Source of the DNA: Flammeovirgaceae bacterium BBD 1991-12
Lineage (GTDB): Bacteria; Bacteroidota; Bacteroidia; Cytophagales; Cyclobacteriaceae
Direction of reading: 5' to 3'
DNA: 64,000 bases
Assembly: GCA_001657315.1 (NCBI GenBank)
Contig: LYSV01000016.1
Span: 1 to 64,000, forward strand
The translations under genes and the position numbers were made by a program. Under the pieces are notes generated by a model that had not been told where the DNA came from, did no database searches, and saw only the letters and a program-made list of their open reading frames with translations. Positions 1-64,000 of this stretch are shown here, piece by piece (position 1 is the first letter of the stretch; each line of letters begins with the position of its first letter).

Positions 1-350
1 TCGGCATGTTCTGCCATATAACCCCTGATCCGGCTTACAATCCCCTTATCTTTGATCCTTTCATTGTCCCTGAGCAGCTTATGACAGAAAAGCTGTAAGC
101 TCCAGTCCGTATTAAAGCGCTCAATAAGCTTTTCATCGCTGATGTTCAGGTAGGCCTTCAGAAACATCAGCCCAAACATACCCCGGGAGGAAAACCAACG
201 GGGAGCTCCTGGCCCCTTATTCTCTTCCGGCAAACAATCCGAAAGCTGTTCCCATGGGATGCTTTGATACACCTTGCCCAGTTTACTGGTCTTAAATAAG
301 TACCATTTGGAAGGAAGAGAAACTTCGGGTTGGAAAAGCTCTTTTTGCAT
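1..350 (-). CDS. Transposase, N-terminal part (IS5/IS1182-like), cut by window edge
   Basis: Reading leftward from an ATG at 350, an open frame of 116 codons runs off the window. The translation begins MQKELFQPEVSLPSKW and contains a segment around residues 55-90 (MFGLMFLKAYLNISDEKLIE, then RFNTDWSLQLF) that matches the DUF772 N-terminal domain of IS5/IS1182-type DDE transposases, where a conserved 'SDE/L-E-R' helix precedes the catalytic domain. The DDE domain itself lies outside the window, so activity cannot be judged. The terminal inverted repeat should lie between 351 and about 480 but I could not define it. The element marks the left accessory edge of the window. Confidence 0.75.
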   Translation of the reverse strand, partial: MQKELFQPEVSLPSKWYLFKTSKLGKVYQSIPWEQLSDCLPEENKGPGAPRWFSSRGMFGLMFLKAYLNISDEKLIERFNTDWSLQLFCHKLLRDNERIKDKGIVSRIRGYMAEHA

Positions 351-392
351 TGTAGATTGTAGTGTTAATTGTAACACAAGTTAACAAAACAA

Positions 393-432
393 AAACCCCG
401 AAAAAAGCTTAAATCAGCCTGTTTCGGGGTTT
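393..432 (-). terminator. Rho-independent terminator of the three-gene cassette
   Basis: An 11-bp perfect stem (AAACCCCGAAA at 393-403, TTTCGGGGTTT at 422-432) with an 18-nt loop lies between the transposase start and the stop of the leftward gene ending at 562. Read on the minus strand the stem is followed by a T-rich tail (TTTTTGTTTTGTT), so it fits a terminator of the leftward cassette. It would also shield the transposase from read-through. Confidence 0.7.
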
Positions 433-561
433 CTTATCTTTAATCTAAAGGCATAACACCTTGAGTATCAAAACCTTTATTTAATCAGTTGCTCCCTAAA
501 TTCGGATACTCAATGACATCAAACATTACCCTAAATATTTGTATCATCAAATGGAGGGAAA

Positions 562-1188
562 TTATCTGTGTGTTTCTTCCGGCAACCTGCACAGATGATA
601 GGAAAGTTTCAGAACAAAAAGATAATAACCAAAGAAATCCAGTGAGGCTATACGATTTTTCCGCATATCTTCTCTCAATCTGTTCAACTCATTGGTTGTA
701 ATCCAACTCACTTCATCAAGATATACAATATATCCATCACCAAAGTCATTTGGAGGAAGGTATAATACATTGGAATATAATTGGTTTTGGACTTGGGTTA
801 TAATGTTTGCTGCTTTTTCGATCTTCAGTTCTTCCAGTGATTCAATGAAATTTTCGAATGGAATTAATTTGGCAATAATTACATCCTTTTTGATATTTCT
901 GTTATTCGCTTCATCCATATCACATGTGTTGGAGAGCAATATGATATCAAAATATTCCTTCTCATAGTCCAGGGTATCAAAATTGAAAACAGGAAATCTT
1001 ATCTCCCTTATAAGGTCACCCTGAAGGAAAAAGGGGTAAGACCGAGTAGCATAAAAATCTGTATAGTATTTGGTCCTGTTCTGGTTTTCCTTAAGGAACT
1101 GCTTTAGTCCCTCTTTTAGCCTGTCTTTTTTTTGTTCTCTAAGTTCCGGTGGTAATAATTTATCCAGACTGTTTATATTGAAGGGCAT
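562..1188 (-). CDS. Uncharacterised 208-aa protein, third gene of TIGR04255 cassette
   Basis: I do not recognise a named family. The 208-residue protein has no signal peptide or membrane helix, so it is probably cytoplasmic. It opens with a charged helical region (residues 8-45), then a QGDLIREIRFPVF segment and a conserved-looking LLSNTCDM motif near residue 87, then a strand-rich part with LPPNDFGDGYIVYLDEV, and ends in an aromatic/His segment. Its start overlaps the stop of the upstream gene as TAATG, implying translational coupling. A strong terminator follows at 393-432. Base composition is clearly more AT-rich than the ara genes a few kb away, suggesting acquisition with the cassette. 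Confidence 0.65.
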   Translation of the reverse strand: MPFNINSLDKLLPPELREQKKDRLKEGLKQFLKENQNRTKYYTDFYATRSYPFFLQGDLIREIRFPVFNFDTLDYEKEYFDIILLSNTCDMDEANNRNIKKDVIIAKLIPFENFIESLEELKIEKAANIITQVQNQLYSNVLYLPPNDFGDGYIVYLDEVSWITTNELNRLREDMRKNRIASLDFFGYYLFVLKLSYHLCRLPEETHR

Positions 1189-1547
1189 TAATATCTGTTT
1201 TTAAGCGAAGGTTTCTTTTTAGCCGATTTTTTCATGGCTAATTCCAGTGCTCTTTTTGCATCTCCTTCAATAATTTTCGTATTGCCGAAGAATTCTTGTG
1301 AAATACTAATTAGTTCTTCGCTATTGAAATCAAGAGAAAATATGGGTTCATAATACCCTTTTTGAAGACTTAATACTACTGTTTCATTATTTTCAAACCA
1401 GTAGTTTTTACCTGCATCGGACAACACAAAGTATGTGTCAGGATCGGGGAATTCAATTTCGTTACCCTTTACATTTTCAGTCAAACAAACAGTAGGGTTA
1501 ACATTCTCATTGAGCACGGGATTACTTGCATCTGTCAGTAGGGGCAT
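1188..1547 (-). CDS. Uncharacterised 119-aa protein, second gene of TIGR04255 cassette
   Basis: A 119-residue protein of unknown function, with no signal peptide or membrane segment. The middle is acidic and aromatic (residues 28-80); the C-terminus is strongly basic (KKSAKKKPSLKNRY), which could bind nucleic acid or simply make it stick to an acidic partner. Its ATG lies two bases after the TAG of the upstream TIGR04255 gene and its TAA overlaps the ATG of the downstream gene, so all three products are expected to be made together. Small size and sandwich position suggest an adaptor or subunit; that is inference. Confidence 0.6.
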   Translation of the reverse strand: MPLLTDASNPVLNENVNPTVCLTENVKGNEIEFPDPDTYFVLSDAGKNYWFENNETVVLSLQKGYYEPIFSLDFNSEELISISQEFFGNTKIIEGDAKRALELAMKKSAKKKPSLKNRY

Positions 1548-1549
1548 GA

Positions 1550-2281
1550 CTATTTGATTTCTTTCTTGAATTCTTCTGTGGCTATTTTGATAAACGCATT
1601 CTTGGCGCTGTCATGTGCTTCCTGTGAAAGTTTATTCCACGGAATATTGTTATTAACTGTATTATTTGCAATGCAGTTACACTCCAACGTTACTTTTTTG
1701 GTTTTTTCCGGACCTGTAACGTTTAATATAGTCTTTAGTTGAAGTCTTTTATTTGGACTTATATCGTATGCGCTCTGAAACATGTGTGATAGTTCATCGC
1801 CATCTCCAAAGTGTTCCATATCCGGTACAAAAGTCAGGTAATCAGAAAGCTTCCTATCATTTCCTATTTCGAAATTATTGATATATATCATTTGAGCGCT
1901 GGTAAGACCTTTGCCATATTTCAGGTCAAAGTATTTTTTTATAAAAGGAGAGATGAGCGTTTCATTAAACACTTCCCAACCCGGATAATGGTTCAGCGTA
2001 TGAAAGGATATGTAATTGTTCCCAACAAGAATGGCATAGTCCTCTTCATCTTTTTTAAAGACCATCTGAGATTCTCCTCTTCTCATTTCAGTCCGTTGAG
2101 CTACATTCGGCCCCACTTGGAAACTTAGCTCAACAGGTTGTATTTCCTGCTTTTTTTTAAATCCATGGTCCTTTATGGCATTGTAGTACTCTGCAATGCT
2201 CGTTATATCCCAAGTGTTCACATCAGGATTAAACCTAAAAGCAGATACGGCTTCTGTAATTTTATGGTTTTTATATTCCAT
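1550..2281 (-). CDS. TIGR04255 family protein
   Basis: The 243-aa product matches the sporadically distributed TIGR04255 family: an N-terminal 'I.EAV.AFRF.P' strand-turn (residues 7-19), a central block with a conserved aromatic pattern (NNYISFHTLNHYPGWEVFNE, residues 88-107) and a C-terminal half beginning at the YINNFEI segment. The biochemical role of this family is unknown; members occur patchily across bacteria, often beside one or two small uncharacterised genes, as here. No signal peptide. First gene of a tightly packed three-gene unit that lies next to a transposase and is AT-rich, consistent with horizontal transfer. A defence or stress role is speculation only. Confidence 0.75.
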   Translation of the reverse strand: MEYKNHKITEAVSAFRFNPDVNTWDITSIAEYYNAIKDHGFKKKQEIQPVELSFQVGPNVAQRTEMRRGESQMVFKKDEEDYAILVGNNYISFHTLNHYPGWEVFNETLISPFIKKYFDLKYGKGLTSAQMIYINNFEIGNDRKLSDYLTFVPDMEHFGDGDELSHMFQSAYDISPNKRLQLKTILNVTGPEKTKKVTLECNCIANNTVNNNIPWNKLSQEAHDSAKNAFIKIATEEFKKEIK

Positions 2282-2660
2282 TTGGCCTATTTTGCCTAGC
2301 GCTAAAATAATAAAAGTTGTGAATTATCTACAACTTAATCAATTGTACCTCATACAAAGTAAAGCTATTTCAAGACATACAGGCTTCATCAGCTTTCATT
2401 TATCAAACCGACCGGGAGTAAATTTGAAGCAGATTACAGAAAACGAAACAATAGTTAAGGGTCCCCCTGATTTTTAAGTTTTTTAAGCCATGGTTTAAGG
2501 CGCCCGAATGAAAGGAACCGTAGATTGGCACAGTCATCTTTGGGGAGGAATGTACAGGCTGCCTGTGATATCATGCTGTATTTCAATAAATTAAGGGAAC
2601 CTCGGCAAAATGATTTCCATCCGCAGGGATTGACTGAGCAAACACAAACAACCTTACTCT
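2282..2660. other. Gene-free stretch between cassette and beta-helix pseudogene
   Basis: About 380 bases without a convincing gene. It must hold the leftward promoter of the TIGR04255 cassette and the rightward promoter of the beta-helix gene, but I could not place either. A frame open from 2471 to 2680 lacks a start codon and has no family I recognise. Confidence 0.4.
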
Positions 2661-4015
2661 ATGAACAGAACATTGCATAATGCTATTCTTTTCATCATAC
2701 CCTTGCTCATCTGCCTGTGCCGGCCTGTGGAAAACGGGCCCACGACAACCGGCACCACCTACTACCTCAGCCCGGAAGGTGACAATTCTGCCTCTGGCAC
2801 TTCGGAGGAAAGTGCCTGGAGAAGCATTGACAAGGTAAATGCGACAACCTTCGGACCGGGAGACAGGATATTGTTCGAAGGCGGAGAGACCTTTAACGGC
2901 TCTCTGAATTTCGATAGGGCGGATAGCGGTACACCAGATAATCCCGTGACAGTAGGCTCTTATGGTACAGGCCGTGCCACCATCAGCTCGGGAAGCGAAA
3001 ATGGATTCTATGGTAAGAATACTTCAGGCTTTGTGGTCAGGGACCTGATCTTTGCAGGAGCCGGAGCCACTGTGGACGCCGATTTCAGTGGCGTTGTTTT
3101 CTACACGGACCTTGATACTGTAAAGCCGGAGTTTATCCGCATTGATAATCTGAAGGTAAGCGGCTACCGCTGGGACGGTATAGGCGTACACGGTTATAAA
3201 AAGGAGGGTGGCAGCGGCTTCAGGGACGTGCGGATCACCAACTGTCGGGTACATGACAATGGCGACAAGGGGATCACCTCCAGTGGCCCGATGCCGCCAG
3301 AGGATTGGGGCACAAAGGCATTTATGTTGGTAACTGCGAGGTGTACAACATCAGGGGTGTAAAAGGTATAAAACGGCATACCGGCAACGGTATCGTACTG
3401 TCAAGTGTGGACAGTGGTATGATCGAGTACTGCACGGCATTTAACAACGGTGAGTTTTGCGAAAACCCTACGAGCGGTGGTCCTATTGGCATCTGGGTGT
3501 GGGATTCGCGTGGGGTTACGATCCAGTTCTGCGAGTCCTATGACAATAAAACGGGCAATTTCGCTGACGGTGGTGGATTTGACCTCGATGGTGGCTGTGT
3601 AAACTGCATTATGCAATACAACTATTCCCATGGCAACCATGGCGCCGGATACGGCATTTACCAGTACAGCAATGCCAGAGAGTTCAAAAATAACATTGTG
3701 CGCTACAACATCAGCAAAAATGACGGGCTCAACAACAAATACGGCGGGATCTACTTGTTTATCAAGCAATGGCTTCCGGAACTGGCAGAAATTCCCTCTT
3801 CAATGATCCATGAGCCATGGAAGATGACCGGGATGGACCAGCAGATGTACCACTGCCGGATAGAAGAAGATTATCCTTCACCTGTTGTGGATATAACCCA
3901 TACCTATAAAAAGGCCTCGAAAGCACTTTGGGCAAAGAAAAAGGAACCTCTTGTATGCACTGAAGCCAGAAAAATCCTGTCAAAACAGGAGGAGGAGAAC
4001 AGAGTAACGGGCTAA
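2661..4015 (+). pseudogene. Frameshifted beta-helix protein fused to a photolyase C-terminus
   Basis: The first frame (2661-3362) encodes a signal peptide (MNRTLHNAILFIIPLLICLC) and the start of a right-handed parallel beta-helix protein of the pectate-lyase/polysaccharide-lyase type (TYYLSPEGDNSASGTSEESA, 'GGETFNGSL', repeated 'RIDNLKVSG'/'RITNCRVHD' rungs). Near 3306-3309 the frame shifts by one base in a G run: the rungs continue in the next frame as WGHKGIYVGNCEVYNIRG. Around 3758 the beta-helix sequence ends abruptly at YGGIYLF and continues in frame into about 85 residues of a DNA photolyase FAD-domain tail: IKQWLPELAEIPSSMIHEPW, then DQQMY and DYPSPVVDI. The locus thus carries two lesions, a frameshift and a recombination chimera, and is unlikely to make a working product. 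Confidence 0.8.
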
Positions 4016-4038
4016 AACCTGCCGGTGGTGGTCCGGCT

Positions 4039-4416
4039 TTATTCGTTTTCCTTTTTTTTCGCGGTCCAGCTCATTTCTCTTCCCTCCATGGGTCCCGATG
4101 ACATTTTGGATGTACCTTCCATGCTGTTGGCAGAGACCGTCCCCTCATAGTCCAATATCATTTTGCCCATGGGCGAGGACAGCTCCCGGCTGAAACTGAC
4201 CTTGTTGCCACTGATCCTGATGATGAATTCCTCTTCTTTTGTACGAGCCGTTGCGGAAGAGCCATCATGAGTGATCATCAGGTCAACGGTTCTGCTGCCC
4301 CGAGGCGTAGATGAGGTCAGGGCCCAACCCCCAGAGATATCAAGGGAGTCGGAAGGTTGGGTTTTGGTGGTAAGGTACATGGTGCAGGAAAAGAAAATAA
4401 TAAACAGGCTATGCAT
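4039..4416 (-). CDS. Small secreted beta-barrel-like protein
   Basis: A 125-residue protein with an N-terminal hydrophobic segment (MHSLFIIFFSCTMYLTT) that would act as a signal peptide, possibly a lipobox-like FFSC. The mature part (from about residue 26) has alternating strand pattern 'ISGGWALTSSTPRGSRTVDL ...EEFIIRISGNKVSFSRE ... DYEGTVSANSMEGTSKM ... MSWTAKKK', typical of the small lipocalin-like domain found alone or appended to periplasmic hydrolases in Bacteroidota. No catalytic motif is visible. It converges on the pseudogene at 2661-4015 and stands alone. Function unknown. Confidence 0.65.
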   Translation of the reverse strand: MHSLFIIFFSCTMYLTTKTQPSDSLDISGGWALTSSTPRGSRTVDLMITHDGSSATARTKEEEFIIRISGNKVSFSRELSSPMGKMILDYEGTVSANSMEGTSKMSSGPMEGREMSWTAKKKENE

Positions 4417-4570
4417 CTGATTGATCTTAAAAGGTTGAACTACAAAGCTTCATATCACCAGCGTTCTGCACAATTAAAATCAACCAAACATATAAATACC
4501 TCTACCATCCGGGAGAATAAACTTATTAGGCTCCCTTGAGTCCCGCTACCTGCAAAAAAGGTATCAGATA

Positions 4571-4723
4571 TTATTCTTTTAAGAACCTGAAAGTCCTTTT
4601 CCTGTCCTGAAAGGTTACGATGTACATTCCTTTTTTCAATGTAGATACATCAAGGGATTCAATATGCCAACCTCTGTTTTTTGAAATGGTCTGTTCAGCT
4701 ATTTTCCCTTCTCCTAAAAACAG
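4571..4723 (-). pseudogene. Remnant of a T9SS type A C-terminal sorting domain
   Basis: On the minus strand, ending at a TAA at 4571-4573, the frame reads KIAEQTISKNRGW, then HIESLDVSTLKKGMYIVTFQ and RTFRFLKE. The 'L..G.YIV.......RFLKE-stop' ending is the signature of the C-terminal domain that directs cargo through the type IX secretion system of Bacteroidota. An in-frame stop lies just upstream of 4723 and no intact gene body precedes it, so only the tail of a former secreted protein is left. It shows that this lineage has, or had, T9SS. Confidence 0.7.
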
Positions 4724-4918
4724 TTATGTTTCATTGAGCATATTGGCATTCCACATAGGTTATATTGTCCACTGCTTGGTATTCCGGGAATAACCTTCTC
4801 CGAGGGGTTCGGGGATATTGGATCGGGACAGTGTGGCAGAGCCGTATGTTCCAGGAAACCTTAACTATTGTTTCGTAAAGAGGCCTTGAGGTATTGTTCA
4901 GGCAGGTTTGAAGGATCA

Positions 4919-5025
4919 TAGTCGTGGCACCACTGGTACCTGGTCAATGCCATGATGAAATGTCTGATCAATGATAAATTTTCAAAGCAAGGGCTCATAA
5001 GAAGTCCGGAGTGGTGCCACGACTA
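4919..5025. repeat. 16-bp perfect inverted repeat, arms 75 bp apart
   Basis: TAGTCGTGGCACCACT at 4919-4934 is repeated in exact reverse complement at 5010-5025 (AGTGGTGCCACGACTA). The 107-bp unit contains no ORF. I see no target duplication at the outer edges. It could be a miniature transposable element, a remnant of insertion-sequence ends, or a large-loop hairpin downstream of the symporter gene ending at 5051. Confidence 0.65.
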
Positions 5026-5050
5026 CCCGCTTGCTGTCTAAAAGCGTGCA

Positions 5051-6922
5051 TCACCCCCAAAAAACACCATAGAGTAGTATGACAATGGCTACGATACCAA
5101 TGGCTCCAATATTAAAGGTAGGACTTGTTTTAAACAGTGTGGCCGGATCCTCCAGTCTCAAAGCGTTTTTGTCATCCGTGTCCATCCTGACATTGGTATA
5201 GAAAATAACGGCGATCATAAGGAGCATAACCCCCATCATGTAAATGGATTCAAAGCCGAGATAGTCAAGAGACCGGCTAAACAAAACACCGGCTAAAAGG
5301 CAGGCGGCTCCCAGGGCACCAAACACATATGATAACCGGACTAATGGCTTTTGCAGACCATTGTCATCCATTGGTGATCTCACTTTGGCACCCTTGTCAA
5401 TGAAGCTGATAACGGAGGCTACGGTGCAGAGAATAATAAAGACGTACCCCATCCTGAGAATGAATGGGATCTCCGGCAGTATAAGCCTGATGACTATACC
5501 TACCGGTATAGTGATCACGGCGGTCCATAAGGCAGCTTTCGAGGTGATCTGTTTCCAGAAGAGTCCCATGGCGAATACCACTACGACGCCAGGATAGATA
5601 AAGCCTGTATATTCCTGTATGTATTGAAAAACCTGATCAAGGTTGTTTAACAAAGGGGCACAGGAAATGGCAATAATGAGGGCGACAACCGCCACAATCC
5701 TGCCCACGAGTACCAGCTGGTGGTTGCTGGCATCCCGGTTTATGTACTCTTTGTAAATGTCCAGTGTAAAAATGGTGGAAGTACTGTTGATCATGGAAGC
5801 CAGAGAAGATACAATAGCTGCAGCCAATGCGGCAAAAGCGAGTCCCCTGATGCCCACGGGCACAAAATTCTTCAATAACCACGGATAGGCCTCATCCGAC
5901 TTGCTGATCGTTCCTACCGCTTCAGCAGGCTTCCCTATGATGGCCGCAAGCTCGGCGGGGGAGTAGTCATTGACCAGAACATAAGCGGTGATGCCTGGGA
6001 TGACCACCAGCAACGGGACGAGGATCTTCAGGTAGCCTGCAAAGATCAGCCCCTTCTTTGCCTCATCGATAGACCGGGCGGCCAGGCCTTTTTGAATGAT
6101 GTATTGATTAAATCCCCAATAACCCAGATTAGTCAGCCACATGGCCCCCAGCAACACGGCCACCCCGGGCAGGTCATTAAAGGTGTCCTTGAGTCCTCCT
6201 GAGCCGTCGGGCACCATGGACATCCCTTTGGGAATGATCATGGCAAAGTGATCAGCCGCTTTGGTGTAGATCAGCTGAAAACCATGCAATACACTTCCGG
6301 CACCCACTGCATCCAGCGCCAGGAACGTAGTGAACAGACCGCCCACGACCAGGAAAGTCACCTGTATTACGTCTGTCCAGGCTACGGAAGTAAGTCCTCC
6401 GTAAATGGAGTATATACCGGAAAAGCCCAGCAGTCCGATGATGCCATAAATGAGCGGAATGCCGATAATGTTTTCCAGCGCCAGCGCACCCAGGTAGCTC
6501 ACCGAGGTGAGATTAACAAACACATACACCAGCAACCAGAAGATGGCAAAAAAGGTGCTCACCTTTCGGTCAAAGCGCTGATTGATGAACTGGGGCATGG
6601 TGTAAATGCCTTTTTTCAGGAAAACAGGCAGAAAATATTTGGCTACGACAATAAGCGTGACGGCAGCGATCCATTCATAGGCAGCAATAGCCAGCCCTAT
6701 GGCATATCCGGAACCCGACATGGCGATAAAGTGCTCTGCCGAAATATTGGCCGCTATCAGCGATGCTCCTACTGCCCACCATGTTAGCGAGTTGCTGGCA
6801 AGGAAATAGTCATTGGCCGTTTTTTCCTTCCCTTTTTTCGTACGTGACACATACAGCCCTATCCCTATGATCACGATACAGTAGGCGGCAAAAACGATAT
6901 AATCCAGGGTGGAAAAGCCCAT
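5051..6922 (-). CDS. Sodium/sugar symporter (SSS family), probable L-arabinose transporter
   Basis: A 623-aa inner-membrane protein of the solute:sodium symporter (SLC5/SGLT) family with about 14 membrane helices. The first helix begins MGFSTLDYIVFAAYCIVIIG; the SGLT-typical segment NISAEHFIAMSGSGYAIG follows at about residues 58-75, and helix pairs continue to the C-terminus. These carriers use the Na+ gradient to import sugars. It is the last gene of the arabinose operon, 11 bases after araA, so L-arabinose (or an arabinose-containing oligosaccharide product) is the likely substrate. Regulation is expected through the twin operator ahead of araB. The alternative of a galactose/glucose carrier is less likely given the context. 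Confidence 0.88.
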   Translation of the reverse strand: MGFSTLDYIVFAAYCIVIIGIGLYVSRTKKGKEKTANDYFLASNSLTWWAVGASLIAANISAEHFIAMSGSGYAIGLAIAAYEWIAAVTLIVVAKYFLPVFLKKGIYTMPQFINQRFDRKVSTFFAIFWLLVYVFVNLTSVSYLGALALENIIGIPLIYGIIGLLGFSGIYSIYGGLTSVAWTDVIQVTFLVVGGLFTTFLALDAVGAGSVLHGFQLIYTKAADHFAMIIPKGMSMVPDGSGGLKDTFNDLPGVAVLLGAMWLTNLGYWGFNQYIIQKGLAARSIDEAKKGLIFAGYLKILVPLLVVIPGITAYVLVNDYSPAELAAIIGKPAEAVGTISKSDEAYPWLLKNFVPVGIRGLAFAALAAAIVSSLASMINSTSTIFTLDIYKEYINRDASNHQLVLVGRIVAVVALIIAISCAPLLNNLDQVFQYIQEYTGFIYPGVVVVFAMGLFWKQITSKAALWTAVITIPVGIVIRLILPEIPFILRMGYVFIILCTVASVISFIDKGAKVRSPMDDNGLQKPLVRLSYVFGALGAACLLAGVLFSRSLDYLGFESIYMMGVMLLMIAVIFYTNVRMDTDDKNALRLEDPATLFKTSPTFNIGAIGIVAIVILLYGVFWG

Positions 6923-6933
6923 ACCTTTTATAG

Positions 6934-8430
6934 TTACATTTGGTTTTGAAACAGATGGTAATACACCTCATTGGACCTTAGCTGGTCCCGGAAGCTACGT
7001 GTTACGGTTTCCCGGTCGATCACGACCAGCTCTACACCGGCCATGTCCGTCAGGTCCTCCATGAATGAGGTGTCGATGGCCTTGCTGAATACGGTGTGAT
7101 GTGCTCCGCCGGCCAGTATCCAGGTCTGTGCGGCTACCTGCAGATCAGGCTGAGGGTCCCAGAGTACACGGGCTACGGGCAATTTTGGCAGCGCATGCTC
7201 GGGCGCCACGGCTTCCACTTCATTGACCAGTAGCCGGAAACGATTGCCCATGTCCACCAGGGAAACATTGATCGCCGGCCCGGAATCCACGTCGAATACC
7301 AGACGGGCCGGGTCCTCCTTTCCACCAATACCCAGGGGATGTACCTCACATTTAGGCTTACCGGATGCAATGGAAGGACAGATCTCCAGCATGTGCGAGC
7401 CCAATACCTGTGAGCGGCCGTTTGTGAAGTGATAGGTATAGTCTTCCATGAATGAAGTACCACCCTCGAGGCCACTGTCCATCACTTTTGCCGCGCGTAG
7501 GAGAGCGGCCGTTTTCCAGTCTCCCTCTGCGCCGAATCCGTAGCCCTCCGCCATTAGTCGCTGTACGGCCAGCCCAGGGAGCTGCCTGAGTCCGTGGAGA
7601 TTTTCAAAGGTATCGGTAAAGGCCCCGAACTCACCCCCGGTGAGAAGGGCCCGGAGCCCAAGCTCGATCCGTGCGGCGTCCTGTAGCGACGGGCTGTCCC
7701 GCACCACCTTTTCCATCTCATACTGATCGGCATATTCCTGCACCAGTCGGTTGACTTCTTCATCAGAGGTTTGATCCACATAGTTCACCAGGTCGCCCAG
7801 GCCGTATCCATTTACTGAAAAGCCGAACCGCATCTGGGCTTCTACCTTGTCCCCTTCCGTTACCGCTACTTCCCGCATGTTATCGCCAATACGGGCTACT
7901 TTGGTGGATTGCAGCACATGCCAGCCGGCAGCTACCCGGGCCCAGTTCCCCAGTTGTTTCCTGACCTGCCCGTCCTTCCAGTGCCCTACGATCACCTTTC
8001 TGTTTTTTCGGAGCCGGCTGGTCATAAAACCAAATTCCCTTCCCCCATGAGCGGACTGATTCTCATTCATAAAGTCCATGTCTATTTCGCTCCAGGGGAT
8101 CCCGGCATTGTACTGGGTGTGCAGGTGTGCCAGGGGTTTGGTAAGGATCTGAAGACCCTTGATCCACATTTTGGCGGGGGAGAAGGTGTGCATCCAGACC
8201 ACTACACCAATGCATACCGGTGAAACGTTTGCGTCAGCGCATACCTTGCTGATCTGATCAGGGGTGGTTACCACTGACTTATATACCACCAGCACAGGGA
8301 CCTCTTCGCTATTGTTCAACGATTTACTGATCTCTTCGGCATGTGATCCGACATTTTTCAGAGTCTCCTCCCCATACAAATGCTGGCTGCCGGTCACAAG
8401 CCATATTTCAAATTCCTTTAGGTCGGTCAT
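6934..8430 (-). CDS. araA: L-arabinose isomerase
   Basis: The 498-aa enzyme converts L-arabinose to L-ribulose in the cytoplasm, needing Mn2+. Length and sequence fit the family throughout, starting [20 protein letters not shown]. The four metal/catalytic positions known from E. coli AraA are all present in their motifs: Glu in [12 protein letters not shown], Glu in [12 protein letters not shown], His in [12 protein letters not shown] and the His pair in GGAHHTVFS. It is the third gene of araB-araD-araA-symporter, 12 bases after araD. Co-regulated from the araB operator region. Confidence 0.97.
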
Positions 8431-8442
8431 ATTCCTTTTGTA

Positions 8443-9144
8443 TCAGTTTTGCCCGTAGTAGGCATTTTTACCATGCTTTCTTTCATAATGTTTTTGAATG
8501 AGCCGGTCTTTCAAACGCGGGGCTGAGGGATTGATCTGCAGGGTGAGGAAGGCCATTTTGGCCAGCTCCTCCAGCACCTTGCAGTTGTAGACCGCTTTGG
8601 CTCCATCCTTGCCCCAGGTAAAGGGACCGTGGTTCCCGATCAGCACCATTTCCACCTCTTTGTAGGACAGCTCCCTGCCAGAAAAACAGTCAGTGATCTG
8701 CTGCCCTGTCATGTGCTCATAGTCCTGTGTGATCAGTTTATCCTCCATCGGGGGAGCGCAGGGAATATCGTACGTCAGATGGTCGGCATGGGTGGTGCCG
8801 AAGATCGGAATATCCATCTGAGCCTGTGCCCACGCGACCGAGTAGGTGGCATGGGTATGGACTATTCCTCCTATTTCAGTCCACTTACGGTACAGGAAGG
8901 TATGCGTTTTCGTATCCGAGGAGGGGCGCAGTTTCCCTTCAACAACGTGGTTTTCAAGGTCCAGCACCACCATGTCCTCCGCTTTCATTTGCTCATAGGG
9001 TACACCGCTCGGTTTGATCGCACAAACCCCTGCATCCCGGTCGATGATGCTTACATTTCCAAAGGTATAGATCACCAGACCCAGTGCAGGCAGCTGCATA
9101 TTGGCTTCATAGCATTCCCGCTTCAGCTCCTTGTACCCCGACAT
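8443..9144 (-). CDS. araD: L-ribulose-5-phosphate 4-epimerase
   Basis: The 233-aa class II aldolase-fold enzyme epimerises L-ribulose 5-phosphate to D-xylulose 5-phosphate, feeding the pentose phosphate pathway. Zinc ligands are visible as HTHATYSVAWAQ (two His near residue 97) and GNHGPFTWGKD (His near residue 170). Other family landmarks are 'GNVSIIDRDAGVCAIKPSGVPY' split over residues 29-50 and SSDTKTHTFLY. The start codon overlaps the araB stop as TAATG, showing translational coupling. Full length, with no anomalies. Confidence 0.96.
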   Translation of the reverse strand: MSGYKELKRECYEANMQLPALGLVIYTFGNVSIIDRDAGVCAIKPSGVPYEQMKAEDMVVLDLENHVVEGKLRPSSDTKTHTFLYRKWTEIGGIVHTHATYSVAWAQAQMDIPIFGTTHADHLTYDIPCAPPMEDKLITQDYEHMTGQQITDCFSGRELSYKEVEMVLIGNHGPFTWGKDGAKAVYNCKVLEELAKMAFLTLQINPSAPRLKDRLIQKHYERKHGKNAYYGQN

Positions 9145-10823
9145 TACAGTGTGTTGTTATTGGTGTTGTCCTCTACGAACGCCCCCAGACATTTGTATCG
9201 CTCGTAAAGTGTCTGGTAACGTGCTACATGCTCCGGCCGGGGCTCGTAGGTCTTTTCGACACCGTTCCCCATTTTTGCAATGGCTTCTTCGACAGACGGG
9301 TAAATACCCGACGCAACTGCCGCGTACATGGCCGCTCCAAGTGCAGGTGCCTGTTCGGAGACTGCTACCTGAATGGGCATGTTCAATACGTCAGCAAGGG
9401 TTTGCATGATGAAGCCGGATTTTTTGGCAACACCCCCAATGCCTACCACGGTGCCGATGTCTACCCCCTCTTCCTCGAAACGGTCTATGATCTTTCGGGA
9501 ACCAAAACAGATGGCTTCCACCAGTGCCCTGAAAATATGAGGTGCTCCGGTGCCCATGCCCAGGTTGATAATTCCTGCCTTCAGACGCTGATTGGCGTCC
9601 GGTGTTCTTCTTCCATTGACCCAGTCCAGCGCCAGTGGCATACTTTCTGTTGGCGGTGTTTTTTCTGCCTCTTCCGATAGTGCAGTGATCAGTTCCGTTT
9701 TAATTTCTTCCATTTGTCCGGGGCTGAGTAGCTCCCGTTTTGCCAGTATGTTATCCAACGGCCATGAGATCAACTCTGTAAACCAGGCCAGTACATCGCC
9801 AAAAGCCGACTGTCCTGCCTCCAGGCCGATCATACCCGGTACGATGGAGCCGTCTACCTGTCCGCAGATGCCCCTTACGGTTTTACTTCCAATGGTATCC
9901 CTGGAGGACACAATCATGTCGCAGGTGGAGGTGCCAATTACCCTCACCAGGGTATTTTCTCTTACCTCCGCACCTACGGCCCCTGCATGTGCATCGAAAG
10001 TTCCCACAGCTACCACGGTTTCCGTAGACAATCTCAGCCTACCGGCCCATTCTTCATTCAGCGTTCCGGCGCTTTCGTCGGAGGTGTAGGTCTCCCGGTA
10101 CAGGTTCTGTCTTACACGGGCCAGATACGGATCCAGCTTTTCAAGAAAATCCTCAGGAGGAAGTCCTCCCCAGCTTTCATGCCATAAGGCCTTATGACCG
10201 GCAGCACACCGGCTGCGTTTCGGGTGCTCCATATTGTCATTACGCACCAGCAGCCAGGTCATGTAGTCGCAATGCTCCATCCACGAATGGGCCGCTTTTG
10301 CCACGGAGGGGTCCTTCCGGATGATATGCAATACTTTGGCCCAAAACCATTCCGAGGAATAGATGCCTCCTACGTATTGGGTATAGTCAGGACCTCCCCA
10401 TGTCCTTGCGAGCAGGTTGATCTCATCTGCTTCGTTGATGGCGGTATGGTCTTTCCACAGCACCATCATGGCATTGGCGTTTTCGTGGAACGCTGCCCTT
10501 ATTGCCAGTGCTTCCCCCTTTTCATCTACCGGGAGGGGTGATGAACCGGTAGTATCGATACAGATCCCTTTTATATCCCGGGCAGCAACGCCTGAATCCG
10601 TCACTACCTGCCGGATCGTTTGCTCCATTCCCTCTATATGGTCCAGCGGGTGCTGCCGGTACTGGTTGGCCTGTGGGTCACAATAGAGCCCCTCTTTCCA
10701 CCGACTGTACCAGTGCACGCTGCCGGCAACTGTTTTGCCATCCAGGGCATTGACAAGCACCGCCCTGACGGAGTCCGTGCCGAAGTCCAGCCCTATAACG
10801 TATTTGCCATTGCCCATTTTCAT
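9144..10823 (-). CDS. araB: Ribulokinase
   Basis: FGGY-family carbohydrate kinase that phosphorylates L-ribulose with ATP. The phosphate-binding N-terminal motif YVIGLDFGTDSVRAVLVNA, the FGGY family segments 'GTSTCDMIV', 'PGMIGLEAGQSAFGDVLAW' and the C-terminal ATP site 'VVGIGGVAKKSGFIMQTLAD' are all present; length about 560 aa is normal. The frame is open up to an ATG at 10841, but that codon lies inside the first 21-bp operator copy, so the ATG at 10823 (MKMGNGKYVIGLDFG), directly after the operator, is the better start. First gene of the arabinose operon; repression would block its promoter and ribosome site. Confidence 0.95.
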   Translation of the reverse strand: MKMGNGKYVIGLDFGTDSVRAVLVNALDGKTVAGSVHWYSRWKEGLYCDPQANQYRQHPLDHIEGMEQTIRQVVTDSGVAARDIKGICIDTTGSSPLPVDEKGEALAIRAAFHENANAMMVLWKDHTAINEADEINLLARTWGGPDYTQYVGGIYSSEWFWAKVLHIIRKDPSVAKAAHSWMEHCDYMTWLLVRNDNMEHPKRSRCAAGHKALWHESWGGLPPEDFLEKLDPYLARVRQNLYRETYTSDESAGTLNEEWAGRLRLSTETVVAVGTFDAHAGAVGAEVRENTLVRVIGTSTCDMIVSSRDTIGSKTVRGICGQVDGSIVPGMIGLEAGQSAFGDVLAWFTELISWPLDNILAKRELLSPGQMEEIKTELITALSEEAEKTPPTESMPLALDWVNGRRTPDANQRLKAGIINLGMGTGAPHIFRALVEAICFGSRKIIDRFEEEGVDIGTVVGIGGVAKKSGFIMQTLADVLNMPIQVAVSEQAPALGAAMYAAVASGIYPSVEEAIAKMGNGVEKTYEPRPEHVARYQTLYERYKCLGAFVEDNTNNNTL

Positions 10824-10887
10824 TAAATGTAGTTTTGACATTTAAAAGTAAGTATTTTGGAATTGTTAAATGTAGTTTTGACATTTA
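10824..10887. promoter_or_regulatory. Twin palindromic operators of the arabinose regulator
   Basis: Two identical 21-bp copies of TAAATGT-N7-ACATTTA lie at 10824-10844 and 10867-10887, each a perfect inverted repeat with the same N7 (AGTTTTG). Their centres are 43 bp apart, about four helical turns, so two regulator dimers would sit on one face of the DNA. They separate araB (leftward) from the Nudix regulator gene (rightward), and the copy nearest araB abuts its start codon. Both the operon and the regulator should therefore be controlled from here. Confidence 0.85.
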
Positions 10888-10928
10888 TTTTTTTCTTATC
10901 AACCTGAATTCATGTATTTTCGGGTGCT

Positions 10929-11633
10929 ATGAAGCATGTGAAATATCCCACGGGAGGACCGAAGGTAGCGGTGGACTGCATTATTTTTGGGTTTTCGGGT
11001 ACTGAGCTGAATCTTTTGCTGATCCACCGGGGCTTTGAGCCAGGAAAGGGGCTATGGTCGCTGGTGGGTGGCTTTGTCCAGGACACGGAAGATCTCGATC
11101 AGGCGCCCCGTCGTGTCCTCAAAAACCTTACAGGACTGGATGATATTTACCTGGAGCAGGTTCATGTCTTCGGTGATATTCACCGGGATCCGGGCGGCCG
11201 GGTGATTTCCGTGGCCTATTTTGCACTGATCAGAAAAGATCTGCAGGATGACGCTCTTATCCTGAAACATAACGCCCGGTGGTTCCCTGTCCATGAGCTG
11301 CCCGATCTTGTCTTCGACCATCGTGATATGGTAACGTTCGCGCTGAACCAGCTTATTCTGAAAACCAGGATACAGCCTGTTGGCTTCAATCTGTTGCCTG
11401 AAAAATTTACACTGCCTGAGCTTCAGGCACTTTATGAAGCCATTTACGGCAGATCACTTGATGACAGGAACTTCAGAAGAAGAATACTTTCGCTGGGTAT
11501 TCTGAAAAAACTGGATGAAAAACAGAAAGGCAACTCAAAAAAAGGTGCCTTTCTTTACCGGTTCGACAGGAAGGCCTATGACGGGCTGAAAGGGGAGATG
11601 GCCAAAGTAAACAGTCTGCTTACCATTTTTTGA
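10929..11633 (+). CDS. araR: Nudix-family transcriptional regulator of arabinose genes (AraR type)
   Basis: A 234-aa cytoplasmic regulator. Residues 1-145 form a Nudix-like fold (VAVDCIIFGFSGTELNLLLI, then LWSLVGGFVQDTEDL), but the catalytic Nudix box is degenerate: the expected REUXEE glutamates are replaced (RRVLKNLTGLDDIYL), so it is a sensor and not a hydrolase. Residues 150-225 form a winged helix (LPEKFTLPELQALYEAIYGR, then NFRRRILSLGILKKL). This NrtR/AraR architecture is known for arabinose control in Bacteroidota. It is divergent from araB with the twin operators in between; L-arabinose is the likely ligand. It converges with the MATE gene 18 bases downstream. Confidence 0.88.
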   Translation: MKHVKYPTGGPKVAVDCIIFGFSGTELNLLLIHRGFEPGKGLWSLVGGFVQDTEDLDQAPRRVLKNLTGLDDIYLEQVHVFGDIHRDPGGRVISVAYFALIRKDLQDDALILKHNARWFPVHELPDLVFDHRDMVTFALNQLILKTRIQPVGFNLLPEKFTLPELQALYEAIYGRSLDDRNFRRRILSLGILKKLDEKQKGNSKKGAFLYRFDRKAYDGLKGEMAKVNSLLTIF

Positions 11634-11651
11634 CAGCCTCTCCTCGCCCGG

Positions 11652-13085
11652 CTAAACCGTTGATGTTTTCCACTTCCCTTTTGTGAACATCCATAGTGTA
11701 AACAGGCCTACCGAGGTCTCGGAAATGAACACCGCCCAGAACACGCCGGAATGCCCCCAGTCCAGTGCGAGCGCCAGCAGATAGGCCAGGGGGATCTGGA
11801 TGAGCCAGAAAAAAACGAGATTGATCATCGTAGGGGTTTTTGTATCTCCCGAGCCGTTGAACGCCTGTACTGAAACCATCCACCATCCATAGACAAAGTA
11901 GGAGTAGGAGAGTATCTGCAGCCATTCCCCACCTATTCCGATGACCGTTCCGTTTGTAGTAAAAATATTCATTAAGGATTGGTTGAAGAAAAAATAAACA
12001 AATGATACTGCTATCAGGAATATCATATTGTACAAACCTATCTTCCATACGGAAGATTCGGCCCGTTCGGCATTACCGGCTCCGAGGTTTTGCCCGACAA
12101 GCGTGGCGGCTGCATTGGATAAACCCCATGCCGGCATGAGTGTAAACATCATGATCCGCAGGGCAATGGTAGCACCTGCTACAGCTTCACTGCCAACATC
12201 CGCCAGTATCCTCATCAGAAAGATCCAGGAGGTCATGGCTACGATCATCTGTCCCACACCTCCCAGTGAGGTACGGACAATATTCATTACAATGCTGGTG
12301 TCAAATCGTAAATACTCAAACCTTGCCTGTATGTGTTTTCCTCCCCTGCCCAAGGTCCATAATTGTGTGGCTACACCAATGCCTCTGCCAATGGTAGTGG
12401 CAATAGCGGCGCCTTCTATTCCAAAAGCCGGGATCGGACCCCAGCCGAAGATAAGCAAAGGATCCAGGATAATATTGCATCCATTGGCGATCCAGAGCAC
12501 CCGCATGGCAATGGCCGCATCACCCGCCCCCCTGAACACAGCATTGATGATGAATAGAAGTATGATGATCCCGTTGCCACCCAGCATCCACTGCGTATAG
12601 CGATAGCCATTGGCAATACTCCACTCATCTGCCCCCATCAGACCCAGCAGCTCTTTCGAAAAGAAGATCCCGGCAATGGCAAATGGTAGCGAGGTTATTA
12701 TAGCGAGAAAGATGGACTGGACAGCGGACCTGCCTGCATCTTCCTTGTTTTTTTCTCCCACTCTGCGGGCAATAATGGCAGTAACAGCCATGGATAATCC
12801 AATCGCTATTGAATACAACAGAAACAAATAGGTCTCCGTAAGCCCCACTGTAGCCACCGCTGAGGCGCCCAACTGACCAACAAAGTATATGTCCACAACG
12901 GCAAATGTGGATTCCATCACCAACTCAAGGATCATGGGTACGGCTAACAGAAATATGGCCTTTTTGAGGTTGATCTGAGTATAATCGGCATCTGTGCCAC
13001 GGATAGCATCCTTGAGTGCACTCCAGACGGAACGTTTATGCTCAATGATACGAGCGGCCGTGGGATTGGGGTTTTCGTTTTCCAT
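11652..13085 (-). CDS. MATE family multidrug/toxin exporter
   Basis: A 477-aa inner-membrane protein with 12 predicted helices in two MatE repeats (about residues 45-205 and 270-430). Typical segments are KKAIFLLAVPMILELVMEST, 'VDIYFVGQLGASAVATVGL' and 'AWGLSNAAATLVGQNLGAGN'. Such carriers expel cationic drugs, dyes or metabolites in exchange for H+ or Na+. A cytoplasmic N-terminal tail of about 45 residues is longer than usual. Stand-alone gene, convergent with the arabinose regulator; no substrate can be read from context. Confidence 0.88.
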   Translation of the reverse strand: MENENPNPTAARIIEHKRSVWSALKDAIRGTDADYTQINLKKAIFLLAVPMILELVMESTFAVVDIYFVGQLGASAVATVGLTETYLFLLYSIAIGLSMAVTAIIARRVGEKNKEDAGRSAVQSIFLAIITSLPFAIAGIFFSKELLGLMGADEWSIANGYRYTQWMLGGNGIIILLFIINAVFRGAGDAAIAMRVLWIANGCNIILDPLLIFGWGPIPAFGIEGAAIATTIGRGIGVATQLWTLGRGGKHIQARFEYLRFDTSIVMNIVRTSLGGVGQMIVAMTSWIFLMRILADVGSEAVAGATIALRIMMFTLMPAWGLSNAAATLVGQNLGAGNAERAESSVWKIGLYNMIFLIAVSFVYFFFNQSLMNIFTTNGTVIGIGGEWLQILSYSYFVYGWWMVSVQAFNGSGDTKTPTMINLVFFWLIQIPLAYLLALALDWGHSGVFWAVFISETSVGLFTLWMFTKGKWKTSTV

Positions 13086-13524
13086 GGGTCAAATATGGTA
13101 TATGAATAAATTATTTTTGGGGTATAAAAGCGACACTCTCACGGGTGGGTTCCGTCTTTTACGTCCCTTTCCATGATTTTGTTTAGGGCAAGTTAATGCG
13201 TCTTAGTGACAACCCTATGTCAACAGGTCAACGGTTTTTTTAAAATATTCGGCTGATGGGATTGGTTTGCGTGGCGAATAGCATTTTTTGAAGCTTTGAA
13301 AGTACAACAGGTGGGACTTATCTGTCCTTCCTGTTAATATTGACTCCTACGTGGGCTTTTCTCTGACAAGTCAGACCACTATCAAACGTAGATTCCTGAA
13401 TAGAGTGGGCGTCCCTCACACTCACTATTCCTAGTGATTACATTTTAGCTATAGCTGGCGATTGACCTGTATCGTTTCCATGCTGACCTTTGCATTCTTT
13501 AGAACTATTCTAAATAACTGGATC
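13086..13524. other. Regulatory stretch between MATE gene and TonB receptor
   Basis: About 440 bases without a gene. The right end holds a near-consensus Bacteroidota promoter for the receptor: TTG at 13462-13464, 20 bases, then GACCTTTG at 13485-13492 (consensus TAnnTTTG), followed by the iron-box-like palindrome at 13498-13514. Short palindromes such as AGCTATAGCT (13447-13456) lie just upstream. Nothing else recognised. Confidence 0.6.
13498..13514 (+). promoter_or_regulatory. Iron-box-like palindrome TTTAGA-N5-TCTAAA at receptor promoter
   Basis: TTTAGA (13498-13503), five bases, TCTAAA (13509-13514). It starts five bases after the predicted -7 element (13485-13492), so a bound repressor would cover the transcription start. 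The same architecture recurs at 22011-22027 beside the AraC gene of the same uptake region. A metal-dependent repressor of the Fur or DtxR type is the natural reader; which one is inference. Confidence 0.65.
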
Positions 13525-15861
13525 TTGGGAAAGGCGGTTTCAATTTGTTTTTGCATTATTCTTTCCGGTCATCTGTCACTGGCTTTTGATTATGAAGGGG
13601 GTATTACCGGAAAGGTCACGGACGAGCAACAGAATACGCTGCCCGGGGTGAATATAGTGATACAAGGCACAGGAAAGGGGGCTATTACCGATGTTAAAGG
13701 TGAATACTTTATTAACAATCTGGATAAGGGAACTTATGTTTTAGAGGTTTCTTTCGTGGGGTTCGAAAAGATTGTTAAATCCTTTTCAATAAAGGACGGA
13801 CAAACAATAAAGTTTGACTTTTCCCTAAAACAATCTACACAAGAGCTGGCAGAGGTAATTGTACAGGGAAAATCTGAATCCCAGCTCAAGGAAGAACAGC
13901 CTATTCAGGTGGAAAGCATACGCCTTAAGACGGTTGCCAATCAGATCAAGGATCTATCAGGTGCCCTGTTAACACTCCCTGGTGTAAGAGTCCAGTCGTC
14001 GGGCTCATTGGGAGATCGTGCTGATATATCACTAAACGGTCTCACGGGGCAGGCAGTCAGAACCTATATAGATGGCTTACCTTTTGAATTCCTCTATCCT
14101 TCCCTGTACATCAACAATATCCCCTTGGTAAATATCCGAAGATTGGATGTGTACAAGGGAGTGGTCCCTGTAGATGTAGGAACTGATGCAATGGCCGGAG
14201 CTATCAATGTGGTGCCGGATTACAGGAACAGAAATTTTTTGGATGCCTTTTACAGCTACGGTTCCTTTAACACACATCAACTAGGTGTAAATAGTGGTTT
14301 TGCCCTGAATGAAAAAGCGATTTTACAGGTAAACACTGCCTATAACTACTCGGACAACAACTATGAAATTGATGCAGAAATTGTAGACCAGCAGACAGGT
14401 CGTACCCGGTCGATCCGGGCAGAACGTTTTCACGATGCCTATGAGTTAAAATACGTCGACCTCTCCCTGATCCTGCTGGGGAACAGGGTTTTTGATTTTG
14501 TAAAGGTAGGACTCAACTACTCTGACTATTTCAAGGAAGTCAATAACAATGTTACTATTGGCCGGATTCCCTGGGGTAAGTATGAATACGATGGAAACAT
14601 TGGTGTGGTTAACCTTTCCCTGGAAAAGCAAGTTGGGAGCGCCCTGGAGATAAGGAGTCAGTTTGCCTACTCTCATTCTACTTTGAACACGGTCGATACA
14701 ACCAGCAGGGTCTATTCGTGGGACGGGAGTATAGTTCAGGAAAATGATGAACGTGGTGAGTTTCAGGACAATCCGGTATTGAGTGAACGCAACAATGACA
14801 ACTTTATTAATCGCACCACGCTTAAGTATCAACTTTCCGAAAACGATGAAGTGCTACTGAGCAACGTTTATGCCTACCAGGACATTTTTGGAAGAGACCT
14901 CGAAAAAGAACCCGTAAATGATTTACTGACGTTTCCACAATCCATACGAAAGAATGTAACCGGTCTCCAGTATACAAGGAAGGTAGGAAAGTATACTTTC
15001 AATGCGGCTGGTAAATTCTACGACTATGCGCTTGAGGGGGTAGATCTCAGGAACTTTAGTGTCTCAGAAAAAGACAACGATTTAGGTTTTTACGGTGCTT
15101 TCAAGTATGACATAAAAGACAATCTGTTTATTCGTACTTCCTATGAAAAAGGTATTCGAATCCCAAATGCAGGAGAGTTTTTCGGAAACGGTACGACCAT
15201 CACCCCGAATGGTGGTTTGGAGCCAGAGAAAAGTGATAATGTCAATCTTGAATTTGGTATTTCCTCAAAAGACGGAGTCTCTATCCCCTGGGGCATTGAA
15301 ATCAATGGATTTTATCGTGATCAGGAAAACCTGATACAGTTGTCAGCTGCAGAGGTTCTGCCAAAATACCTGAATCAACAGGGGGTGAGAACAGTAGGGG
15401 TCGAAACTGAATTTTTCATTGAAATTTTCAAAGGCCTGAGATATAACGGGAATCTTACCGGGCTGAGCCAAACCATCACGGCGCTTAATGTTGGATCTTC
15501 CAACGATGATCTGATCGGAACTCCCAACCCGAATACACCCGACTTCCTGGTCTTTAATGAACTTGCCTATACAAACCAGGGCATCATTAGGTCAGATGAT
15601 GAATACAGGGTGTATTTCCAGTATTACTATGTGGAGACTTTTAATCATATCCAGGTGGGCAGTGTATTCAATCCAGACAATTGGGTGCCCACCCAGCACC
15701 GGGTGAACGCGGGCATATCCTACGCTCTGATGGATGGAAAATTTTCCATAGCCGCCAATGTTTTCAACCTGCTTAACAATGACCTGTTTGACAATTTTAA
15801 CGTGCCCCGCCCCGGACGGAATTATAATGTAAGGCTGGGATATCGACTAAACAATTTTTAA
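13525..15861 (+). CDS. TonB-dependent siderophore-type outer-membrane receptor
   Basis: Outer-membrane receptor of about 778 aa that imports a ferric siderophore or similar ligand using TonB energy. After a signal peptide (GKAVSICFCIILSGHLSLA) comes a CarboxypepD_reg-like domain (GGITGKVTDEQQNTLPGVNI, about residues 25-110), a plug (LSGALLTLPGVRVQSSGSLG, then 'IDGLPFEFLYPSLYINNIPL' and 'VPVDVGTDAMAGAINVV') and a barrel ending NYNVRLGYRLNNF with terminal Phe. The frame opens at a TTG at 13462 with its only ATG at 13480, but both lie in the promoter/operator; TTG at 13525 gives a clean signal peptide and a 5' leader, so I chose it. The DUF4374 gene follows by 7 bases. Confidence 0.87.
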   Translation: MGKAVSICFCIILSGHLSLAFDYEGGITGKVTDEQQNTLPGVNIVIQGTGKGAITDVKGEYFINNLDKGTYVLEVSFVGFEKIVKSFSIKDGQTIKFDFSLKQSTQELAEVIVQGKSESQLKEEQPIQVESIRLKTVANQIKDLSGALLTLPGVRVQSSGSLGDRADISLNGLTGQAVRTYIDGLPFEFLYPSLYINNIPLVNIRRLDVYKGVVPVDVGTDAMAGAINVVPDYRNRNFLDAFYSYGSFNTHQLGVNSGFALNEKAILQVNTAYNYSDNNYEIDAEIVDQQTGRTRSIRAERFHDAYELKYVDLSLILLGNRVFDFVKVGLNYSDYFKEVNNNVTIGRIPWGKYEYDGNIGVVNLSLEKQVGSALEIRSQFAYSHSTLNTVDTTSRVYSWDGSIVQENDERGEFQDNPVLSERNNDNFINRTTLKYQLSENDEVLLSNVYAYQDIFGRDLEKEPVNDLLTFPQSIRKNVTGLQYTRKVGKYTFNAAGKFYDYALEGVDLRNFSVSEKDNDLGFYGAFKYDIKDNLFIRTSYEKGIRIPNAGEFFGNGTTITPNGGLEPEKSDNVNLEFGISSKDGVSIPWGIEINGFYRDQENLIQLSAAEVLPKYLNQQGVRTVGVETEFFIEIFKGLRYNGNLTGLSQTITALNVGSSNDDLIGTPNPNTPDFLVFNELAYTNQGIIRSDDEYRVYFQYYYVETFNHIQVGSVFNPDNWVPTQHRVNAGISYALMDGKFSIAANVFNLLNNDLFDNFNVPRPGRNYNVRLGYRLNNF

Positions 15862-15868
15862 ATCCAGA

Positions 15869-17200
15869 ATGATGAAACTTCTAAGTCCTGCTTTTTCAAA
15901 AGCACTACTATCAGTAGGAATACTATCTCTTTTCGCTGCATGTTCAGATGATAATGAAGCAGCTCCGGGAAATGAATTTCTCACCGAAGGTTTTGTGATC
16001 ACCGGCCAGTCTGCAAGTGGAACTGCCAATGTCTTTGCCGCCTATTTTGAGGAACTTCCTTCCGGTGATATAGACCTCGTTTCTTCTGCAACTTCCTATT
16101 CCTTTTTTAGAGTCAGAGGGGTGAAAGATGGATTTATGTATGGGAATTCTACGGGGGAAGATCCCGGATTGACAAAGTTTAGCATTGATGCGGAGACCCA
16201 AAACATTGTTGAAATCGACGAATTCGCCCTTGATGGCAATCCTGGAAACATAATTTTCCTCGATGATGAGAGAGCCATAGTACCCACGTTTGCAGGCAGG
16301 GGCCGGATTATTATTTTCAATCCTGAGACAATGAGCAGAACAGGTGAGATAGACCTGTCACAAGCAACAGATCTTCCCGACGATGATACCAATTCCATTA
16401 CCGGCTTGATTTACAATAAGACCGTCAACAAGATCTATGGCATTTTTTACACAGATATTGATGCGACCGCTCAATTTTATGATGCAGATGCTATTTATGT
16501 AGAAGTAATTGATGCAACCACTCTTCAATGGGAAAAAACCATTGTTCACCAAAATGCAGAGTATGCCATATTCAGAGGAGAAACCAACGTGGTCGTTGAC
16601 GAAAGCGGTAACACCTACATCGTAGCTCAGGGACAATACGGCCTGGATAATAATTTTGGCCCTGCCTCTCCTGTTGGTTCAAGGCCCCAGATCCTGAAGA
16701 TCAATGCAAACTCTGAATTTGATGAGTCCTATGCTTTTAATCCCATTAATACCTTAGGTTTTGAAAATAACTTCTTTCAGCTATTCACCTCCATGGTGTA
16801 TGCAGGGAATAACAAGGCTTACGGTATTGGTACTTCTCAAACGGATGATCCTGCGATTCTGGCTCTGCTTCAAAAATTTGCAACGGTTGGACTCACTGAT
16901 GAAGAATTCGGAACATTGACCGATCTGGTCTTCAACGGTGAAGGTATGAGTGTACTGGAAGTAGATCTGGTGAGTAAAAGCGTTCGGGAAGTCTCCGGGA
17001 TTCCGAAAACGGCGGGATTTGCCTACCCTTTTCTCTATAATTATGATGGGAGGATCTTTGCCCAGGTTACAAGTCCGACGAATAACGAGAATGCTTTTTA
17101 TGAGATCAATACCGCTACGAATACAGGTACCCAGGTCTACAATATTACCACGGGAGGATTTGCTTTTCAGTTGATTGACTTAAATGGATCGCTTCAATAG
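15869..17200 (+). CDS. DUF4374 family lipoprotein of siderophore uptake locus
   Basis: A 443-aa lipoprotein: signal peptide and lipobox end at Cys25 (LFAAC|SDDNE). The mature part is a WD/beta-propeller-like chain of strand repeats ('GFVITGQSASGTANVFAAYF', 'RGRIIIFNPETMSRTGEIDL', 'TSMVYAGNNKAYGIGTSQTD') that fits the DUF4374 family, which is found beside TonB siderophore receptors in Bacteroidota. An acidic SDD after the Cys may direct it to the cell surface, where it could capture the siderophore for the receptor; that is inference. It starts 7 bases after the receptor stop, clearly the same transcript. Confidence 0.82.
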   Translation: MMKLLSPAFSKALLSVGILSLFAACSDDNEAAPGNEFLTEGFVITGQSASGTANVFAAYFEELPSGDIDLVSSATSYSFFRVRGVKDGFMYGNSTGEDPGLTKFSIDAETQNIVEIDEFALDGNPGNIIFLDDERAIVPTFAGRGRIIIFNPETMSRTGEIDLSQATDLPDDDTNSITGLIYNKTVNKIYGIFYTDIDATAQFYDADAIYVEVIDATTLQWEKTIVHQNAEYAIFRGETNVVVDESGNTYIVAQGQYGLDNNFGPASPVGSRPQILKINANSEFDESYAFNPINTLGFENNFFQLFTSMVYAGNNKAYGIGTSQTDDPAILALLQKFATVGLTDEEFGTLTDLVFNGEGMSVLEVDLVSKSVREVSGIPKTAGFAYPFLYNYDGRIFAQVTSPTNNENAFYEINTATNTGTQVYNITTGGFAFQLIDLNGSLQ

Positions 17201-17259
17201 GATGCATATAGGCTTGCAGGAATTAAGTTGCAGGTTCTAATCCTTTAAATAACCACCAC

Positions 17260-17571
17260 ATGGCGCTCACACTACTGATAATTGCCTGCTTTCTGCTTTA
17301 CTTACCCTCGAGGTATTTTCCGGTCAGTGAAAATATACATATGAAAATTGGAAAGCAGAGGATCAAAATAATGTCCGGCGCTGTAATGTTGCTGATGTTG
17401 TCACTTACTGCATTTACCTGGACTTATGATGGGTTGACTGCTTTTACGGTATGGCTTATCGCTCTGATGACCACGCTCTCAGCTCTGATCCTGACGGTAA
17501 AGCTTAATCCTAAATGGCTTTATGGATGGGGTGCACTGTGTGTATTGTTTGTAATTACAGACCTTATATGA
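17260..17571 (+). CDS. Small membrane protein, DUF3325-like
   Basis: A 103-aa protein with three to four hydrophobic helices (MALTLLIIACFLLYLPSRYF, then SGAVMLLMLSLTAFTW, 'TVWLIALMTTLSALILTV', 'WLYGWGALCVLFVITDLI'). Size, helix pattern and position between a siderophore receptor and a PepSY membrane protein resemble DUF3325 proteins of iron-uptake loci, but similarity is weak by eye. It lies 59 bases after the DUF4374 gene and its TGA is followed after one base by the ATG of the next gene, so it belongs to the same operon. Role unknown; perhaps a helper of the PepSY protein. Confidence 0.6.
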   Translation: MALTLLIIACFLLYLPSRYFPVSENIHMKIGKQRIKIMSGAVMLLMLSLTAFTWTYDGLTAFTVWLIALMTTLSALILTVKLNPKWLYGWGALCVLFVITDLI

Positions 17572-17572
17572 C

Positions 17573-17848
17573 ATGCCTGCCAAAAAGAAGTACCTGTCCG
17601 ATCCATGGAAGCGATTTAGCAAAGTAACTGCTGCCATTCCGGGGGCCTACATTGTGACTATGCTCATTCATGTTGCCGTTGCGAGGAATGTGCCAAACGA
17701 TACACCTGTTGTGCTTACGACCGCATATTCCTCCTTTTTGATATGGGCAGGTTTTATGGTATTGGCTTTTTTCATACGGAAGGCCTGGCATGTCTGGGGA
17801 TTATTTACCCTTATATCTGTTGTCTGCGCCGTACTGATCTTCATTTAA
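17573..17848 (+). CDS. Small membrane protein, DUF3649-like
   Basis: A 91-aa protein with a basic N-terminal tail (PAKKKYLSDPWKRFSK) and three hydrophobic helices (VTAAIPGAYIVTMLIHVAVA, then TTAYSSFLIWAGFMVLAFFI and 'WGLFTLISVVCAVLIFI'). The pattern 'AxIPGAY... sfliWaGfmvlaFf.rka' resembles DUF3649 iron-uptake proteins, which usually stand between a DUF3325-like and a PepSY gene as here. Family call rests mainly on order and helix layout. Starts two bases after the previous stop; the PepSY gene begins 11 bases downstream. Confidence 0.6.
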   Translation: MPAKKKYLSDPWKRFSKVTAAIPGAYIVTMLIHVAVARNVPNDTPVVLTTAYSSFLIWAGFMVLAFFIRKAWHVWGLFTLISVVCAVLIFI

Positions 17849-17859
17849 ACTATCAGCAC

Positions 17860-19536
17860 ATGAAACTGAAAGGATTAGGTAATCGGGCTTACAATGTGTT
17901 ATTTCATACGCACACCGTAGCCGGTATAGTGATCAGCTTCGCGCTCTTTGTTATATTCTACGCCGGAGCCTTTGCCCTCTTCAGGCATGAGATTGTACCA
18001 TGGGAAAACGTTGAGGCCCGGCAGGAGATTGACCGGGACATGGACTATGAAAAGGCGCTGGCCAGGGTGGATAGTATCTACCGGTTGGACTGGCACTCCG
18101 TTACAAATGTCCTCTTCCCGGATGAGCACAGTCCTTTCCTAAAAGTATACGGAGCTTTTCATGACACCGACACTACGGTACAGCGCATGGCTGCCTATGT
18201 GACTCCCGGCACCTACCGGGTACAGGATATGCAAGAGCCCGTGACCACAGTGGGGGACACCATCTACTATTTGCACTATTTCCGGCAGATCCCCGTTATT
18301 GGTCTCTACCTCTCCGGATTTGTGGCTTTATTTTTCCTCTTTGCATCTGTTACGGGTATACTGATCCATTGGCGAAACCTGTTCACGAAGTTCTATGCGT
18401 TTATTACCGAAGGGAAATGGAAAGCTATCTGGACCAATGCTCACACCGTACTGGGTGTGATCGGGCTGCCTTTTCAAGTGATGTATGCGGTGACCGGAGC
18501 GTTTTTTGGATTGCTTACTCTTATTTTGCTACCCAGCGTACTTCTTCTCTATGAGGGTGATTCATCGAAAGTCTTTAACAAGATCACCCCGGAAAATACT
18601 ATCGAACCGGACCATGATGCTCCCCTGGCCAAAAACATTAGTCTGTCGAAGCTCAGGGCTAAAGTAAAGGAGCAATATCCTGGTTTCCGTGTCAACCGGG
18701 CAGTTTTACGGAATTACGGGCGATCAGATGCCCTGGTCACCTGGCGCATTGATGATAAAAAAGGTATAGTTTCCAGCGGTAGTATCACCATGTACATGTC
18801 TGATGGTATTATGCTGGAGGAGATAAGTGTGTTACCTCTTAATAAGCCTTATAGCCAGGCGGTGATAGATATGATTGGCAAACTGCATTTTGCTGATTTT
18901 GGCGGTCTGCTCATTAAAATTATCTACTTCGTTCTGGCTATGATCACCTGCTTTATGATCATAAGTGGTGTGCTGATCTGGCGTACGGCTCGTGACAATG
19001 ATCAATACACCTTCAGGCAGCGACTGTTCCATCACAGGGTGACCAAGGTATATCTGGCCATTTGCCTCAGTATGTTCCCGGCCTTTGCCATCATTTTCAT
19101 AGCCAACAAGCTGGTCCCCATGGATATGGTAAACCGGGTCAGCATGGTAAATACGGTGTTTTTCACAAGCTGGCTGCTGCTTACTGTCATGGGGCTGTTT
19201 TGGAACAGCTACGCACGGCAAAACAAAACCTATCTACTCATAGGGGGAGCTTTATCCCTATGTGTCCCTCTGGCTAATGGGGCGATCACGGGAGACTGGT
19301 TCTGGGAGACGTGGCAAACGTTCCGTTGGGTAGCTTATGTGGATGTATTCTGGATAGTAACCGGTTTGATCTCCATTTACATGGCAGTATGGGTGCTCAG
19401 GGTGCATAAAAAATCGGATAGACCAGTTTATGAACATTCACCTGTCCAAAAGAAAAAGGACCTGATAAGAAATCCTCTTCCAAAGGTCAAACCGAAGCTG
19501 GAACCGCAACTTACCCTGAACAGGAAAGAGGTTTAG
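17860..19536 (+). CDS. PepSY-associated transmembrane protein (PiuB-like ferric reductase candidate)
   Basis: An inner-membrane protein of about 558 aa with eight helices and a PepSY-type periplasmic region. The first helix follows the conserved 'FHTHTVAGIVISFALFVIFY' segment; 'NAHTVLGVIGLPFQVMYAVT' is the second conserved His-containing helix start, and FGGLLIKIIYFVLAMITCFM a later one. Paired histidines in helices suggest haem binding, in line with the proposed role of these proteins in reducing ferric siderophores at the inner membrane. The frame is open from 17743, but ATG at 17860, after the previous stop, matches the family's N-terminus and was chosen. The C-terminal 35 residues are basic. 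Last gene of the iron-uptake run. Confidence 0.82.
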   Translation: MKLKGLGNRAYNVLFHTHTVAGIVISFALFVIFYAGAFALFRHEIVPWENVEARQEIDRDMDYEKALARVDSIYRLDWHSVTNVLFPDEHSPFLKVYGAFHDTDTTVQRMAAYVTPGTYRVQDMQEPVTTVGDTIYYLHYFRQIPVIGLYLSGFVALFFLFASVTGILIHWRNLFTKFYAFITEGKWKAIWTNAHTVLGVIGLPFQVMYAVTGAFFGLLTLILLPSVLLLYEGDSSKVFNKITPENTIEPDHDAPLAKNISLSKLRAKVKEQYPGFRVNRAVLRNYGRSDALVTWRIDDKKGIVSSGSITMYMSDGIMLEEISVLPLNKPYSQAVIDMIGKLHFADFGGLLIKIIYFVLAMITCFMIISGVLIWRTARDNDQYTFRQRLFHHRVTKVYLAICLSMFPAFAIIFIANKLVPMDMVNRVSMVNTVFFTSWLLLTVMGLFWNSYARQNKTYLLIGGALSLCVPLANGAITGDWFWETWQTFRWVAYVDVFWIVTGLISIYMAVWVLRVHKKSDRPVYEHSPVQKKKDLIRNPLPKVKPKLEPQLTLNRKEV

Positions 19537-19723
19537 AGATCGGGTTTTTAGTACTTTCGGTTCTTCATGAATCGTCTGGCTTAAGCCAGCTTACAAAATA
19601 TTGTTTGACCTGACTACTACTCCAAATTTAGTCTTGTTACAAATTACTCTAAAAAGGCCCGGGGAGGAACTATCATCAGCGATTGGTTTTTCTTTATATA
19701 AGAATCAAACCAATTTTTCAATT

Positions 19724-19951
19724 ATGGAAACAAGCTGTCGAAACTGTAACTACTGGCACCCTGAAGCCGCTGTGGTGGCCGACAAAAAGGATTATGGTGA
19801 GTGCAACAAGCTCAGCCATTTGGAATCGAAGATGGACCCGAGTTATATCATACCTGTTCTCAACGAGGGAAGGGCCATTGACAAAAATGCCAAAACAATT
19901 GAGTTTATCACCGGTGCAAACTTTGGTTGTAACCAATTCGCCAGTGCCTAA
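19724..19951 (+). CDS. 75-aa four-cysteine protein
   Basis: A small protein starting METSCRNCNYWHPE. Four cysteines (C5, C8, C27, C69: CxxC, then two singles) suggest a metal-binding or iron-sulphur fold. No signal peptide. The frame extends upstream to 19601, but that part has no family-like sequence; the ATG at 19724 follows an A/T-rich leader and puts the CxxC at the N-terminus, so I chose it. A strong terminator follows at 19987-20030, so it is a single-gene transcript. I do not recognise the family; it sits at the end of the iron-uptake cluster. Confidence 0.65.
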   Translation: METSCRNCNYWHPEAAVVADKKDYGECNKLSHLESKMDPSYIIPVLNEGRAIDKNAKTIEFITGANFGCNQFASA

Positions 19952-19986
19952 CTCATACTGTCTGTTTCACACTGGTGAATTTCAAT

Positions 19987-20030
19987 AAAGAAGTCGTCTG
20001 AATAAGTAGAGAGACGACTTCTTTGTTTTT
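19987..20030 (+). terminator. Strong rho-independent terminator
   Basis: A 13-bp perfect stem (AAAGAAGTCGTCT at 19987-19999, AGACGACTTCTTT at 20012-20024) with a 12-nt loop and a GTTTTT tail ends the transcript of the four-cysteine gene. Confidence 0.85.
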
Positions 20031-20202
20031 AGTTTGGCCAGATGGGCGAAGGGTCCGTCTTTGCCTTTCCAATGCCACCTTAGCCCAAACAAAAGACAAC
20101 GAGGTATTTTATCGGCAGGTAGGAGCTACTATCAAAATTTTGAAAAAATGTATCCTTTCTCAATATTTTGAGTCTACATAACGGATCAAAAAAAACCGTA
20201 AA

Positions 20203-20334
20203 ATGGATAAGAAGAAAAAGAACTGTGAATGTACCCGTTGTGAATGTGTCAAATGTGATTGTACAAATTGCGAAAAAGGCGATTGCCAGTGTGAAACCTG
20301 TGTTTGTGAAAAGTGTTCTTGTTGTCAACATTGA
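20203..20334 (+). CDS. 43-aa metallothionein-like cysteine-rich peptide
   Basis: A 43-residue frame (ATG 20203, TGA 20332-20334) starts MDKKKKNCECTRCECVKCDC and ends CEKCSCCQH. It holds 14 cysteines, a third of its length, spaced as repeated CxC and CxxC units (C8, 10, 13, 15, 18, 20, 23, 28, 30, 33, 35, 38, 40, 41), with no aromatic residue and many Lys/Glu. That composition is diagnostic of metallothionein-like binding of thiophilic metals (Zn, Cu, Cd), though it matches no bacterial metallothionein family I can name. It lies 42 bases before a SigZ gene that itself ends in a cysteine cluster, suggesting a two-gene operon for metal or thiol stress. Confidence 0.7.
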   Translation: MDKKKKNCECTRCECVKCDCTNCEKGDCQCETCVCEKCSCCQH

Positions 20335-20376
20335 GAAAGATTGGAGTCCCTTAAACCTTCTTCAGGATACTGCTAA

Positions 20377-20919
20377 ATGAAACCAAAGACAGTTGATATC
20401 TGGAATGAATACTATACAGAAGTTTTCTTTTTTGTCCTGAAAAGGGTAAAAAGTAAAGATGACGCCAATGAAGTTATTCAGAACTCCTTTATCAGGATCC
20501 ATAGCAACCTTCATACGGTAAGACAGGTTTCCAAAATAAGATCCTGGATTTTTCAGGTGGTCAGGAATGAACTGGTAAACTTTTACAACCAAAACAAAAA
20601 AACAATAGCGTTTCCAGGTTTGGAACCCGGGCTATGGACTCAAAGGCAACCTGACGATCTGTGCTGTTTTGACAGATTTGTCAACGAGCTTCCGGGAAAG
20701 TACAAGGATGTGGTTATTCAGGTATATTTTGAAGGCAAAAAACTTTCAGAGGCTGCTAAAGAGCTGGAGATTAGTTTGTCCAATGTCAAGGCCAGGGTCA
20801 GGAGAGGGAAGAGCATGCTAAAAGAAAGGTTTAAAAATTGCTGTAAATTCGGCATTGACAAAAATGGCAAACTTACAGGGGATCCAAATTGTGCCGTTTG
20901 TGGCCAGGTGTATCTGTAG
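20377..20919 (+). CDS. sigZ: ECF-type RNA polymerase sigma factor SigZ
   Basis: A 180-aa sigma-70 family factor. Region 2 spans about residues 5-70 (VDIWNEYYTEVFFFVLKRVK, then 'RSWIFQVVRNELVNFY') and region 4 about residues 95-150 (FVNELPGKYKDVVIQVYFEG, then LSEAAKELEISLSNVKARVR). The C-terminal tail has the SigZ hallmark 'CCKFGIDKNGKLTGDPNC' followed by AVCG, four cysteines that may bind a metal. No anti-sigma gene is adjacent; instead a 14-Cys peptide gene precedes it, which may supply the sensing or the metal buffer. The promoter recognised is unknown. Confidence 0.87.
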   Translation: MKPKTVDIWNEYYTEVFFFVLKRVKSKDDANEVIQNSFIRIHSNLHTVRQVSKIRSWIFQVVRNELVNFYNQNKKTIAFPGLEPGLWTQRQPDDLCCFDRFVNELPGKYKDVVIQVYFEGKKLSEAAKELEISLSNVKARVRRGKSMLKERFKNCCKFGIDKNGKLTGDPNCAVCGQVYL

Positions 20920-20954
20920 TTTACTCTTTTGGACCTTAAAGAATAGAAAGGGGA

Positions 20955-21938
20955 TTACACCTTCAACTCTCCCGGTGAAAAACCGTACCAGCGCTTGAAA
21001 GCAGTACTAAAATGCTGTGGATTTTTGTACCCGATCTTTTCTGATACTTCTGTTACTGTCAAGCCATCCTCCGACAGCATTTGCTTCGCCCATTCCATTT
21101 TAAGTTCATTCCAATATCCGAATACCGTGGTGCCAAAAAGCTCCTTAAAGCCTTTTTTAAGTGTAAATTCATTGGTACCTACCTGTTGGGCCAGCTCTGT
21201 CAGCGAGAATGATTCGCCAATGTGATTGGATATGATCTCCCTTACCGCATAGAGTTTTTCAAGTTCATGCTTTTTTATACAACGGGGTACCTGGTATGTG
21301 TGGCCGGTAATTTGCTCCAATTGAAGCATAAGTAGCTCTATTACATGGGATTCGAGAAACATTTTCTTAAAATGTCCGGTCCGGTTACAGGTGATGATCT
21401 TCTTGATCACGATCATCATCTGTGGAGTGATGGGAAAGTTGTGAGAAGAAAGTATGCAATTTTTTTTGAGGTCAATAGCCGTACGGAACTTGTCAAATGC
21501 CGGATGTTGAGGCAGGTATTTCCGGAACAACGATGGAAGCAGGTTTACCTCGAATACTTTCATGGGAGACTCGTTGTACCACTCTGACTTTCCCTCGATT
21601 CCATTGACATAGATGAGGTTATGCTCGCTTTTCCCAAAGAAAAGCTCCTCCTTAAGACTACTGGAATGTGTCAGCGCCGCCCCATCCAGCCCGAAGTGCA
21701 TTTCTACGGTTTCCAACTCGGAATCAAAATGAACGAGAGAGGTTCTGGACAGGTTAATTTCTCCAAAGCCAATGTGAAATCCCTCGAAGAATAACTCTTT
21801 GTACGAGCCTTTACCCATGAAGGGGGCAGCGGAGTAGGTGCGTTGTGTGACTATTTCTCCTTCCCCTCTAAAATTTTTGGGGTAAGAGGCCTCTATCGCC
21901 AGTTCGCGCAACTCGTAATCGTATATCCTGGTTTTCAT
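20955..21938 (-). CDS. AraC family regulator of iron/siderophore uptake
   Basis: A 327-aa transcription factor with an N-terminal sensing domain (residues 1-220) and a C-terminal double helix-turn-helix (residues 230-327: FSLTELAQQVGTNEFTLKKG, then VTEVSEKIGYKNPQHFSTAF). This architecture and the 'FFEGFHIGFGEINLSR' and 'ETVEMHFGLDGA' segments resemble PchR-type activators that respond to siderophores. It sits beside the TonB/PepSY uptake genes. A TTTAGA-N5-TCTAAA palindrome with an upstream TATTTTTG -7 element (22038-22045, minus strand) lies 70-105 bases before its start, so it is probably itself iron-repressed. Confidence 0.85.
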   Translation of the reverse strand: MKTRIYDYELRELAIEASYPKNFRGEGEIVTQRTYSAAPFMGKGSYKELFFEGFHIGFGEINLSRTSLVHFDSELETVEMHFGLDGAALTHSSSLKEELFFGKSEHNLIYVNGIEGKSEWYNESPMKVFEVNLLPSLFRKYLPQHPAFDKFRTAIDLKKNCILSSHNFPITPQMMIVIKKIITCNRTGHFKKMFLESHVIELLMLQLEQITGHTYQVPRCIKKHELEKLYAVREIISNHIGESFSLTELAQQVGTNEFTLKKGFKELFGTTVFGYWNELKMEWAKQMLSEDGLTVTEVSEKIGYKNPQHFSTAFKRWYGFSPGELKV

Positions 21939-22010
21939 AAACTTCTTCTGGCGTAAGTTTTATTCCGTTTTGCGTAGATCAATGTGATCATGCACGACCT
22001 ATGTTTGTTA

Positions 22011-22027
22011 TTTAGAATGAATCTAAA
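22011..22027 (-). promoter_or_regulatory. Second iron-box-like palindrome TTTAGA-N5-TCTAAA
   Basis: TTTAGA (22011-22016), five bases, TCTAAA (22022-22027), identical half-sites and spacing to 13498-13514. On the minus strand an exact TAnnTTTG element (22038-22045) precedes it by ten bases, so a repressor would block transcription of the AraC gene; the methyltransferase gene in the other direction could share it. Confidence 0.65.
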
Positions 22028-22150
22028 TAGAAAGATACAAAAATATCATTATCTGTGGAATAACTGACCGGTACTTTTTGAAAGTAACCTTCACAGGTTT
22101 CGAAAGAGTGACGGCTGGTACTTTAACTTACGAATCATATTATTTAAATC

Positions 22151-22732
22151 ATGGACACGCTAATACTGAAAGTTGTTTTTACCGTTTTTTTGTTGTTATG
22201 CATGGTTGTCAGGTATCCGCACGCCAGAAGAAACAAAAATAACCACATTATTTCTGACCGTAAGACGAGGCAGGAAAGAGTACTGCTTGGAGGAGCATTC
22301 CTGGGAATGATGGTATTTCCTATGCTTTATGTTTTTACGGGACTTTTTGAATTTGCGAATTATACACTCCCTATTTACCTGCATGTAACGGGCATGGTCT
22401 TGCTGATCCCTGCACTTTGGCTTTTTTACCGGTCACATAAGGACCTGGGACGTAACTGGTCTGCCACTTTGGAGATCAGGAGTGAACACTCGTTGGTGAC
22501 CAACGGTGTGTATAAGTATATGCGGCACCCTATGTATTCAGCATGTTGGCTATGGGTTATCTGCCAGGCACTCCTGCTCAATAATTTTATTGGGGGGCTT
22601 ACCGGGCTCCTTGCATTTGGTATGCTTTATTTCCTAAGAATAGGTAAGGAAGAGGCCATGATGGAAAGAGAGTTTGGTGAGCAATACCAGACATATAAAT
22701 CATTAACTCACCGGGTTTTACCAAAGTTTTGA
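22151..22732 (+). CDS. Isoprenylcysteine methyltransferase-like membrane protein
   Basis: A 193-aa inner-membrane protein of the PEMT/ICMT family with four to five helices. The SAM-binding signature is present in the C-terminal half: 'LVTNGVYKYMRHPMYSACW' (RHPMY), then 'EEAMMEREFGEQYQTYKSLT' with the conserved EE and Y..Y. Bacterial members methylate unknown lipids or small molecules; none has a prenylated-protein substrate proven here. Divergent from the AraC regulator across an iron-box-like site, so it may modify a siderophore or membrane component under low iron; that is inference. A terminator follows at 22763. Confidence 0.8.
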   Translation: MDTLILKVVFTVFLLLCMVVRYPHARRNKNNHIISDRKTRQERVLLGGAFLGMMVFPMLYVFTGLFEFANYTLPIYLHVTGMVLLIPALWLFYRSHKDLGRNWSATLEIRSEHSLVTNGVYKYMRHPMYSACWLWVICQALLLNNFIGGLTGLLAFGMLYFLRIGKEEAMMEREFGEQYQTYKSLTHRVLPKF

Positions 22733-22762
22733 GTAGAAGTTTAAACGGGACAAAAGTGAAAG

Positions 22763-22788
22763 AGCCTCAGAAATTTCCCGAGGCTTTT
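22763..22788 (+). terminator. Terminator between methyltransferase and ackA (convergent)
   Basis: Stem AGCCTC (22763-22768) / GAGGCT (22780-22785) with an inner GAAATTTC that can pair with itself, followed by TTTT. It lies between two converging genes and probably serves both. Confidence 0.65.
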
Positions 22789-22821
22789 AACTATGAAACA
22801 ATATCCTATGGAATACTGATA

Positions 22822-24018
22822 CTACCCCAATAGCTTTACCGTTTCGTTGGCTATTTCCAGCTCTTCGTTGGTAGGTATCACCAATAGTTTTACGAGGCTA
22901 TCGGCCTGCTGAATTTCCCTGGCAGCTTTTGAATCAACGGCATTGAGTTGCCGGTCCAGCTTAATACCCAGGATATCGAGATCAGCACATACACCTTCCC
23001 GGATAAAGGCGCTGTTTTCGCCAACCCCGGCGGTAAAAATTATGGCATCGATCCTACCTAGAACCACCGCATACGCACCTATGTATTTACGTATCCTGTA
23101 GATATACATGTGGATTGCCAGCTGTGCCAGCGGATCATGATTATCATAGCGATGTAGTATTTCTCTCAGGTCGTTTTCACCCGTGAGGCCTTTTAATCCA
23201 CTTTTTTTATTCAAAAGACTATCCACTTCGTTTAGATCCATTTTCAACGTCTTACCTAAGAAAAGTATGAGTGACGGATCAAAATCACCGGGCCGGGACC
23301 CCATGATCAGCCCGCCCATGGGCGTAAGCCCCATCGATGTGTCAACACTTTTACCTTCCTTGACTGCAGTCATACTACAGCCATTTCCCAGGTGGATCGA
23401 TATGGCGTTGAACCTGACAAGATCAATGCCAAGGAACCGTGCTCCTTCCCACGCTACGTATTGATGTGATGTTCCATGAAAGCCGTAAGCGCGAAGCCCG
23501 TGTTCGTTATAAAGCTCGTTCGGCACAGCATAGCGATAAACATAATCAGGTAATGTTTGATGAAAGGCAGTATCAAAAACGGCTACCTGTTTAGCATTTG
23601 GGAAAACACGCATAGCTACTTCAATGCCCGTTATATTGGCAGGATTATGCAAAGGAGCCAGATACGACAGATCTCGCAGTTCACCCAGTATCTCTTCTGA
23701 ATGGATAAGCGTAGGCGCGCTGAATTTTTCTCCTCCATGAACCACACGGTGCCCGACGGCCTGGATCTCGTCCGTATCATGAACCACCGCATTTTTTCCC
23801 TTCAGTAGCAGCGATGCAACTTCTTCCAGCGCTATTTGATGGTTAGATACTTCTATTTCATAGCTGATGGACTGCCCGGTAAGGAGATCATGTTTTACCC
23901 GGCCCATGGTTTCGCCGATTTTTTCTACCAATCCGGATACCAGGACTTTCTTGTCCGGGAATTCAAACAGCTGGTATTTTAACGAAGAACTGCCGGCATT
24001 TAAGATCAGGATTTTCAT
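22822..24018 (-). CDS. ackA: Acetate kinase
   Basis: A 398-aa cytoplasmic enzyme interconverting acetyl phosphate + ADP and acetate + ATP. The N-terminal ILNAGSSSLKYQLFEFP (substrate Asn), 'HRVVHGGEKFSAP', 'FDTAFHQTLPDYVYRYAVP', the phosphate loop 'ISIHLGNGCSMTAV' and 'TPMGGLIMGSRPGDFDPSLI' are all intact, as is the C-terminal 'IIFTAGVGENSAFIRE'. Its start overlaps the end of pta by 4 bases, so the two are translated together. Full length with all key residues. Confidence 0.97.
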   Translation of the reverse strand: MKILILNAGSSSLKYQLFEFPDKKVLVSGLVEKIGETMGRVKHDLLTGQSISYEIEVSNHQIALEEVASLLLKGKNAVVHDTDEIQAVGHRVVHGGEKFSAPTLIHSEEILGELRDLSYLAPLHNPANITGIEVAMRVFPNAKQVAVFDTAFHQTLPDYVYRYAVPNELYNEHGLRAYGFHGTSHQYVAWEGARFLGIDLVRFNAISIHLGNGCSMTAVKEGKSVDTSMGLTPMGGLIMGSRPGDFDPSLILFLGKTLKMDLNEVDSLLNKKSGLKGLTGENDLREILHRYDNHDPLAQLAIHMYIYRIRKYIGAYAVVLGRIDAIIFTAGVGENSAFIREGVCADLDILGIKLDRQLNAVDSKAAREIQQADSLVKLLVIPTNEELEIANETVKLLG

Positions 24019-26126
24019 GCCAGTGAGGTTTCATTTTGTGCCTGGATGGCTGTTATGATCACGGTATTCACAATATCGGCGACTGTGCAACCCCTGCTGA
24101 GATCATTGACCGGCCTGTTCAGGCCCTGAAGTACCGGGCCGATCGCTATAGCACCGGTTTCCCGCTGTATCGCTTTGTAGGTATTGTTTCCGGTATTCAG
24201 GTCGGGAAAGATAAGCACCGATGCCTGGCCAGCTACTTCTGATCCCGGCATTTTCTTTAACCCGACTTCTGAATCCACCGCAGCATCGTATTGAATGGGG
24301 CCTTCAATTTTGAGGTCTGGATTTGAAGCCCTGACAATATGGGTGGCCTCCCTCACCTTTTCTACGTCGGCCCCTTTACCTGACTCTCCTGATGAATAGG
24401 AAAGCATAGCTATTTTTGGTTCTATACCGAACGCCACAGCAGTTTCAGCAGAGGATGTCGCAATTTCTGCCAGTTGCTGAGCGTTTGGATTTGGGTTTAT
24501 TGCACAATCCCCATAGACCAGAACGCGGTCGTCGAGGCACATAAAGAATACGGACGACACGACTGAAAACCCGGGTTTTGTTTTTACAAATTGCAGTGCC
24601 GGGCGTATGGTATGTTGAGTGGTGTGAACCGCCCCGGATACCATGCCATCAACATCACCCTGGTACACCATCATAGTACCAAAATACGAGACATCACTCA
24701 TTACATCCCTTGCCATATCCATGTTCACGCCTTTATGCTTACGTAGCTCATAAAAGCCAGTGGCATAGGCTTCAAACTGTTCTGAGAGACGAGGGTCCAG
24801 GATCGAGATTTTGGAGATGTCAATATGGAGGCCTTGTTTGGCTATCTTTTGAATGATCTTATCCTTATTTCCCAAAAGCGTGATCGTTACCGCATTCTCC
24901 TCAGCCAGGATCTCAGTAGCTTTAAGTATTCGGTCATCTTCACCTTCAGCCAGCACTATTCTCTTCTTGTGTCTTTTTGCTTTCTGCGTCAGATTGTATT
25001 GGAACATGCGAGGCGTCATTCCACGAACTTTCACTTTGCTGAACCGCTCAACTATTTTCTCTGCATCTATATGCGTTTCGAAGAATCGTAAACTCTCCGT
25101 TATTTTCTTTCCATTCTCTGGTGTGATGTGAGAATGGATCTGGCTGAGTTTGGTAGCAGTTTCATACGTGTTGGACCTGACCGAAAGTATGGGTACCCGG
25201 GGTGGCAGGCCGTCCAGGAGCTTGAGGATAGAGGCCTCAGGTTTAAGACCGGTGGTTAGTACTATAGCAGAGATTCTCGGGTAATTAACGGAACGGTGAG
25301 CCTGCAATGTGCCCAGAATGATCTCTCCCCTGTCACCGGGTGTAATGATCAGGCAATTATCCGATATTTTGGTCAGGTAGTTTTCCAGTTTCATGGCTGC
25401 TATGGAATATCCGAAGACTGAATTTTTCAGTTGATCCTCTCCATACAGCACTTCGGCATTCAAATAATCAACCACCTCCTTCACGGTAGGGCTTTTAAGT
25501 ACTTCATTCTGAGGAATAACAGAGAGGAAAAGATCTTTTATGACCAGATCCTGTTCCATGCTTTTGTAAAGACTTTCGGCCTGTTCAGCTTTGGCCTTAT
25601 TCAAAATAGCACCTACTACCTGGCAATCATTATCAACGAAACTTTCCATTGCGATCTGGATCGGATTAATGACCTCTTCCTCTGACCGATCCAGATCAGC
25701 CCTGCCAACGATCAATACCGGACTTCCCAAATTCCTGGCAATCTCTACATTGAGCCCAAATTCAAAATTGCTGCTCTCGGAAATAAAGTCCGTGCCCTCA
25801 CATATGATGAAGTCACTCTTTTCTTCCAGCGCTTTATACATACGGATGATCTTATCCAAAAGCCTGGAGGTGCCCCCACGAGATATAAGTTCCTGTGCTT
25901 CTCTGGTGCGGAAGGCATATGTTTCCTGATAATCCTGATCTAAATTGAACTGAGTTAATAAAAGATCGATGTTTTTGTCTCTTTTTGCTTTGGAATCCGA
26001 AGTGATTATGGGCCGAAAAACAGAAACCCTTCTTGTCTTTTTCAGGATATGTTCGGTTATACCTAAGGCGATAAGGGATTTGCCACAATACGCTTCTGCG
26101 GAGGTGATATATATTGATTTTGACAT
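24015..26126 (-). CDS. pta: Phosphate acetyltransferase (long form)
   Basis: A 703-aa enzyme exchanging acetyl-CoA and acetyl phosphate. It is the long form: an N-terminal P-loop domain related to dethiobiotin synthetase (residues 1-190, SAEAYCGKSLIALG), a DRTGG domain (about 215-325) and the C-terminal PTA_PTB catalytic domain (about 375-700: RIVLAEGEDDRILKATEILA, then 'DGMVSGAVHTTQHTIRPALQ', 'MLSYSSGESGKGADVEKVRE' and 'NTYKAIQRETGAIAIGPVLQ'). With ackA it forms the acetate overflow/assimilation pathway. Start at 26126 gives the usual MSKSIYITSAEAYCGKS. Confidence 0.96.
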   Translation of the reverse strand: MSKSIYITSAEAYCGKSLIALGITEHILKKTRRVSVFRPIITSDSKAKRDKNIDLLLTQFNLDQDYQETYAFRTREAQELISRGGTSRLLDKIIRMYKALEEKSDFIICEGTDFISESSNFEFGLNVEIARNLGSPVLIVGRADLDRSEEEVINPIQIAMESFVDNDCQVVGAILNKAKAEQAESLYKSMEQDLVIKDLFLSVIPQNEVLKSPTVKEVVDYLNAEVLYGEDQLKNSVFGYSIAAMKLENYLTKISDNCLIITPGDRGEIILGTLQAHRSVNYPRISAIVLTTGLKPEASILKLLDGLPPRVPILSVRSNTYETATKLSQIHSHITPENGKKITESLRFFETHIDAEKIVERFSKVKVRGMTPRMFQYNLTQKAKRHKKRIVLAEGEDDRILKATEILAEENAVTITLLGNKDKIIQKIAKQGLHIDISKISILDPRLSEQFEAYATGFYELRKHKGVNMDMARDVMSDVSYFGTMMVYQGDVDGMVSGAVHTTQHTIRPALQFVKTKPGFSVVSSVFFMCLDDRVLVYGDCAINPNPNAQQLAEIATSSAETAVAFGIEPKIAMLSYSSGESGKGADVEKVREATHIVRASNPDLKIEGPIQYDAAVDSEVGLKKMPGSEVAGQASVLIFPDLNTGNNTYKAIQRETGAIAIGPVLQGLNRPVNDLSRGCTVADIVNTVIITAIQAQNETSLA

Positions 26127-26379
26127 GTTTCAGGGTAATGAGCTTCTCACCCGTGAATATAGGATTCTTTAACATTGCACTTGTTTGGTGAGCAACTATT
26201 TTTTTAGGTTCCACGCACTATAGGATACAGTAAACACAACCACTGGTTCAGGCTCCATCTTTTCCCCAAAATGAAGTATAAATTTTACCCATAGAGCAGA
26301 GCATGACAAAGCCTGAGCGTTTCACTTAATCTGGTCAAGAGCAGTATGTCTGATCAATCAGAAATCAGATGAAGGGTCT

Positions 26380-28245
26380 TCATGATTCGGAATCGATCAG
26401 GACGGATTCCAGGCGTTTGTCAGCCACTGTATTGGCTTCTTCCATAACAGGAGTTAATTTCACATTCTGGTCCCTGTACTGGTTTAAGCTTTTAAGCATA
26501 TAATCCAGCAGCTCCACTGCCCTGTAGATATACTGACCTTTATTCAGCATGACACATTCTGCATTCAAAGAGGTGGCTGCGTCGGTGATCTCTGACCGCG
26601 AAGGGATCCCTTTCTTGGCCAGCGTTTCCAACACCTGGGTAGCCCAGACTACCGGTACATGACCCGCATGGCATAAAGACAGGATCTCCTGCTGTATCCT
26701 GGCCATATTTTCCCAGCCTGATTCTATGGCCAGGTCTCCCCTCGCTATCATTACACCCAGTGGATAGTTCTTCATACCTTCCAGTAAGATCGCGGTGAGG
26801 TTATTGAAGGCGCTTTGCGTTTCGATCTTGAGTATGATCCCCAGCTTATTTTCAGCATCCAGCTTTTTCAGCTCTTCCAGTAGTTCACGCACATCTTCAG
26901 GAGAGTTTACAAAGGAAAAATTGATCACATCAGCGTGCTGTACAACAAACTTCAGGTCTTCCCTGTCTTTATCTGTAAGGCCACTGATGTCAAGGTCCGT
27001 TTCCGGTAGATTAATGCCTTTATCCGCCTTTAATGAAGAGCCTGTCAATTTTGCATGTGTGATGTCAACCAATATTTCCTCCAGGCTCACACTTTTTATC
27101 AGGCCGGTGATCTTACCATCATCAAACAGGATCTTTTCTCCTTTTTTCACATAGTTAAAAACCTCCCGGGAAGTGCAGGACACGAAGGCATTTTCCATGG
27201 CTTCTCCTTCTTCATTGTATTGCGCAGGCTGGCCAGGCTTTGGATCCTTTGTGATCCTCAACTCATCCCCGATTTTTAACAGAAGTGACTGCTCAATGGC
27301 CGGTAAATCCTCAACACGGCACATGTGGTCTGTGCTTTGCACCCTAAGCTCGGTACCTGTTTGGATATAGCTGGTCTCAAGGGCGTGTGCCACGACTCTG
27401 GACTCTTCCACCTCTTTGATGGTGAAGCTTCTTTGCTTGTCCCGGGCATCTGTAAAAAGTACTTTATCCCCCACTTTTAAATCCCCGAGCCACGATCCGT
27501 CCACCGGGACCTCGTTGTTCATCTCTTCGCTCAGGGTGGTGACAAATGCAACTACCGCGGGTTCAATTACCTGCCCGTATTCATTTCTGGCCGGGCGAAA
27601 CCTGCGTACTTTAGGGCCCGGCTCAATGGCCCCTGTCCTTATTTTTGGTCCGGCAAGATCCATTGAGATCTTACAGTTCTTTCTGAGCCTTTTTTTGGCC
27701 GCAGCAACATGATCGATCATCTTTTTCCATTCTTCCGGGCTGTCGTGAGCACAGTTGATCCGGGCTGTATTCATACCAGATTCTATCAGCCCATGTACAA
27801 GGTCATAATTATAAGCTGCCGCACTGGGCAGGGTTACCATTATCCTTACCCTGCGGCCTTTGGACCGGTATCCGAGCAGGTCCTTGGTATGGGTGTTTAA
27901 CACCTTCCGGGCTTTTTTGATTGAAACCCTTTTATGGCGCTCATCCTCAGATCTATCCTTGATCAATGCCTTCAGAATATCCCTGCAATTCTGTAAGCTG
28001 GCGACAACATGAGGCTCCGACCGCGCTATTCTTGAAAGTCCCATATGACCAAGTTTTTTTTGCAGACCGGTGATATCCAGCCTGCGCAGTGCCCTGTAGT
28101 GTACCAGGTTGGGCGCACTTTTTTGAAATGACGGATGTACCGGTTCGATGAATTCCTTTTGGATCTGCTCTTCCCTGTATAACTCCTCCAGGATCAAACG
28201 GATCTGCTCAATACTGTTTTCTATATTTTTAGCCTTTATTTTCAT
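26380..28245 (-). CDS. Pyruvate kinase-like protein with N-terminal extension
   Basis: The 621-aa protein has a helical extension of about 130 residues (repeated basic/acidic helices, 'ALRRLDITGLQKKLGHMGLS') before a pyruvate kinase barrel: RIMVTLPSAAAYNYDLVHGL, then GMNTARINCAHDSPEEW, SMDLAGPKIRTG, and the active-site MIARGDLAIESGWENMARIQ. An extra B-domain-like insertion occupies about residues 240-370. The chain ends soon after the barrel (LDYMLKSLNQY), so the normal C-terminal allosteric domain is missing. It should transfer phosphate from PEP to ADP, without fructose bisphosphate control. Leftward, behind pta-ackA, fitting an acetate/energy neighbourhood. Confidence 0.85.
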   Translation of the reverse strand: MKIKAKNIENSIEQIRLILEELYREEQIQKEFIEPVHPSFQKSAPNLVHYRALRRLDITGLQKKLGHMGLSRIARSEPHVVASLQNCRDILKALIKDRSEDERHKRVSIKKARKVLNTHTKDLLGYRSKGRRVRIMVTLPSAAAYNYDLVHGLIESGMNTARINCAHDSPEEWKKMIDHVAAAKKRLRKNCKISMDLAGPKIRTGAIEPGPKVRRFRPARNEYGQVIEPAVVAFVTTLSEEMNNEVPVDGSWLGDLKVGDKVLFTDARDKQRSFTIKEVEESRVVAHALETSYIQTGTELRVQSTDHMCRVEDLPAIEQSLLLKIGDELRITKDPKPGQPAQYNEEGEAMENAFVSCTSREVFNYVKKGEKILFDDGKITGLIKSVSLEEILVDITHAKLTGSSLKADKGINLPETDLDISGLTDKDREDLKFVVQHADVINFSFVNSPEDVRELLEELKKLDAENKLGIILKIETQSAFNNLTAILLEGMKNYPLGVMIARGDLAIESGWENMARIQQEILSLCHAGHVPVVWATQVLETLAKKGIPSRSEITDAATSLNAECVMLNKGQYIYRAVELLDYMLKSLNQYRDQNVKLTPVMEEANTVADKRLESVLIDSES

Positions 28246-28568
28246 AAAAAGTAAGGTAGTTAGATCGATTGCAGGAAAGTTGAATTGCGTTCAAAACAAT
28301 AACAAATGTAAGGGTTTAAGAAATTGTTAAACCGTCAAAACCACGCCAGAAAACCAGGAGGTTTTTTAAAAAGCAGCATAACAACACCTGTAACCGATTG
28401 TTAAGTCAGGTTTAAATTGACGTATAGGGTACTTGATGAACTATATTGTGGGACTCTCGATCAGTCAGCTCACAGAGTCCCAATGGACATTGGGCAAAAT
28501 ATAGGGTTACCGATTGTTTATTGCATACTGTCCACTGGATTCTGCCAGCCATCATCTTACACTTAACA
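28246..28568. other. Gene-free stretch with overlapping hairpins
   Basis: About 320 bases between two leftward genes. An 8-bp stem (GGGACTCT 28450-28457 / AGAGTCCC 28474-28481) shares three bases with a second stem (CCCAAT 28479-28484 / ATTGGG 28489-28494), so only one can form at a time. This could be a terminator of the upstream permease gene or an attenuator; no T-run follows on either strand. Confidence 0.35.
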
Positions 28569-30989
28569 CTAGTCTCTTCTTAAAATATGAACAGGATTTA
28601 AACGTATTGACCTCAATGTGGGGAACAGCGCGGAAATAACGGACACTAATAAAAACCCCGACCCTGTAAGGAAGTATACTTCCGTATCTATCAGACTGAC
28701 TTCGAAGAGAAAGGGGAATAACGGCTTAAGAAGTAGTGGGGACAACAGCAGTCCGAGGCCAATTCCTATACCTGAAATCTTAAACATATCCTTCATCACA
28801 AGTCTGAAAATATTATGATCAGTAGCTCCCAACACTCTTCTCATGGCCAATTCCTTCATTCTTTGTATCATAATAAATGTCATAATACTGAACAGACCAA
28901 TGGCAGCAATTATGCTACCTATCATAGCCACCGCCAGAAAAAAGAAACTGGATACTTTTGACTGCCAGTTCTTCATCTCCACATGGTCGCCCATATTCAT
29001 GTATTCAAACGTAGGCTGATTTTCATCAATTGACAGGATCGCATCGGTCAATGTTGGCGTCAACTCAGCCAATGTCGTATTTGATTTCAAAATATAATAG
29101 GCATCAGTGGTAGTACTGGAAAGAATTGAGACATAAATACTCGGAATGTTCTCCCCAATAATACTTTGATGCTTTACATCATTGACCACTCCAATTACGG
29201 TGAGGTAAGGTTCCTCAGAAGCTACTCCTCCCATCTTGATCCTCTTCCCCAAAGGATACTCTCCGGACCATAGCGTTTCGGCCAGCTTCTTATCGATGAT
29301 GACCTGCTGCTGATGCGACGTATACTCTGCGTTGTCAAAACTCCTGCCTTTCAGAAAGCCTATCCCCATGACATCGAAGTAGTTTGGAGTAACCCGTTGA
29401 ATGCTGATGAAAGGATTTTCAGATTGAGCCAGTTCTGACTGGCCCTCTACGGTAAAAATTGCTTGAGATTGGGTGGAGGTTTTAACAATATCGGTAAGCG
29501 GAAGCACACTGTTCATGGCTACACTTTCAACGCCGGGGATATCCTGGATACGTCTAAGACTGGTTTCAAAAAAGGACTGCTTTTTCTCAGGAGTGTTGTA
29601 CTTAAACCAGGAAAGAGCAATACGAAATGTCAGCTTGTCTGTTGTTTCGAACCCTAAGTCAGTTTGTTGAGCAGCCTGAAAACTTTTAAAAAGCAACCCT
29701 CCGCCAACAAGAAGCAAAATGCTCGTGAAAATCTGTAAGACGGCGAAGCTCTTCTGAATTCTTTTTTGATGCTTGCTTCCTGTTGTATTTTGACCTTCCT
29801 TTAGTCCTTTGGCCAAATCAAGCCGTGACCATTGAAAAGCCCAGACCACCAGACCAACGGTAAAACCTAATGCAACCGACATGACAAAAGCGTAGATGAG
29901 TACACTTCCATTCACATCTACCTTTATCCAATAGGGTAGGTATTGACTGACCATGTCATAGGACAAATGAATAAAATACCAACCCAGAACAAGGCCTGTA
30001 ATACTGCCAAATACAGAGAGCACCAGCGCATTAAAGATGAAGCGTTTCGCGATCTGGTAATTTGAGGAGCCCAGGACCTTTCTGACGACAGTCTGCCGTC
30101 TTTGCCGAAGGGCGGTACTGGCCATCAGATTGGATACATTGATAGCAGCAATAATGATAAGAAACAGCGCCGCTACTCCCAGTAGGACGAGATAGTTCGT
30201 GATATTACCAATGAACAGGTCAGCCAGGGGTTCGGCAACAAATGAAACCCCTAAATTGGTCTCGGGGTGGCGTTGCTGCTGTAGGTCAGCGAACTTTTTC
30301 AGTTCATCGTTGAACTCACTGAGGGTTATATTCGGCCTAAGACGTGCCAGTCCGATACAAGGGCGAAAACTCCTGGAATCCACCACAAAATCGGCAAATG
30401 CCATGGCTCTGAAGGCCTCATTGCGCACGGGAAAACTAAAGCCCGCTGGCAGCACTCCATAATTTTTATAGGAGAATCCATCCAGGGTAACGTCCAGCCC
30501 TTCGACCTTTTCGTTACCATCGAAGCGTCTTTTCCAGAATTCGTGGGTCAGCATCACCGTATGTGATCCTCTTCTGTCCAATGTCTCCGGCCAATAATTC
30601 CCTATGATCGGTTTAACTCCCAATACCTGAAACAAATTACTGGAAGCAAAAGTAGTGGTAAGATCCTCAGGAGGCTTACCATCACCACTTAGGTTATACC
30701 TGCCTCCATCCCGATAGACTGCCAGTTCCTCCATACCGACAAGCTCCTTTTGCATATCCAAAAACTCAGGATAAGACATCAGCCCCTTTTCATCACCTTT
30801 TACCGAATGTATACGTACCAGTCTGTCAGGTTCTTTGAAGGGTAATGGTGAAAGTAAAAGTGCATCGATATAGCTGTAAACCACAATGCTGGTGCCTGTG
30901 ACTATGGCAATAGTAAATAATATGACCAGTGAAAAAGCCGGCTGGCTTTTAAGATTGCGAAATGCCGTTTTAAAAAGTGAGGTGTTCAT
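28569..30989 (-). CDS. MacB/FtsX-like ABC transporter permease (ADOP type)
   Basis: An 806-aa inner-membrane protein with two MacB periplasmic-core domains and two FtsX permease domains (eight helices: one near residues 20-45, three near 270-380, one near 415-435, three near 680-800). Typical signatures are SFSVVILFTIAIV-like first helix (PAFSLVILFTIAIVTGTSIV), 'NVSNLMASTALRQRRQTVVR' and 'KELAMRRVLGATDHNIFRLV'. Such single-chain permeases need an ATPase of the MacB/LolD type to drive export or mechanotransmission; none is adjacent on this strand, though one is encoded at 31304 in the opposite direction. Substrate unknown. The gene stands alone. Confidence 0.85.
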   Translation of the reverse strand: MNTSLFKTAFRNLKSQPAFSLVILFTIAIVTGTSIVVYSYIDALLLSPLPFKEPDRLVRIHSVKGDEKGLMSYPEFLDMQKELVGMEELAVYRDGGRYNLSGDGKPPEDLTTTFASSNLFQVLGVKPIIGNYWPETLDRRGSHTVMLTHEFWKRRFDGNEKVEGLDVTLDGFSYKNYGVLPAGFSFPVRNEAFRAMAFADFVVDSRSFRPCIGLARLRPNITLSEFNDELKKFADLQQQRHPETNLGVSFVAEPLADLFIGNITNYLVLLGVAALFLIIIAAINVSNLMASTALRQRRQTVVRKVLGSSNYQIAKRFIFNALVLSVFGSITGLVLGWYFIHLSYDMVSQYLPYWIKVDVNGSVLIYAFVMSVALGFTVGLVVWAFQWSRLDLAKGLKEGQNTTGSKHQKRIQKSFAVLQIFTSILLLVGGGLLFKSFQAAQQTDLGFETTDKLTFRIALSWFKYNTPEKKQSFFETSLRRIQDIPGVESVAMNSVLPLTDIVKTSTQSQAIFTVEGQSELAQSENPFISIQRVTPNYFDVMGIGFLKGRSFDNAEYTSHQQQVIIDKKLAETLWSGEYPLGKRIKMGGVASEEPYLTVIGVVNDVKHQSIIGENIPSIYVSILSSTTTDAYYILKSNTTLAELTPTLTDAILSIDENQPTFEYMNMGDHVEMKNWQSKVSSFFFLAVAMIGSIIAAIGLFSIMTFIMIQRMKELAMRRVLGATDHNIFRLVMKDMFKISGIGIGLGLLLSPLLLKPLFPFLFEVSLIDTEVYFLTGSGFLLVSVISALFPTLRSIRLNPVHILRRD

Positions 30990-31250
30990 TGCTGTCTCCG
31001 TTTGGTGCTAAAACTGTTTCAGGGATGTAATCTTTTTGGATAGGGTGCTGCTCCTGAGAAGGGTTGACTGACTTATCCATCGGGTATGGTGTAATGTTGC
31101 ATGATCAGCAAAGAGATGGACGTACATTGAACAGTACGAAGGAGTGAAGAGCAAAACCCGGCAAAGTCCACATGAAGCGTTATGAAAATGTTTTTCATGA
31201 GAAGAGGCAAATACTCCAATAAGACAAAGATAGGTATTACCTCAAAAAGC

Positions 31251-31290
31251 GCAACATTGTTGCATTTATATCGTTGCATCAATAAATTTG
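31251..31290 (+). promoter_or_regulatory. Promoter with Zur-box-like palindrome ahead of ABC operon
   Basis: A TTG at 31260-31262, 20 bases, and an exact TAAATTTG at 31283-31290 form a Bacteroidota promoter; start of transcription would be about 31297, a few bases before the ATG at 31304. The palindrome GCAACATTGTTGC (31251-31263) overlaps the -33 element. Its extended form recurs at 48981-48995. A further half-site AATGTTGCAT occurs at 31093-31102. Assigning it to Zur rests on the downstream zinc-associated families. Confidence 0.7.
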
Positions 31291-31303
31291 CCCCTCGAAC
31301 ATT

Positions 31304-31930
31304 ATGCTGGTCACTCGCTCATTAACCTTCTCGTATGATCACCGGGCCACATTTCAGTTTCCGGACATTTCCCTGGAAGCCGGTAACGACTTATTGATCC
31401 TGGGAAAATCGGGCATTGGTAAAACTACGTTGCTGCATCTGATGGCAGGGCTGCTATTACCCATGGCTGGCCATGTAGAGTTGATGGGCACCACCCTTCA
31501 TACGTTATCTCCTGCCAAACTGGACCGGTTCCGGGGCAGGCACATTGGCCTTGTATTTCAGCGGCCACATTTTATCCACTCCCTGTCTTTACTGGAAAAC
31601 CTGGCACTGGTGCAATACCTGGCCGGGAAAAAACAGGATAAAGTGCGGACCAGGCAGGTACTTGAAAGTCTTGATATTGACCATAAGCGATATGACCGGC
31701 CTCACCTGCTAAGCCAGGGAGAACAACAGCGTGCCACCATTGCCATGGCCGTTCTTAACGATCCTCAACTTATCCTGGCGGATGAACCAACTTCAAGCCT
31801 CGATGACACCAACTGCCTGAACGTGGCCTCGCTGCTTAAGCAGCAAGCCTCCACCACAGGAGCACAATTAGTGGTCATCACGCATGATCACAGGTTGAAA
31901 GCACATTTTCAAAACTCAATTCTCCTATGA
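31304..31930 (+). CDS. ABC transporter ATP-binding protein (LolD/MacB class)
   Basis: A 208-aa ATPase with Walker A (LGKSGIGKTTLLHLMAGLLL, about residues 33-52), Q-loop (VFQRPHFI), signature (LLSQGEQQRATIA, about 134-146) and Walker B (LILADEPTSSLDD, about 155-167). It overlaps the following permease gene by four bases (ATGA) and together they make a complete export or mechano-type ABC system. Its promoter carries a Zur-box-like site, and the third gene encodes a DUF3299 protein, a combination seen in zinc-regulated transport loci of other bacteria. Substrate unproven. Confidence 0.9.
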   Translation: MLVTRSLTFSYDHRATFQFPDISLEAGNDLLILGKSGIGKTTLLHLMAGLLLPMAGHVELMGTTLHTLSPAKLDRFRGRHIGLVFQRPHFIHSLSLLENLALVQYLAGKKQDKVRTRQVLESLDIDHKRYDRPHLLSQGEQQRATIAMAVLNDPQLILADEPTSSLDDTNCLNVASLLKQQASTTGAQLVVITHDHRLKAHFQNSILL

Positions 31931-33192
31931 ATATTATTAAGCTGGGCTACAGAAATATGGCGGACCGTCCATTAAGTACGCTGCTAAGCCTGCTGTTGCT
32001 AACACTGGGCGTGGGTATGATCGCTTTGCTTTTGCAGGTTAACCGCCATATTCAGCAACAGATGGAGAACAATGTCCGGGGTATTGACATGGTGGTAGGC
32101 GCTAAAGGGAGCCCGCTGCAGCTCATCCTTTCAGCTGTTTACCACATTGATGCACCTTCAGGCAATATTTCCTTGCATGAGGCTGAACAGCTCAGGAAAA
32201 ACCGCCTGGTGGCTTCCGGCATCCCACTCTCCTATGGCGACAGTTACAAGGGCTACCGCATCGTTGGTACCGATCATCAATACCCGGAACTGTACAAAAC
32301 ATCAGTGTCCAAAGGACGACTTTGGCAGGAGCCCTTTGAGGTGACCATCGGTGCTACAGTAGCCCAAAACCTGGGCCTGGAGATAGGTGATACCTTTATG
32401 GGGGCTCACGGTATGGTGGAAGGGAGTGAAATCCATGACGAATATGCTTACCAGATCGTGGGAATACTGGATTACACCAATGCTGTGGTTGATCAGCTTA
32501 TTCTTACTGCCACGGAAAGCGTATGGGCGGTCCACCATCATGAAGAAGAAAAATCGGAAGACCACGCTGAGGAAGAAAGTCATGCACATGAAAGCGCTGA
32601 TGAAGAACATACCGGGACTACCACACATGATGATACTCAGGGATCTGAGCGTGAGATCACTGCCATGTTGATCCGGTTCAGAAGCCCAATGGCCATGGTA
32701 CAGCTTCCCCGAATGGTCAACGAGAACACCAACATGCAGGCAGCCGTGCCTGCATACGAAACCCATCGTTTGTTCAGCCTTATGGGAGTAGGGGTGGATA
32801 CCCTAAGCACCATTGCCCTGGTCATCATGGCGGTATCGGGACTCAGCGTATTTATAAGCCTGTACAACGCCTTAAAAGACCGGCAGTATGAAATGGCCCT
32901 GATGCGTACCTATGGGGCTACCCGATGGCAGCTGGTCAGGTTGGTGTTGCAGGAGGGATTGCTGCTTACAGGATCAGGTTTTCTGTTAGGCATATTTTTT
33001 AGCCGGGTAGGCCTTTTGCTGATATCCGGTTTAATAGAAGCCCGTTACCATTATTCGTTTTCGGGCTGGGAGATCATTAGGGAAGAATGGCAACTGCTGG
33101 CTGTCTCCCTCGTCATCGGGTTGCTGGCCTCTCTGCTCCCTGCCATTCGTACATTTAAAATCAACATTTCCAAAACATTGGCCTATGATTAG
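31927..33192 (+). CDS. FtsX-type ABC permease with His/acid-rich loop
   Basis: A 421-aa permease: one N-terminal helix (PLSTLLSLLLLTLGVGMIAL, residues 15-34), a periplasmic domain and three C-terminal helices (about 295-320, 345-370, 390-410). Family motifs are 'VGAKGSPLQLILSAVYHIDA' and 'YEMALMRTYGATRWQLVRLV'. Between about residues 200 and 240 the periplasmic domain carries an insert with ten histidines and many Glu/Asp (HHHEEEKSEDHAEEESHAHE), a typical metal-capturing stretch, supporting zinc as ligand or signal. It overlaps the ATPase upstream (ATGA) and the DUF3299 gene downstream (8 bases). Confidence 0.88.
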   Translation: MNIIKLGYRNMADRPLSTLLSLLLLTLGVGMIALLLQVNRHIQQQMENNVRGIDMVVGAKGSPLQLILSAVYHIDAPSGNISLHEAEQLRKNRLVASGIPLSYGDSYKGYRIVGTDHQYPELYKTSVSKGRLWQEPFEVTIGATVAQNLGLEIGDTFMGAHGMVEGSEIHDEYAYQIVGILDYTNAVVDQLILTATESVWAVHHHEEEKSEDHAEEESHAHESADEEHTGTTTHDDTQGSEREITAMLIRFRSPMAMVQLPRMVNENTNMQAAVPAYETHRLFSLMGVGVDTLSTIALVIMAVSGLSVFISLYNALKDRQYEMALMRTYGATRWQLVRLVLQEGLLLTGSGFLLGIFFSRVGLLLISGLIEARYHYSFSGWEIIREEWQLLAVSLVIGLLASLLPAIRTFKINISKTLAYD

Positions 33193-33619
33193 ACTAACGA
33201 TCATATTCTTGTTTTTTATTGTTACACCGGCAATGTCCCAGACCGGGATCTCATGGAATACACTGGATGATGTTCAATTTTCAGAGAAATACAGCGAAGA
33301 AGCCCAGGGCTACTATTATTATCCGAATTTTGGCAGCACGGTGAAGGCCCTGGAAGGCAAGCAGGTGTACCTTGAAGGCTACATGCTCGTAATCGATCCT
33401 GGGGAAGGCATTTATATTCTTTCCCGCTATCCTTATGCATCGTGCTTTTTTTGCGGTAGCGGAGGCCCGGAATCCATCGTTGAGTTAAAGCTTCTTCCCG
33501 ATCATCCTAAGTTCAAAATGGACCAGAGGATCACCATGCTGGGAACGTTGGAGCTTAATTATGATGACATTTACCAGTGCAACTACATATTGAAGGATGC
33601 CCGCGTATACAAAAGATAA
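33185..33619 (+). CDS. Secreted DUF3299-like protein
   Basis: A 144-aa periplasmic protein with a signal peptide (MIRLTIIFLFFIVTPAMS). The mature chain begins with the DUF3299 pattern 'ISWNTLDDVQF', then VKALEGKQVYLEGYMLVIDP, and has a distinctive LSRYPYASCFFCGSGGPES motif (about residues 80-98); the two Cys and nearby acidic residues could bind metal. In proteobacteria DUF3299 genes accompany zinc-responsive ABC operons. It overlaps the permease by 8 bases, so the three genes form one unit. Exact function unknown. Confidence 0.72.
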   Translation: MIRLTIIFLFFIVTPAMSQTGISWNTLDDVQFSEKYSEEAQGYYYYPNFGSTVKALEGKQVYLEGYMLVIDPGEGIYILSRYPYASCFFCGSGGPESIVELKLLPDHPKFKMDQRITMLGTLELNYDDIYQCNYILKDARVYKR

Positions 33620-33656
33620 GAACAAGCGGGCCAGGAATACTTCCATTGGTGTCTGC

Positions 33657-35615
33657 TTACTCTCTCATGACCAGTTCATCGATAAGGTTGAGCGTATCCG
33701 GGTTAAGCACCTTCATCGTTACGCGTTTCCCATCGATATAAATTAAACAAACTGCATTTTCCACACTGAAAGATTGGGTAAAGGAGCTCCAGGGTAGTTT
33801 TTCCTGAGCATAGTAAGGGGCGCCTGATGCCCCGTTGTTGATTTGATAGATCGGCCTGCTGAAGTCCATCTTTCCGTGTGGATAATTTTCCGGGTAGATC
33901 GGTACTTCATTGGTAAGTTTAAGCCAGTTGTAATTATGCTCATCACCTGTCAGTATCGCTACTACTTTTGTACTTTGGTTGGCGAGGATATCAAGGTATT
34001 CATCCCTTCTTTCGATGATCCCTTTATCCACAGGTTTACCCGCAATATATGGCCGGGGATCATTGTTCCCGCTGTACCACATATCATCACGACTATGTCC
34101 GCCATTGGGAAAAGCCGGGGTGTGTTGTGTCACAAATATATGGTCAATGTCCGGATCATTCTCGAAATTCTGAATGGTATTTCTCAGCCATTGTAACTGG
34201 TTATCCATCAGGAAGCCGTGCAATCCTCCGCTGGTGGATGGTTCCCGTTTCAATGTAGGCGCATACCAGTAATCGCTGTTGAGCACGATCATAGCTGCAT
34301 TATCATGTATATAGTAGTACACATTCTCCTTGTAGGAAGGGAAATCAGCACGGCGAGGATCGGGGTCGTATTTGCTTCCATCTTCACTTTCCGGGCCATT
34401 TTCAGGATGGACAAAAGCTTCTTGCATTACAACTTCCGCCGACTGCGTAGCAAAGGGGAACTTATCAATAAAGCCCACAGACTTCCCTTTTTCATCCCGA
34501 AAGATATATCCCAGTGCTTCGTGATTGCCCTGACCGACGTAGACCGGAATGTAATGCCAAAAAGGCTCTATGCTCTTTTTCCAGTTGGTAAGTTGTACAT
34601 GCTGCTCTTCCTTGTTGGACAAATACCCGTTGATCATGTCGCCGGTAAACTGGATAAATGCAGCTCCCTGACTGTAGGCCAGCGCAGCCATTTTTTTGGT
34701 TATGTAGGCATTGGCGCCATACAATTTTCGCTCACCACCTCCAGTGGCATGTCTGCTGTCGCTGGTGTAAGCAAACATAAAAGGTTTTCTGCTCCCTTTT
34801 TGCGGGGCAGTGGTAAAATGAAAGGACTGGGAAAGGTCACCGTAGGCAACGCTATAGGCGTATTGGGTACCAGGGTTCAGTCCGTCAATGGTGATTTCGT
34901 GATGTGTCGAGGTGTCCCTATCGGTGTATTTTTTCCCGTCTACCACCGCATGGGCCAGCACGGGCGCGGATGTTTCAAAGGAAATGGTCACGCTGTTGGG
35001 CTGCACATGGTTTACAAATGGCCCCTCATAGAGTGTCGGCACCACCTTGAAAGGCCCGGTACCGGTAGCAGACACCTCACCGTCAAACAGGATCAGGCCA
35101 TTCTTACCGATCAACCGATACCCGATAGTAAACTGCCCGGTCTCAGACCAGCCCACAAAATCATAGGGGTATTTGAAATCTTCTTTGATATTGATCTTGG
35201 CCTTTCCCTTTTCCAACACCTTGGTAAACCGGAATACTGGAAGAGGGTGTGGAGCTTTTCTATAGGGGATCATGCCATAGGTGATCGAGCCTTCCAGGTC
35301 ACCGAAGTCAAACATAATCCCGTCGGAAGTTCCTTCAGGATTGCCCAGGAGCCGGGGAAGGGTATACCGGGGTCCTGTGGTATCGGCAAAATAGCGTTTG
35401 TTCTCTTTTTCAAAATACAGGCGGCCTTCTGTATCGTAAGCTATGTTGCTGTAGCTTCCGGGTACCTGTCTGAGTTGGGACCGGGCTCCGGTAAGGATGA
35501 AAAAGCAGCATATGGAAACAACCGGGATCTTGTACATAGCAGAGCTTTGTCTCATCCTTTTCACTAGGTTTCCTTTGCTTTTCAAATTGTAGCGATATGC
35601 GGTAATTCTATTCAT
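33657..35615 (-). CDS. Secreted metallophosphoesterase (purple acid phosphatase-like)
   Basis: A 652-aa exported phosphoesterase. A fibronectin-like domain (about residues 205-275: VQPNSVTISFETSAPVLAHA, then GLNPGTQYAYSVAYGD) precedes a calcineurin-type domain with YTSDSRH (DxR variant of DxH), FTGDMINGY, VGQGNHEALG, TQHTPAFPNGGHSRDD and LTGDEHNYN, together the set of di-metal ligands. The frame starts at 35615, overlapping the upstream GTPase by 8 bases; a better signal peptide starts at the inner ATG 35555 (RQSSAMYKIPVVSICCFFIL), so the true start may be there. Last gene of the leftward zinc-associated run; it could salvage phosphate or need the metal supplied by the island. Confidence 0.83.
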   Translation of the reverse strand: MNRITAYRYNLKSKGNLVKRMRQSSAMYKIPVVSICCFFILTGARSQLRQVPGSYSNIAYDTEGRLYFEKENKRYFADTTGPRYTLPRLLGNPEGTSDGIMFDFGDLEGSITYGMIPYRKAPHPLPVFRFTKVLEKGKAKINIKEDFKYPYDFVGWSETGQFTIGYRLIGKNGLILFDGEVSATGTGPFKVVPTLYEGPFVNHVQPNSVTISFETSAPVLAHAVVDGKKYTDRDTSTHHEITIDGLNPGTQYAYSVAYGDLSQSFHFTTAPQKGSRKPFMFAYTSDSRHATGGGERKLYGANAYITKKMAALAYSQGAAFIQFTGDMINGYLSNKEEQHVQLTNWKKSIEPFWHYIPVYVGQGNHEALGYIFRDEKGKSVGFIDKFPFATQSAEVVMQEAFVHPENGPESEDGSKYDPDPRRADFPSYKENVYYYIHDNAAMIVLNSDYWYAPTLKREPSTSGGLHGFLMDNQLQWLRNTIQNFENDPDIDHIFVTQHTPAFPNGGHSRDDMWYSGNNDPRPYIAGKPVDKGIIERRDEYLDILANQSTKVVAILTGDEHNYNWLKLTNEVPIYPENYPHGKMDFSRPIYQINNGASGAPYYAQEKLPWSSFTQSFSVENAVCLIYIDGKRVTMKVLNPDTLNLIDELVMRE

Positions 35616-36588
35616 TTGTTTCTACGATATGCCGGTTAAACATCTTTTCAAATACTTTGCGTTTCAGCCCCCTGCCAATGAAAACCAACTTTCCTTCCCT
35701 GGCATCCCTTTCCTGCCATGGAGCACCGTCTGTGGCGATAAAGGTGCTTCGCGCAGACTGAAGCACTACCCGGTTGGGGTAATGAGGTATCGCAATAATA
35801 CCTTTGACACGATACACCTGGTGCCGATAGAGGTTCACTATTCTGTTCAGGTCCAGGGAGAGGTGATTCAGGTCCAGCGGATGAGGAAAAGTAAGCGTAA
35901 ATGTGGTGATCCTATGGCTGTTGGTTTCATGTTCATGATGGTGATGCTCATGGCTATGGACGTTTCCAATCGAGCGGGGCATGGTCGTACTTGTCTTCAT
36001 GATCTCCGCCACTGTAAAAACTCCCTGAGCCCCTGTAAAGACCGACGCATGGGGATTAATGTTTTCGACCAGGGATTTGATCTGTGGGACGTAGGCGTGA
36101 GATACAGTATCTGTTTTATTGATCAGAATGGCGTCCGCCAACGCCAGCTGTCGCAGGGCTTCTTCGGTTTCATCCAGCCACTCTTCCAGGAGGCCTGCAT
36201 CGGCCAGGCAAATGACCTGCGCAAGTTCGAAAACCTGTTCCACCCGTGGGTCTTCCAAAAAAACCTGGATAATGGAGCCGGGATCGGCAATACCGGTAGT
36301 TTCTATGACCAGTCGATCATATTGATCACGTCTTTTGGCAGCCTCTTCCAGCACATCCAGTAAGCCATCTGCCAGGGAGCAGCAGAGGCATCCGGCGCTA
36401 AGCTCGATCACCTCCTCCACTCCGTCGATGACCAGCCCTCCATCGATGTTGGTATCTCCGCATTCATTCTCAATGACCATGATCCGCTCGGGCAAACGCT
36501 CCCTGATGAAATGATTCAGGAAAGTGGTTTTGCCAGCGCCAAGGAAGCCTGTGATGATATGGACGGGTGTGCGATCTAAAGAGGTCAT
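35608..36588 (-). CDS. COG0523 (CobW/ZNG-like) metallochaperone GTPase, second copy type
   Basis: A GTPase of about 326 aa. Walker [21 protein letters not shown], the metal-binding CxCC motif LSAGCLCCSLADGLLD, 'ETTGIADPGSIIQVF' and the guanine motif LINKTDTV are present; a His-rich linker (HSHEHHHHEHETNSH, about residues 205-219) precedes the CobW_C domain. Such proteins deliver Zn to client enzymes under zinc shortage. The frame is open from 36645, but ATG at 36588 overlaps the hydrolase stop as TAATG and starts just before the Walker A, so I chose it. It is clearly distinct in sequence from the GTPase at 47180-48403. Confidence 0.9.
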   Translation of the reverse strand: MTSLDRTPVHIITGFLGAGKTTFLNHFIRERLPERIMVIENECGDTNIDGGLVIDGVEEVIELSAGCLCCSLADGLLDVLEEAAKRRDQYDRLVIETTGIADPGSIIQVFLEDPRVEQVFELAQVICLADAGLLEEWLDETEEALRQLALADAILINKTDTVSHAYVPQIKSLVENINPHASVFTGAQGVFTVAEIMKTSTTMPRSIGNVHSHEHHHHEHETNSHRITTFTLTFPHPLDLNHLSLDLNRIVNLYRHQVYRVKGIIAIPHYPNRVVLQSARSTFIATDGAPWQERDAREGKLVFIGRGLKRKVFEKMFNRHIVETNE

Positions 36589-37436
36589 TAAGGGGTAGTT
36601 AAAAAGTTCGTTAGCATCGCGTTGAACTCTTCCGGTTTTTCCCAAAACATCGCATGACTGGAGATGCCCTCAGCCCTGGCATGTGGAGTGTTTGCTTTTA
36701 GCCATGTTGCTGCCTGTTGGTACCAGGACGTTCTTACCATAAAAAGTGCGGGTATATCCGTGTTGAGAGAGGCTGCCTCCCTGGTGTAGTCAGAAGCCAG
36801 GCCATCTACATAAAGGCTCAGGGCCACCTGGGGAGGTGTCATTGATATCGCTTCATACATCCACTTCCTGGCCACACTGTCTGGAGGATCTTCGAACATC
36901 CAGTCAATGATATCATTAGGGTCGGAAAGCCGGGCGGTCAGACCTTTCAGACTGCTACGATAATCCTGGAAACTGCCGTATACCCATTCGGTGGCGACAT
37001 CTCCTACCCACTTCGGCGGTTCATCGATAAACACCAGCTTTCGGATGCGATCCGTACCAAAGGCACGCAGGTATTCATACATGGTGAGGCAACCACTTGA
37101 CCAGCCGATCAGCACTATGTTATCAAGTTTTTTCATTAGTAATAATGCTCTCAGGTCAGAAGCATGCGCAGCATAGATATTCCCGTGCGCTGTTTTATCC
37201 GACTTTCCCTGTCCTCTTGGGTCATAAGTGATGACATGGTAATCATCAGAAAAGTGCTTGGTCTGTTTTTCAAAAAAACGGCAAGTCATCGTCCAGCCCG
37301 GGATAAACACGAGTGCCTGTCCTTTACCCGTTTCTTCTACATAAAGCCGGGCGCCATCCTCCAGTTCCAGAAATTCCCCCTGCGCAAGCACCGGGTTAGT
37401 GATCAAACATACAAGGATGATGCTAAAAAGTCTCAT
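36588..37436 (-). CDS. Exported alpha/beta hydrolase
   Basis: A 282-aa hydrolase with signal peptide (MRLFSIILVCLITNPVLAQ). The fold's landmarks are the oxyanion segment FIPGWTMTCRFFE, 'YDPRGQGKSDKTAHGN', the nucleophile elbow LIGWSSGCLTMYEYL (Ser about 114), a late acid near 'IPALFMVRTSW' and the catalytic His in ISSHAMFWEKPEEFN. It probably acts on an ester or amide in the periplasm; substrate unknown. It overlaps the racemase-like gene by 14 bases and is coupled to the GTPase by TAATG, so it is part of the zinc-associated run. Confidence 0.82.
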   Translation of the reverse strand: MRLFSIILVCLITNPVLAQGEFLELEDGARLYVEETGKGQALVFIPGWTMTCRFFEKQTKHFSDDYHVITYDPRGQGKSDKTAHGNIYAAHASDLRALLLMKKLDNIVLIGWSSGCLTMYEYLRAFGTDRIRKLVFIDEPPKWVGDVATEWVYGSFQDYRSSLKGLTARLSDPNDIIDWMFEDPPDSVARKWMYEAISMTPPQVALSLYVDGLASDYTREAASLNTDIPALFMVRTSWYQQAATWLKANTPHARAEGISSHAMFWEKPEEFNAMLTNFLTTP

Positions 37437-38637
37437 ATACTCGTTTAGGAATGGATTCCTTGTAATTGATCTGTAAGTAATTATGTCTATTCACCAGCTT
37501 GCCAAAGCCTTCCGGGGTGATCTCTGCCCGGTCAGGACCGATCAATGTGGCTGCATCGCCAACGTTTACACGGGTCTTTTCACCAAGCGATACATTGGTG
37601 TGACTGGCATTTACATTTACTACCGGGTAAAGTTCCTCACCGAGCAGCACTTTTGCACCATTTTCTGCTCCACTATCATATCCATCTGCCCAACCTATGG
37701 GAAGTGTTGCAATCCATTCGTCCTTCTTTACTTTATAGAAGCGGGAAAAGCCTATAGTATCACCGGCTTTAAGTTTTTCGAGCCGGATCACCGGCGCTTT
37801 CAACCGGTAAGGGATCTTCAACGGATACTGCTTTGCTTCAGGCATATCCGCCATGGGGAAAGAACCATGAAGGAGAATGCCGGGCCGTACAGCTTCCTGA
37901 TGGGATCCGGGCAGGTCCAGGAGTGAATAAGAGGGTGCGAGGTGTTTCAGGCCCGGGGAAATACCTTTTTTTTCCAAATTCTTTATAACCTCTTCAAAAC
38001 GCACGATCTGCTCCTGGGCAAAATCCCGTGGAGTGGTCAGGGTGGAGAAGGTCTGTTCGATACTCAGACCGGGGGCATTGGCGATTTCCCCGGCTAACCT
38101 AACAGTTTCGCGGTAGGGAATGCCCATCCTGCCAAGTCCGGTATCCACATAAAGTGCGACCTTTACCGTATCTGTAGCGCTCCCCACCATTTGCCTGATC
38201 TTTTTGAGTGATGACCGGGAGTAAATGCTCAAGGTAATATCCTGTCGAATAAGCTCCTGCGCCAGGCTTGTATCAAAATCATTCATGAGCAGAACAGGCT
38301 TGGTGACACCTGCAGATCGTATTGCCAGGGCACTTTCATCTTTGACCACAGCCATGCCAAGCACAGAGTTTGAAGTGTTTAGTATTTCTGCAACCTGTAC
38401 CACTCCAAGACCATAGGCGTTGTTTTTCAACACAGCCATAACAGGTCTGCTCCCGGCCATCTGGTTGATGAGTGAGGCATTATGTAAATAAGCTGCTTTA
38501 GAGAGTTCTATCCACGGTTTGCTTTCAGGGGGATATGCGGTACCTGTTAATGAATGCGCCAGGCCCTGGCCACTCACCGAACCAAATACGGCAACAACTC
38601 CCAGGTGCTTAACAAATTGTCTTCTTTTCAACTCCAT
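37423..38637 (-). CDS. Tat-exported alanine racemase-like protein with altered active site
   Basis: About 404 aa. The N-terminus MELKRRQFVKHLGVVAVFGS is a twin-arginine signal, so the folded, PLP-loaded protein would be sent to the periplasm. PLP lysine is in PVMAVLKNNAYGLGVVQVAE; 'VDTGLGRMGIPY' and 'TLTTPRDFAQEQI' follow the alanine racemase barrel, then the C-terminal beta domain. In the usual IATVPIGYADGY motif the catalytic Tyr is Trp here (LPIGWADGYDSGAENG, near residue 315), and the later CMDQ motif is replaced by VNASHTNVSL. Broad-specificity or non-racemising PLP chemistry is possible. Start 38637 chosen over 38652 because of the Tat motif. Within the zinc-associated run. Confidence 0.85.
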   Translation of the reverse strand: MELKRRQFVKHLGVVAVFGSVSGQGLAHSLTGTAYPPESKPWIELSKAAYLHNASLINQMAGSRPVMAVLKNNAYGLGVVQVAEILNTSNSVLGMAVVKDESALAIRSAGVTKPVLLMNDFDTSLAQELIRQDITLSIYSRSSLKKIRQMVGSATDTVKVALYVDTGLGRMGIPYRETVRLAGEIANAPGLSIEQTFSTLTTPRDFAQEQIVRFEEVIKNLEKKGISPGLKHLAPSYSLLDLPGSHQEAVRPGILLHGSFPMADMPEAKQYPLKIPYRLKAPVIRLEKLKAGDTIGFSRFYKVKKDEWIATLPIGWADGYDSGAENGAKVLLGEELYPVVNVNASHTNVSLGEKTRVNVGDAATLIGPDRAEITPEGFGKLVNRHNYLQINYKESIPKRVYETF

Positions 38638-38666
38638 TGGTACAAAGCTCAATATTTTAAAGTCAG

Positions 38667-39335
38667 CTATGCAATATCCACCCTGAGTATTAGTCTTCTT
38701 TGCCCGGTCTCCTGTAAAGGCGGCGACCGATGTACTATTCCCCTGGTGGATTGATTTTGATTGGGGATTTCTCCTTTCAAAATGCCCACGTGGCCGGTGC
38801 CCATACGCTGGGAACGGGTCGGTTTTTTCACAATTTGCTCGTTGGTAGTACCCAAAGCATACCGGTTAACCGCATCTTCTGGCAGCCATTCCGTACCAGG
38901 CCCGATGTAGGAGGTGAATAACCTTAACCGGTAACCGTCTACATGGAACTTGGAGCAGGCATCATCGGCTACCACTTTGAGGTGTAATATGCCGGTGCCA
39001 TCCTTCGAAAAATCCAGAAAGTCATGGGTGATGTTTTGTACGTCTTTCCAGAATAGATCACCTTCCTGCGATCCGGTATTCTCCCAAACAGCCCGTGCGG
39101 CTGACAACTGCCTGGAAAGGCCTTTCCTTTCTACCGGGCAGCGGACGGGTTGGAGAGGTTCCTGCATACGCTCTTCCAGGTAAAGAATAACAGGTTCTGC
39201 CAATGATCGTGTCCAGCAGAAGAGGTTCACATCATGTTGTAAGATCCTTGAGCGTTCTTCCCAGTTGCGGCAAATTACCTGCTGCGGCCGGCTCCTGACT
39301 GTCGTTAATTGTGACAAATAACTACGCACGTTCAT
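38667..39335 (-). CDS. DUF1826 family protein
   Basis: A 222-aa cytoplasmic protein with the DUF1826 hallmarks: 'ACSKFHVDGYRLRLFTSYIG' then PGTEWLPEDAVNR (residues about 128-160), and near the C-terminus 'VHRSPPLQETGQRRLILRVD'. The HxD and later VHRSPP resemble a metal-binding cupin/oxygenase arrangement, but no activity is known. In many bacteria DUF1826 genes are under Zur control next to COG0523 GTPases, matching this neighbourhood. It starts just inside the end of the truncated GTPase remnant (39322-39477). Confidence 0.85.
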   Translation of the reverse strand: MNVRSYLSQLTTVRSRPQQVICRNWEERSRILQHDVNLFCWTRSLAEPVILYLEERMQEPLQPVRCPVERKGLSRQLSAARAVWENTGSQEGDLFWKDVQNITHDFLDFSKDGTGILHLKVVADDACSKFHVDGYRLRLFTSYIGPGTEWLPEDAVNRYALGTTNEQIVKKPTRSQRMGTGHVGILKGEIPNQNQSTRGIVHRSPPLQETGQRRLILRVDIA

Positions 39336-39477
39336 ATCGGCCGTTTATATCATCGACAGTCACACCTTTTTTTAAGCCCTCACAGTTATTGAGCACATGA
39401 TTGAGCAGTGTGGTTTTGCCGGCGCCCGGGAAGATGCCGGGAATGGTAACGGAAAATTTTTTCTTCAGTAGATCCAT
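39322..39477 (-). pseudogene. Truncated duplicate of the 47-kb COG0523 GTPase (N-terminus only)
   Basis: A 51-codon frame reads MDLLKKKFSVTIPGIFPGAG, then [17 protein letters not shown] and ends after about 15 unrelated residues. It mirrors the start of the GTPase at 47180-48403 ([36 protein letters not shown]). The similarity continues for about 130 bases upstream of both ATGs (39478-39610 and 48404-48530), showing a segmental duplication including leader sequence. The remaining 85% of the gene is missing; DUF1826 begins in its place. Confidence 0.85.
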
Positions 39478-39620
39478 TTTTCCTGATTCGTTTTTCAGTG
39501 TTTTTATTTAAAGACCTGTTCGGATACACAATATTTGACAATGCTGATAGGGTCAGGTGATCCTCAGCGACGGTAAATGCACAGCATACCGGGCAGCTCC
39601 CGGAGGGATGATCAAAAAAA

Positions 39621-40001
39621 TCAGCGAGCAGATGCATATTGTTTCCATTTTAGGTTTTGATAATGCGCGTAGATGATCACGGCTGCGCCGGCTACCGAGA
39701 GCCCGGCTGATAGCCATGTGTGCTGCACCGATTCACCATTAACGAGCAACAAAAAACCCGCTGTAAAGAGGACAGGAATGAAATGTTGACGATGACGAAA
39801 GAATCCTTGCATGAAAGCGATCAATCCGATGAACAGGGAGGCCAAAATGATCACTCTTTCGAGCCATTCGTGGTCGATCGCCAACAGTAAGGAATTCACG
39901 CCAAATACGAATGCAACAGGTACCACAAGGCAATGAAGCATACACAACAGTGATGCGCACATACCTACTTTATCAATAAGAGTTGTAATTTTTTTGTACA
40001 T
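39621..40001 (-). CDS. MerC domain membrane protein
   Basis: A 126-aa inner-membrane protein with four helices. The MerC motif is at the N-terminus: 'KVGMCASLLCMLHCLVVPVA' (Cys and His in the first helix), with later helices 'ERVIILASLFIGLIAFMQGF', 'FIPVLFTAGFLLLVNGESVQ' and 'LSAGLSVAGAAVIIYAHYQN'. MerC proteins move Hg2+ in resistance operons, but stand-alone members occur in zinc-responsive clusters and may pass Zn2+. Starts 6 bases after the deacylase stop, in the same run. Confidence 0.85.
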   Translation of the reverse strand: MYKKITTLIDKVGMCASLLCMLHCLVVPVAFVFGVNSLLLAIDHEWLERVIILASLFIGLIAFMQGFFRHRQHFIPVLFTAGFLLLVNGESVQHTWLSAGLSVAGAAVIIYAHYQNLKWKQYASAR

Positions 40002-40007
40002 AAAGAG

Positions 40008-41072
40008 CTATTCTTTTATAATTCCAATGGCCACCAGTGTCTCACCTTTGTTTACAGGTGGAGTTCCCAGCATATATAGAATGATCCCGCTTGTATCAGC
40101 ATAGACCACATCCCTGGTTTTGTTGAAAAAGTCGGTGATATAGCCTATTTTCATTCCTTTCCTCACGTAATCTCCACCGGACTTTAGCGGATAAAAAAAC
40201 CCGGTATATGAACTGCTCATATAGGACCGTTCTTCTACAAAAGCTATTCCCTGTGATACAACGGGGTCCCCGTCAGTCATTTCGAGATAGTTGAGCAAAC
40301 TGCCTAAGCCTGCTACAATCTTTTCTACAAATTTTTCCTCCACCATACCCAACCTGCCGCATTCTATATCCACGGCAGGTATTCCCCACTTGAAAGCCTG
40401 AGCAGAGCAATAGAGGCTGGGAGCTCCTTTCTTCATATAATCCTTATCCGTGGTTTTAAAAACTATGACATGATCAAACCCCATGTGCTTCGCCATTTCC
40501 CTGCCTTTTGAAGAGATATCCTCTTTTTTATCGTGTTGATAGTACGCAGAATAGGGCATTAGGTCTTCCGGAGCATCCCCGCTGTGTGCATCCACAAAAT
40601 AGGTGCAGCGAGGAATGATCTTTTCCGAGATAAAACTGGCCACCCGCTCCGTAATTGTCCCTTCGGCGTCACCCGGGAATGAGCGATTAAGGTTTCGGTC
40701 ATCCAACGGGTTAGTGTAAGGTGATCTGCCAAGAAAGCTCCCGACATTCGCTACCTGAACCAAAATGACCGTACCTCTGAGTTCTTCCGGGTCAATTTCT
40801 TTTATAAGTTTCTGTCCTGCCAGTATAGGAGCATATTCATATCCATGTACTCCTGCGGTAATGCCAAGTACCGGTCCGCTTTCTTTTCCGTGGAAGACAG
40901 TAACCGGAATGAATGTTGCAGTATCCTGGTCTGCAATGGTGATGGTAAAATGCTCTTTCGTTCCCGGTGAGACACTTTTACCATTAAAATCAAAAAAGTG
41001 CTGCGCTTTTAGTGCTGTGCTGCATGATAAACAGCCTACGAAGAAAAACGCTGTACATATGTTACGTAACAT
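40008..41072 (-). CDS. Secreted AstE/AspA-like zinc deacylase
   Basis: An M14-related succinylglutamate desuccinylase/aspartoacylase family protein of about 354 aa. Zinc ligands are in ITAGVHGYEYAPILAG (HxxE) and CTYFVDAHSGDAPEDLMPY (third His); a C-terminal beta domain follows (KSGGDYVRKGMKIGYITDFF), with 'ALGIIKE' type ending GETLVAIGIIKE. The frame is open from 41153, but the ATG at 41072 gives a signal peptide (LRNICTAFFFVGCLSCSTAL), possibly a lipoprotein, so I chose it. It should hydrolyse an N-acyl amino acid or amide outside the cytoplasm. Placed between ABC permeases and MerC in the zinc-associated run. Confidence 0.83.
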   Translation of the reverse strand: MLRNICTAFFFVGCLSCSTALKAQHFFDFNGKSVSPGTKEHFTITIADQDTATFIPVTVFHGKESGPVLGITAGVHGYEYAPILAGQKLIKEIDPEELRGTVILVQVANVGSFLGRSPYTNPLDDRNLNRSFPGDAEGTITERVASFISEKIIPRCTYFVDAHSGDAPEDLMPYSAYYQHDKKEDISSKGREMAKHMGFDHVIVFKTTDKDYMKKGAPSLYCSAQAFKWGIPAVDIECGRLGMVEEKFVEKIVAGLGSLLNYLEMTDGDPVVSQGIAFVEERSYMSSSYTGFFYPLKSGGDYVRKGMKIGYITDFFNKTRDVVYADTSGIILYMLGTPPVNKGETLVAIGIIKE

Positions 41073-41159
41073 TGTCTTATCAACTCTTTCAGAGAAATGC
41101 GACATAAGCAGGCTCATATCATACTTACAGATTTGGATATCTATAATTTTCATGTATAG

Positions 41160-42509
41160 CTACATTTCAGTTCTTATTGACAAACCGGATAATCCAAGAA
41201 AAAGCATAATACCTACGCATAACGGCACTAAGCTTCCCCACCAATCAAATGATCGTTTTTCATCTTTGAAATACACAGGTTTGAACAGATCCCAGTTTAC
41301 TTCCTCTGCAGTGACCTGGGAAAATATCTTCGGATAAAAATACAGGCGTGTGTTCTCGTGGAAGGTATTGGTATGCTGGAGAAAATTCAAATGATTGATC
41401 AGGCTGGTACCCGCTATATCATTGAAAACCAACTGGGTGTGCATGGAGGGTACAAACTTTGCCCACTTCCGGCTTAAATGCGCTCGTTGCATGATTTTGG
41501 TCTGCATAGACGCACTTTCTTCACGGGATTCTTCGTCACCCAGATGCTGCATGGCATAGTACCATAACCAGCTAAAGCCCTCTTCCGGCGGATAGCCATA
41601 CGACTTGAATTGCGGATAGCGATCATAAAACTTTTCCATGGTTCCCCGTTTTTCCATATCCCATTTTTTATGATACCCATCGCGCTGTTCGATCATGGTG
41701 GTTAAAGCCTCTGGAACAGGGTATTGGCTTGTAATGATATTATTAACCAATGAAGGTGATAAGACCACCAAGGTCAACCAGAATGAGAGCAGGACTAAGG
41801 CGTTGAAGTTAGAAGCGCGTTTCAGGGAGATGATCCAAAAACTGAGCGAAAACCAAAATAACAGATAAACAAGACCCATGACAAAGAATGCAAAGGATAA
41901 CTCTCCCCATGGGATGTTCAATACCATGCTGGCTATCAGGTACAGGAAGATCATCAGAACCAACAATAAAATGAGCCTTACAAGGAGTTTTGACAATAGG
42001 AATTTCAGCTTAGATGTAGACATCACACTCACTATTTTCCATGTGCCTGTTTCCTCTTCTTCTGACCGCAGGTTGTAAGTAAAAGCTATGATTAAAAGTG
42101 GAAAAACGTAAATCAGTACAAAGCTCAGGTCCAGGTTTCCATATAGTAGCTTAGTCGGGTTGACCAGATCCGTATCGTACTTTTGCCCCTCAAGGGTGAG
42201 GATCTTCACATGCTGTACACTTGGGTTCAGGTCCTTTTGTCCAATTGATAATGCGGCCAGCGGATCATATTTATTGACCAGCGTAAACTTCAAGTAGTAA
42301 AGCAACAGCCCAAGGTCGTCACTATGAAACCGGATGTTTCGCTCGATATGGCCTGACTGCTTCTCTGCTACTTGTGCAGCCACTTTTTCCTGTTGGTTCA
42401 GGAATTGCTTACCGGTAACAATGCTGATTAAGCCCAGGAGCAAGGCCAGGGCAAGGCCTAGCTGGCAGGTCCTTGTTCTTAAAAATTGCCTGAACATCAA
42501 TAGATACAT
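41160..42509 (-). CDS. ABC transporter permease, DUF3526 type (subunit 2)
   Basis: A 449-aa inner-membrane protein with an N-terminal helix (CQLGLALALLLGLISIVTG), a periplasmic loop and a cluster of five helices (about residues 130-270), then a large loop and a final helix near the C-terminus (VPLCVGIMLFLGLSGLSIR). The conserved cytoplasmic 'LRSEEEETGTWKIVSVMSTS' motif contacts the ATPase, as in ABC-2 type exporters. Pairs with the next gene upstream (3-base gap) and the ATPase at 46469. Likely exports or extracts an unknown substrate. Confidence 0.82.
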   Translation of the reverse strand: MYLLMFRQFLRTRTCQLGLALALLLGLISIVTGKQFLNQQEKVAAQVAEKQSGHIERNIRFHSDDLGLLLYYLKFTLVNKYDPLAALSIGQKDLNPSVQHVKILTLEGQKYDTDLVNPTKLLYGNLDLSFVLIYVFPLLIIAFTYNLRSEEEETGTWKIVSVMSTSKLKFLLSKLLVRLILLLVLMIFLYLIASMVLNIPWGELSFAFFVMGLVYLLFWFSLSFWIISLKRASNFNALVLLSFWLTLVVLSPSLVNNIITSQYPVPEALTTMIEQRDGYHKKWDMEKRGTMEKFYDRYPQFKSYGYPPEEGFSWLWYYAMQHLGDEESREESASMQTKIMQRAHLSRKWAKFVPSMHTQLVFNDIAGTSLINHLNFLQHTNTFHENTRLYFYPKIFSQVTAEEVNWDLFKPVYFKDEKRSFDWWGSLVPLCVGIMLFLGLSGLSIRTEM

Positions 42510-42512
42510 AGC

Positions 42513-43964
42513 TTAAATGGCTTTTGCTGTTTTGGAATAGTGAACTACCATCCCTATGGAGAGGGACAGCCAAAGTAAAATTGAGCCTATAGACAGGGCT
42601 TCATTGCCGAGCGTTTTGGCAAGGCTCAGGTAATGATGCTGGAAATCAGGCATGTTTTTCCATTCCTTGCTGTCGACTACATGCGCCTTTCCTTCAGAGC
42701 CGCTCAACTTCTTTGGGCTAATGTATTTCATTTGAAGCTCATTCAATTTTTGAGACATATTGTATCGATAACGTTCTGCCTGGCTCTGGAAGTCCACATA
42801 GGACTCAAAGTCGGTGCCACAGAGTGCCATCGACAGGTTTTTGACCGCCAGGTATGGGTTGACGATTGCGAGCCACCTTGTTAACTGGTTCTGATTTCTA
42901 TACTGTCCAAGTAATTGGCCCTGATGCTTCTTGTAGATCTCCGTGTCAATTTTTTCTCCCTGTGCCATTACAAAACCCCCATAGTTGAAGGGAAGCTCGG
43001 AGACATCCCCTACCTGATGTGCCTTAAGCACGGAATCTCTCAAAGCATTGAAATAAGGGTCGCTGGGGTCGTGGCTGTCTCCGTGTTCAATGACCTCCTC
43101 CTCTATCGCGGCTCTAAACTCCAATTTAGTAGGCGTCGGATGGAAATGAGCCCCAAGTGCCTGTGCTGTCCTTGGGACAAACACGGTCATTAATAACCAC
43201 AGGCCCAACAGCTTCAGCAGGGCATTTTTGGAAGACCGACTGCTTACGGAAACAACAATGGTGATGAGGCATAAAATAAAAGCGAATGTCACATAGGCCA
43301 GGCTGATCATAATCAGCCTTCCCCATTCGTCAGGAGTGGTGTGTCCTTCTCTTATCAATAAGACTACTGTTGTGATGATGAAAGGGAAAATAAACAGGCA
43401 GGATATAGCCAGCAGCCCCAGTGACCGCCCAAACAAGATCTCTTTCCAGGTAGCCCCCTGTGTCAGCAATATTTTCAATGTGCCATTCTCACGATCTGAG
43501 ACAATAGCGGAGTACCCAATAAAAAAAATGATCAAAGGGAGGATCAACTGAAGGATCATAGCCATGTGCAATTCCCCAAACCGGAGTATGCCGGTAGAAA
43601 AACCCGCTTCTGAAAAGTTGACCATGTTTTGCCTGTGTGCTTCTAAAAACACCGCATTCCCTGTGTAGCTCTCAATACCGAAATCGAAAATGCTTAGGGG
43701 GTGCTTTAACCGGAAGGCAAATGTCCCAAAATGCGCCATCCGGTGAGGGTGCTTGTCGGGATTCCCTTCCCAACTTTCACGAGCCTTCTCCTGGTGGTCC
43801 GTTCGAAAATGGTTTTGGTCATGGTAGCTGACCCCACTGTAGGCAGCATAAAAAAGGAGTACTACCATTATGCCCATTACCAGGTGTAGCAACCTTGATT
43901 TGAAGATGCTCACCCAAAATTGTTTGGCGATCAGTAATAATACTTCTATACGCATGGTGATCAA
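42513..43964 (-). CDS. ABC transporter permease, DUF3526 type (subunit 1)
   Basis: A 483-aa homologue of the neighbouring permease with the same layout: N-terminal helix (SRLLHLVMGIMVVLLFYAAY), a periplasmic domain, five central helices with the 'SDRENGTLKILLTQGATWKE' ATPase-contact motif (about residues 155-175), a periplasmic loop of about 150 residues and a last helix (SIGSILLWLSLSIGMVVHYS). The two form a heterodimeric ABC-2 exporter core. The ATG overlaps the receptor gene's stop by four bases, so receptor and exporter are translated together. Confidence 0.82.
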   Translation of the reverse strand: MITMRIEVLLLIAKQFWVSIFKSRLLHLVMGIMVVLLFYAAYSGVSYHDQNHFRTDHQEKARESWEGNPDKHPHRMAHFGTFAFRLKHPLSIFDFGIESYTGNAVFLEAHRQNMVNFSEAGFSTGILRFGELHMAMILQLILPLIIFFIGYSAIVSDRENGTLKILLTQGATWKEILFGRSLGLLAISCLFIFPFIITTVVLLIREGHTTPDEWGRLIMISLAYVTFAFILCLITIVVSVSSRSSKNALLKLLGLWLLMTVFVPRTAQALGAHFHPTPTKLEFRAAIEEEVIEHGDSHDPSDPYFNALRDSVLKAHQVGDVSELPFNYGGFVMAQGEKIDTEIYKKHQGQLLGQYRNQNQLTRWLAIVNPYLAVKNLSMALCGTDFESYVDFQSQAERYRYNMSQKLNELQMKYISPKKLSGSEGKAHVVDSKEWKNMPDFQHHYLSLAKTLGNEALSIGSILLWLSLSIGMVVHYSKTAKAI

Positions 43965-46459
43965 AATTTGTAGGTAACAGTCAGTAAAGCATTACGAGGT
44001 GCGCCTGGGAATAACCGGGCATAGTTGAGCGCTCCCACCCAGAAGATCTCATCCAACAGGTTGTTCATTTTTGCCATCAACTGTAGGTTTGAATTGTTGG
44101 GTTGATAATAAACTGCTGCATCAAATACGGTGAAAGCAGGGACAATAAAATCTCTTGTAAACCATGGCACCCTGTCTCCACTGTGTTGAACTCCTAGCCC
44201 AAGGCCTAACCCGCTGAGGGCGCTGTTATTATTAAAATCATACCTCATCCACAAGTTGGCATTATTGGCCGGTGTGTTTTCTTTTCGTTCACCAACCAAT
44301 GTTTCATCAGCATCTTCTACAATTTCCGCGTCAATAAAGCTGTAAGAGGCATTTACCTGTAAGTTTGGAAGCACATAGCCCGCCACATCCCATTCAAAAC
44401 CCCTACTTCTATCCGCGCCTCTTTGTACAAGTAAGTCAGGGTCCAGCTCCGAGGGGATCAAAATGTTTTCCTGGTTGATCTCGTAACACGCCACTGTCAT
44501 GGTGATATCACCATCAAAAAACACCCCTTTGGCTCCTATTTCTTTTAAATCACTGATCAATGGGTCGAACTGAGCAGCGGAATTGGGGTCCCAGAAAAAG
44601 CGCTCCGTATTAGGCATCAGGTCGGTTGTGTTTGATTGGGGCTGAAAACCTTCCAGGTAAGTGGCATATACATTGATGTTTTTGGTCAGTTCGTAGCTTA
44701 AGCCAAGCCTTGGTATAAATGCTTCATTGCGAAAAACCTGCTCATCGGCCTGTTCGTAGTTGGTGACGTCTCTAAACCATTCATACCTTACGCTCAGCAA
44801 GGCGGTAAGCTTCCCAACTTTCAATTGTTCCTGGATATAGGCAGCATGGGTGACCGATAAGTTGGCAGGGATGGCAAAAATAGAGTTGATCACATAACCC
44901 TGTATGTTTCTGATGGCATTGGATGGGTTGCTCAGGTTAAAGTGGTCTACGTTGGGCCTGGGCAGGCTCACGCCATCGATTTCAATGAACTGAAAGTCAG
45001 CGGCATCGGCAGGGTCATAAGTTCTGCTTGTGGTCCCATCGTTTCTTAGAAAGCCTCTGGCAGTGTTCTGTCCACCACCGTTGGTGCGATGCCATCTATG
45101 CAAATCATAACCCACCAGTAGCCTGTGCCCAATGGTGCCTGACATGAGGTCGAAGTTGAAATAAGCGTTGAGGTTGTCTACATCCCAGAGTTGCTGACGC
45201 TGAGAAAACCGTAAAGCCATCAGGTTATCCACCGTGTTCCCCATACTATCAACGGCAAACCTGTTTTCGGCCCGGTGTTCCTGCAAGTCCTCCCGCCATA
45301 TTTGCTTCATGTAGGCACCGTTGAAACTGGCTTTTTCAGAAAACTTCTCGGAGAGGCTGGTGGTCATGATCCATTGTTCGGATTGGAAAAAATCATTAGT
45401 CGCCCCAAGGTTTAAGCTGATAGGAGTACTGTTTAAATCAGTTTCACCCGGAATAGCACCAAATATAGGTTGTCCCCTGTCCAGGTTACCTAAAGAATTG
45501 TCGTAGATCAGCTCTACGTTGATTGCCGTTTTTTCATCAGGTACGTAACTAAAAGATGGAGACACCAACAGTGCATTGTTTTGAACAAGGCTCCTGAATG
45601 ATTCAGCCCTTTGCACACCTGCATTAAGCCTGTAAAGTATCTTGCCTTTTTTATCCAACGGGCCCGTAAAATCAAGTGCACCTCGCAGGGTGCTAAAGCT
45701 TCCTACACTCATACTTACCTCCTTGCGGTCCTCGGAAAGTGGTTTTTTTGTTACCATGTTAATGCTACCCCCGGGATCTACACTTGAGAATGTCACCGAA
45801 GCAGGACCTTTCAATACCTCAACCCGCTCGATATTGGAAGTGATCGGCTGAAGAAAATAGAACTGCCTGGTCCTCATTCCGTTGAGTATCTGACCGGATT
45901 CGTTTTGGCTAATGCCCCGAATATTAAAATGATTGTAGAAACTTGAGTTGGAGACACCACTTACGGTTTTAACGGCATCAGCTATTTGGAATGCCTGCCG
46001 GTCTGTTATGAGTTCTTTGGTGATCGCAATCAGCGCCTGCGGAAGCTCCTTGTTTTTGATACCGGTCTTGGTTGCAGAAAAAGAATAATCACTGTTGTAG
46101 TCTTGTTGTGCTCGGCCGATTATTTCTACCCCCTGAAGTTCTAATTTGTCTTCCTCTACTCTGATTTCTCCCAGATCGTATGTTTTATTTTCGTCAATTC
46201 TCAACGTCTGCCTATGGGTTTTAAAACCAATGTATCGTAATTCCAGTTGATAATCTCCCATGTCGACCAGTGAAATGTTAAAGCCACCATTTACATCAGT
46301 AATTGTTCCTTCTACCTGATCATCTTTGGTAAGGGAAACGGTAACTCCCGGAAGGGTCTCTCCTTTAGGGTTCAGTATTCTTCCCTTAACCTGAATTTGA
46401 GCAAAAGAATGTGCAGTCACAATTAAAGATGATACCAAAAACAAATATTTGGGCTGCAT
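43961..46459 (-). CDS. TonB-dependent receptor, siderophore-receptor type, in zinc-associated operon
   Basis: An 832-aa outer-membrane receptor. Signal peptide (QPKYLFLVSSLIVTAHSFAQ), CarboxypepD_reg domain (about 22-105: GRILNPKGETLPGVTVSLTK), plug (about 125-245: 'ALIAITKELITDRQAFQIAD', 'NIRGISQNESGQILNGMRTR', 'RVEVLKGPASVTFSSVDPGG') and a barrel ending APRNALLTVTYKF. The plug resembles ferric-siderophore receptors, yet the operon is rich in zinc-shortage families, so a zinc-chelate or metallophore is the more likely cargo. It lies between an ABC ATPase and two exporter permeases. Confidence 0.87.
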   Translation of the reverse strand: MQPKYLFLVSSLIVTAHSFAQIQVKGRILNPKGETLPGVTVSLTKDDQVEGTITDVNGGFNISLVDMGDYQLELRYIGFKTHRQTLRIDENKTYDLGEIRVEEDKLELQGVEIIGRAQQDYNSDYSFSATKTGIKNKELPQALIAITKELITDRQAFQIADAVKTVSGVSNSSFYNHFNIRGISQNESGQILNGMRTRQFYFLQPITSNIERVEVLKGPASVTFSSVDPGGSINMVTKKPLSEDRKEVSMSVGSFSTLRGALDFTGPLDKKGKILYRLNAGVQRAESFRSLVQNNALLVSPSFSYVPDEKTAINVELIYDNSLGNLDRGQPIFGAIPGETDLNSTPISLNLGATNDFFQSEQWIMTTSLSEKFSEKASFNGAYMKQIWREDLQEHRAENRFAVDSMGNTVDNLMALRFSQRQQLWDVDNLNAYFNFDLMSGTIGHRLLVGYDLHRWHRTNGGGQNTARGFLRNDGTTSRTYDPADAADFQFIEIDGVSLPRPNVDHFNLSNPSNAIRNIQGYVINSIFAIPANLSVTHAAYIQEQLKVGKLTALLSVRYEWFRDVTNYEQADEQVFRNEAFIPRLGLSYELTKNINVYATYLEGFQPQSNTTDLMPNTERFFWDPNSAAQFDPLISDLKEIGAKGVFFDGDITMTVACYEINQENILIPSELDPDLLVQRGADRSRGFEWDVAGYVLPNLQVNASYSFIDAEIVEDADETLVGERKENTPANNANLWMRYDFNNNSALSGLGLGLGVQHSGDRVPWFTRDFIVPAFTVFDAAVYYQPNNSNLQLMAKMNNLLDEIFWVGALNYARLFPGAPRNALLTVTYKF

Positions 46460-46468
46460 AGTGATCTG

Positions 46469-47164
46469 TTATATTGTTTTCAGATAAAGCTCTTGTAGCT
46501 CGTTTGCACTGATATTCGTTGTTTTAGTAGAGTGAATGAGTTTTCCTTCTTTCATGATCCCGATCCTGTTACCTACATTAACTGCATTGAAAATGTCATG
46601 GGTAGCCATGAAAACAGACTTGTCTTCTTTGGCCAGCTCTTTACATATGGATGTGAACTCATCCGTTGCCTTGGGATCTAAACCAGAGGTAGGCTCGTCC
46701 ATGAATATGACTTTCGCTTTTTTCGATAATGCTATGGCTATTCCTACTTTTTGTCGCATTCCCTTTGAATAGGAGGAAAGTTTCTTTTCGTGGTCCTTTT
46801 CATCCAGGCCTGACTTATTCAGTAATGCTGTCAGTTCATTTTTGGTATGCTTATGCCCTGAAAGTCTGCTAAAAAACTTCAGGTTCTCAATGCCATTCAT
46901 GTTTCCATATAGCTGAACCACTTCCGGTATATAGGCAATCATTTGGTTTGTTATTCGCTTTTTCTGCCCAACCTCAACCCCGTTGATCAACGCCTTGCCA
47001 CTGGTAGCACCGATCAGTCCCAGAAACAGATTGATAGTAGTTGTCTTGCCAGCACCGTTTTGACCAAGCAAACAATACACTTCTCCCTGATCCACTGTCA
47101 GGTTTAAATTGACAAGTGCATCATACCTCCCATACCTTTTTGATAGATTAATAGCTTCCAGCAT
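46469..47164 (-). CDS. ABC transporter ATP-binding protein (ABC-2 exporter class)
   Basis: A 231-aa ATPase with Walker A (LLGQNGAGKTTTINLFLGLI, about 32-51), signature (LSSYSKGMRQKVGIAIALSK), Walker B (KVIFMDEPTSGLDPKA) and H-loop (FMATHDIFNAVN). CcmA/drug-exporter class, matching the two DUF3526 permeases downstream in the same run. It follows the COG0523 GTPase by 15 bases and precedes the TonB receptor by 9 bases. Confidence 0.92.
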   Translation of the reverse strand: MLEAINLSKRYGRYDALVNLNLTVDQGEVYCLLGQNGAGKTTTINLFLGLIGATSGKALINGVEVGQKKRITNQMIAYIPEVVQLYGNMNGIENLKFFSRLSGHKHTKNELTALLNKSGLDEKDHEKKLSSYSKGMRQKVGIAIALSKKAKVIFMDEPTSGLDPKATDEFTSICKELAKEDKSVFMATHDIFNAVNVGNRIGIMKEGKLIHSTKTTNISANELQELYLKTI

Positions 47165-47179
47165 ATCTGATAGTTTTTT

Positions 47180-48403
47180 TCATATCGGCCAATCGTCAAT
47201 GAACCTATTCCCTGATTGCATGCCTGTGATATCCAGATCATTGACGAGGCATTTGTCCAGTTCAGCGGTGATCTTTTCCTTTTCCATGTCCATTCCAATG
47301 AATACTAATTCGCTCATACGGTCGCCCCACTGCTTATGCCATTTCGCCTGGATCTCCTCCTGGTTTTCCAGGTAGGCGGGGCTCATGGCCCGTTCTTTCA
47401 TGGGCACACTGGCCCACCACCGGCCGTAGATCTCCGCTTTCATTGATCCCCCGGCCTGGCTCCACAATATGGCATGGTCCGGCCGGGATGCCAACCAGAA
47501 GATCCCTTTGCTGCGCACCACTGCTGGAGGAAAATGACGGCTGACGTATTGCAGGAAACGCTGCGGATGGAAGGGCTTTGCCTGCCGGTAAACAAATGAG
47601 CTGATACCGTACTCTTCTGTTTCCGGGCTATGTGCGATACCCTTCTGTGCCAGCTCCAGCTCCTTCTGCCATCCTGCCGATTGCTCGGCAATTTCATAAT
47701 CAAACAAGCCTGTATCCAGGATTTCCTTTGGGTCAATCTTACTGTGGGTGGTGCGAATGATCCTGGCAGTAGGGTTTAGCTTGTGCAGTGTTTTTTCCAG
47801 TAAGCCCAATTGGTTTTCAGTCACCAGGTCTGATTTGTTCAGGATGATCACGTTGGCAAATTCCACCTGGTCGGTCAGCAGGTTGACAATGGAACGCTGA
47901 TCTGCCTGGTCGTCCGTCATGCCTCGACTCACAATAGTGTCAGCGCTGCCGAAGTCATTAAAAAAATTGAAGGCATCCACCACGGTGACCATCGTGTCCA
48001 GCCGGCTTATTTTGGTAAGGTCGTACAATTCATCTCCTGTGGCAAAAGAAAAGGTCTGGGCTACCGGTATAGGCTCGGAGATCCCCGTGCTTTCGATCAG
48101 CAGATAATCGAACTTTTTCATTTTGGCCAGCTTCTCCACTTCGATCATCAGATCTTCACGAAGTGTACAGCAGATGCACCCGTTACTCATTTCCACCAGT
48201 TTTTCATCTGTACGGGAAAGTTTGGTTCCGTTGGCAACGAGTTTTTCATCGATGTTCACTTCACTCATATCATTGACGATCACGGCTACTTTTAAGCCCT
48301 CACGGTTATTGAGGACATGATTGAGCAGCGTGGTCTTACCGGCACCCAGGAAACCGCTGAGAACGGTAACGGGAAGTTTTTTCTTTTTCTTCAATAGATC
48401 CAT
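47180..48403 (-). CDS. COG0523 (YciC/ZNG-like) metallochaperone GTPase
   Basis: A 407-aa GTPase of the size of the YciC/ZigA group. Walker [21 protein letters not shown] (about 12-31), metal motif [20 protein letters not shown], '[20 protein letters not shown]', guanine motif '[10 protein letters not shown]' and a CobW_C domain in the last third ([20 protein letters not shown]). Such proteins hand zinc to essential enzymes when it is scarce and are classic Zur targets. First intact gene of the leftward run; about 580 bases upstream lies a Zur-box-like palindrome (48981-48995), with a receptor remnant between. Its 5' end is duplicated at 39322-39610. Confidence 0.92.
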
Positions 48404-48603
48404 TTTTCCTGATTTGTTTTCCTGTGTTTTTTCTTTAAAGACTTGTTCATATATGCAATATTCGACTGTGTTGACAGGGTCGTGTGATCCTCAATGACAG
48501 TGCCGGGCTGCTCCCGGCTTCGAATATCATCAATCCAGGTACTGTTTGTGTATTGTTTCTCCAAAGCGTTTTCATTCGAAAGGAAGTGTATTTGATATTT
48601 ATT

Positions 48604-48902
48604 TCACAGGAATAAGTAGTTCAGTTTGATACCTGCGTAGTAGTTGCGATCCATGGCTGGATCGAAGAAGCCGCCAAACCCGGAGTTCAAGCCATGCATC
48701 TGGCTATACTCGTTGTCCAGTGCGTTATTAATCCCGCCATAAAGGTTGATCCGAAATGTATCTCCCAGCTTCCTTTCCATCCCTGGTTTTACATCGAGTA
48801 ACTGATAACTGTTATCGGTAGCATCATTCGCATTATTCAGATAGATCTCATCAAAAAAGCTGTAGTCCCAAAGAAATACATGCCAATCGATGATCTTACG
48901 TC
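48604..48902 (-). pseudogene. C-terminal remnant of a TonB-dependent receptor
   Basis: On the minus strand about 95 codons read as the last barrel strands of a TonB receptor: DWHVFLWDYSFFDEIYLNNA, then 'DNSYQLLDVKPGMERKLGDT', NLYGGINNALDNEYSQMHGL and DRNYYAGIKLNYLFL before TGA at 48604-48606. Everything upstream of this is gone, and the fragment lies only about 80 bases from the Zur-box-like palindrome, so a deletion has brought the promoter close to the tail. It was probably the original first gene of the zinc-associated operon. Confidence 0.8.
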
Positions 48903-48980
48903 AACACCTGTGACCACCGCTTTGAGCCTATTTGGATTATGAAATTTACCATGACGAAAGTATGGCAAAATAAAATTATT

Positions 48981-48995
48981 TGCAACAATGTTGCA
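48981..48995 (-). promoter_or_regulatory. Zur-box-like palindrome upstream of zinc-associated run
   Basis: TGCAACAATGTTGCA, a perfect 15-bp palindrome, shares GCAACATTGTTGC (other strand) with the site at 31251-31263. It lies upstream of the receptor remnant and the twelve-gene leftward run, so one regulator can control both ends of the 18-kb island. The reader is inferred to be Zur from the genes it precedes. Confidence 0.68.
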
Positions 48996-49286
48996 TTTAA
49001 TTATGTGCAAGGTGATTATCAAGTATCTATGCACGACTTGAAAGGGAAAAGTGTTGGGGCTTTTGAATCTATGCTTTGTTTACAGTAACTCGTTGTGCTT
49101 GTCAGGTTACAATGACTTTAACAATATTACTGTTCGACCTATACCGTCAAAAATGAAAAAAAGCTGTTTAGTCATTCCTGGCGGCCATAGAGGGAAGGAA
49201 AGCAGGAGATCAGCCCATTGAATCCTGTACGGGATCTGTTTTGTCGGGTATGAACTTCAATATGTTTAACCTGCCTAAAAATAAAA

Positions 49287-49311
49287 AAGCCTCAGAAATT
49301 TCCTGAGGCTT
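49287..49311 (-). terminator. Terminator downstream of tRNA genes
   Basis: A 9-bp perfect stem (AAGCCTCAG 49287-49295 / CTGAGGCTT 49303-49311) followed on the minus strand by TTTTTA. It lies 22 bases past the tRNA-Leu 3' end and ends the tRNA transcript. The same AGCCTC-AGAAATTT core occurs in the terminator at 22763. Confidence 0.75.
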
Positions 49312-49332
49312 GTAACTCTTTGATAATCAAAG

Positions 49333-49417
49333 TACCCGGGGCGGGACTTGAACCCGCACGGACGCAATGTCCACAGGATTTTAAGTCCTGCGTGTCTACC
49401 AATTCCACCACCCGGGC
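49333..49417 (-). tRNA. tRNA-Leu (anticodon TAA)
   Basis: An 85-nt class II tRNA on the minus strand. The acceptor stem GCCCGGG pairs with CCCGGGT (one G-T pair), the anticodon arm is CAGGA-CTTAAAA-TCCTG giving anticodon TAA, the long variable arm typical of Leu is present, and the T arm GCGGG-TTCAAGT-CCCGC is perfect. CCA is not encoded. It reads UUA/UUG codons. Confidence 0.95.
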
Positions 49418-49437
49418 CTGTCTGCCGACAGGCAGGC
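49417..49437. repeat. REP-like palindrome at tRNA-Leu 5' end
   Basis: CCTGTC-TGCC-GACAGG (49417-49432) plus trailing CAGGC forms a short GC-rich hairpin touching the first base of tRNA-Leu. Related palindromes at 49477-49496 and 49670-49687 share the CTGCCTG/CAGGCAG core. Confidence 0.6.
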
Positions 49438-49476
49438 ATCAATTATCGTGTAGTTTGATATTGCCACTAAAAACAA

Positions 49477-49496
49477 TGCCTGCATAAGAGCAGGCA
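49477..49496. repeat. REP-like palindrome between the two tRNAs
   Basis: TGCCTG (49477-49482) and CAGGCA (49491-49496) form a hairpin with an 8-nt loop, related to the neighbours on each side. Confidence 0.5.
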
Positions 49497-49517
49497 GATT
49501 TCCCTTTCGGAACTGAG

Positions 49518-49590
49518 AGCGAGAAACGGGGTTCGAACCCGCGACCTCAACCTTGGCAAGGTTGCGCTCTACCAGCTGAGCTATTCTCGC
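49518..49590 (-). tRNA. tRNA-Gly (anticodon GCC)
   Basis: A 73-nt tRNA on the minus strand: acceptor GCGAGAA/TTCTCGC, D arm AGCTCAGCTGGTAGAGC, anticodon arm CAACC-TTGCCAA-GGTTG with anticodon GCC, T arm CGGGGTTCGAACCCCG-like (GCGGGTTCGAACCCCGT). CCA is not encoded. It reads GGC/GGU codons and lies 100 bases upstream of tRNA-Leu, probably co-transcribed. Confidence 0.95.
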
Positions 49591-49669
49591 TTTTTGTGAA
49601 CCAGTCCTGTTTAATGTTGAGCCCGGTTCTGAGAAAACCTGATTTGTCTGATGCTCAGCTTACTGAGCC

Positions 49670-49687
49670 CTGCCTGCCGGCAGGCAG
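49670..49687. repeat. REP-like palindrome upstream of tRNA-Gly
   Basis: CTGCCTGCCGGCAGGCAG, a perfect 18-bp palindrome, the best-preserved of the three around the tRNA pair. It lies between glnS and the tRNAs. Confidence 0.65.
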
Positions 49688-49790
49688 ATATTCTCGTTTT
49701 TATTATATCCGCCGGAATCGTTTTTCAAGCGGACTGCAAATTTAAGTAAGGCGGATCAATTTACAACAATCCATGCCAAATTTCTTGTTA

Positions 49791-51464
49791 TTATTTGTTG
49801 CCTTGTTTTGCCCAGTTGTCCCTGAGAGTGACTGTGCGGTTGAAAACCTTTTTGTCATCAGTGGAGTCCCTGTCCACAATAAAATACCCCTGGCGTTCGA
49901 ACTGGAACTGATCGCCCACCTCAGCATGGGACAGTGAAGGTTCTATCTTTACATTACCAAGCACCTCCATGGATCCCGGATTGAGATGATTGATAAAATC
50001 GTCTTCGATCTCATTAAGATTTTCCGTAACAAAAAGCCGGTCGATCAACCTGACTTCAGCCGTATTGGCATGTCTGGCGGATACCCAACTTAACGTACCC
50101 TTCACCTTCTTGCCGCTTGTATCCTCGCCGCTTTTGGAAGCAGGATCATAGGAGCAGATGATCTCCGTTACATTCCCTTCTTCGTCTTTTTTAAAGTCCT
50201 CGCATTTAATTATATAGGCATACTTAAGTCTTACCTCCCGTCCGGGGCCCAGGCGGAAGAATTTGCGTGGAGGATCTTCCATAAAGTCTTTCCGCTCAAT
50301 GTAAAGCTCATTGGAGAAAGGAAGCTGCCTGGTGCCGGCGCTTTCATCTTCCGGATTATTGATGGCAGTGAGCATTTCCTCCTTATCTGCCGGGTAGTTG
50401 GCAATGGTAAGCTTAACGGGGTTGAGGACACCCATCACCCGGTTCGCCTTTTTGTTGAGGTCTTCTCTCACACTGTATTCCAGCAACGCTACATCTGTGA
50501 CACCGTCCCTGCGGGCTACTCCCACCTTTTCAATGAAATTTCTTATGGAGGCCGGAGTAAAACCCCGCCGGCGTATACCCGACAATGTGGGCATTCTCGG
50601 ATCATCCCAGCCGCTTACGTGACCTCCTTCTATAAGCTGAAGAAGCTTTCTTTTGCTGACAATAGTATATCCCAGGTTCAATCGTGCAAATTCGATCTGC
50701 CGCGAGGGAAAGATCTCCAGTCGCTCGATCAGCCAATCGTACAATGGCCGGTGTACCTCAAATTCCAGTGTACAAAGCGAATGAGTGATTTTCTCAAGAC
50801 TGTCTGACTGTCCATGGGCAAAATCGTAGGTGGGATAAATGCACCATTTGTTCCCGGTGCGGTGGTGCTCCACATGTCTGATGCGATAAAGAATGGGATC
50901 CCGCATGTGCATGTTCGGTGACGCCATATCGATTTTGGCGCGGAGCACCTTTGTGCCATTCTGGTATTTCCCTTCCTTCATTTCTGCGAAAAGCTTCAGA
51001 TTCTCTTCTGCTGAGCGATCCCTGAATGCACTTTCCTCCCCCGGCTGTGTTGGAGTACCTCGTTCCTCCCGGATCTGTTCTGCCGGTGTATCATCCACAT
51101 ACGCCTTGTCCTTTTTGATCAGCTTTACGGCCCATGCATAGAGCTGATCAAAATAATCTGACGCGTAGAGTGCCTCTCCTTCCCATTTATAACCCAGCCA
51201 CTCCACATCACGCTTGATGGCCTCCACATACTCAGTACTTTCCTTCTCGGGATTGGTATCGTCAAACCGGAGGTTGCAGGTGCCTCCGTATTTTTCGGCC
51301 AGTCCGAAATTCAGGACAATGGATTTGGCATGCCCTATGTGCGGATAACCGTTAGGCTCAGGCGGGAATCGTGTGTGGATCACTCCACCGTGCTTTTTTG
51401 TATTCAGATCTTCCTCTACAATCTGCTCTATAAAATTGAGTGATTTCACCTCACTGTCGCTCAT
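49791..51464 (-). CDS. glnS: Glutamine--tRNA ligase
   Basis: A 557-aa class I aminoacyl-tRNA synthetase charging tRNA-Gln. HIGH-type motif in [20 protein letters not shown] (about residues 33-52), KMSKS-type motif [13 protein letters not shown] (about 270), tRNA acceptor-binding '[20 protein letters not shown]' and two C-terminal beta-barrel domains with [15 protein letters not shown]. Full family length. A direct glutaminyl-tRNA pathway is thus used. Leftward, just upstream of the tRNA genes. Confidence 0.96.
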
Positions 51465-51582
51465 GGATCGCCTTCTTTTTATTGGGAATGCAAGTTTACT
51501 TAAAATTTGGCTATTGAGGGATTGCCTTCTTCAGTTATATCAGACATGGCCCTGCGCACCGGCACATGAACACCATACACAT

Positions 51583-51709
51583 CAGCACTTTAACACCTTA
51601 ACACCCCAACACGTCAAAACTCCAACACACCAGCACACCAGCACCTCAACACTTTAACACCTCAATACCTCAACACTTTAACACCCCAATACATCAACAC
51701 TTTAACACT
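51583..51709. repeat. Minisatellite with 24-bp units
   Basis: CAACACTTTAACACC recurs at 51647, 51671 and 51695, an exact 24-bp period, with a variant (CAGCACTTTAACACC) at 51583 and diverged A/C-rich units between. It fills most of the gap between glnS and the nuclease gene that starts at 51729. On one strand it contains almost no G. Confidence 0.8.
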
Positions 51710-51728
51710 TTTTTCAGAAATTAGAAGT

Positions 51729-53096
51729 GTGTATGCCATAGTAGACATAGAGACGACCGGAGGGTTTGCCGGGAGGCACAGGATTACGGAAATAGCCATT
51801 TTCATCCACAATGGAGAGGAGATCATTGAAAGTTTTGAAACACTGATCAACCCTATGCAGCACATTCCGAATTACATTACGGGACTCACAGGAATCTCCA
51901 ATGCTATGGTAACTACAGCTCCCACTTTTTCCGAAGTGGCGCCGAAAGTTTATGAGCTGATCCGGGACAGGGTATTTGTAGCGCATAACGTTCATTTTGA
52001 TTATTCATTTTTAAAAAATGCGCTTGAGGAGGAAGGCCTTGAGCTGGGGGGTAAAAAACTGTGCACTGTACGGCTCAGCAGAGGTATTTTTCCCGGTTTT
52101 CGTTCGTACGGCTTGGGCAATTTATGTGAGCAGTTGGGGATCACTATTGAAAACCGTCACCGTGCAGGAGGTGATGCAAAGGCTACCGCCATATTGTTTG
52201 ACCAACTGCTAAAGAAAAATCCCGAATTTGTCAGCATTTCCCTGCACCGGTCCTCCGGGGAAACGGTTTTGCCACCCCATCTTCCCAAAGAGGAATTTTA
52301 TAACCTTCCGGAACTGCCTGGGGTGTACTATTTTATAGATGGGAAAAATGAAGTGATCTATGTTGGTAAGGCAATAAACATCAGAAAAAGGATCAGTGGT
52401 CATTTTTCCGGACGCTCCAAGGACCCGAGAAATCAATACATAAGAAATGAAGTACATCATCTTCAGTATGAGCTGACGGGCAATGAGCTTCTGGCGCTTG
52501 TTCTTGAATCGCAGGAGATAAAGCGACTGTGGCCAAAATACAACCGTTCACAAAAATACAACAGTAATCAGTGGGGGATCTACCGGTATGAGGACCGGTC
52601 CGGCTATCATCACCTGAATGTAGGCAAGCTGGTCAATGGCATGGGTCCGCTGGCTATTTTCAACACCCACGCGGATGCCTGGCATTTTCTTCTGGAAAGG
52701 GTCAGGGAGCATGAGTTATGTCCCAAACTTTCAGGCATTCAAAAAGCGATCCATCAATGCTATGATCATGATGAAGGGCTATGCCGGGGGGCATGTGTTG
52801 GTAAGGAAGCAACTCATGAATACAATGCCAGAGTTGATACCCTTGTAGAATCCCTGTCCGTCGATGAGCATTCCTATGCAATTATGGGTGCGGGCCGGTA
52901 TGAAGATGAAAACTCCATTATCCTGGTGGAAAAGGGTAATTATATTGGCTTCGGATTTTATGATCACCGGCTTTCCGTTTCCAGCCTGGATGAAGCGCGG
53001 AGTATTGTAGAGAGCTATCCCTCGACAGTGGAAATAGACCGGTATCTTCAAAGCTATATGAACAGCCCTGTGGCTGAGGTGATTAGTCTTGAGTAA
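51729..53096 (+). CDS. DnaQ-like exonuclease fused to GIY-YIG endonuclease domain
   Basis: A 455-aa nuclease. Residues 1-165 are a DEDDh 3'-5' exonuclease (AIVDIETTGGFAG, then HNVHFDYSFL and HRAGGDAKAT); residues 195-280 are a UvrC/Cho-type GIY-YIG domain (LPELPGVYYFIDGKNEVIYV, then GKAINIRKRISGHF); the C-terminal part has a conserved CxxxLSGIQKAIHQCYDHDEG-like region with Cys residues. This fusion is a standard Bacteroidota protein for DNA repair. The start is a GTG at 51729, there being no earlier in-frame ATG; it lies 20 bases after the minisatellite, so repeat number may affect expression. Confidence 0.9.
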   Translation: MYAIVDIETTGGFAGRHRITEIAIFIHNGEEIIESFETLINPMQHIPNYITGLTGISNAMVTTAPTFSEVAPKVYELIRDRVFVAHNVHFDYSFLKNALEEEGLELGGKKLCTVRLSRGIFPGFRSYGLGNLCEQLGITIENRHRAGGDAKATAILFDQLLKKNPEFVSISLHRSSGETVLPPHLPKEEFYNLPELPGVYYFIDGKNEVIYVGKAINIRKRISGHFSGRSKDPRNQYIRNEVHHLQYELTGNELLALVLESQEIKRLWPKYNRSQKYNSNQWGIYRYEDRSGYHHLNVGKLVNGMGPLAIFNTHADAWHFLLERVREHELCPKLSGIQKAIHQCYDHDEGLCRGACVGKEATHEYNARVDTLVESLSVDEHSYAIMGAGRYEDENSIILVEKGNYIGFGFYDHRLSVSSLDEARSIVESYPSTVEIDRYLQSYMNSPVAEVISLE

Positions 53097-53172
53097 TTAA
53101 TCCGGAGTTGTGAGTTGTAAGTACGTCTCCGGTACAACCTGCTACTTAAGACTTATTACTTACTACTCAAAA

Positions 53173-53868
53173 CTAATATCGTTGTCTTCCCGATCCTGGC
53201 GGATAAAGTGTATCTACCCTGTTGCTGCTGTACACCTCTTTGGTATCTATATTCATGAGGGACAAAACTCCTTCCCATCCGGCTCCGGTATCCATGAGCC
53301 ATACGTCTGCGGCAAGCAGAGGTTTTGTAAATCCCAGCCGGTGAATGGGAGAGTGGCCGATGTACACCTCATCATAAGGTGTGAGTTTGTGATGATCGCC
53401 TGACTGATACTGATCCATTGCCTCTCTGAAAAGGGACCTGTCCCACATGAAGACATCGGGTCCCTGCTGGTCAATAGGGATACCGAGTTCTATCCCGGCA
53501 TGAACGAATAGCTTATTTTCCAGTACATAGTAAACCCTGGCATTTTCAAATAACTGAACATGCTCAGAAGGCATTCTTTCGCCGTCGTAGCTTTTTATGG
53601 TATTGTCGCCCCCTACATTCAACCATGCGTGGTCAGCGATCCCGGTGATGGCCCACTCCAGAGTCCAGTAGTCATGGTTGCCCAGAATAAGCTGCAGGTT
53701 CTTGACCTCCAGCAGCTTGTCCACTACCTGCCGGGTCTCAGGCCATCCGTCACATAGGTCTCCAAGAGCAATGAGAACATCTTTTTCATAGTCAAAGGAT
53801 GAACGATCCAGACATTGTTGTAATGCTTTATACGCTCCGTGTATATCGCCTACTACAAATCTTCGCAT
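53173..53868 (-). CDS. PPP-family metallophosphatase
   Basis: A 231-aa cytoplasmic serine/threonine-phosphatase-type metalloenzyme. All di-metal motifs are present: VVGDIHGAYKAL (residues 5-16), IALGDLCDGWPETRQVV (GDxxDxG variant), LILGNHDYW (GNHD) and 'FVHAGIELGIPID'. Small bacterial members cleave diadenosine tetraphosphate or phosphoproteins. It converges on the nuclease gene and has no operon partner. Exact substrate unknown. Confidence 0.88.
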   Translation of the reverse strand: MRRFVVGDIHGAYKALQQCLDRSSFDYEKDVLIALGDLCDGWPETRQVVDKLLEVKNLQLILGNHDYWTLEWAITGIADHAWLNVGGDNTIKSYDGERMPSEHVQLFENARVYYVLENKLFVHAGIELGIPIDQQGPDVFMWDRSLFREAMDQYQSGDHHKLTPYDEVYIGHSPIHRLGFTKPLLAADVWLMDTGAGWEGVLSLMNIDTKEVYSSNRVDTLYPPGSGRQRY

Positions 53869-54276
53869 GATGATCGGGTGGCCTCGTTATTCATATCCGG
53901 GCGTCGTCTTCCTGTTTCTGGAATAAATGGTTGGTTTGACTGGCCCGAAAATACCTATTCTGACAGATTATCACACATATTTTGATGAAGAAGTTGTTTG
54001 TCACAACTGGGCAGGCAGCGTTTGAACAGTGACAAACGGCCAACAGGATGTCGCAGCCATTTTCCGTCCCCTACTCCAGGGAGTTCCCTGTTAAATTACT
54101 TCCGCAGCTTCTGTCTGTAAACAGGTGATCAATAAAACGTAGAAAACTACCGGTAAGGAGAGATCATCCTCCCTTCACGGAAAATATGAGTGAAATCCAT
54201 ATTATTGCAATAATTTTGTGTATTTGTAAATAAGCTGTGGACATGTTGGAAGACATTTCTTAGGCTGAACAATAGA
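53869..54276. other. Gene-free stretch upstream of MoxR gene
   Basis: About 400 bases holding the two divergent promoters. I see no gene, RNA or repeat in it. Confidence 0.4.
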
Positions 54277-55296
54277 ATGAAAATTAAAGATCCAGATACG
54301 GAAAATATGGAAGAATCAATAGCAACGGACAAAAGGAAGGAACATCAGGAAAAGATAAGGCAGGTTTTTACTGAGGTTGGCAAGGTAGTCGTGGGGCAGG
54401 AGGCTATGATCAACAGGCTGCTGATCGGTTTGTTCACCCAAAGCCATATCCTGCTGGAGGGAGTGCCCGGGATCGCCAAAACATTGACGGTAAGCACGCT
54501 GGCTCAGGTCCTGCATCTGGATTTCCAGCGTATTCAGTTCACTCCTGACCTGCTGCCGGCAGACCTCATTGGTACTATGATCTATAACCAAAAGCTGGCC
54601 AAGTTTGAAGTTAAGAAAGGCCCTATTTTCGCCAATGTCATTCTGGCCGATGAGATCAACCGTAGCCCGGCAAAAGTACAGTCTGCCTTGCTGGAATCCA
54701 TGCAGGAAAAGCAGGTGACCATTGGTGAGACCACTTTTGAGCTGGACCGTCCTTTCCTTGTACTGGCTACGCAGAACCCGGTAGATCAGGAAGGTACCTA
54801 CCCCCTGCCAGAGGCGCAGGTGGACCGGTTTATGATGAAGGTGCATGTGGATTATCCTACCAAGGACCAGGAGCTGGAGGTAATGCGCAGGATCTCAAAC
54901 ATGAAATTCGACTACACGGTCAATACTATATTGACCAAAGAGGATATATTCGACATTCGTGATGAGATCAATCAAACTACGATCTCTGAATCGCTTGAAA
55001 AGTACATCATAGAGCTTGTGTATGCCACGCGGGACCCCAGAACCTATGGACTGAACGAAGCGGTGGAATACATACAGTTCGGTGTTTCACCAAGGGCCTC
55101 GATCAACCTGAACCTGGCGGCCAAGGCAGCAGCATACTTTGAGGGTCGCGACTTTGTACTGCCGGAGGACATTAAGGAGGTGGCTTCCGACGTACTTAAT
55201 CACAGAATAATACTAAACTACGAGGCAGAAGCCGACAATGTGGATACCAAGGATCTCATCAAAACGATCCTGAATAAGGTGCCGATTAACAATTAA
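54277..55296 (+). CDS. MoxR-family AAA+ ATPase
   Basis: A 339-aa ATPase. Walker A HILLEGVPGIAKTLTVSTLA (about residues 58-77), Walker B VILADEINRSPAKVQSALLE (about 124-143), sensor region 'FLVLATQNPVDQEGTYPLPE' and the C-terminal lid (SPRASINLNLAAKAAAYFEG). MoxR proteins act as chaperones in assembling metal or cofactor enzymes and in envelope stress, usually with a DUF58/VWA operon; here no such partner follows within the window, which is unusual. Start at 54277 gives MKIKDPDTENMEES; the inner ATG at 54307 is also possible. Confidence 0.9.
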   Translation: MKIKDPDTENMEESIATDKRKEHQEKIRQVFTEVGKVVVGQEAMINRLLIGLFTQSHILLEGVPGIAKTLTVSTLAQVLHLDFQRIQFTPDLLPADLIGTMIYNQKLAKFEVKKGPIFANVILADEINRSPAKVQSALLESMQEKQVTIGETTFELDRPFLVLATQNPVDQEGTYPLPEAQVDRFMMKVHVDYPTKDQELEVMRRISNMKFDYTVNTILTKEDIFDIRDEINQTTISESLEKYIIELVYATRDPRTYGLNEAVEYIQFGVSPRASINLNLAAKAAAYFEGRDFVLPEDIKEVASDVLNHRIILNYEAEADNVDTKDLIKTILNKVPINN

Positions 55297-55516
55297 TTAA
55301 CACACTTCCAAAAGTCCAATAGCCGCTCGGGAACTGCGGTATTTTAAATTCATCGTAATTTTACGATGAATATTCCTTAACATAAGATTAACCATTCCTT
55401 TACATGTTTAACAAACCCTTAACACGCGCGTCCGCTTGACTTAACAATTAATGGTAAGCTTTGTGACTCGATTCAAACGTGACTTATACTATCATTTAAT
55501 TTAATCCTTATTTCAC

Positions 55517-57364
55517 ATGAAAAAACTATTGTCTTTACTAGCTGCCTTTGGGGTACTGTTCTATCTCTCTTCCTGTGGGGATGATGATGATGGAGATCCT
55601 GATCTGGATGCGCCTGTCGTAACCACTCCCGCGGCTACCTCAGTGCAGGTTGATGATGAAATCACTATCAACTTCCCGTACACTGCTGCAGCAGGATTTG
55701 CCAGTTCAGCACTGAGCAACGTAACAGGTGGAACCGCCGAGGTAACAACTGACGGAACGGCCGGTGCTACTGATGGTACCATTGTGGTAACGTTTGCCGC
55801 TGGATCCAATGATGGAGGTGGAGGTGTTACGCTGACCGTTACCGATGGAGAAGGCGACACAGGTGTTGCCACTGCAGTAATAACGGTATCTGCAAGTGCA
55901 GTTCCTGAAATAAGCGGCATTCCACCCACAGCCACTATTGATGCGGGCACCGTTCTCTCCGTGCCGGACGTTACGTTGTCCGCTGAGGATGGCCTGGCTG
56001 CACTGGCCGTTTCAGTGAACGGAGAAGATGTTCCTGAGCTGGGTGCTGATCTGTCATCTAGTGGCACTTCAGTAACGTTGACTTTTGAAGCTGCTCCTAC
56101 TGCAGATCTTCCTCCAGGTAACTATACTATTGTATTTACCTTGACGGATAGTGATGGAGATATTGCCAGTTTCACACACACTTTAACCATTGAGCCAACA
56201 CCGGTTGTCGTTGTACAGGGATTGATCGAGGAGAATGCTAACTGGACCAAGGATAACATTTATGAAATAGCTGGCCGGGTATTTGTAACCAGCGGTAACA
56301 CTTTGACAATTGAAGCAGGAACAATTGTTAAGGGAAGAACAGGTGAAGGTGCCAATGCTTCTGTACTAACTATTGCAAGAGGAGCGAAAATAGAGGCGAT
56401 CGGAACTGCGGCTGAGCCAATTATATTCACGACTGAAAGCGACAATATTCAGGCCGGTCAACTCAAGGGTTCGAATCTCACTCCGACTGACACAGAATTG
56501 TGGGGGGGCTTGGTTATTTTGGGTAATGCGCCAATATCACCTGATGCCGGTACTGAAGCCCAAATAGAGGGAGTACCTGCCGGTGAACCTCTGGGGCTTT
56601 ACGGCGGAAATAATCCAACTGATGATTCCGGAACCTTACGGTATATTTCCCTTAGGCACGGTGGTACTACCATTGACCCGGTCAACGGTAATGATATCAA
56701 TGGCTTGACACTTGGAGGAGTTGGGTCCGAAACGGAGATTTCCTATGTTGAAGTAATCGCCAATTTTGACGATGGAATTGAATTCTTTGGAGGTACTGTT
56801 TCTGTAACAAATGCTTTGGTATATGGTGTAGGGGACGATGCCATTGACGTAGATCAGTCATGGGCCGGTATGGTTGATAATTTCCAGGTATTCACAAGTG
56901 ATGCTGCCGGGTCTGACGAAGGTCTTGAAATAGATGGCCCTGAAGGTTCTGAAAATGCCGGAGGTAAGTTTACTATCCAAAACGGAACGATTACAGCCCT
57001 TGCCGGCGGAAGCGCTGCAGATTTCAAATCAAGGGCACAAGGTACGGTCAATAATGTAAAATGGGTTGACTTTGCTTCTGCAACAATAAAAATAAGAGCG
57101 AGCTATCAGAATGATTGCGCTAATCCAAGAGATGATGCCTTCACTAATCTGATTGCCGGGGATCTGGTAATCACAGGTTCTGAATTCACCGCTGTCTCAG
57201 TCTACACGGCTTCTAAAAACGATGCTGAGACAGAAGATTGTACAGTTCCCGGAGCGGATCAAACGGCTGCAGAGGCTGAAATAACGTCTACTACCGCTAC
57301 AGGTGTTAGCGACGGTACAGTTTGGAATGACTGGACGTTGGCTTCCGGTCTCGGTCTTCTGTAA
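55517..57364 (+). CDS. Large surface lipoprotein partner of a TonB receptor
   Basis: A 615-aa lipoprotein with lipobox ending at Cys20 (FYLSSC|GDDDDGD). The run of Asp right after the Cys fits the lipoprotein export signal that sends lipoproteins to the outer face in Bacteroidota. Residues 30-235 are Ig/cadherin-like strands ('VTLTVTDGEGDTGVATAVIT', 'NYTIVFTLTDSDGDIASFTH'); residues 240-600 are beta-helix-like with 'NTLTIEAGTIVKGRTGEGAN' and 'NGLTLGGVGSETEISYVEVI'. No catalytic site is evident. A strong terminator (57421) separates it from the TonB receptor gene, but pairing by position suggests it may capture that receptor's ligand. Unknown substrate. Confidence 0.75.
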   Translation: MKKLLSLLAAFGVLFYLSSCGDDDDGDPDLDAPVVTTPAATSVQVDDEITINFPYTAAAGFASSALSNVTGGTAEVTTDGTAGATDGTIVVTFAAGSNDGGGGVTLTVTDGEGDTGVATAVITVSASAVPEISGIPPTATIDAGTVLSVPDVTLSAEDGLAALAVSVNGEDVPELGADLSSSGTSVTLTFEAAPTADLPPGNYTIVFTLTDSDGDIASFTHTLTIEPTPVVVVQGLIEENANWTKDNIYEIAGRVFVTSGNTLTIEAGTIVKGRTGEGANASVLTIARGAKIEAIGTAAEPIIFTTESDNIQAGQLKGSNLTPTDTELWGGLVILGNAPISPDAGTEAQIEGVPAGEPLGLYGGNNPTDDSGTLRYISLRHGGTTIDPVNGNDINGLTLGGVGSETEISYVEVIANFDDGIEFFGGTVSVTNALVYGVGDDAIDVDQSWAGMVDNFQVFTSDAAGSDEGLEIDGPEGSENAGGKFTIQNGTITALAGGSAADFKSRAQGTVNNVKWVDFASATIKIRASYQNDCANPRDDAFTNLIAGDLVITGSEFTAVSVYTASKNDAETEDCTVPGADQTAAEAEITSTTATGVSDGTVWNDWTLASGLGLL

Positions 57365-57420
57365 CTGACACGTAATGAATATCTTATTCTCAATTGACTG
57401 AGATGAAGATCGATCTGAAA

Positions 57421-57448
57421 CCTCGCCCCTTAAGGGGCGAGGTTTTTT
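57421..57448 (+). terminator. Strong rho-independent terminator
   Basis: CCTCGCCCCTTAAGGGGCGAGG, an unbroken 22-bp palindrome (57421-57442), followed by TTTTTTG. Ends the lipoprotein transcript 57 bases after its stop. Confidence 0.92.
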
Positions 57449-57675
57449 GTTTATACTCAAGCATTTCTTAACATTTGGATAACATTAAAAATTGCCAATT
57501 CTAAACCTTAATCAGAAGATTTTGCTGTTTAAGACGACTCTGATCTTTGGTGTGTCATTAATTAAATATTACTGTAATGTTTCCTTTTTTAACAAACCTT
57601 AAACTATTGGTAATTGGTTAAACCTGAAGCCAATGTGGTGAAAATGCTAACTTCGCGGCCACTATCTTACGTGAT

Positions 57676-60507
57676 ATGAAAAAGCTCTTACTTACTTTAA
57701 CATTGCTCTCTACAATGATGTTCTCATCATTTGCTCAGAAGGGATTTTTGAGGGGGAAAATAACCGATGCGGAAACCGGTGAGGCACTTATAGGAGCGAC
57801 TGTCTCCAAGCAAGGAACAACTGTTGGTGCTGTTGCAGATTTTGATGGGAATTATTCGTTGGCACTGGACCCTGGTACTCATACTGTAGTCTTCCAGTTT
57901 GTTTCCTATCAGACTAAGACTGTAGAAAACATAGAAATAAAGGCAGACGAGGTTACACCATTGGATATCTCTCTGGGTGCTGATGTCGAGCAATTGGCTG
58001 AAGTAGTGGTACAAGCCGAGATCATCAAAGATTCGGAAGTAGCTGTATTGGCGTTGCAGCGTAAATCAGCTAATGTATTGGACGGTGTTTCCTCTCAGAC
58101 ATTTCAGAAAACTGGTGATAGCAATCTTGCAGGAGCAATTAAAAGAGTGACAGGAGTCTCTGTTCAGGGAGGTAAGTACGTTTATGTTCGTGGTCTTGGA
58201 GACCGGTATACAAGAACCACCCTTAATGGATTGAGTATCCCTGGCCTTGATCCTGAAAGAAACGATGTCCAAATTGATTTGTTCCCCACGAATGTTCTTG
58301 AAAATGTATTGGTCTACAAAACTTTTACACCTGATCTATCCGCTGATTTTACGGGAGGAACGGTAAATGTGGAAACAAAGAGTTTTCCCGAAGAAAAAAC
58401 CACCACAGTTTCGGTGGGTTTTGGCTTTAACCCTGATATGCATTTCATAGATAATTTTCTTACCTATGATGGTGGAGATCTTGACTTTTTAGGCATTGAT
58501 GATGGCAATCGGGAAATTCCCTTTGACCCTTTTGTAGATATCCCTGACAGGAGGACGGCTATAGATAATAATGATCCCAGTCTTGAAGGACTAACAAGAA
58601 GTTTGAATCCGACTATGGGAGCTAAGAGGGTCAGTAATTTTACCAATGCCAGTTTTGGATTCAGTCATGGTAATCAACTGGATAAGGAAAAGTACAAGAT
58701 TGGATACAATTTTGTCTTGAATTATCAGCGAAAGACGGAATACTATGAGAATGCGCAATTGTCTTCTATATATTTTAAAGACCCTGATTTAGATGTAACT
58801 GCGCTTGACCTGCAGGCCAATAATAACGGTGATTTGGGAAGGATCAATGTACTCTGGAGTGCATTGGGTACAATTTCGTTAAAAACAGATAAAAGCCAAT
58901 TTGGCTTGAATATCTTCCGAACTCAAAACGGTTTGACGGAAACATCAGACCGGGTAAGAAGTGATATAGAAGAAACAGGACAAACTGTTTTTGAAGATAT
59001 CCTGACATACTCCCAGAGGTCCATTTCAAATGCTACGCTGTCCGGAAAACATAATTTTGATAAGTTTTTACTGGAATGGGGCAATTCATTCACTATATCA
59101 AGGGTATATGATCCCGATTTTAGATCCACTTCTATTGTTGAGGTACTTGTGGATGGTACAGATGAAGTGGTTTATTCCATTCGCCCTGGACAGGGAGGTA
59201 TTGTAGGCCGGTTTTGGAGAGATCTAAATGAGATGAACGAAAATTTCAGGGTAGACCTGACCTATAATTTAGCGGAAAAAAACAAGTTGAAAACCGGAGG
59301 ACAGGTTCTGTTGAAATGGAGGGAATTTGAAACCTACAACTATAATATAGCCTCAACCCTAAGTAGAGTTGAAAATGACCCGGAAACTTTATTGGCACCA
59401 GAAAATATATGGACAATATCCACAAATAGTGGCAACTACCTGACAGGGAACATAGAGCTTCCCAATATTTTTGATGCGCGTTCATCGGTTTTTGCAGGTT
59501 ATGTAATGAATGACATTACACTTGGTAGACTAAGGTCGATTTACGGTGTAAGGGTTGAGCAGGCAAATATGTTTTATACCGGTCAGGATCGGTTCGCTGA
59601 GATAGAATTTGACGATGAGCAGACACTGGATGAACTTAATCTGCTGCCGGCTGTAAATCTGGTATATAGTTTCAGTGAAAATACCAATCTCAGAGGTTCA
59701 TATGGAAGAACGCTCGCCAGACCTTCGTTTAAAGAAAAATCAATAGCACAGATACTTGACCCAATAACCAGTATTCTCTTTAATGGTAACATTGATCTGG
59801 AACAAACCATCATAGATAATTTTGATCTGAGATTTGAGAATTTCTTTGGCGCAGGAGAAATGGTTTCACTCTCTGGCTTTTACAAAAGATTTGATGGTCA
59901 CATTGAGATGACAAGGTTTGAGACTGAGCCTCAGCAAGTTACACCAAGGAATATTGGTGGTAGTGTTGTGTATGGCTTAGAACTTGAATTCCGTAAAAAT
60001 CTTGACTTTTTGTTGTCAGGGTTGGCTGTAGGTTCAAATTTATCCCTGCAACGGTCTTCAGTTGATTTGAATGAGGTATTTGTAGATGCTGAAGGGACTA
60101 AGACAGAATTCGAGTCACGTCAGGAACAGGCAAGAACAGGTGAAACGCAGGAGGATACACGTGATATGGCAGGACAAGCTCCATATCTCATCAATGCCTA
60201 TATGAACTATGCCGATGCAGATGGTATTTACAACGTCAACCTATCATACAATGTACAGGGGGAGAACTTGTCCGTTGTTGGTATTGGACAGGTTCCTGAT
60301 GTATATACACGACCGTTCAATTCGTTGAATTTAAATGCCTCAAGACAGATCGGGGGGGCGAGAAGATCGAAAATTACTTTGGGGATCACCAACATACTGA
60401 ATGATGAGGTGGAAGAGTTTTATAAGAACTTTGGAGATGTTGAAGCTACCTTCTCATTGTTTGAAGTGGGACGTACTTTCTCCTTATCCTATGCTTACAC
60501 CTTTTAG
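57676..60507 (+). CDS. TonB-dependent receptor (large, SusC/CirA-like)
   Basis: A 943-aa outer-membrane receptor. Signal peptide (MKKLLLTLTLLSTMMFSSFA), CarboxypepD_reg domain (about 24-110: GKITDAETGEALIGATVSKQ), plug (about 130-245: 'GVSSQTFQKTGDSNLAGAIK', 'GLGDRYTRTTLNGLSIPGLD', 'TFTPDLSADFTGGTVNVETK') and barrel ending TFSLSYAYTF with terminal Phe. The plug type 'VRGLGDRYTRTTLNG' is found in receptors of unknown ligand next to surface lipoproteins, as with the preceding gene. No SusD partner and no metal or sugar gene adjoin it, so substrate is open. Confidence 0.88.
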   Translation: MKKLLLTLTLLSTMMFSSFAQKGFLRGKITDAETGEALIGATVSKQGTTVGAVADFDGNYSLALDPGTHTVVFQFVSYQTKTVENIEIKADEVTPLDISLGADVEQLAEVVVQAEIIKDSEVAVLALQRKSANVLDGVSSQTFQKTGDSNLAGAIKRVTGVSVQGGKYVYVRGLGDRYTRTTLNGLSIPGLDPERNDVQIDLFPTNVLENVLVYKTFTPDLSADFTGGTVNVETKSFPEEKTTTVSVGFGFNPDMHFIDNFLTYDGGDLDFLGIDDGNREIPFDPFVDIPDRRTAIDNNDPSLEGLTRSLNPTMGAKRVSNFTNASFGFSHGNQLDKEKYKIGYNFVLNYQRKTEYYENAQLSSIYFKDPDLDVTALDLQANNNGDLGRINVLWSALGTISLKTDKSQFGLNIFRTQNGLTETSDRVRSDIEETGQTVFEDILTYSQRSISNATLSGKHNFDKFLLEWGNSFTISRVYDPDFRSTSIVEVLVDGTDEVVYSIRPGQGGIVGRFWRDLNEMNENFRVDLTYNLAEKNKLKTGGQVLLKWREFETYNYNIASTLSRVENDPETLLAPENIWTISTNSGNYLTGNIELPNIFDARSSVFAGYVMNDITLGRLRSIYGVRVEQANMFYTGQDRFAEIEFDDEQTLDELNLLPAVNLVYSFSENTNLRGSYGRTLARPSFKEKSIAQILDPITSILFNGNIDLEQTIIDNFDLRFENFFGAGEMVSLSGFYKRFDGHIEMTRFETEPQQVTPRNIGGSVVYGLELEFRKNLDFLLSGLAVGSNLSLQRSSVDLNEVFVDAEGTKTEFESRQEQARTGETQEDTRDMAGQAPYLINAYMNYADADGIYNVNLSYNVQGENLSVVGIGQVPDVYTRPFNSLNLNASRQIGGARRSKITLGITNILNDEVEEFYKNFGDVEATFSLFEVGRTFSLSYAYTF

Positions 60508-60597
60508 TTGAGCTTAAACAAAAGTCTTAAAAGTTGTCTTTACAACACAGCTTTTCATTGCTGATGTCAGAGATCGGTTTATGAGAATAAATTACAG

Positions 60598-60640
60598 GAA
60601 GATCAGCCAAAATAAACTTTGTTTTGTTGATCTTCTCTTT
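60598..60640 (+). terminator. Probable terminator of the TonB receptor gene
   Basis: GAAGATCA (60598-60605) pairs with TGATCTTC (60628-60635), with an inner CAAAA/TTTTG pairing that extends the stem; a CTCTTT tail follows. It lies 90 bases after the receptor stop. Confidence 0.45.
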
Positions 60641-61486
60641 GAAAATACTTTTGATCATTCTGGCATAATTACTTTCAATTAATCAAAAGCTGCTTTGAGT
60701 ACATCTTGTCAATCTTCGGACAAGGTGCCATTGGCCACAATTTAAAGCAACCGATTAATAAGGTTCATTACACAATTAAAGGCACATCACGTTCTCCATA
60801 AACTTCCATTATCGTTATCCTGTTGCATATGACATATCTGTTATCAGGCTAATTTTTAGGTAGGATTCTTCTTAATGGAGACAATAGGAAACCTTAAGGC
60901 TTCAATTTGCTCAAATTCCTGATAATACTTCACTTGAAACAAATGGGTAAGTAGGAAAGTCTTGGGGCAAAAGCTGTGGGGATGTGTCGAGATTACGATT
61001 CAAAATCCTAATGAAGATTGAAAAATAGTTTTTTACTCTTAATAAAATATCAAGTTCAAACAACTAACGTGTACAGATGTAGAGAGCAGAGGATGAACTA
61101 TTTGAAACTGATATAGCACCAATAAGCACTCCTTGGACTTATGCTTACAAACAGGTCGAGTGTAAGACATTCATATTTTTGGGTCTTGGTAACGGTTCTA
61201 CCTGCTCTTCGCTTCTTTAGATGGCCGTGTTGAACCATGACTGGTTACTATGAAAATTTCATGCCAGTTTTTGACTTATTTTTCTTTAATGAAAAAAACT
61301 AAATTATAACAATATAATAATTTATCTATTAGGTCTTTTTTAGGGGTAAAATGATATTAATCATATGAATATGTTTCAACATAAGAGATAAGATTTAATA
61401 TTTTTATTCTAGGAAAACAGAGTTGCTATAAAGTAGAATTTCTTGTAATTCCTTTTTGAAGAATACTTACTTACTTTTAGTGTTTA

Positions 61487-61500
61487 CCGATTATAATCGG
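61487..61500. promoter_or_regulatory. 14-bp palindrome upstream of metalloprotease gene
   Basis: CCGATTATAATCGG is a perfect palindrome about 245 bases before the metalloprotease start, next to a very AT-rich block. It could be a repressor or activator site; no second copy was noticed. Confidence 0.35.
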
Positions 61501-61744
61501 CATCAGTATACAAACAAAAGCAAACATGGACTAAGACTTCATACGGGCTGTCTACCCAACGTCGAGATATGTGAAAGTTGAAAATCGACATCAAATAAAA
61601 GAGTAGGCCGGTTCAAGGTTAGAACCGAAAGAAGGTAGATCTTAATACCAATGATGTAGATGAAAACCATCCTAATAGTTTCAAATGTTCATCATTAGTA
61701 TTGATCGCTGCCAAGAATGAAGTTCAATTTTAAATAAGTATATC

Positions 61745-62875
61745 ATGACCCGAATATTTAAACTATTATCCCCGGCGTTTTTATTCTTAGCAATAGTAAG
61801 TTGTGAAGATTTTGAATCTAATGATAACCTGGAAGTAAGAGGTTTATCTGAATTCCTGGTGGAAGAAGCATATCCAGGAGAAATAGGAGAGCTTGAAGTA
61901 ATCAAGACCTCTGTGGAGCCTTTTGAATATAGGAGAATAAATGGAGAAGCAGTTTTTGAAGGGGATATTATCCTTTCAAAAGAGCAACTTGAAATTTTGG
62001 AGGGAAAAAAGTCAGGAAGAGCTCAAAGTACAGGTCGGGCTTCTTTAGCCGCTCGCTGGCCTGGAAGAATCGTATATTACACCATAAGCCCAAGCCTTCC
62101 AAATCAACACCGCGTAACAGATGCAATAGCACACTGGGAGTCCAACACAGACATTAGCTTCATTCCCAGAACCACAGAACCAAATTACATCTCCTTTATA
62201 CCGGGAGATGGCTGTGCTTCATTCGTAGGAATGATTGGGGGTGAGCAATATGTCTGGTTAGGAGGCGGATGTACCACAGGTAATACCATTCACGAAATCG
62301 GTCATGCCGTAGGCTTATTTCACGAGCATTCCCGGAGTAATAGAAATTCCAATGTTCGTGTTAACTGGGAAAACATATTGAGTGGATATGAACATAATTT
62401 TCGAACTTATAATGTACTTGGCTTTTCAGGTTTTGATAGTGATGTCTTTGACTTTGGTTCTATTATGCTTTATCCTTCAGACGCTTTCTCTTCAAATGGT
62501 CAGCCCACTTTAGTGAATAATGCAGGCGGGACTTTTACTACTCAACGAAATGAACTTTCCCCTGGTGATATTGCTGGCGTTACACAACTCTACAATGCAG
62601 TCGAACTGGCCAGGCCCTCAAATGTATATGCCTATCATGACGGGAAATCGGAATTGGAGGTAACCTGGGATGCCGTACCGGGGGCTACGAGATATTATAT
62701 AATTACAGATTACCGGACTGCGGGAGAATTTGAACTTTACAAAATAGAACTTTCAAATATCTATGTGAGAGAGCTGAAGCTCATATTTAGAGATCAATAC
62801 AGGCTATTTATCAGTGCCGCAGACGATAATGGCAATGTAAGTAGGGCTGTTGAACCTGGTTATTCGTGGAAATAA
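61745..62875 (+). CDS. Astacin-family (M12A) metalloprotease lipoprotein
   Basis: A 376-aa lipoprotein with lipobox at Cys20 (FLFLAIVSC|EDFES). A propeptide-like region (to about residue 105) precedes the astacin catalytic domain, with the full zinc signature HEIGHAVGLFHEHSR (about residues 182-196; three His ligands and catalytic Glu), the upstream 'DGCASFVGMIGGEQYVWLGG' and the Met-turn FGSIMLYPSDAFS. A fibronectin-like domain ends the chain (about 290-376, VYAYHDGKSELEVTWDAVPG). It would digest proteins or peptides at the cell surface. Stand-alone, preceded by a long AT-rich region; composition is more AT-rich than the housekeeping genes. Confidence 0.9.
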   Translation: MTRIFKLLSPAFLFLAIVSCEDFESNDNLEVRGLSEFLVEEAYPGEIGELEVIKTSVEPFEYRRINGEAVFEGDIILSKEQLEILEGKKSGRAQSTGRASLAARWPGRIVYYTISPSLPNQHRVTDAIAHWESNTDISFIPRTTEPNYISFIPGDGCASFVGMIGGEQYVWLGGGCTTGNTIHEIGHAVGLFHEHSRSNRNSNVRVNWENILSGYEHNFRTYNVLGFSGFDSDVFDFGSIMLYPSDAFSSNGQPTLVNNAGGTFTTQRNELSPGDIAGVTQLYNAVELARPSNVYAYHDGKSELEVTWDAVPGATRYYIITDYRTAGEFELYKIELSNIYVRELKLIFRDQYRLFISAADDNGNVSRAVEPGYSWK

Positions 62876-62909
62876 CTTACCTTTAAAAGGTTTCTACCGT
62901 TTATTTATG

Positions 62910-62964
62910 ATCTCTCCTCCATCTCATGTTTGGCCTTGTAGCAAGTGATTCATGGAGGGGAGAT
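62910..62964 (+). terminator. Long-stem hairpin after metalloprotease gene
   Basis: A 13-bp stem with one G-T pair (62910-62922 with 62952-62964; ATCTCTCCTCCAT / ATGGAGGGGAGAT) and a 29-nt loop, 35 bases past the stop. A clear T-run is lacking, so the terminator role is tentative. Confidence 0.4.
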
Positions 62965-63153
62965 TAATAAGTAAATCTACCTTTTCCTATTCTTACCTTT
63001 GAATCCCATCTTCATAGTTAGGATTATCCAAAGAGAACGGACAGCCTGCCACGACCCCAGCCATCATTAATTCCCAAAAACAAAAACCTCACTCACTGGT
63101 AAATTATCCATCAATTCAGTATTTTTCGGAATGTTGGCCGAGCTATATTAAAA

Positions 63154-64000
63154 TTGAATAAAACCCTGGTTTTTTGTCTATGGTGGATCTTTTTCACAGG
63201 ATACCTCGTTGGTCACGGGCAGTCTGTATCAGATGGCCGTCATTATGTGATCATTGGAGCTTTTTCGTCCGAGGCCAATGCCGTGCGTTTTGCTGAGCAG
63301 GCGGTCTCCGGGGATTTCAACGCAGCGTACGCCTTTAACGCTGCAAGAGGAGTTTATTATGTCTATGTTATGGCCACGGCGGACCGTAGAGCGGCCTATG
63401 CCTATGGCGCTGAGGTGCGAAGGGATACGGAATATAAAGACGCATGGGTGTTTTCAGGAGCTTTGGACATCCCTCAGCTTGAGGCCGAAGAGGAACCGGT
63501 GATCACCGAGCCGGAACCCGTGGTAGTACAGGAAGAGCCGGAAATTATCGAAGAGCCAGAAGAAGTAGTAGTTGAAGAAAATGTGCAGGAAGAAGAACAG
63601 GTTGAGGAAACTCTCCCGGTGGCCAATCCTGATCTCAAGCCTTTTTACTTTAAGCTTGTCAACTCAACTACGGGAGAGGAGGTCAGTGGGCAGGTGTATT
63701 TACTGGAAAACAAAAATGCAAACCAGTTCAGGTCCTATGGCGGAAATACCGCTGTGCAACTGTCCAGTCCAGCCAATGCAGATCAGACCTGGTTTGTAAG
63801 GGTGAATGCTCCCGGTTATTATCCGATAGAAACAGAGATCAGCTACAATAATACCATAGAACAGGATGAAGCGGGAAATACCCTGGTCAAGTTAGACCTC
63901 GCACGATCCAGAACAGGACATTACATTGAATTTAACAACGTTCGCTTTTTGAGTAACTCAGCTATTTTCACTCCTGAATCCGAACCGGAACTGGATGCTT
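63154..64000 (+). CDS. OmpA family outer-membrane protein with SPOR-like N-terminus, partial
   Basis: A frame from a TTG at 63154 runs off the window end. The start gives a good signal peptide (NKTLVFCLWWIFFTGYLVGH), and no in-frame ATG lies upstream. Residues 28-105 resemble a SPOR peptidoglycan-binding domain (GRHYVIIGAFSSEANAVRFA, then 'GVYYVYVMATADRRAAYAYG'); residues 115-160 are a Glu/Pro/Val-rich linker; then a beta domain (FYFKLVNSTTGEEVSGQVYL) and the start of an OmpA peptidoglycan-binding domain (IEFNNVRFLSNSAIFTPESE). Such proteins tie outer membrane to cell wall, and in gliding Bacteroidota similar SPOR/OmpA chains accompany type IX secretion substrates. The 3' end is missing. Confidence 0.75.
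   Translation, partial: MNKTLVFCLWWIFFTGYLVGHGQSVSDGRHYVIIGAFSSEANAVRFAEQAVSGDFNAAYAFNAARGVYYVYVMATADRRAAYAYGAEVRRDTEYKDAWVFSGALDIPQLEAEEEPVITEPEPVVVQEEPEIIEEPEEVVVEENVQEEEQVEETLPVANPDLKPFYFKLVNSTTGEEVSGQVYLLENKNANQFRSYGGNTAVQLSSPANADQTWFVRVNAPGYYPIETEISYNNTIEQDEAGNTLVKLDLARSRTGHYIEFNNVRFLSNSAIFTPESEPELDA

Follow-up and report, generated by a model that had tools for sequence, protein, structure and literature searches.

In Caulobacter crescentus, the znuK-znuGHI genes (CC1517-CC1520) are repressed by Zur through a promoter palindrome (PMC4176598). In Vibrio, ZrgABCDE, which includes an ABC ATPase, a permease and a DUF3299 protein, is induced by zinc shortage and belongs to the Zur regulon (PMC9817125). 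Haas et al. (2009, PMC2770081) reported that Zur sites precede COG0523 genes accompanied by DUF1826, as well as paralogues of the zinc enzymes ThrRS and CysRS; the text of that article never uses the word Bacteroidetes. ZigA of Acinetobacter is named in PMC6103462. Most parts of the island described here are already known from other bacteria. The preliminary description knew of no system with this full composition, and indeed none was found, but both transport modules have known counterparts, Caulobacter znuK-znuGHI and Vibrio zrgABCDE. We found no description of this combination of switch and genes in Bacteroidota, and no literature on DUF3526.

Layout of the locus and its transport modules

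The window, a stretch of 64,000 nucleotides from Flammeovirgaceae bacterium BBD 1991-12, very probably contains a zinc-limitation island of about 20 kb, consisting of two convergent operons under Zur-type operators. As first described, 15 genes are arranged in two converging operons. Three genes are on the plus and twelve on the minus strand, and a palindrome core, GCAACATTGTTGC, occurs exactly and on opposite strands at 31251-31263 (plus) and 48982-48994 (minus), the latter inside TGCAACAATGTTGCA at 48981-48995. The features are:

28569..30989, minus strand: MacB/FtsX-type duplicated permease, divergent from operator 1
31250..31264, no strand: operator 1, predicted Zur-type, CGCAACATTGTTGCA, palindrome ahead of the plus-strand operon
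31304..31930, plus strand: LolD-like ABC ATPase, ZrgC-like (family match)
31927..33192, plus strand: MacB/FtsX permease with His-rich loop, ZrgB-like (family match)
33185..33619, plus strand: small exported-looking protein, DUF3299-like, ZrgE-like (no Pfam match of its own)
33657..35615, minus strand: calcineurin-like metallophosphatase, last gene of the operon (family match)
35608..36645, minus strand: second COG0523 (CobW) GTPase with His-rich stretch (family match)
36588..37436, minus strand: alpha/beta hydrolase (family match)
37423..38652, minus strand: alanine racemase (family match), N-terminus export-like by eye
38667..39335, minus strand: DUF1826 protein (family match)
39325..39590 (limits approximate), minus strand: COG0523 gene-start fragment with leader, partial duplicate of the start of 47180-48403
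39621..40001, minus strand: MerC-family small membrane protein (family match)
40008..41153, minus strand: AstE/AspA-type deacylase (family match)
41160..42509, minus strand: ABC-2 permease with DUF3526, second subunit, ZnuI-like (family match)
42513..43964, minus strand: ABC-2 permease with DUF3526, first subunit, ZnuH-like (family match; fold nearest NosY)
43961..46459, minus strand: TonB-dependent receptor, siderophore type, ZnuK-like position (TIGR01783)
46469..47164, minus strand: ABC ATPase of an ABC-2 transporter, ZnuG-like (family match)
47180..48403, minus strand: COG0523 GTPase, ZigA-like (NCBIfam NF038288, 552.3 bits, below the cut-off of 600)
48607..48834, minus strand: TonB receptor C-terminal remnant, between operator 2 and the ZigA-like gene
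48981..48995, no strand: operator 2, predicted Zur-type, TGCAACAATGTTGCA, palindrome ahead of the minus-strand operon

The three genes of the plus-strand operon (31304-33619) overlap by 4 and 8 bases, and the 3' ends of the two operons are 37 bases apart. On the minus strand, the twelve genes from 48403 down to 33657 touch or overlap, bar one gap of 285 bases between MerC and DUF1826, ahead of the last five genes. Between operator 2 and the first intact gene lie 577 bases, and the decayed TonB receptor remnant within them resembles a remnant in another genome (G013, L062:10183-10329; 72% over 50 residues). Both palindromes proposed to frame the two operons are present, but the set probably reaches beyond 31251 to the divergent gene at 28569-30989. 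Of up to 140 candidates per genome, no more than 26 were scored, and among these the permease has one close homologue (61%; E 1e-150), which is flanked by AstE-type and ZigA-type genes in genome G003 (L075), within a stretch headed by a palindrome.

Like znuK-znuGHI (PMC4176598), the right-hand operon combines a TonB receptor, an ABC-2 ATPase and two ABC-2 permeases, the latter with DUF3526 and all in one cluster. This likeness is one of architecture and of a genome-level DUF3526 match (found in one of 14 control genomes, that of Caulobacter), not of the CC1518-CC1520 sequences. In the same source the Caulobacter operator is of the TGTTAT...ATAACA type, from which the island's palindrome differs, and the island has in addition a ZigA-like gene, MerC, DUF1826, an AstE-type gene, a Zrg-like ABC transporter and others. 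Among the four of 12 plasmid records with a DUF3526 match that were examined, those of Eleftheria and Blastomonas carry the set of TonB receptor, ATPase and two DUF3526 permeases; Methylocystis carries the ABC part, with the TonB receptor absent from the stretch read. The closest solved fold for the DUF3526 permease is the copper ABC transporter NosDFY (ranks 1-11), although the alignment is weak, with a best E of 7e-4, a TM of 0.36 on the query and an rmsd of about 20. The likeness concerns the fold only, as the metal of NosDFY is copper and that of the island is taken as zinc, and NosD- or NosL-like partners had no family match among the island's 15 genes. H78, E108 and H110 of the first DUF3526 subunit are invariant; the structural model gives no readable metal-site geometry, as its pLDDT stays below 50 across residues 97-130, the segment with E98, E108 and H110.

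The left-hand operon resembles Vibrio zrgB/C/E (PMC9817125) in its ATPase and FtsX-type permease, whereas the DUF3299 match is restricted to a relative's copy of the 33185-33619 gene and is sub-threshold (15.1 bits, cut-off 22). Of the zinc-shortage families named in the preliminary description, COG0523, MerC and DUF1826 were found, as was a permease with a His-rich loop, but DUF3299 only in this form. ZrgA (DUF2796) and ZrgD (DUF2607) had no match among the island's 15 genes; the operon is hence Zrg-like, not a member. The Zrg-like trio adjoins the DUF3526 module in L065, L172, L176, L223 and others, and because one relative joins both transport modules in one operon (L065 and L176, on the same contig), the ZnuGHI and Zrg machines are linked. 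The clusters of Haas et al. (PMC2770081) share COG0523 and DUF1826 with the island, but operator and partners differ.

The palindrome, its predicted regulon and promoter geometry

Within the window, the palindrome occurs without mismatch at two places only, and with up to three mismatches there is no excess (26 matches, 22.0 expected). In the whole genome, in contrast to a random placement, GCAACANTGTTGC with at most one mismatch was found at 25 places versus 4 for the reversed pattern. Sixteen of the 25 are promoter positions, spread over six contigs, and 13, all promoter-type, are at zinc-type genes or Zur-regulon paralogues: TonB receptors (confirmed by Pfam on contigs C18, C2 and C203), a ZIP transporter, a second ThrRS, CysRS, FolE, COG0523, a Fur-family gene and the island itself. 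One palindrome-led operon reads MerC/dcd/second ThrRS/folE/Fur-family/cysS/COG0523. Three promoter-type places adjoin genes without a clear zinc role (C2:74983 and two on C100), and nine of the 25 appear to be background, one being intergenic and eight within ORFs, as on C157. The association with zinc genes expected from a genome search was thus borne out at these 13 places but not for znu, as no palindrome was present in 11 kb around the genome's single ZnuA-family gene.

On C100, the palindrome at 27525 stands between a lanthipeptide-type cluster, which we do not claim as a regulon member, and a leftward operon encoding a lipoprotein and a YCF48-like protein; by eye, a look-alike of this operon stands behind a palindrome in genome G006 (L066). 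A second C100 palindrome, at 29871, lies inside the cluster.

Across related genomes, the palindrome is conserved as a predicted operator in the promoters of genes for zinc uptake and zinc sparing. A stricter 15-mer gave 163 matches versus 11 for the control in 38 genomes (the own genome and 37 relatives) and was present in 31 of them. Around homologues of the first DUF3526 permease (the best 80 of 506 confirmed loci; at most one mismatch to TGCAACANTGTTGCA, or two if still near-symmetric), 74 palindromes were detected versus 5 for the control; 48 of the 80 loci carry one and 32 do not.

The Bacteroidota -7 box was observed 31 times at 17-18 bases from the palindrome, at 27 of 72 distinct sites, versus 4.0 expected, in counts that pool related genomes, so that a binomial p overstates independence (sites with at most one mismatch to TGCAACANTGTTGCA; duplicates dropped; flanks below 58 bases left out of the background). 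At this spacing the palindrome covers the -33 element, which indicates a repressor operator. Operator 1 covers the -33 region of the rightward promoter, whose -7 box, TAAATTTG, is at 31283-31290, and a second -7-like box, TATCTTTG, lies 17 bases off on the minus strand. At operator 2, TACTTTCG, a 5/6 box match, follows 18 bases on, toward the minus-strand operon. Among 16 sites of the own genome (up to two mismatches), five have a 6/6 or 5/6 box at 17-18 bases on one or both sides, and in nine the box is absent.

Candidate repressor and competing explanations

The best candidate for the repressor is a Fur-family protein encoded on C173. Its best solved relative is E. coli Zur (4mtd), followed by FurB (2o03), and its best NCBIfam model is Zur (50 bits, where the cut-off is 167). 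In the same clade, two more paralogues, on C2 and C21, score best, if weakly, with PerR and Fur, respectively. No palindrome was present in the stretch around the C173 gene (L254). In three relatives (L134, L137, L150), palindromes with 1, 2 and 2 mismatches stand directly upstream of Fur-family genes which, in a quick tree including 53 of the Fur-family matches, belong to the large clade of the C173 protein. The proposal that a Zur-type repressor acts at both ends is well supported by sequence comparison; the identity and binding of the repressor we infer.

A palindrome of chance or merely structural origin, with no part in regulation, would fit the chance level of loose matches in the window, but this reading is hardly credible and was rejected in view of the counts in the genome (25 versus 4) and in the 38 genomes (163 versus 11) and of the fixed spacing to the -7 box. 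Alternatively, a Fur-family metalloregulator other than Zur (Fur for iron, PerR or a manganese regulator) might use the palindrome as its operator, with the island serving iron or manganese. The receptor belongs to the TonB-siderophore subfamily and exceeds the TIGR01783 cut-off (272 versus 223.5 bits); Fur-like (C142, C2:75597) and PerR-like (C117) proteins are also encoded in the genome, whose palindrome-led C2 operon includes a Fur-family gene that is nearest, weakly, to PerR. However, the regulon members are of Zur type (ZIP, ZigA-like, second ThrRS, CysRS, FolE, DUF1826), judged by PMC2770081 and PMC6103462, and the genome encodes a Zur-like protein; we therefore rank an iron or peroxide regulator low and consider this reading very unlikely.

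The siderophore-type receptor, and the racemase and deacylase sharing an operon, would also suit a metallophore system, in which a zinc chelator is made or trimmed by racemase and deacylase, leaves the cell through the ABC-2 transporter and, once complexed, is taken back by the receptor. ABC-2 transporters are often exporters. Nothing was found, however, in support of the export role originally ascribed to the island, none of the 15 genes encodes a recognisable metallophore synthase, and the DUF3526 permease is most like NosY. Moreover, related islands are without the racemase, so the core cannot depend on it. We consider a metallophore system unlikely.

The exoenzyme and racemase tail is the least certain part of the island. 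It is a serious possibility, if not the one we expect, that only the cores are zinc-regulated, that racemase, hydrolase and phosphatase are unrelated, and that the palindromes frame no single functional unit. These three genes are not conserved with the island. The racemase has nothing above 32% identity among 57 relatives. Across 395 Bacteroidota genomes it has one strong match besides itself, and the 4 kb read around that match hold none of the island's genes; in the best 80 of 506 loci, the hydrolase occurs in two, DUF1826 in one and the racemase in none (the AstE/AspA-type deacylase lies within the fetched stretch in 19). A purple-acid-phosphatase N-terminal domain in the metallophosphatase falls just under its cut-off. 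A duplication relic, the fragment at 39325-39590 (79% over 201 bases to the start of the 47180-48403 gene), marks the join. On the other hand, the tail genes mutually overlap, and the tail holds a second COG0523 gene and DUF1826, families reported downstream of Zur sites in PMC2770081.

Proposed function of the island

For the zinc-limitation island, we infer the metal and the direction of transport as follows. With ample zinc, a dimer of the Zur-type Fur-family protein would sit on TGCAACANTGTTGCA, over the -33 element, and block transcription; upon zinc shortage it would be released and both convergent operons, and probably also the divergent permease gene (28569-30989), would be read. Zinc, which may be chelated, would cross the outer membrane through the TonB receptor. 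Its onward movement would fall to two machines, the NosFY-like ABC-2 transporter (an ATPase and a pair of DUF3526 permeases, in which His and Glu residues are conserved) and the Zrg-like one (ATPase, His-loop permease and DUF3299-like protein), and the COG0523 GTPases may allocate the metal inside the cell.

Neither ABC machine looks like a classical metal importer, one being NosFY-like (ABC-2, DUF3526) and the other MacB/Lol-like. Tentatively, and with considerable doubt, both machines might be mechanotransducers of the kind that NosDFY is for copper: driven by ATP, they would pass on zinc received at the outer-membrane receptor to carriers or enzymes outside the cytoplasm, with H78, E108 and H110 of the DUF3526 subunit as docking site. 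If so, the island would serve periplasmic zinc allocation and not simply uptake, and such a system would be widespread in Bacteroidota and also occur in Proteobacteria, as 'znuGHI'.

For Bacteroidota, for which we found no Zur regulon described in the open-licence literature searched, the locus supplies a candidate operator and repressor together with a set of targets that is conserved. It also connects ZnuGHI with Zrg, two zinc-induced ABC machines that are little understood, and makes the handling of zinc by ABC transporters of non-importer type testable through the conserved histidines.

Extent and gene content of the island

A re-scan of the window found palindromes at both ends of the island, where the preliminary description had placed them, and the gene map bore out its 15 genes in two convergent operons. 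Pfam and NCBIfam likewise recovered the proposed COG0523, MerC and DUF1826 families and a His-rich loop in an ABC permease. Island genes are named after counterparts in Vibrio (ZrgB/C/E-like), Caulobacter (ZnuGHI-like) and Acinetobacter (ZigA-like).

31250-31264, operator 1, palindrome before the plus-strand operon
plus strand, three genes: ABC ATPase; MacB/FtsX permease with His-rich loop; small DUF3299-like protein (label from a relative's copy, below the Pfam cut-off; the window's protein has no Pfam match)
48981-48995, operator 2, palindrome before the minus-strand operon of 12 genes
minus strand, first part: ZigA-like COG0523 protein; ABC ATPase; siderophore-type TonB receptor; two ABC-2 permeases with DUF3526 (DUF3526a, DUF3526b)
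minus strand, middle: AstE/AspA-type deacylase; MerC; DUF1826 protein
minus strand, tail: alanine racemase; alpha/beta hydrolase; second COG0523 protein; calcineurin-like phosphatase

A permease gene at 28569-30989 is closely matched (61%) only once among the candidates scored in 37 relatives, by a gene of genome G003. Because this homologue is flanked by AstE-type and ZigA-like genes in a palindrome-led stretch, the island is best taken to start at about 28.6 kb.

The two operons are predicted to belong together. In the stretch L065, which shares its contig with L176, the ABC-2 ATPase and the pair of DUF3526 permeases come immediately after the ZrgB/C/E-like trio, and MerC is divergent. Judged by its gene content, the island is a mosaic. 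Among the best 80 of 506 DUF3526 loci (genes labelled by best match at E 1e-8 within the fetched stretches), the core recurs almost throughout (DUF3526a 80, DUF3526b 79, ATPase 77, TonB receptor 76), and the companions are AstE-type (19), MerC-like (17 of the type on own-genome contig C2, 3 of the window type), DUF3299-like (14), ZigA-like (13), ZrgC-like ATPase (13), FolE (11), Fur-like (10), alpha/beta hydrolase (2) and DUF1826 (1). The racemase occurs in none of these 80, and in 57 relatives nothing matches it at more than 32% identity; its one strong match besides itself among 395 Bacteroidota genomes (own included) has no island genes within the 4 kb read around it. The near relative G013 carries a second DUF3526 module, in which a receptor remnant separates the palindrome from the ZigA-like gene; since the window retains only a remnant of this TonB receptor (48607-48834, 72% over 50 residues), a deletion may have moved operator 2 close to the ZigA-like gene. 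Between MerC and DUF1826 lies a partial duplicate of the ZigA-like gene start (39325-39590, 79% over 201 bases), the probable scar of a local rearrangement.

The palindrome as a predicted operator

We regard the palindrome as the predicted operator of a regulon. In the 8.59 Mb genome, GCAACANTGTTGC occurs at 25 places with at most one mismatch, versus 4 for the reversed pattern, and 16 of these are in promoter position: on contigs C2 (5), C18 (3), C203 (3), C100 (2), C266 (2, both in the window) and C52 (1). The genome-wide search suggested in the preliminary description thus placed 13 of the 25 at the C2 operon, the C52 ZIP gene, TonB-receptor and lipoprotein-like sites, and the window. The palindrome-led C2 operon (66543-73853; L016:6544-13853) encodes MerC, dCTP deaminase, a second ThrRS (63% identical to that on C20), GTP cyclohydrolase I, a Fur-family protein, CysRS and COG0523. 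As dCTP deaminase is zinc-independent, a zinc-dependent deaminase could be spared. On C52 the palindrome lies 24 bases ahead of the ZIP transporter's likely start, and the palindromes on C18, on C203 and at the C2 end adjoin TonB receptors and lipoprotein-like genes. The remaining three promoter-type sites comprise one before a 181-residue protein lacking a Pfam match (C2:74983) and two at a LanC/LanB-type lanthipeptide cluster that includes a C39 ABC transporter, one next to it (C100:27525) and one inside it (C100:29871). The cluster's peptide product could be under zinc control; for C100:27525 a leftward operon is the likelier target. The other nine places, eight inside ORFs and one intergenic (C149), look like background. 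No palindrome turned up in the 11 kb read around the only ZnuA-family gene found in the genome (C65:28059), which may have a manganese role or different control; a neighbouring gene is partly masked in sequence.

The predicted operator is also conserved. The 15-mer TGCAACANTGTTGCA, with at most one mismatch, was present in 31 of 38 genomes (own included), at 163 places versus 11 in the control. A palindrome (at most one mismatch, or two if nearly symmetric) accompanies the DUF3526 module in 16 of 18 relatives' stretches (L063, a continuation of L062, was left out), the exceptions being L067 and L069. A second own-genome module, an ATPase with two permeases (C120:1-4400), lacks one at this threshold, with a weaker TGCAATTGAGTTGCA at C120:230. 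The best 80 of 506 DUF3526 loci in GTDB genomes, spanning Fulvivirga, Reichenbachiella, Algoriphagus, Aquimarina, Zobellia, Maribacter, Tenacibaculum, Chitinophaga and others, hold 74 palindromes versus 5 in the control, distributed over 48 loci.

Promoter geometry and candidate repressors

Bacteroidota promoters have a -33 TTTG/TTG element, 19-21 bases, then the -7 box TAnnTTTG. Across 140 flanks of 72 distinct palindromes, which come from related genomes and are not fully independent, a -7 box (at least 5 of 6 letters) starts 17 or 18 bases past the palindrome 31 times, versus 4.0 expected from other offsets; 27 sites have such a box and 45 do not. Operator 1 has TAAATTTG at 18 (6/6) facing the ABC operon and, on the other strand, TATCTTTG at 17 (6/6) facing the permease gene 28569-30989; at operator 2, TACTTTCG lies at 18 (5/6), facing the ZigA-like operon. 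With this spacing, the gene-proximal palindrome half contains the -33 TTG, and a dimer bound there would shut the promoter. Palindrome pairs 37-38 bases apart (C2 66543/66581, C2 80005/80042, C18 23941/23979) suggest two dimers per promoter. Pairs also occur in relatives (G001:C601 25090/25129, G016:C117 3527/3565), giving an overall spacing of 37-39 bases.

Six Fur-family genes were found in the genome, all below the cut-off of their best NCBIfam model: Fur for C142, C2:75597 and C21 (41 bits), PerR for C117 and C2:70821 (39 bits), and Zur for C173 (50 bits). Compared with solved structures, the C173 protein comes closest to E. coli Zur and M. tuberculosis FurB. In a quick tree C173 groups (support 91) with genes from 13 of 14 same-genus genomes searched; members from the fourteenth, G003, fall in a neighbouring group. 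The C173 gene has no palindrome in the stretch read; in relatives, a palindrome lies directly upstream of three Fur-family genes of the wider clade (L134, L137, L150; 1, 2 and 2 mismatches). In a separate clade (L146, L149, L152, L153, L157, L160; by similarity L076:15928-16386), several genes share their contigs with palindromes and DUF3526 operons; this clade perhaps represents a dedicated second Zur.

Transport machines

The Zur regulon, COG0523/DUF1826 clusters, which are Zur-linked (PMC2770081), ZigA-type COG0523 proteins (PMC6103462), znuGHI (PMC4176598) and the Zrg system (PMC9817125) are each known singly. In searches mostly outside subscription journals, judged largely by the opening lines of abstracts, Zur-regulon literature on Bacteroidetes (Bacteroidota), Bacteroides and Flavobacterium yielded no description of this switch, and DUF3526 literature none of this system; the parts of PMC11960050 and PMC9976891 consulted do not describe it either. 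According to PMC4176598, the Caulobacter Zur regulon includes the TonB receptor gene znuK as well as znuGHI, which encodes an ABC-2 ATPase with its two permeases; these genes go up on zinc depletion and are Zur-bound.

DUF3526 was found in one of 14 control genomes, that of Caulobacter. The set of TonB receptor, ATPase and two DUF3526 permeases is also on plasmids of two Proteobacteria, and the ABC part alone on a third proteobacterial plasmid. H78, E108 and H110 of the window's DUF3526 permease are invariant in each of three alignments (20, 28 and 6 rows), which cover Proteobacteria as well. In its structure model (mean pLDDT 81.7) the E108 and H110 region has low confidence, and the nearest fold is NosY of NosDFY (ranks 1-11, best E 7e-4), in a weak superposition (TM 0.36 on the query, rmsd about 20). 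NosDFY, which is not an importer, spends ATP on supplying a periplasmic enzyme with copper. This likeness leads to a bold reading, which we hold tentatively and consider unlikely: the ABC machines might pass zinc from the receptor to extracytoplasmic carriers or enzymes and not simply take it up.
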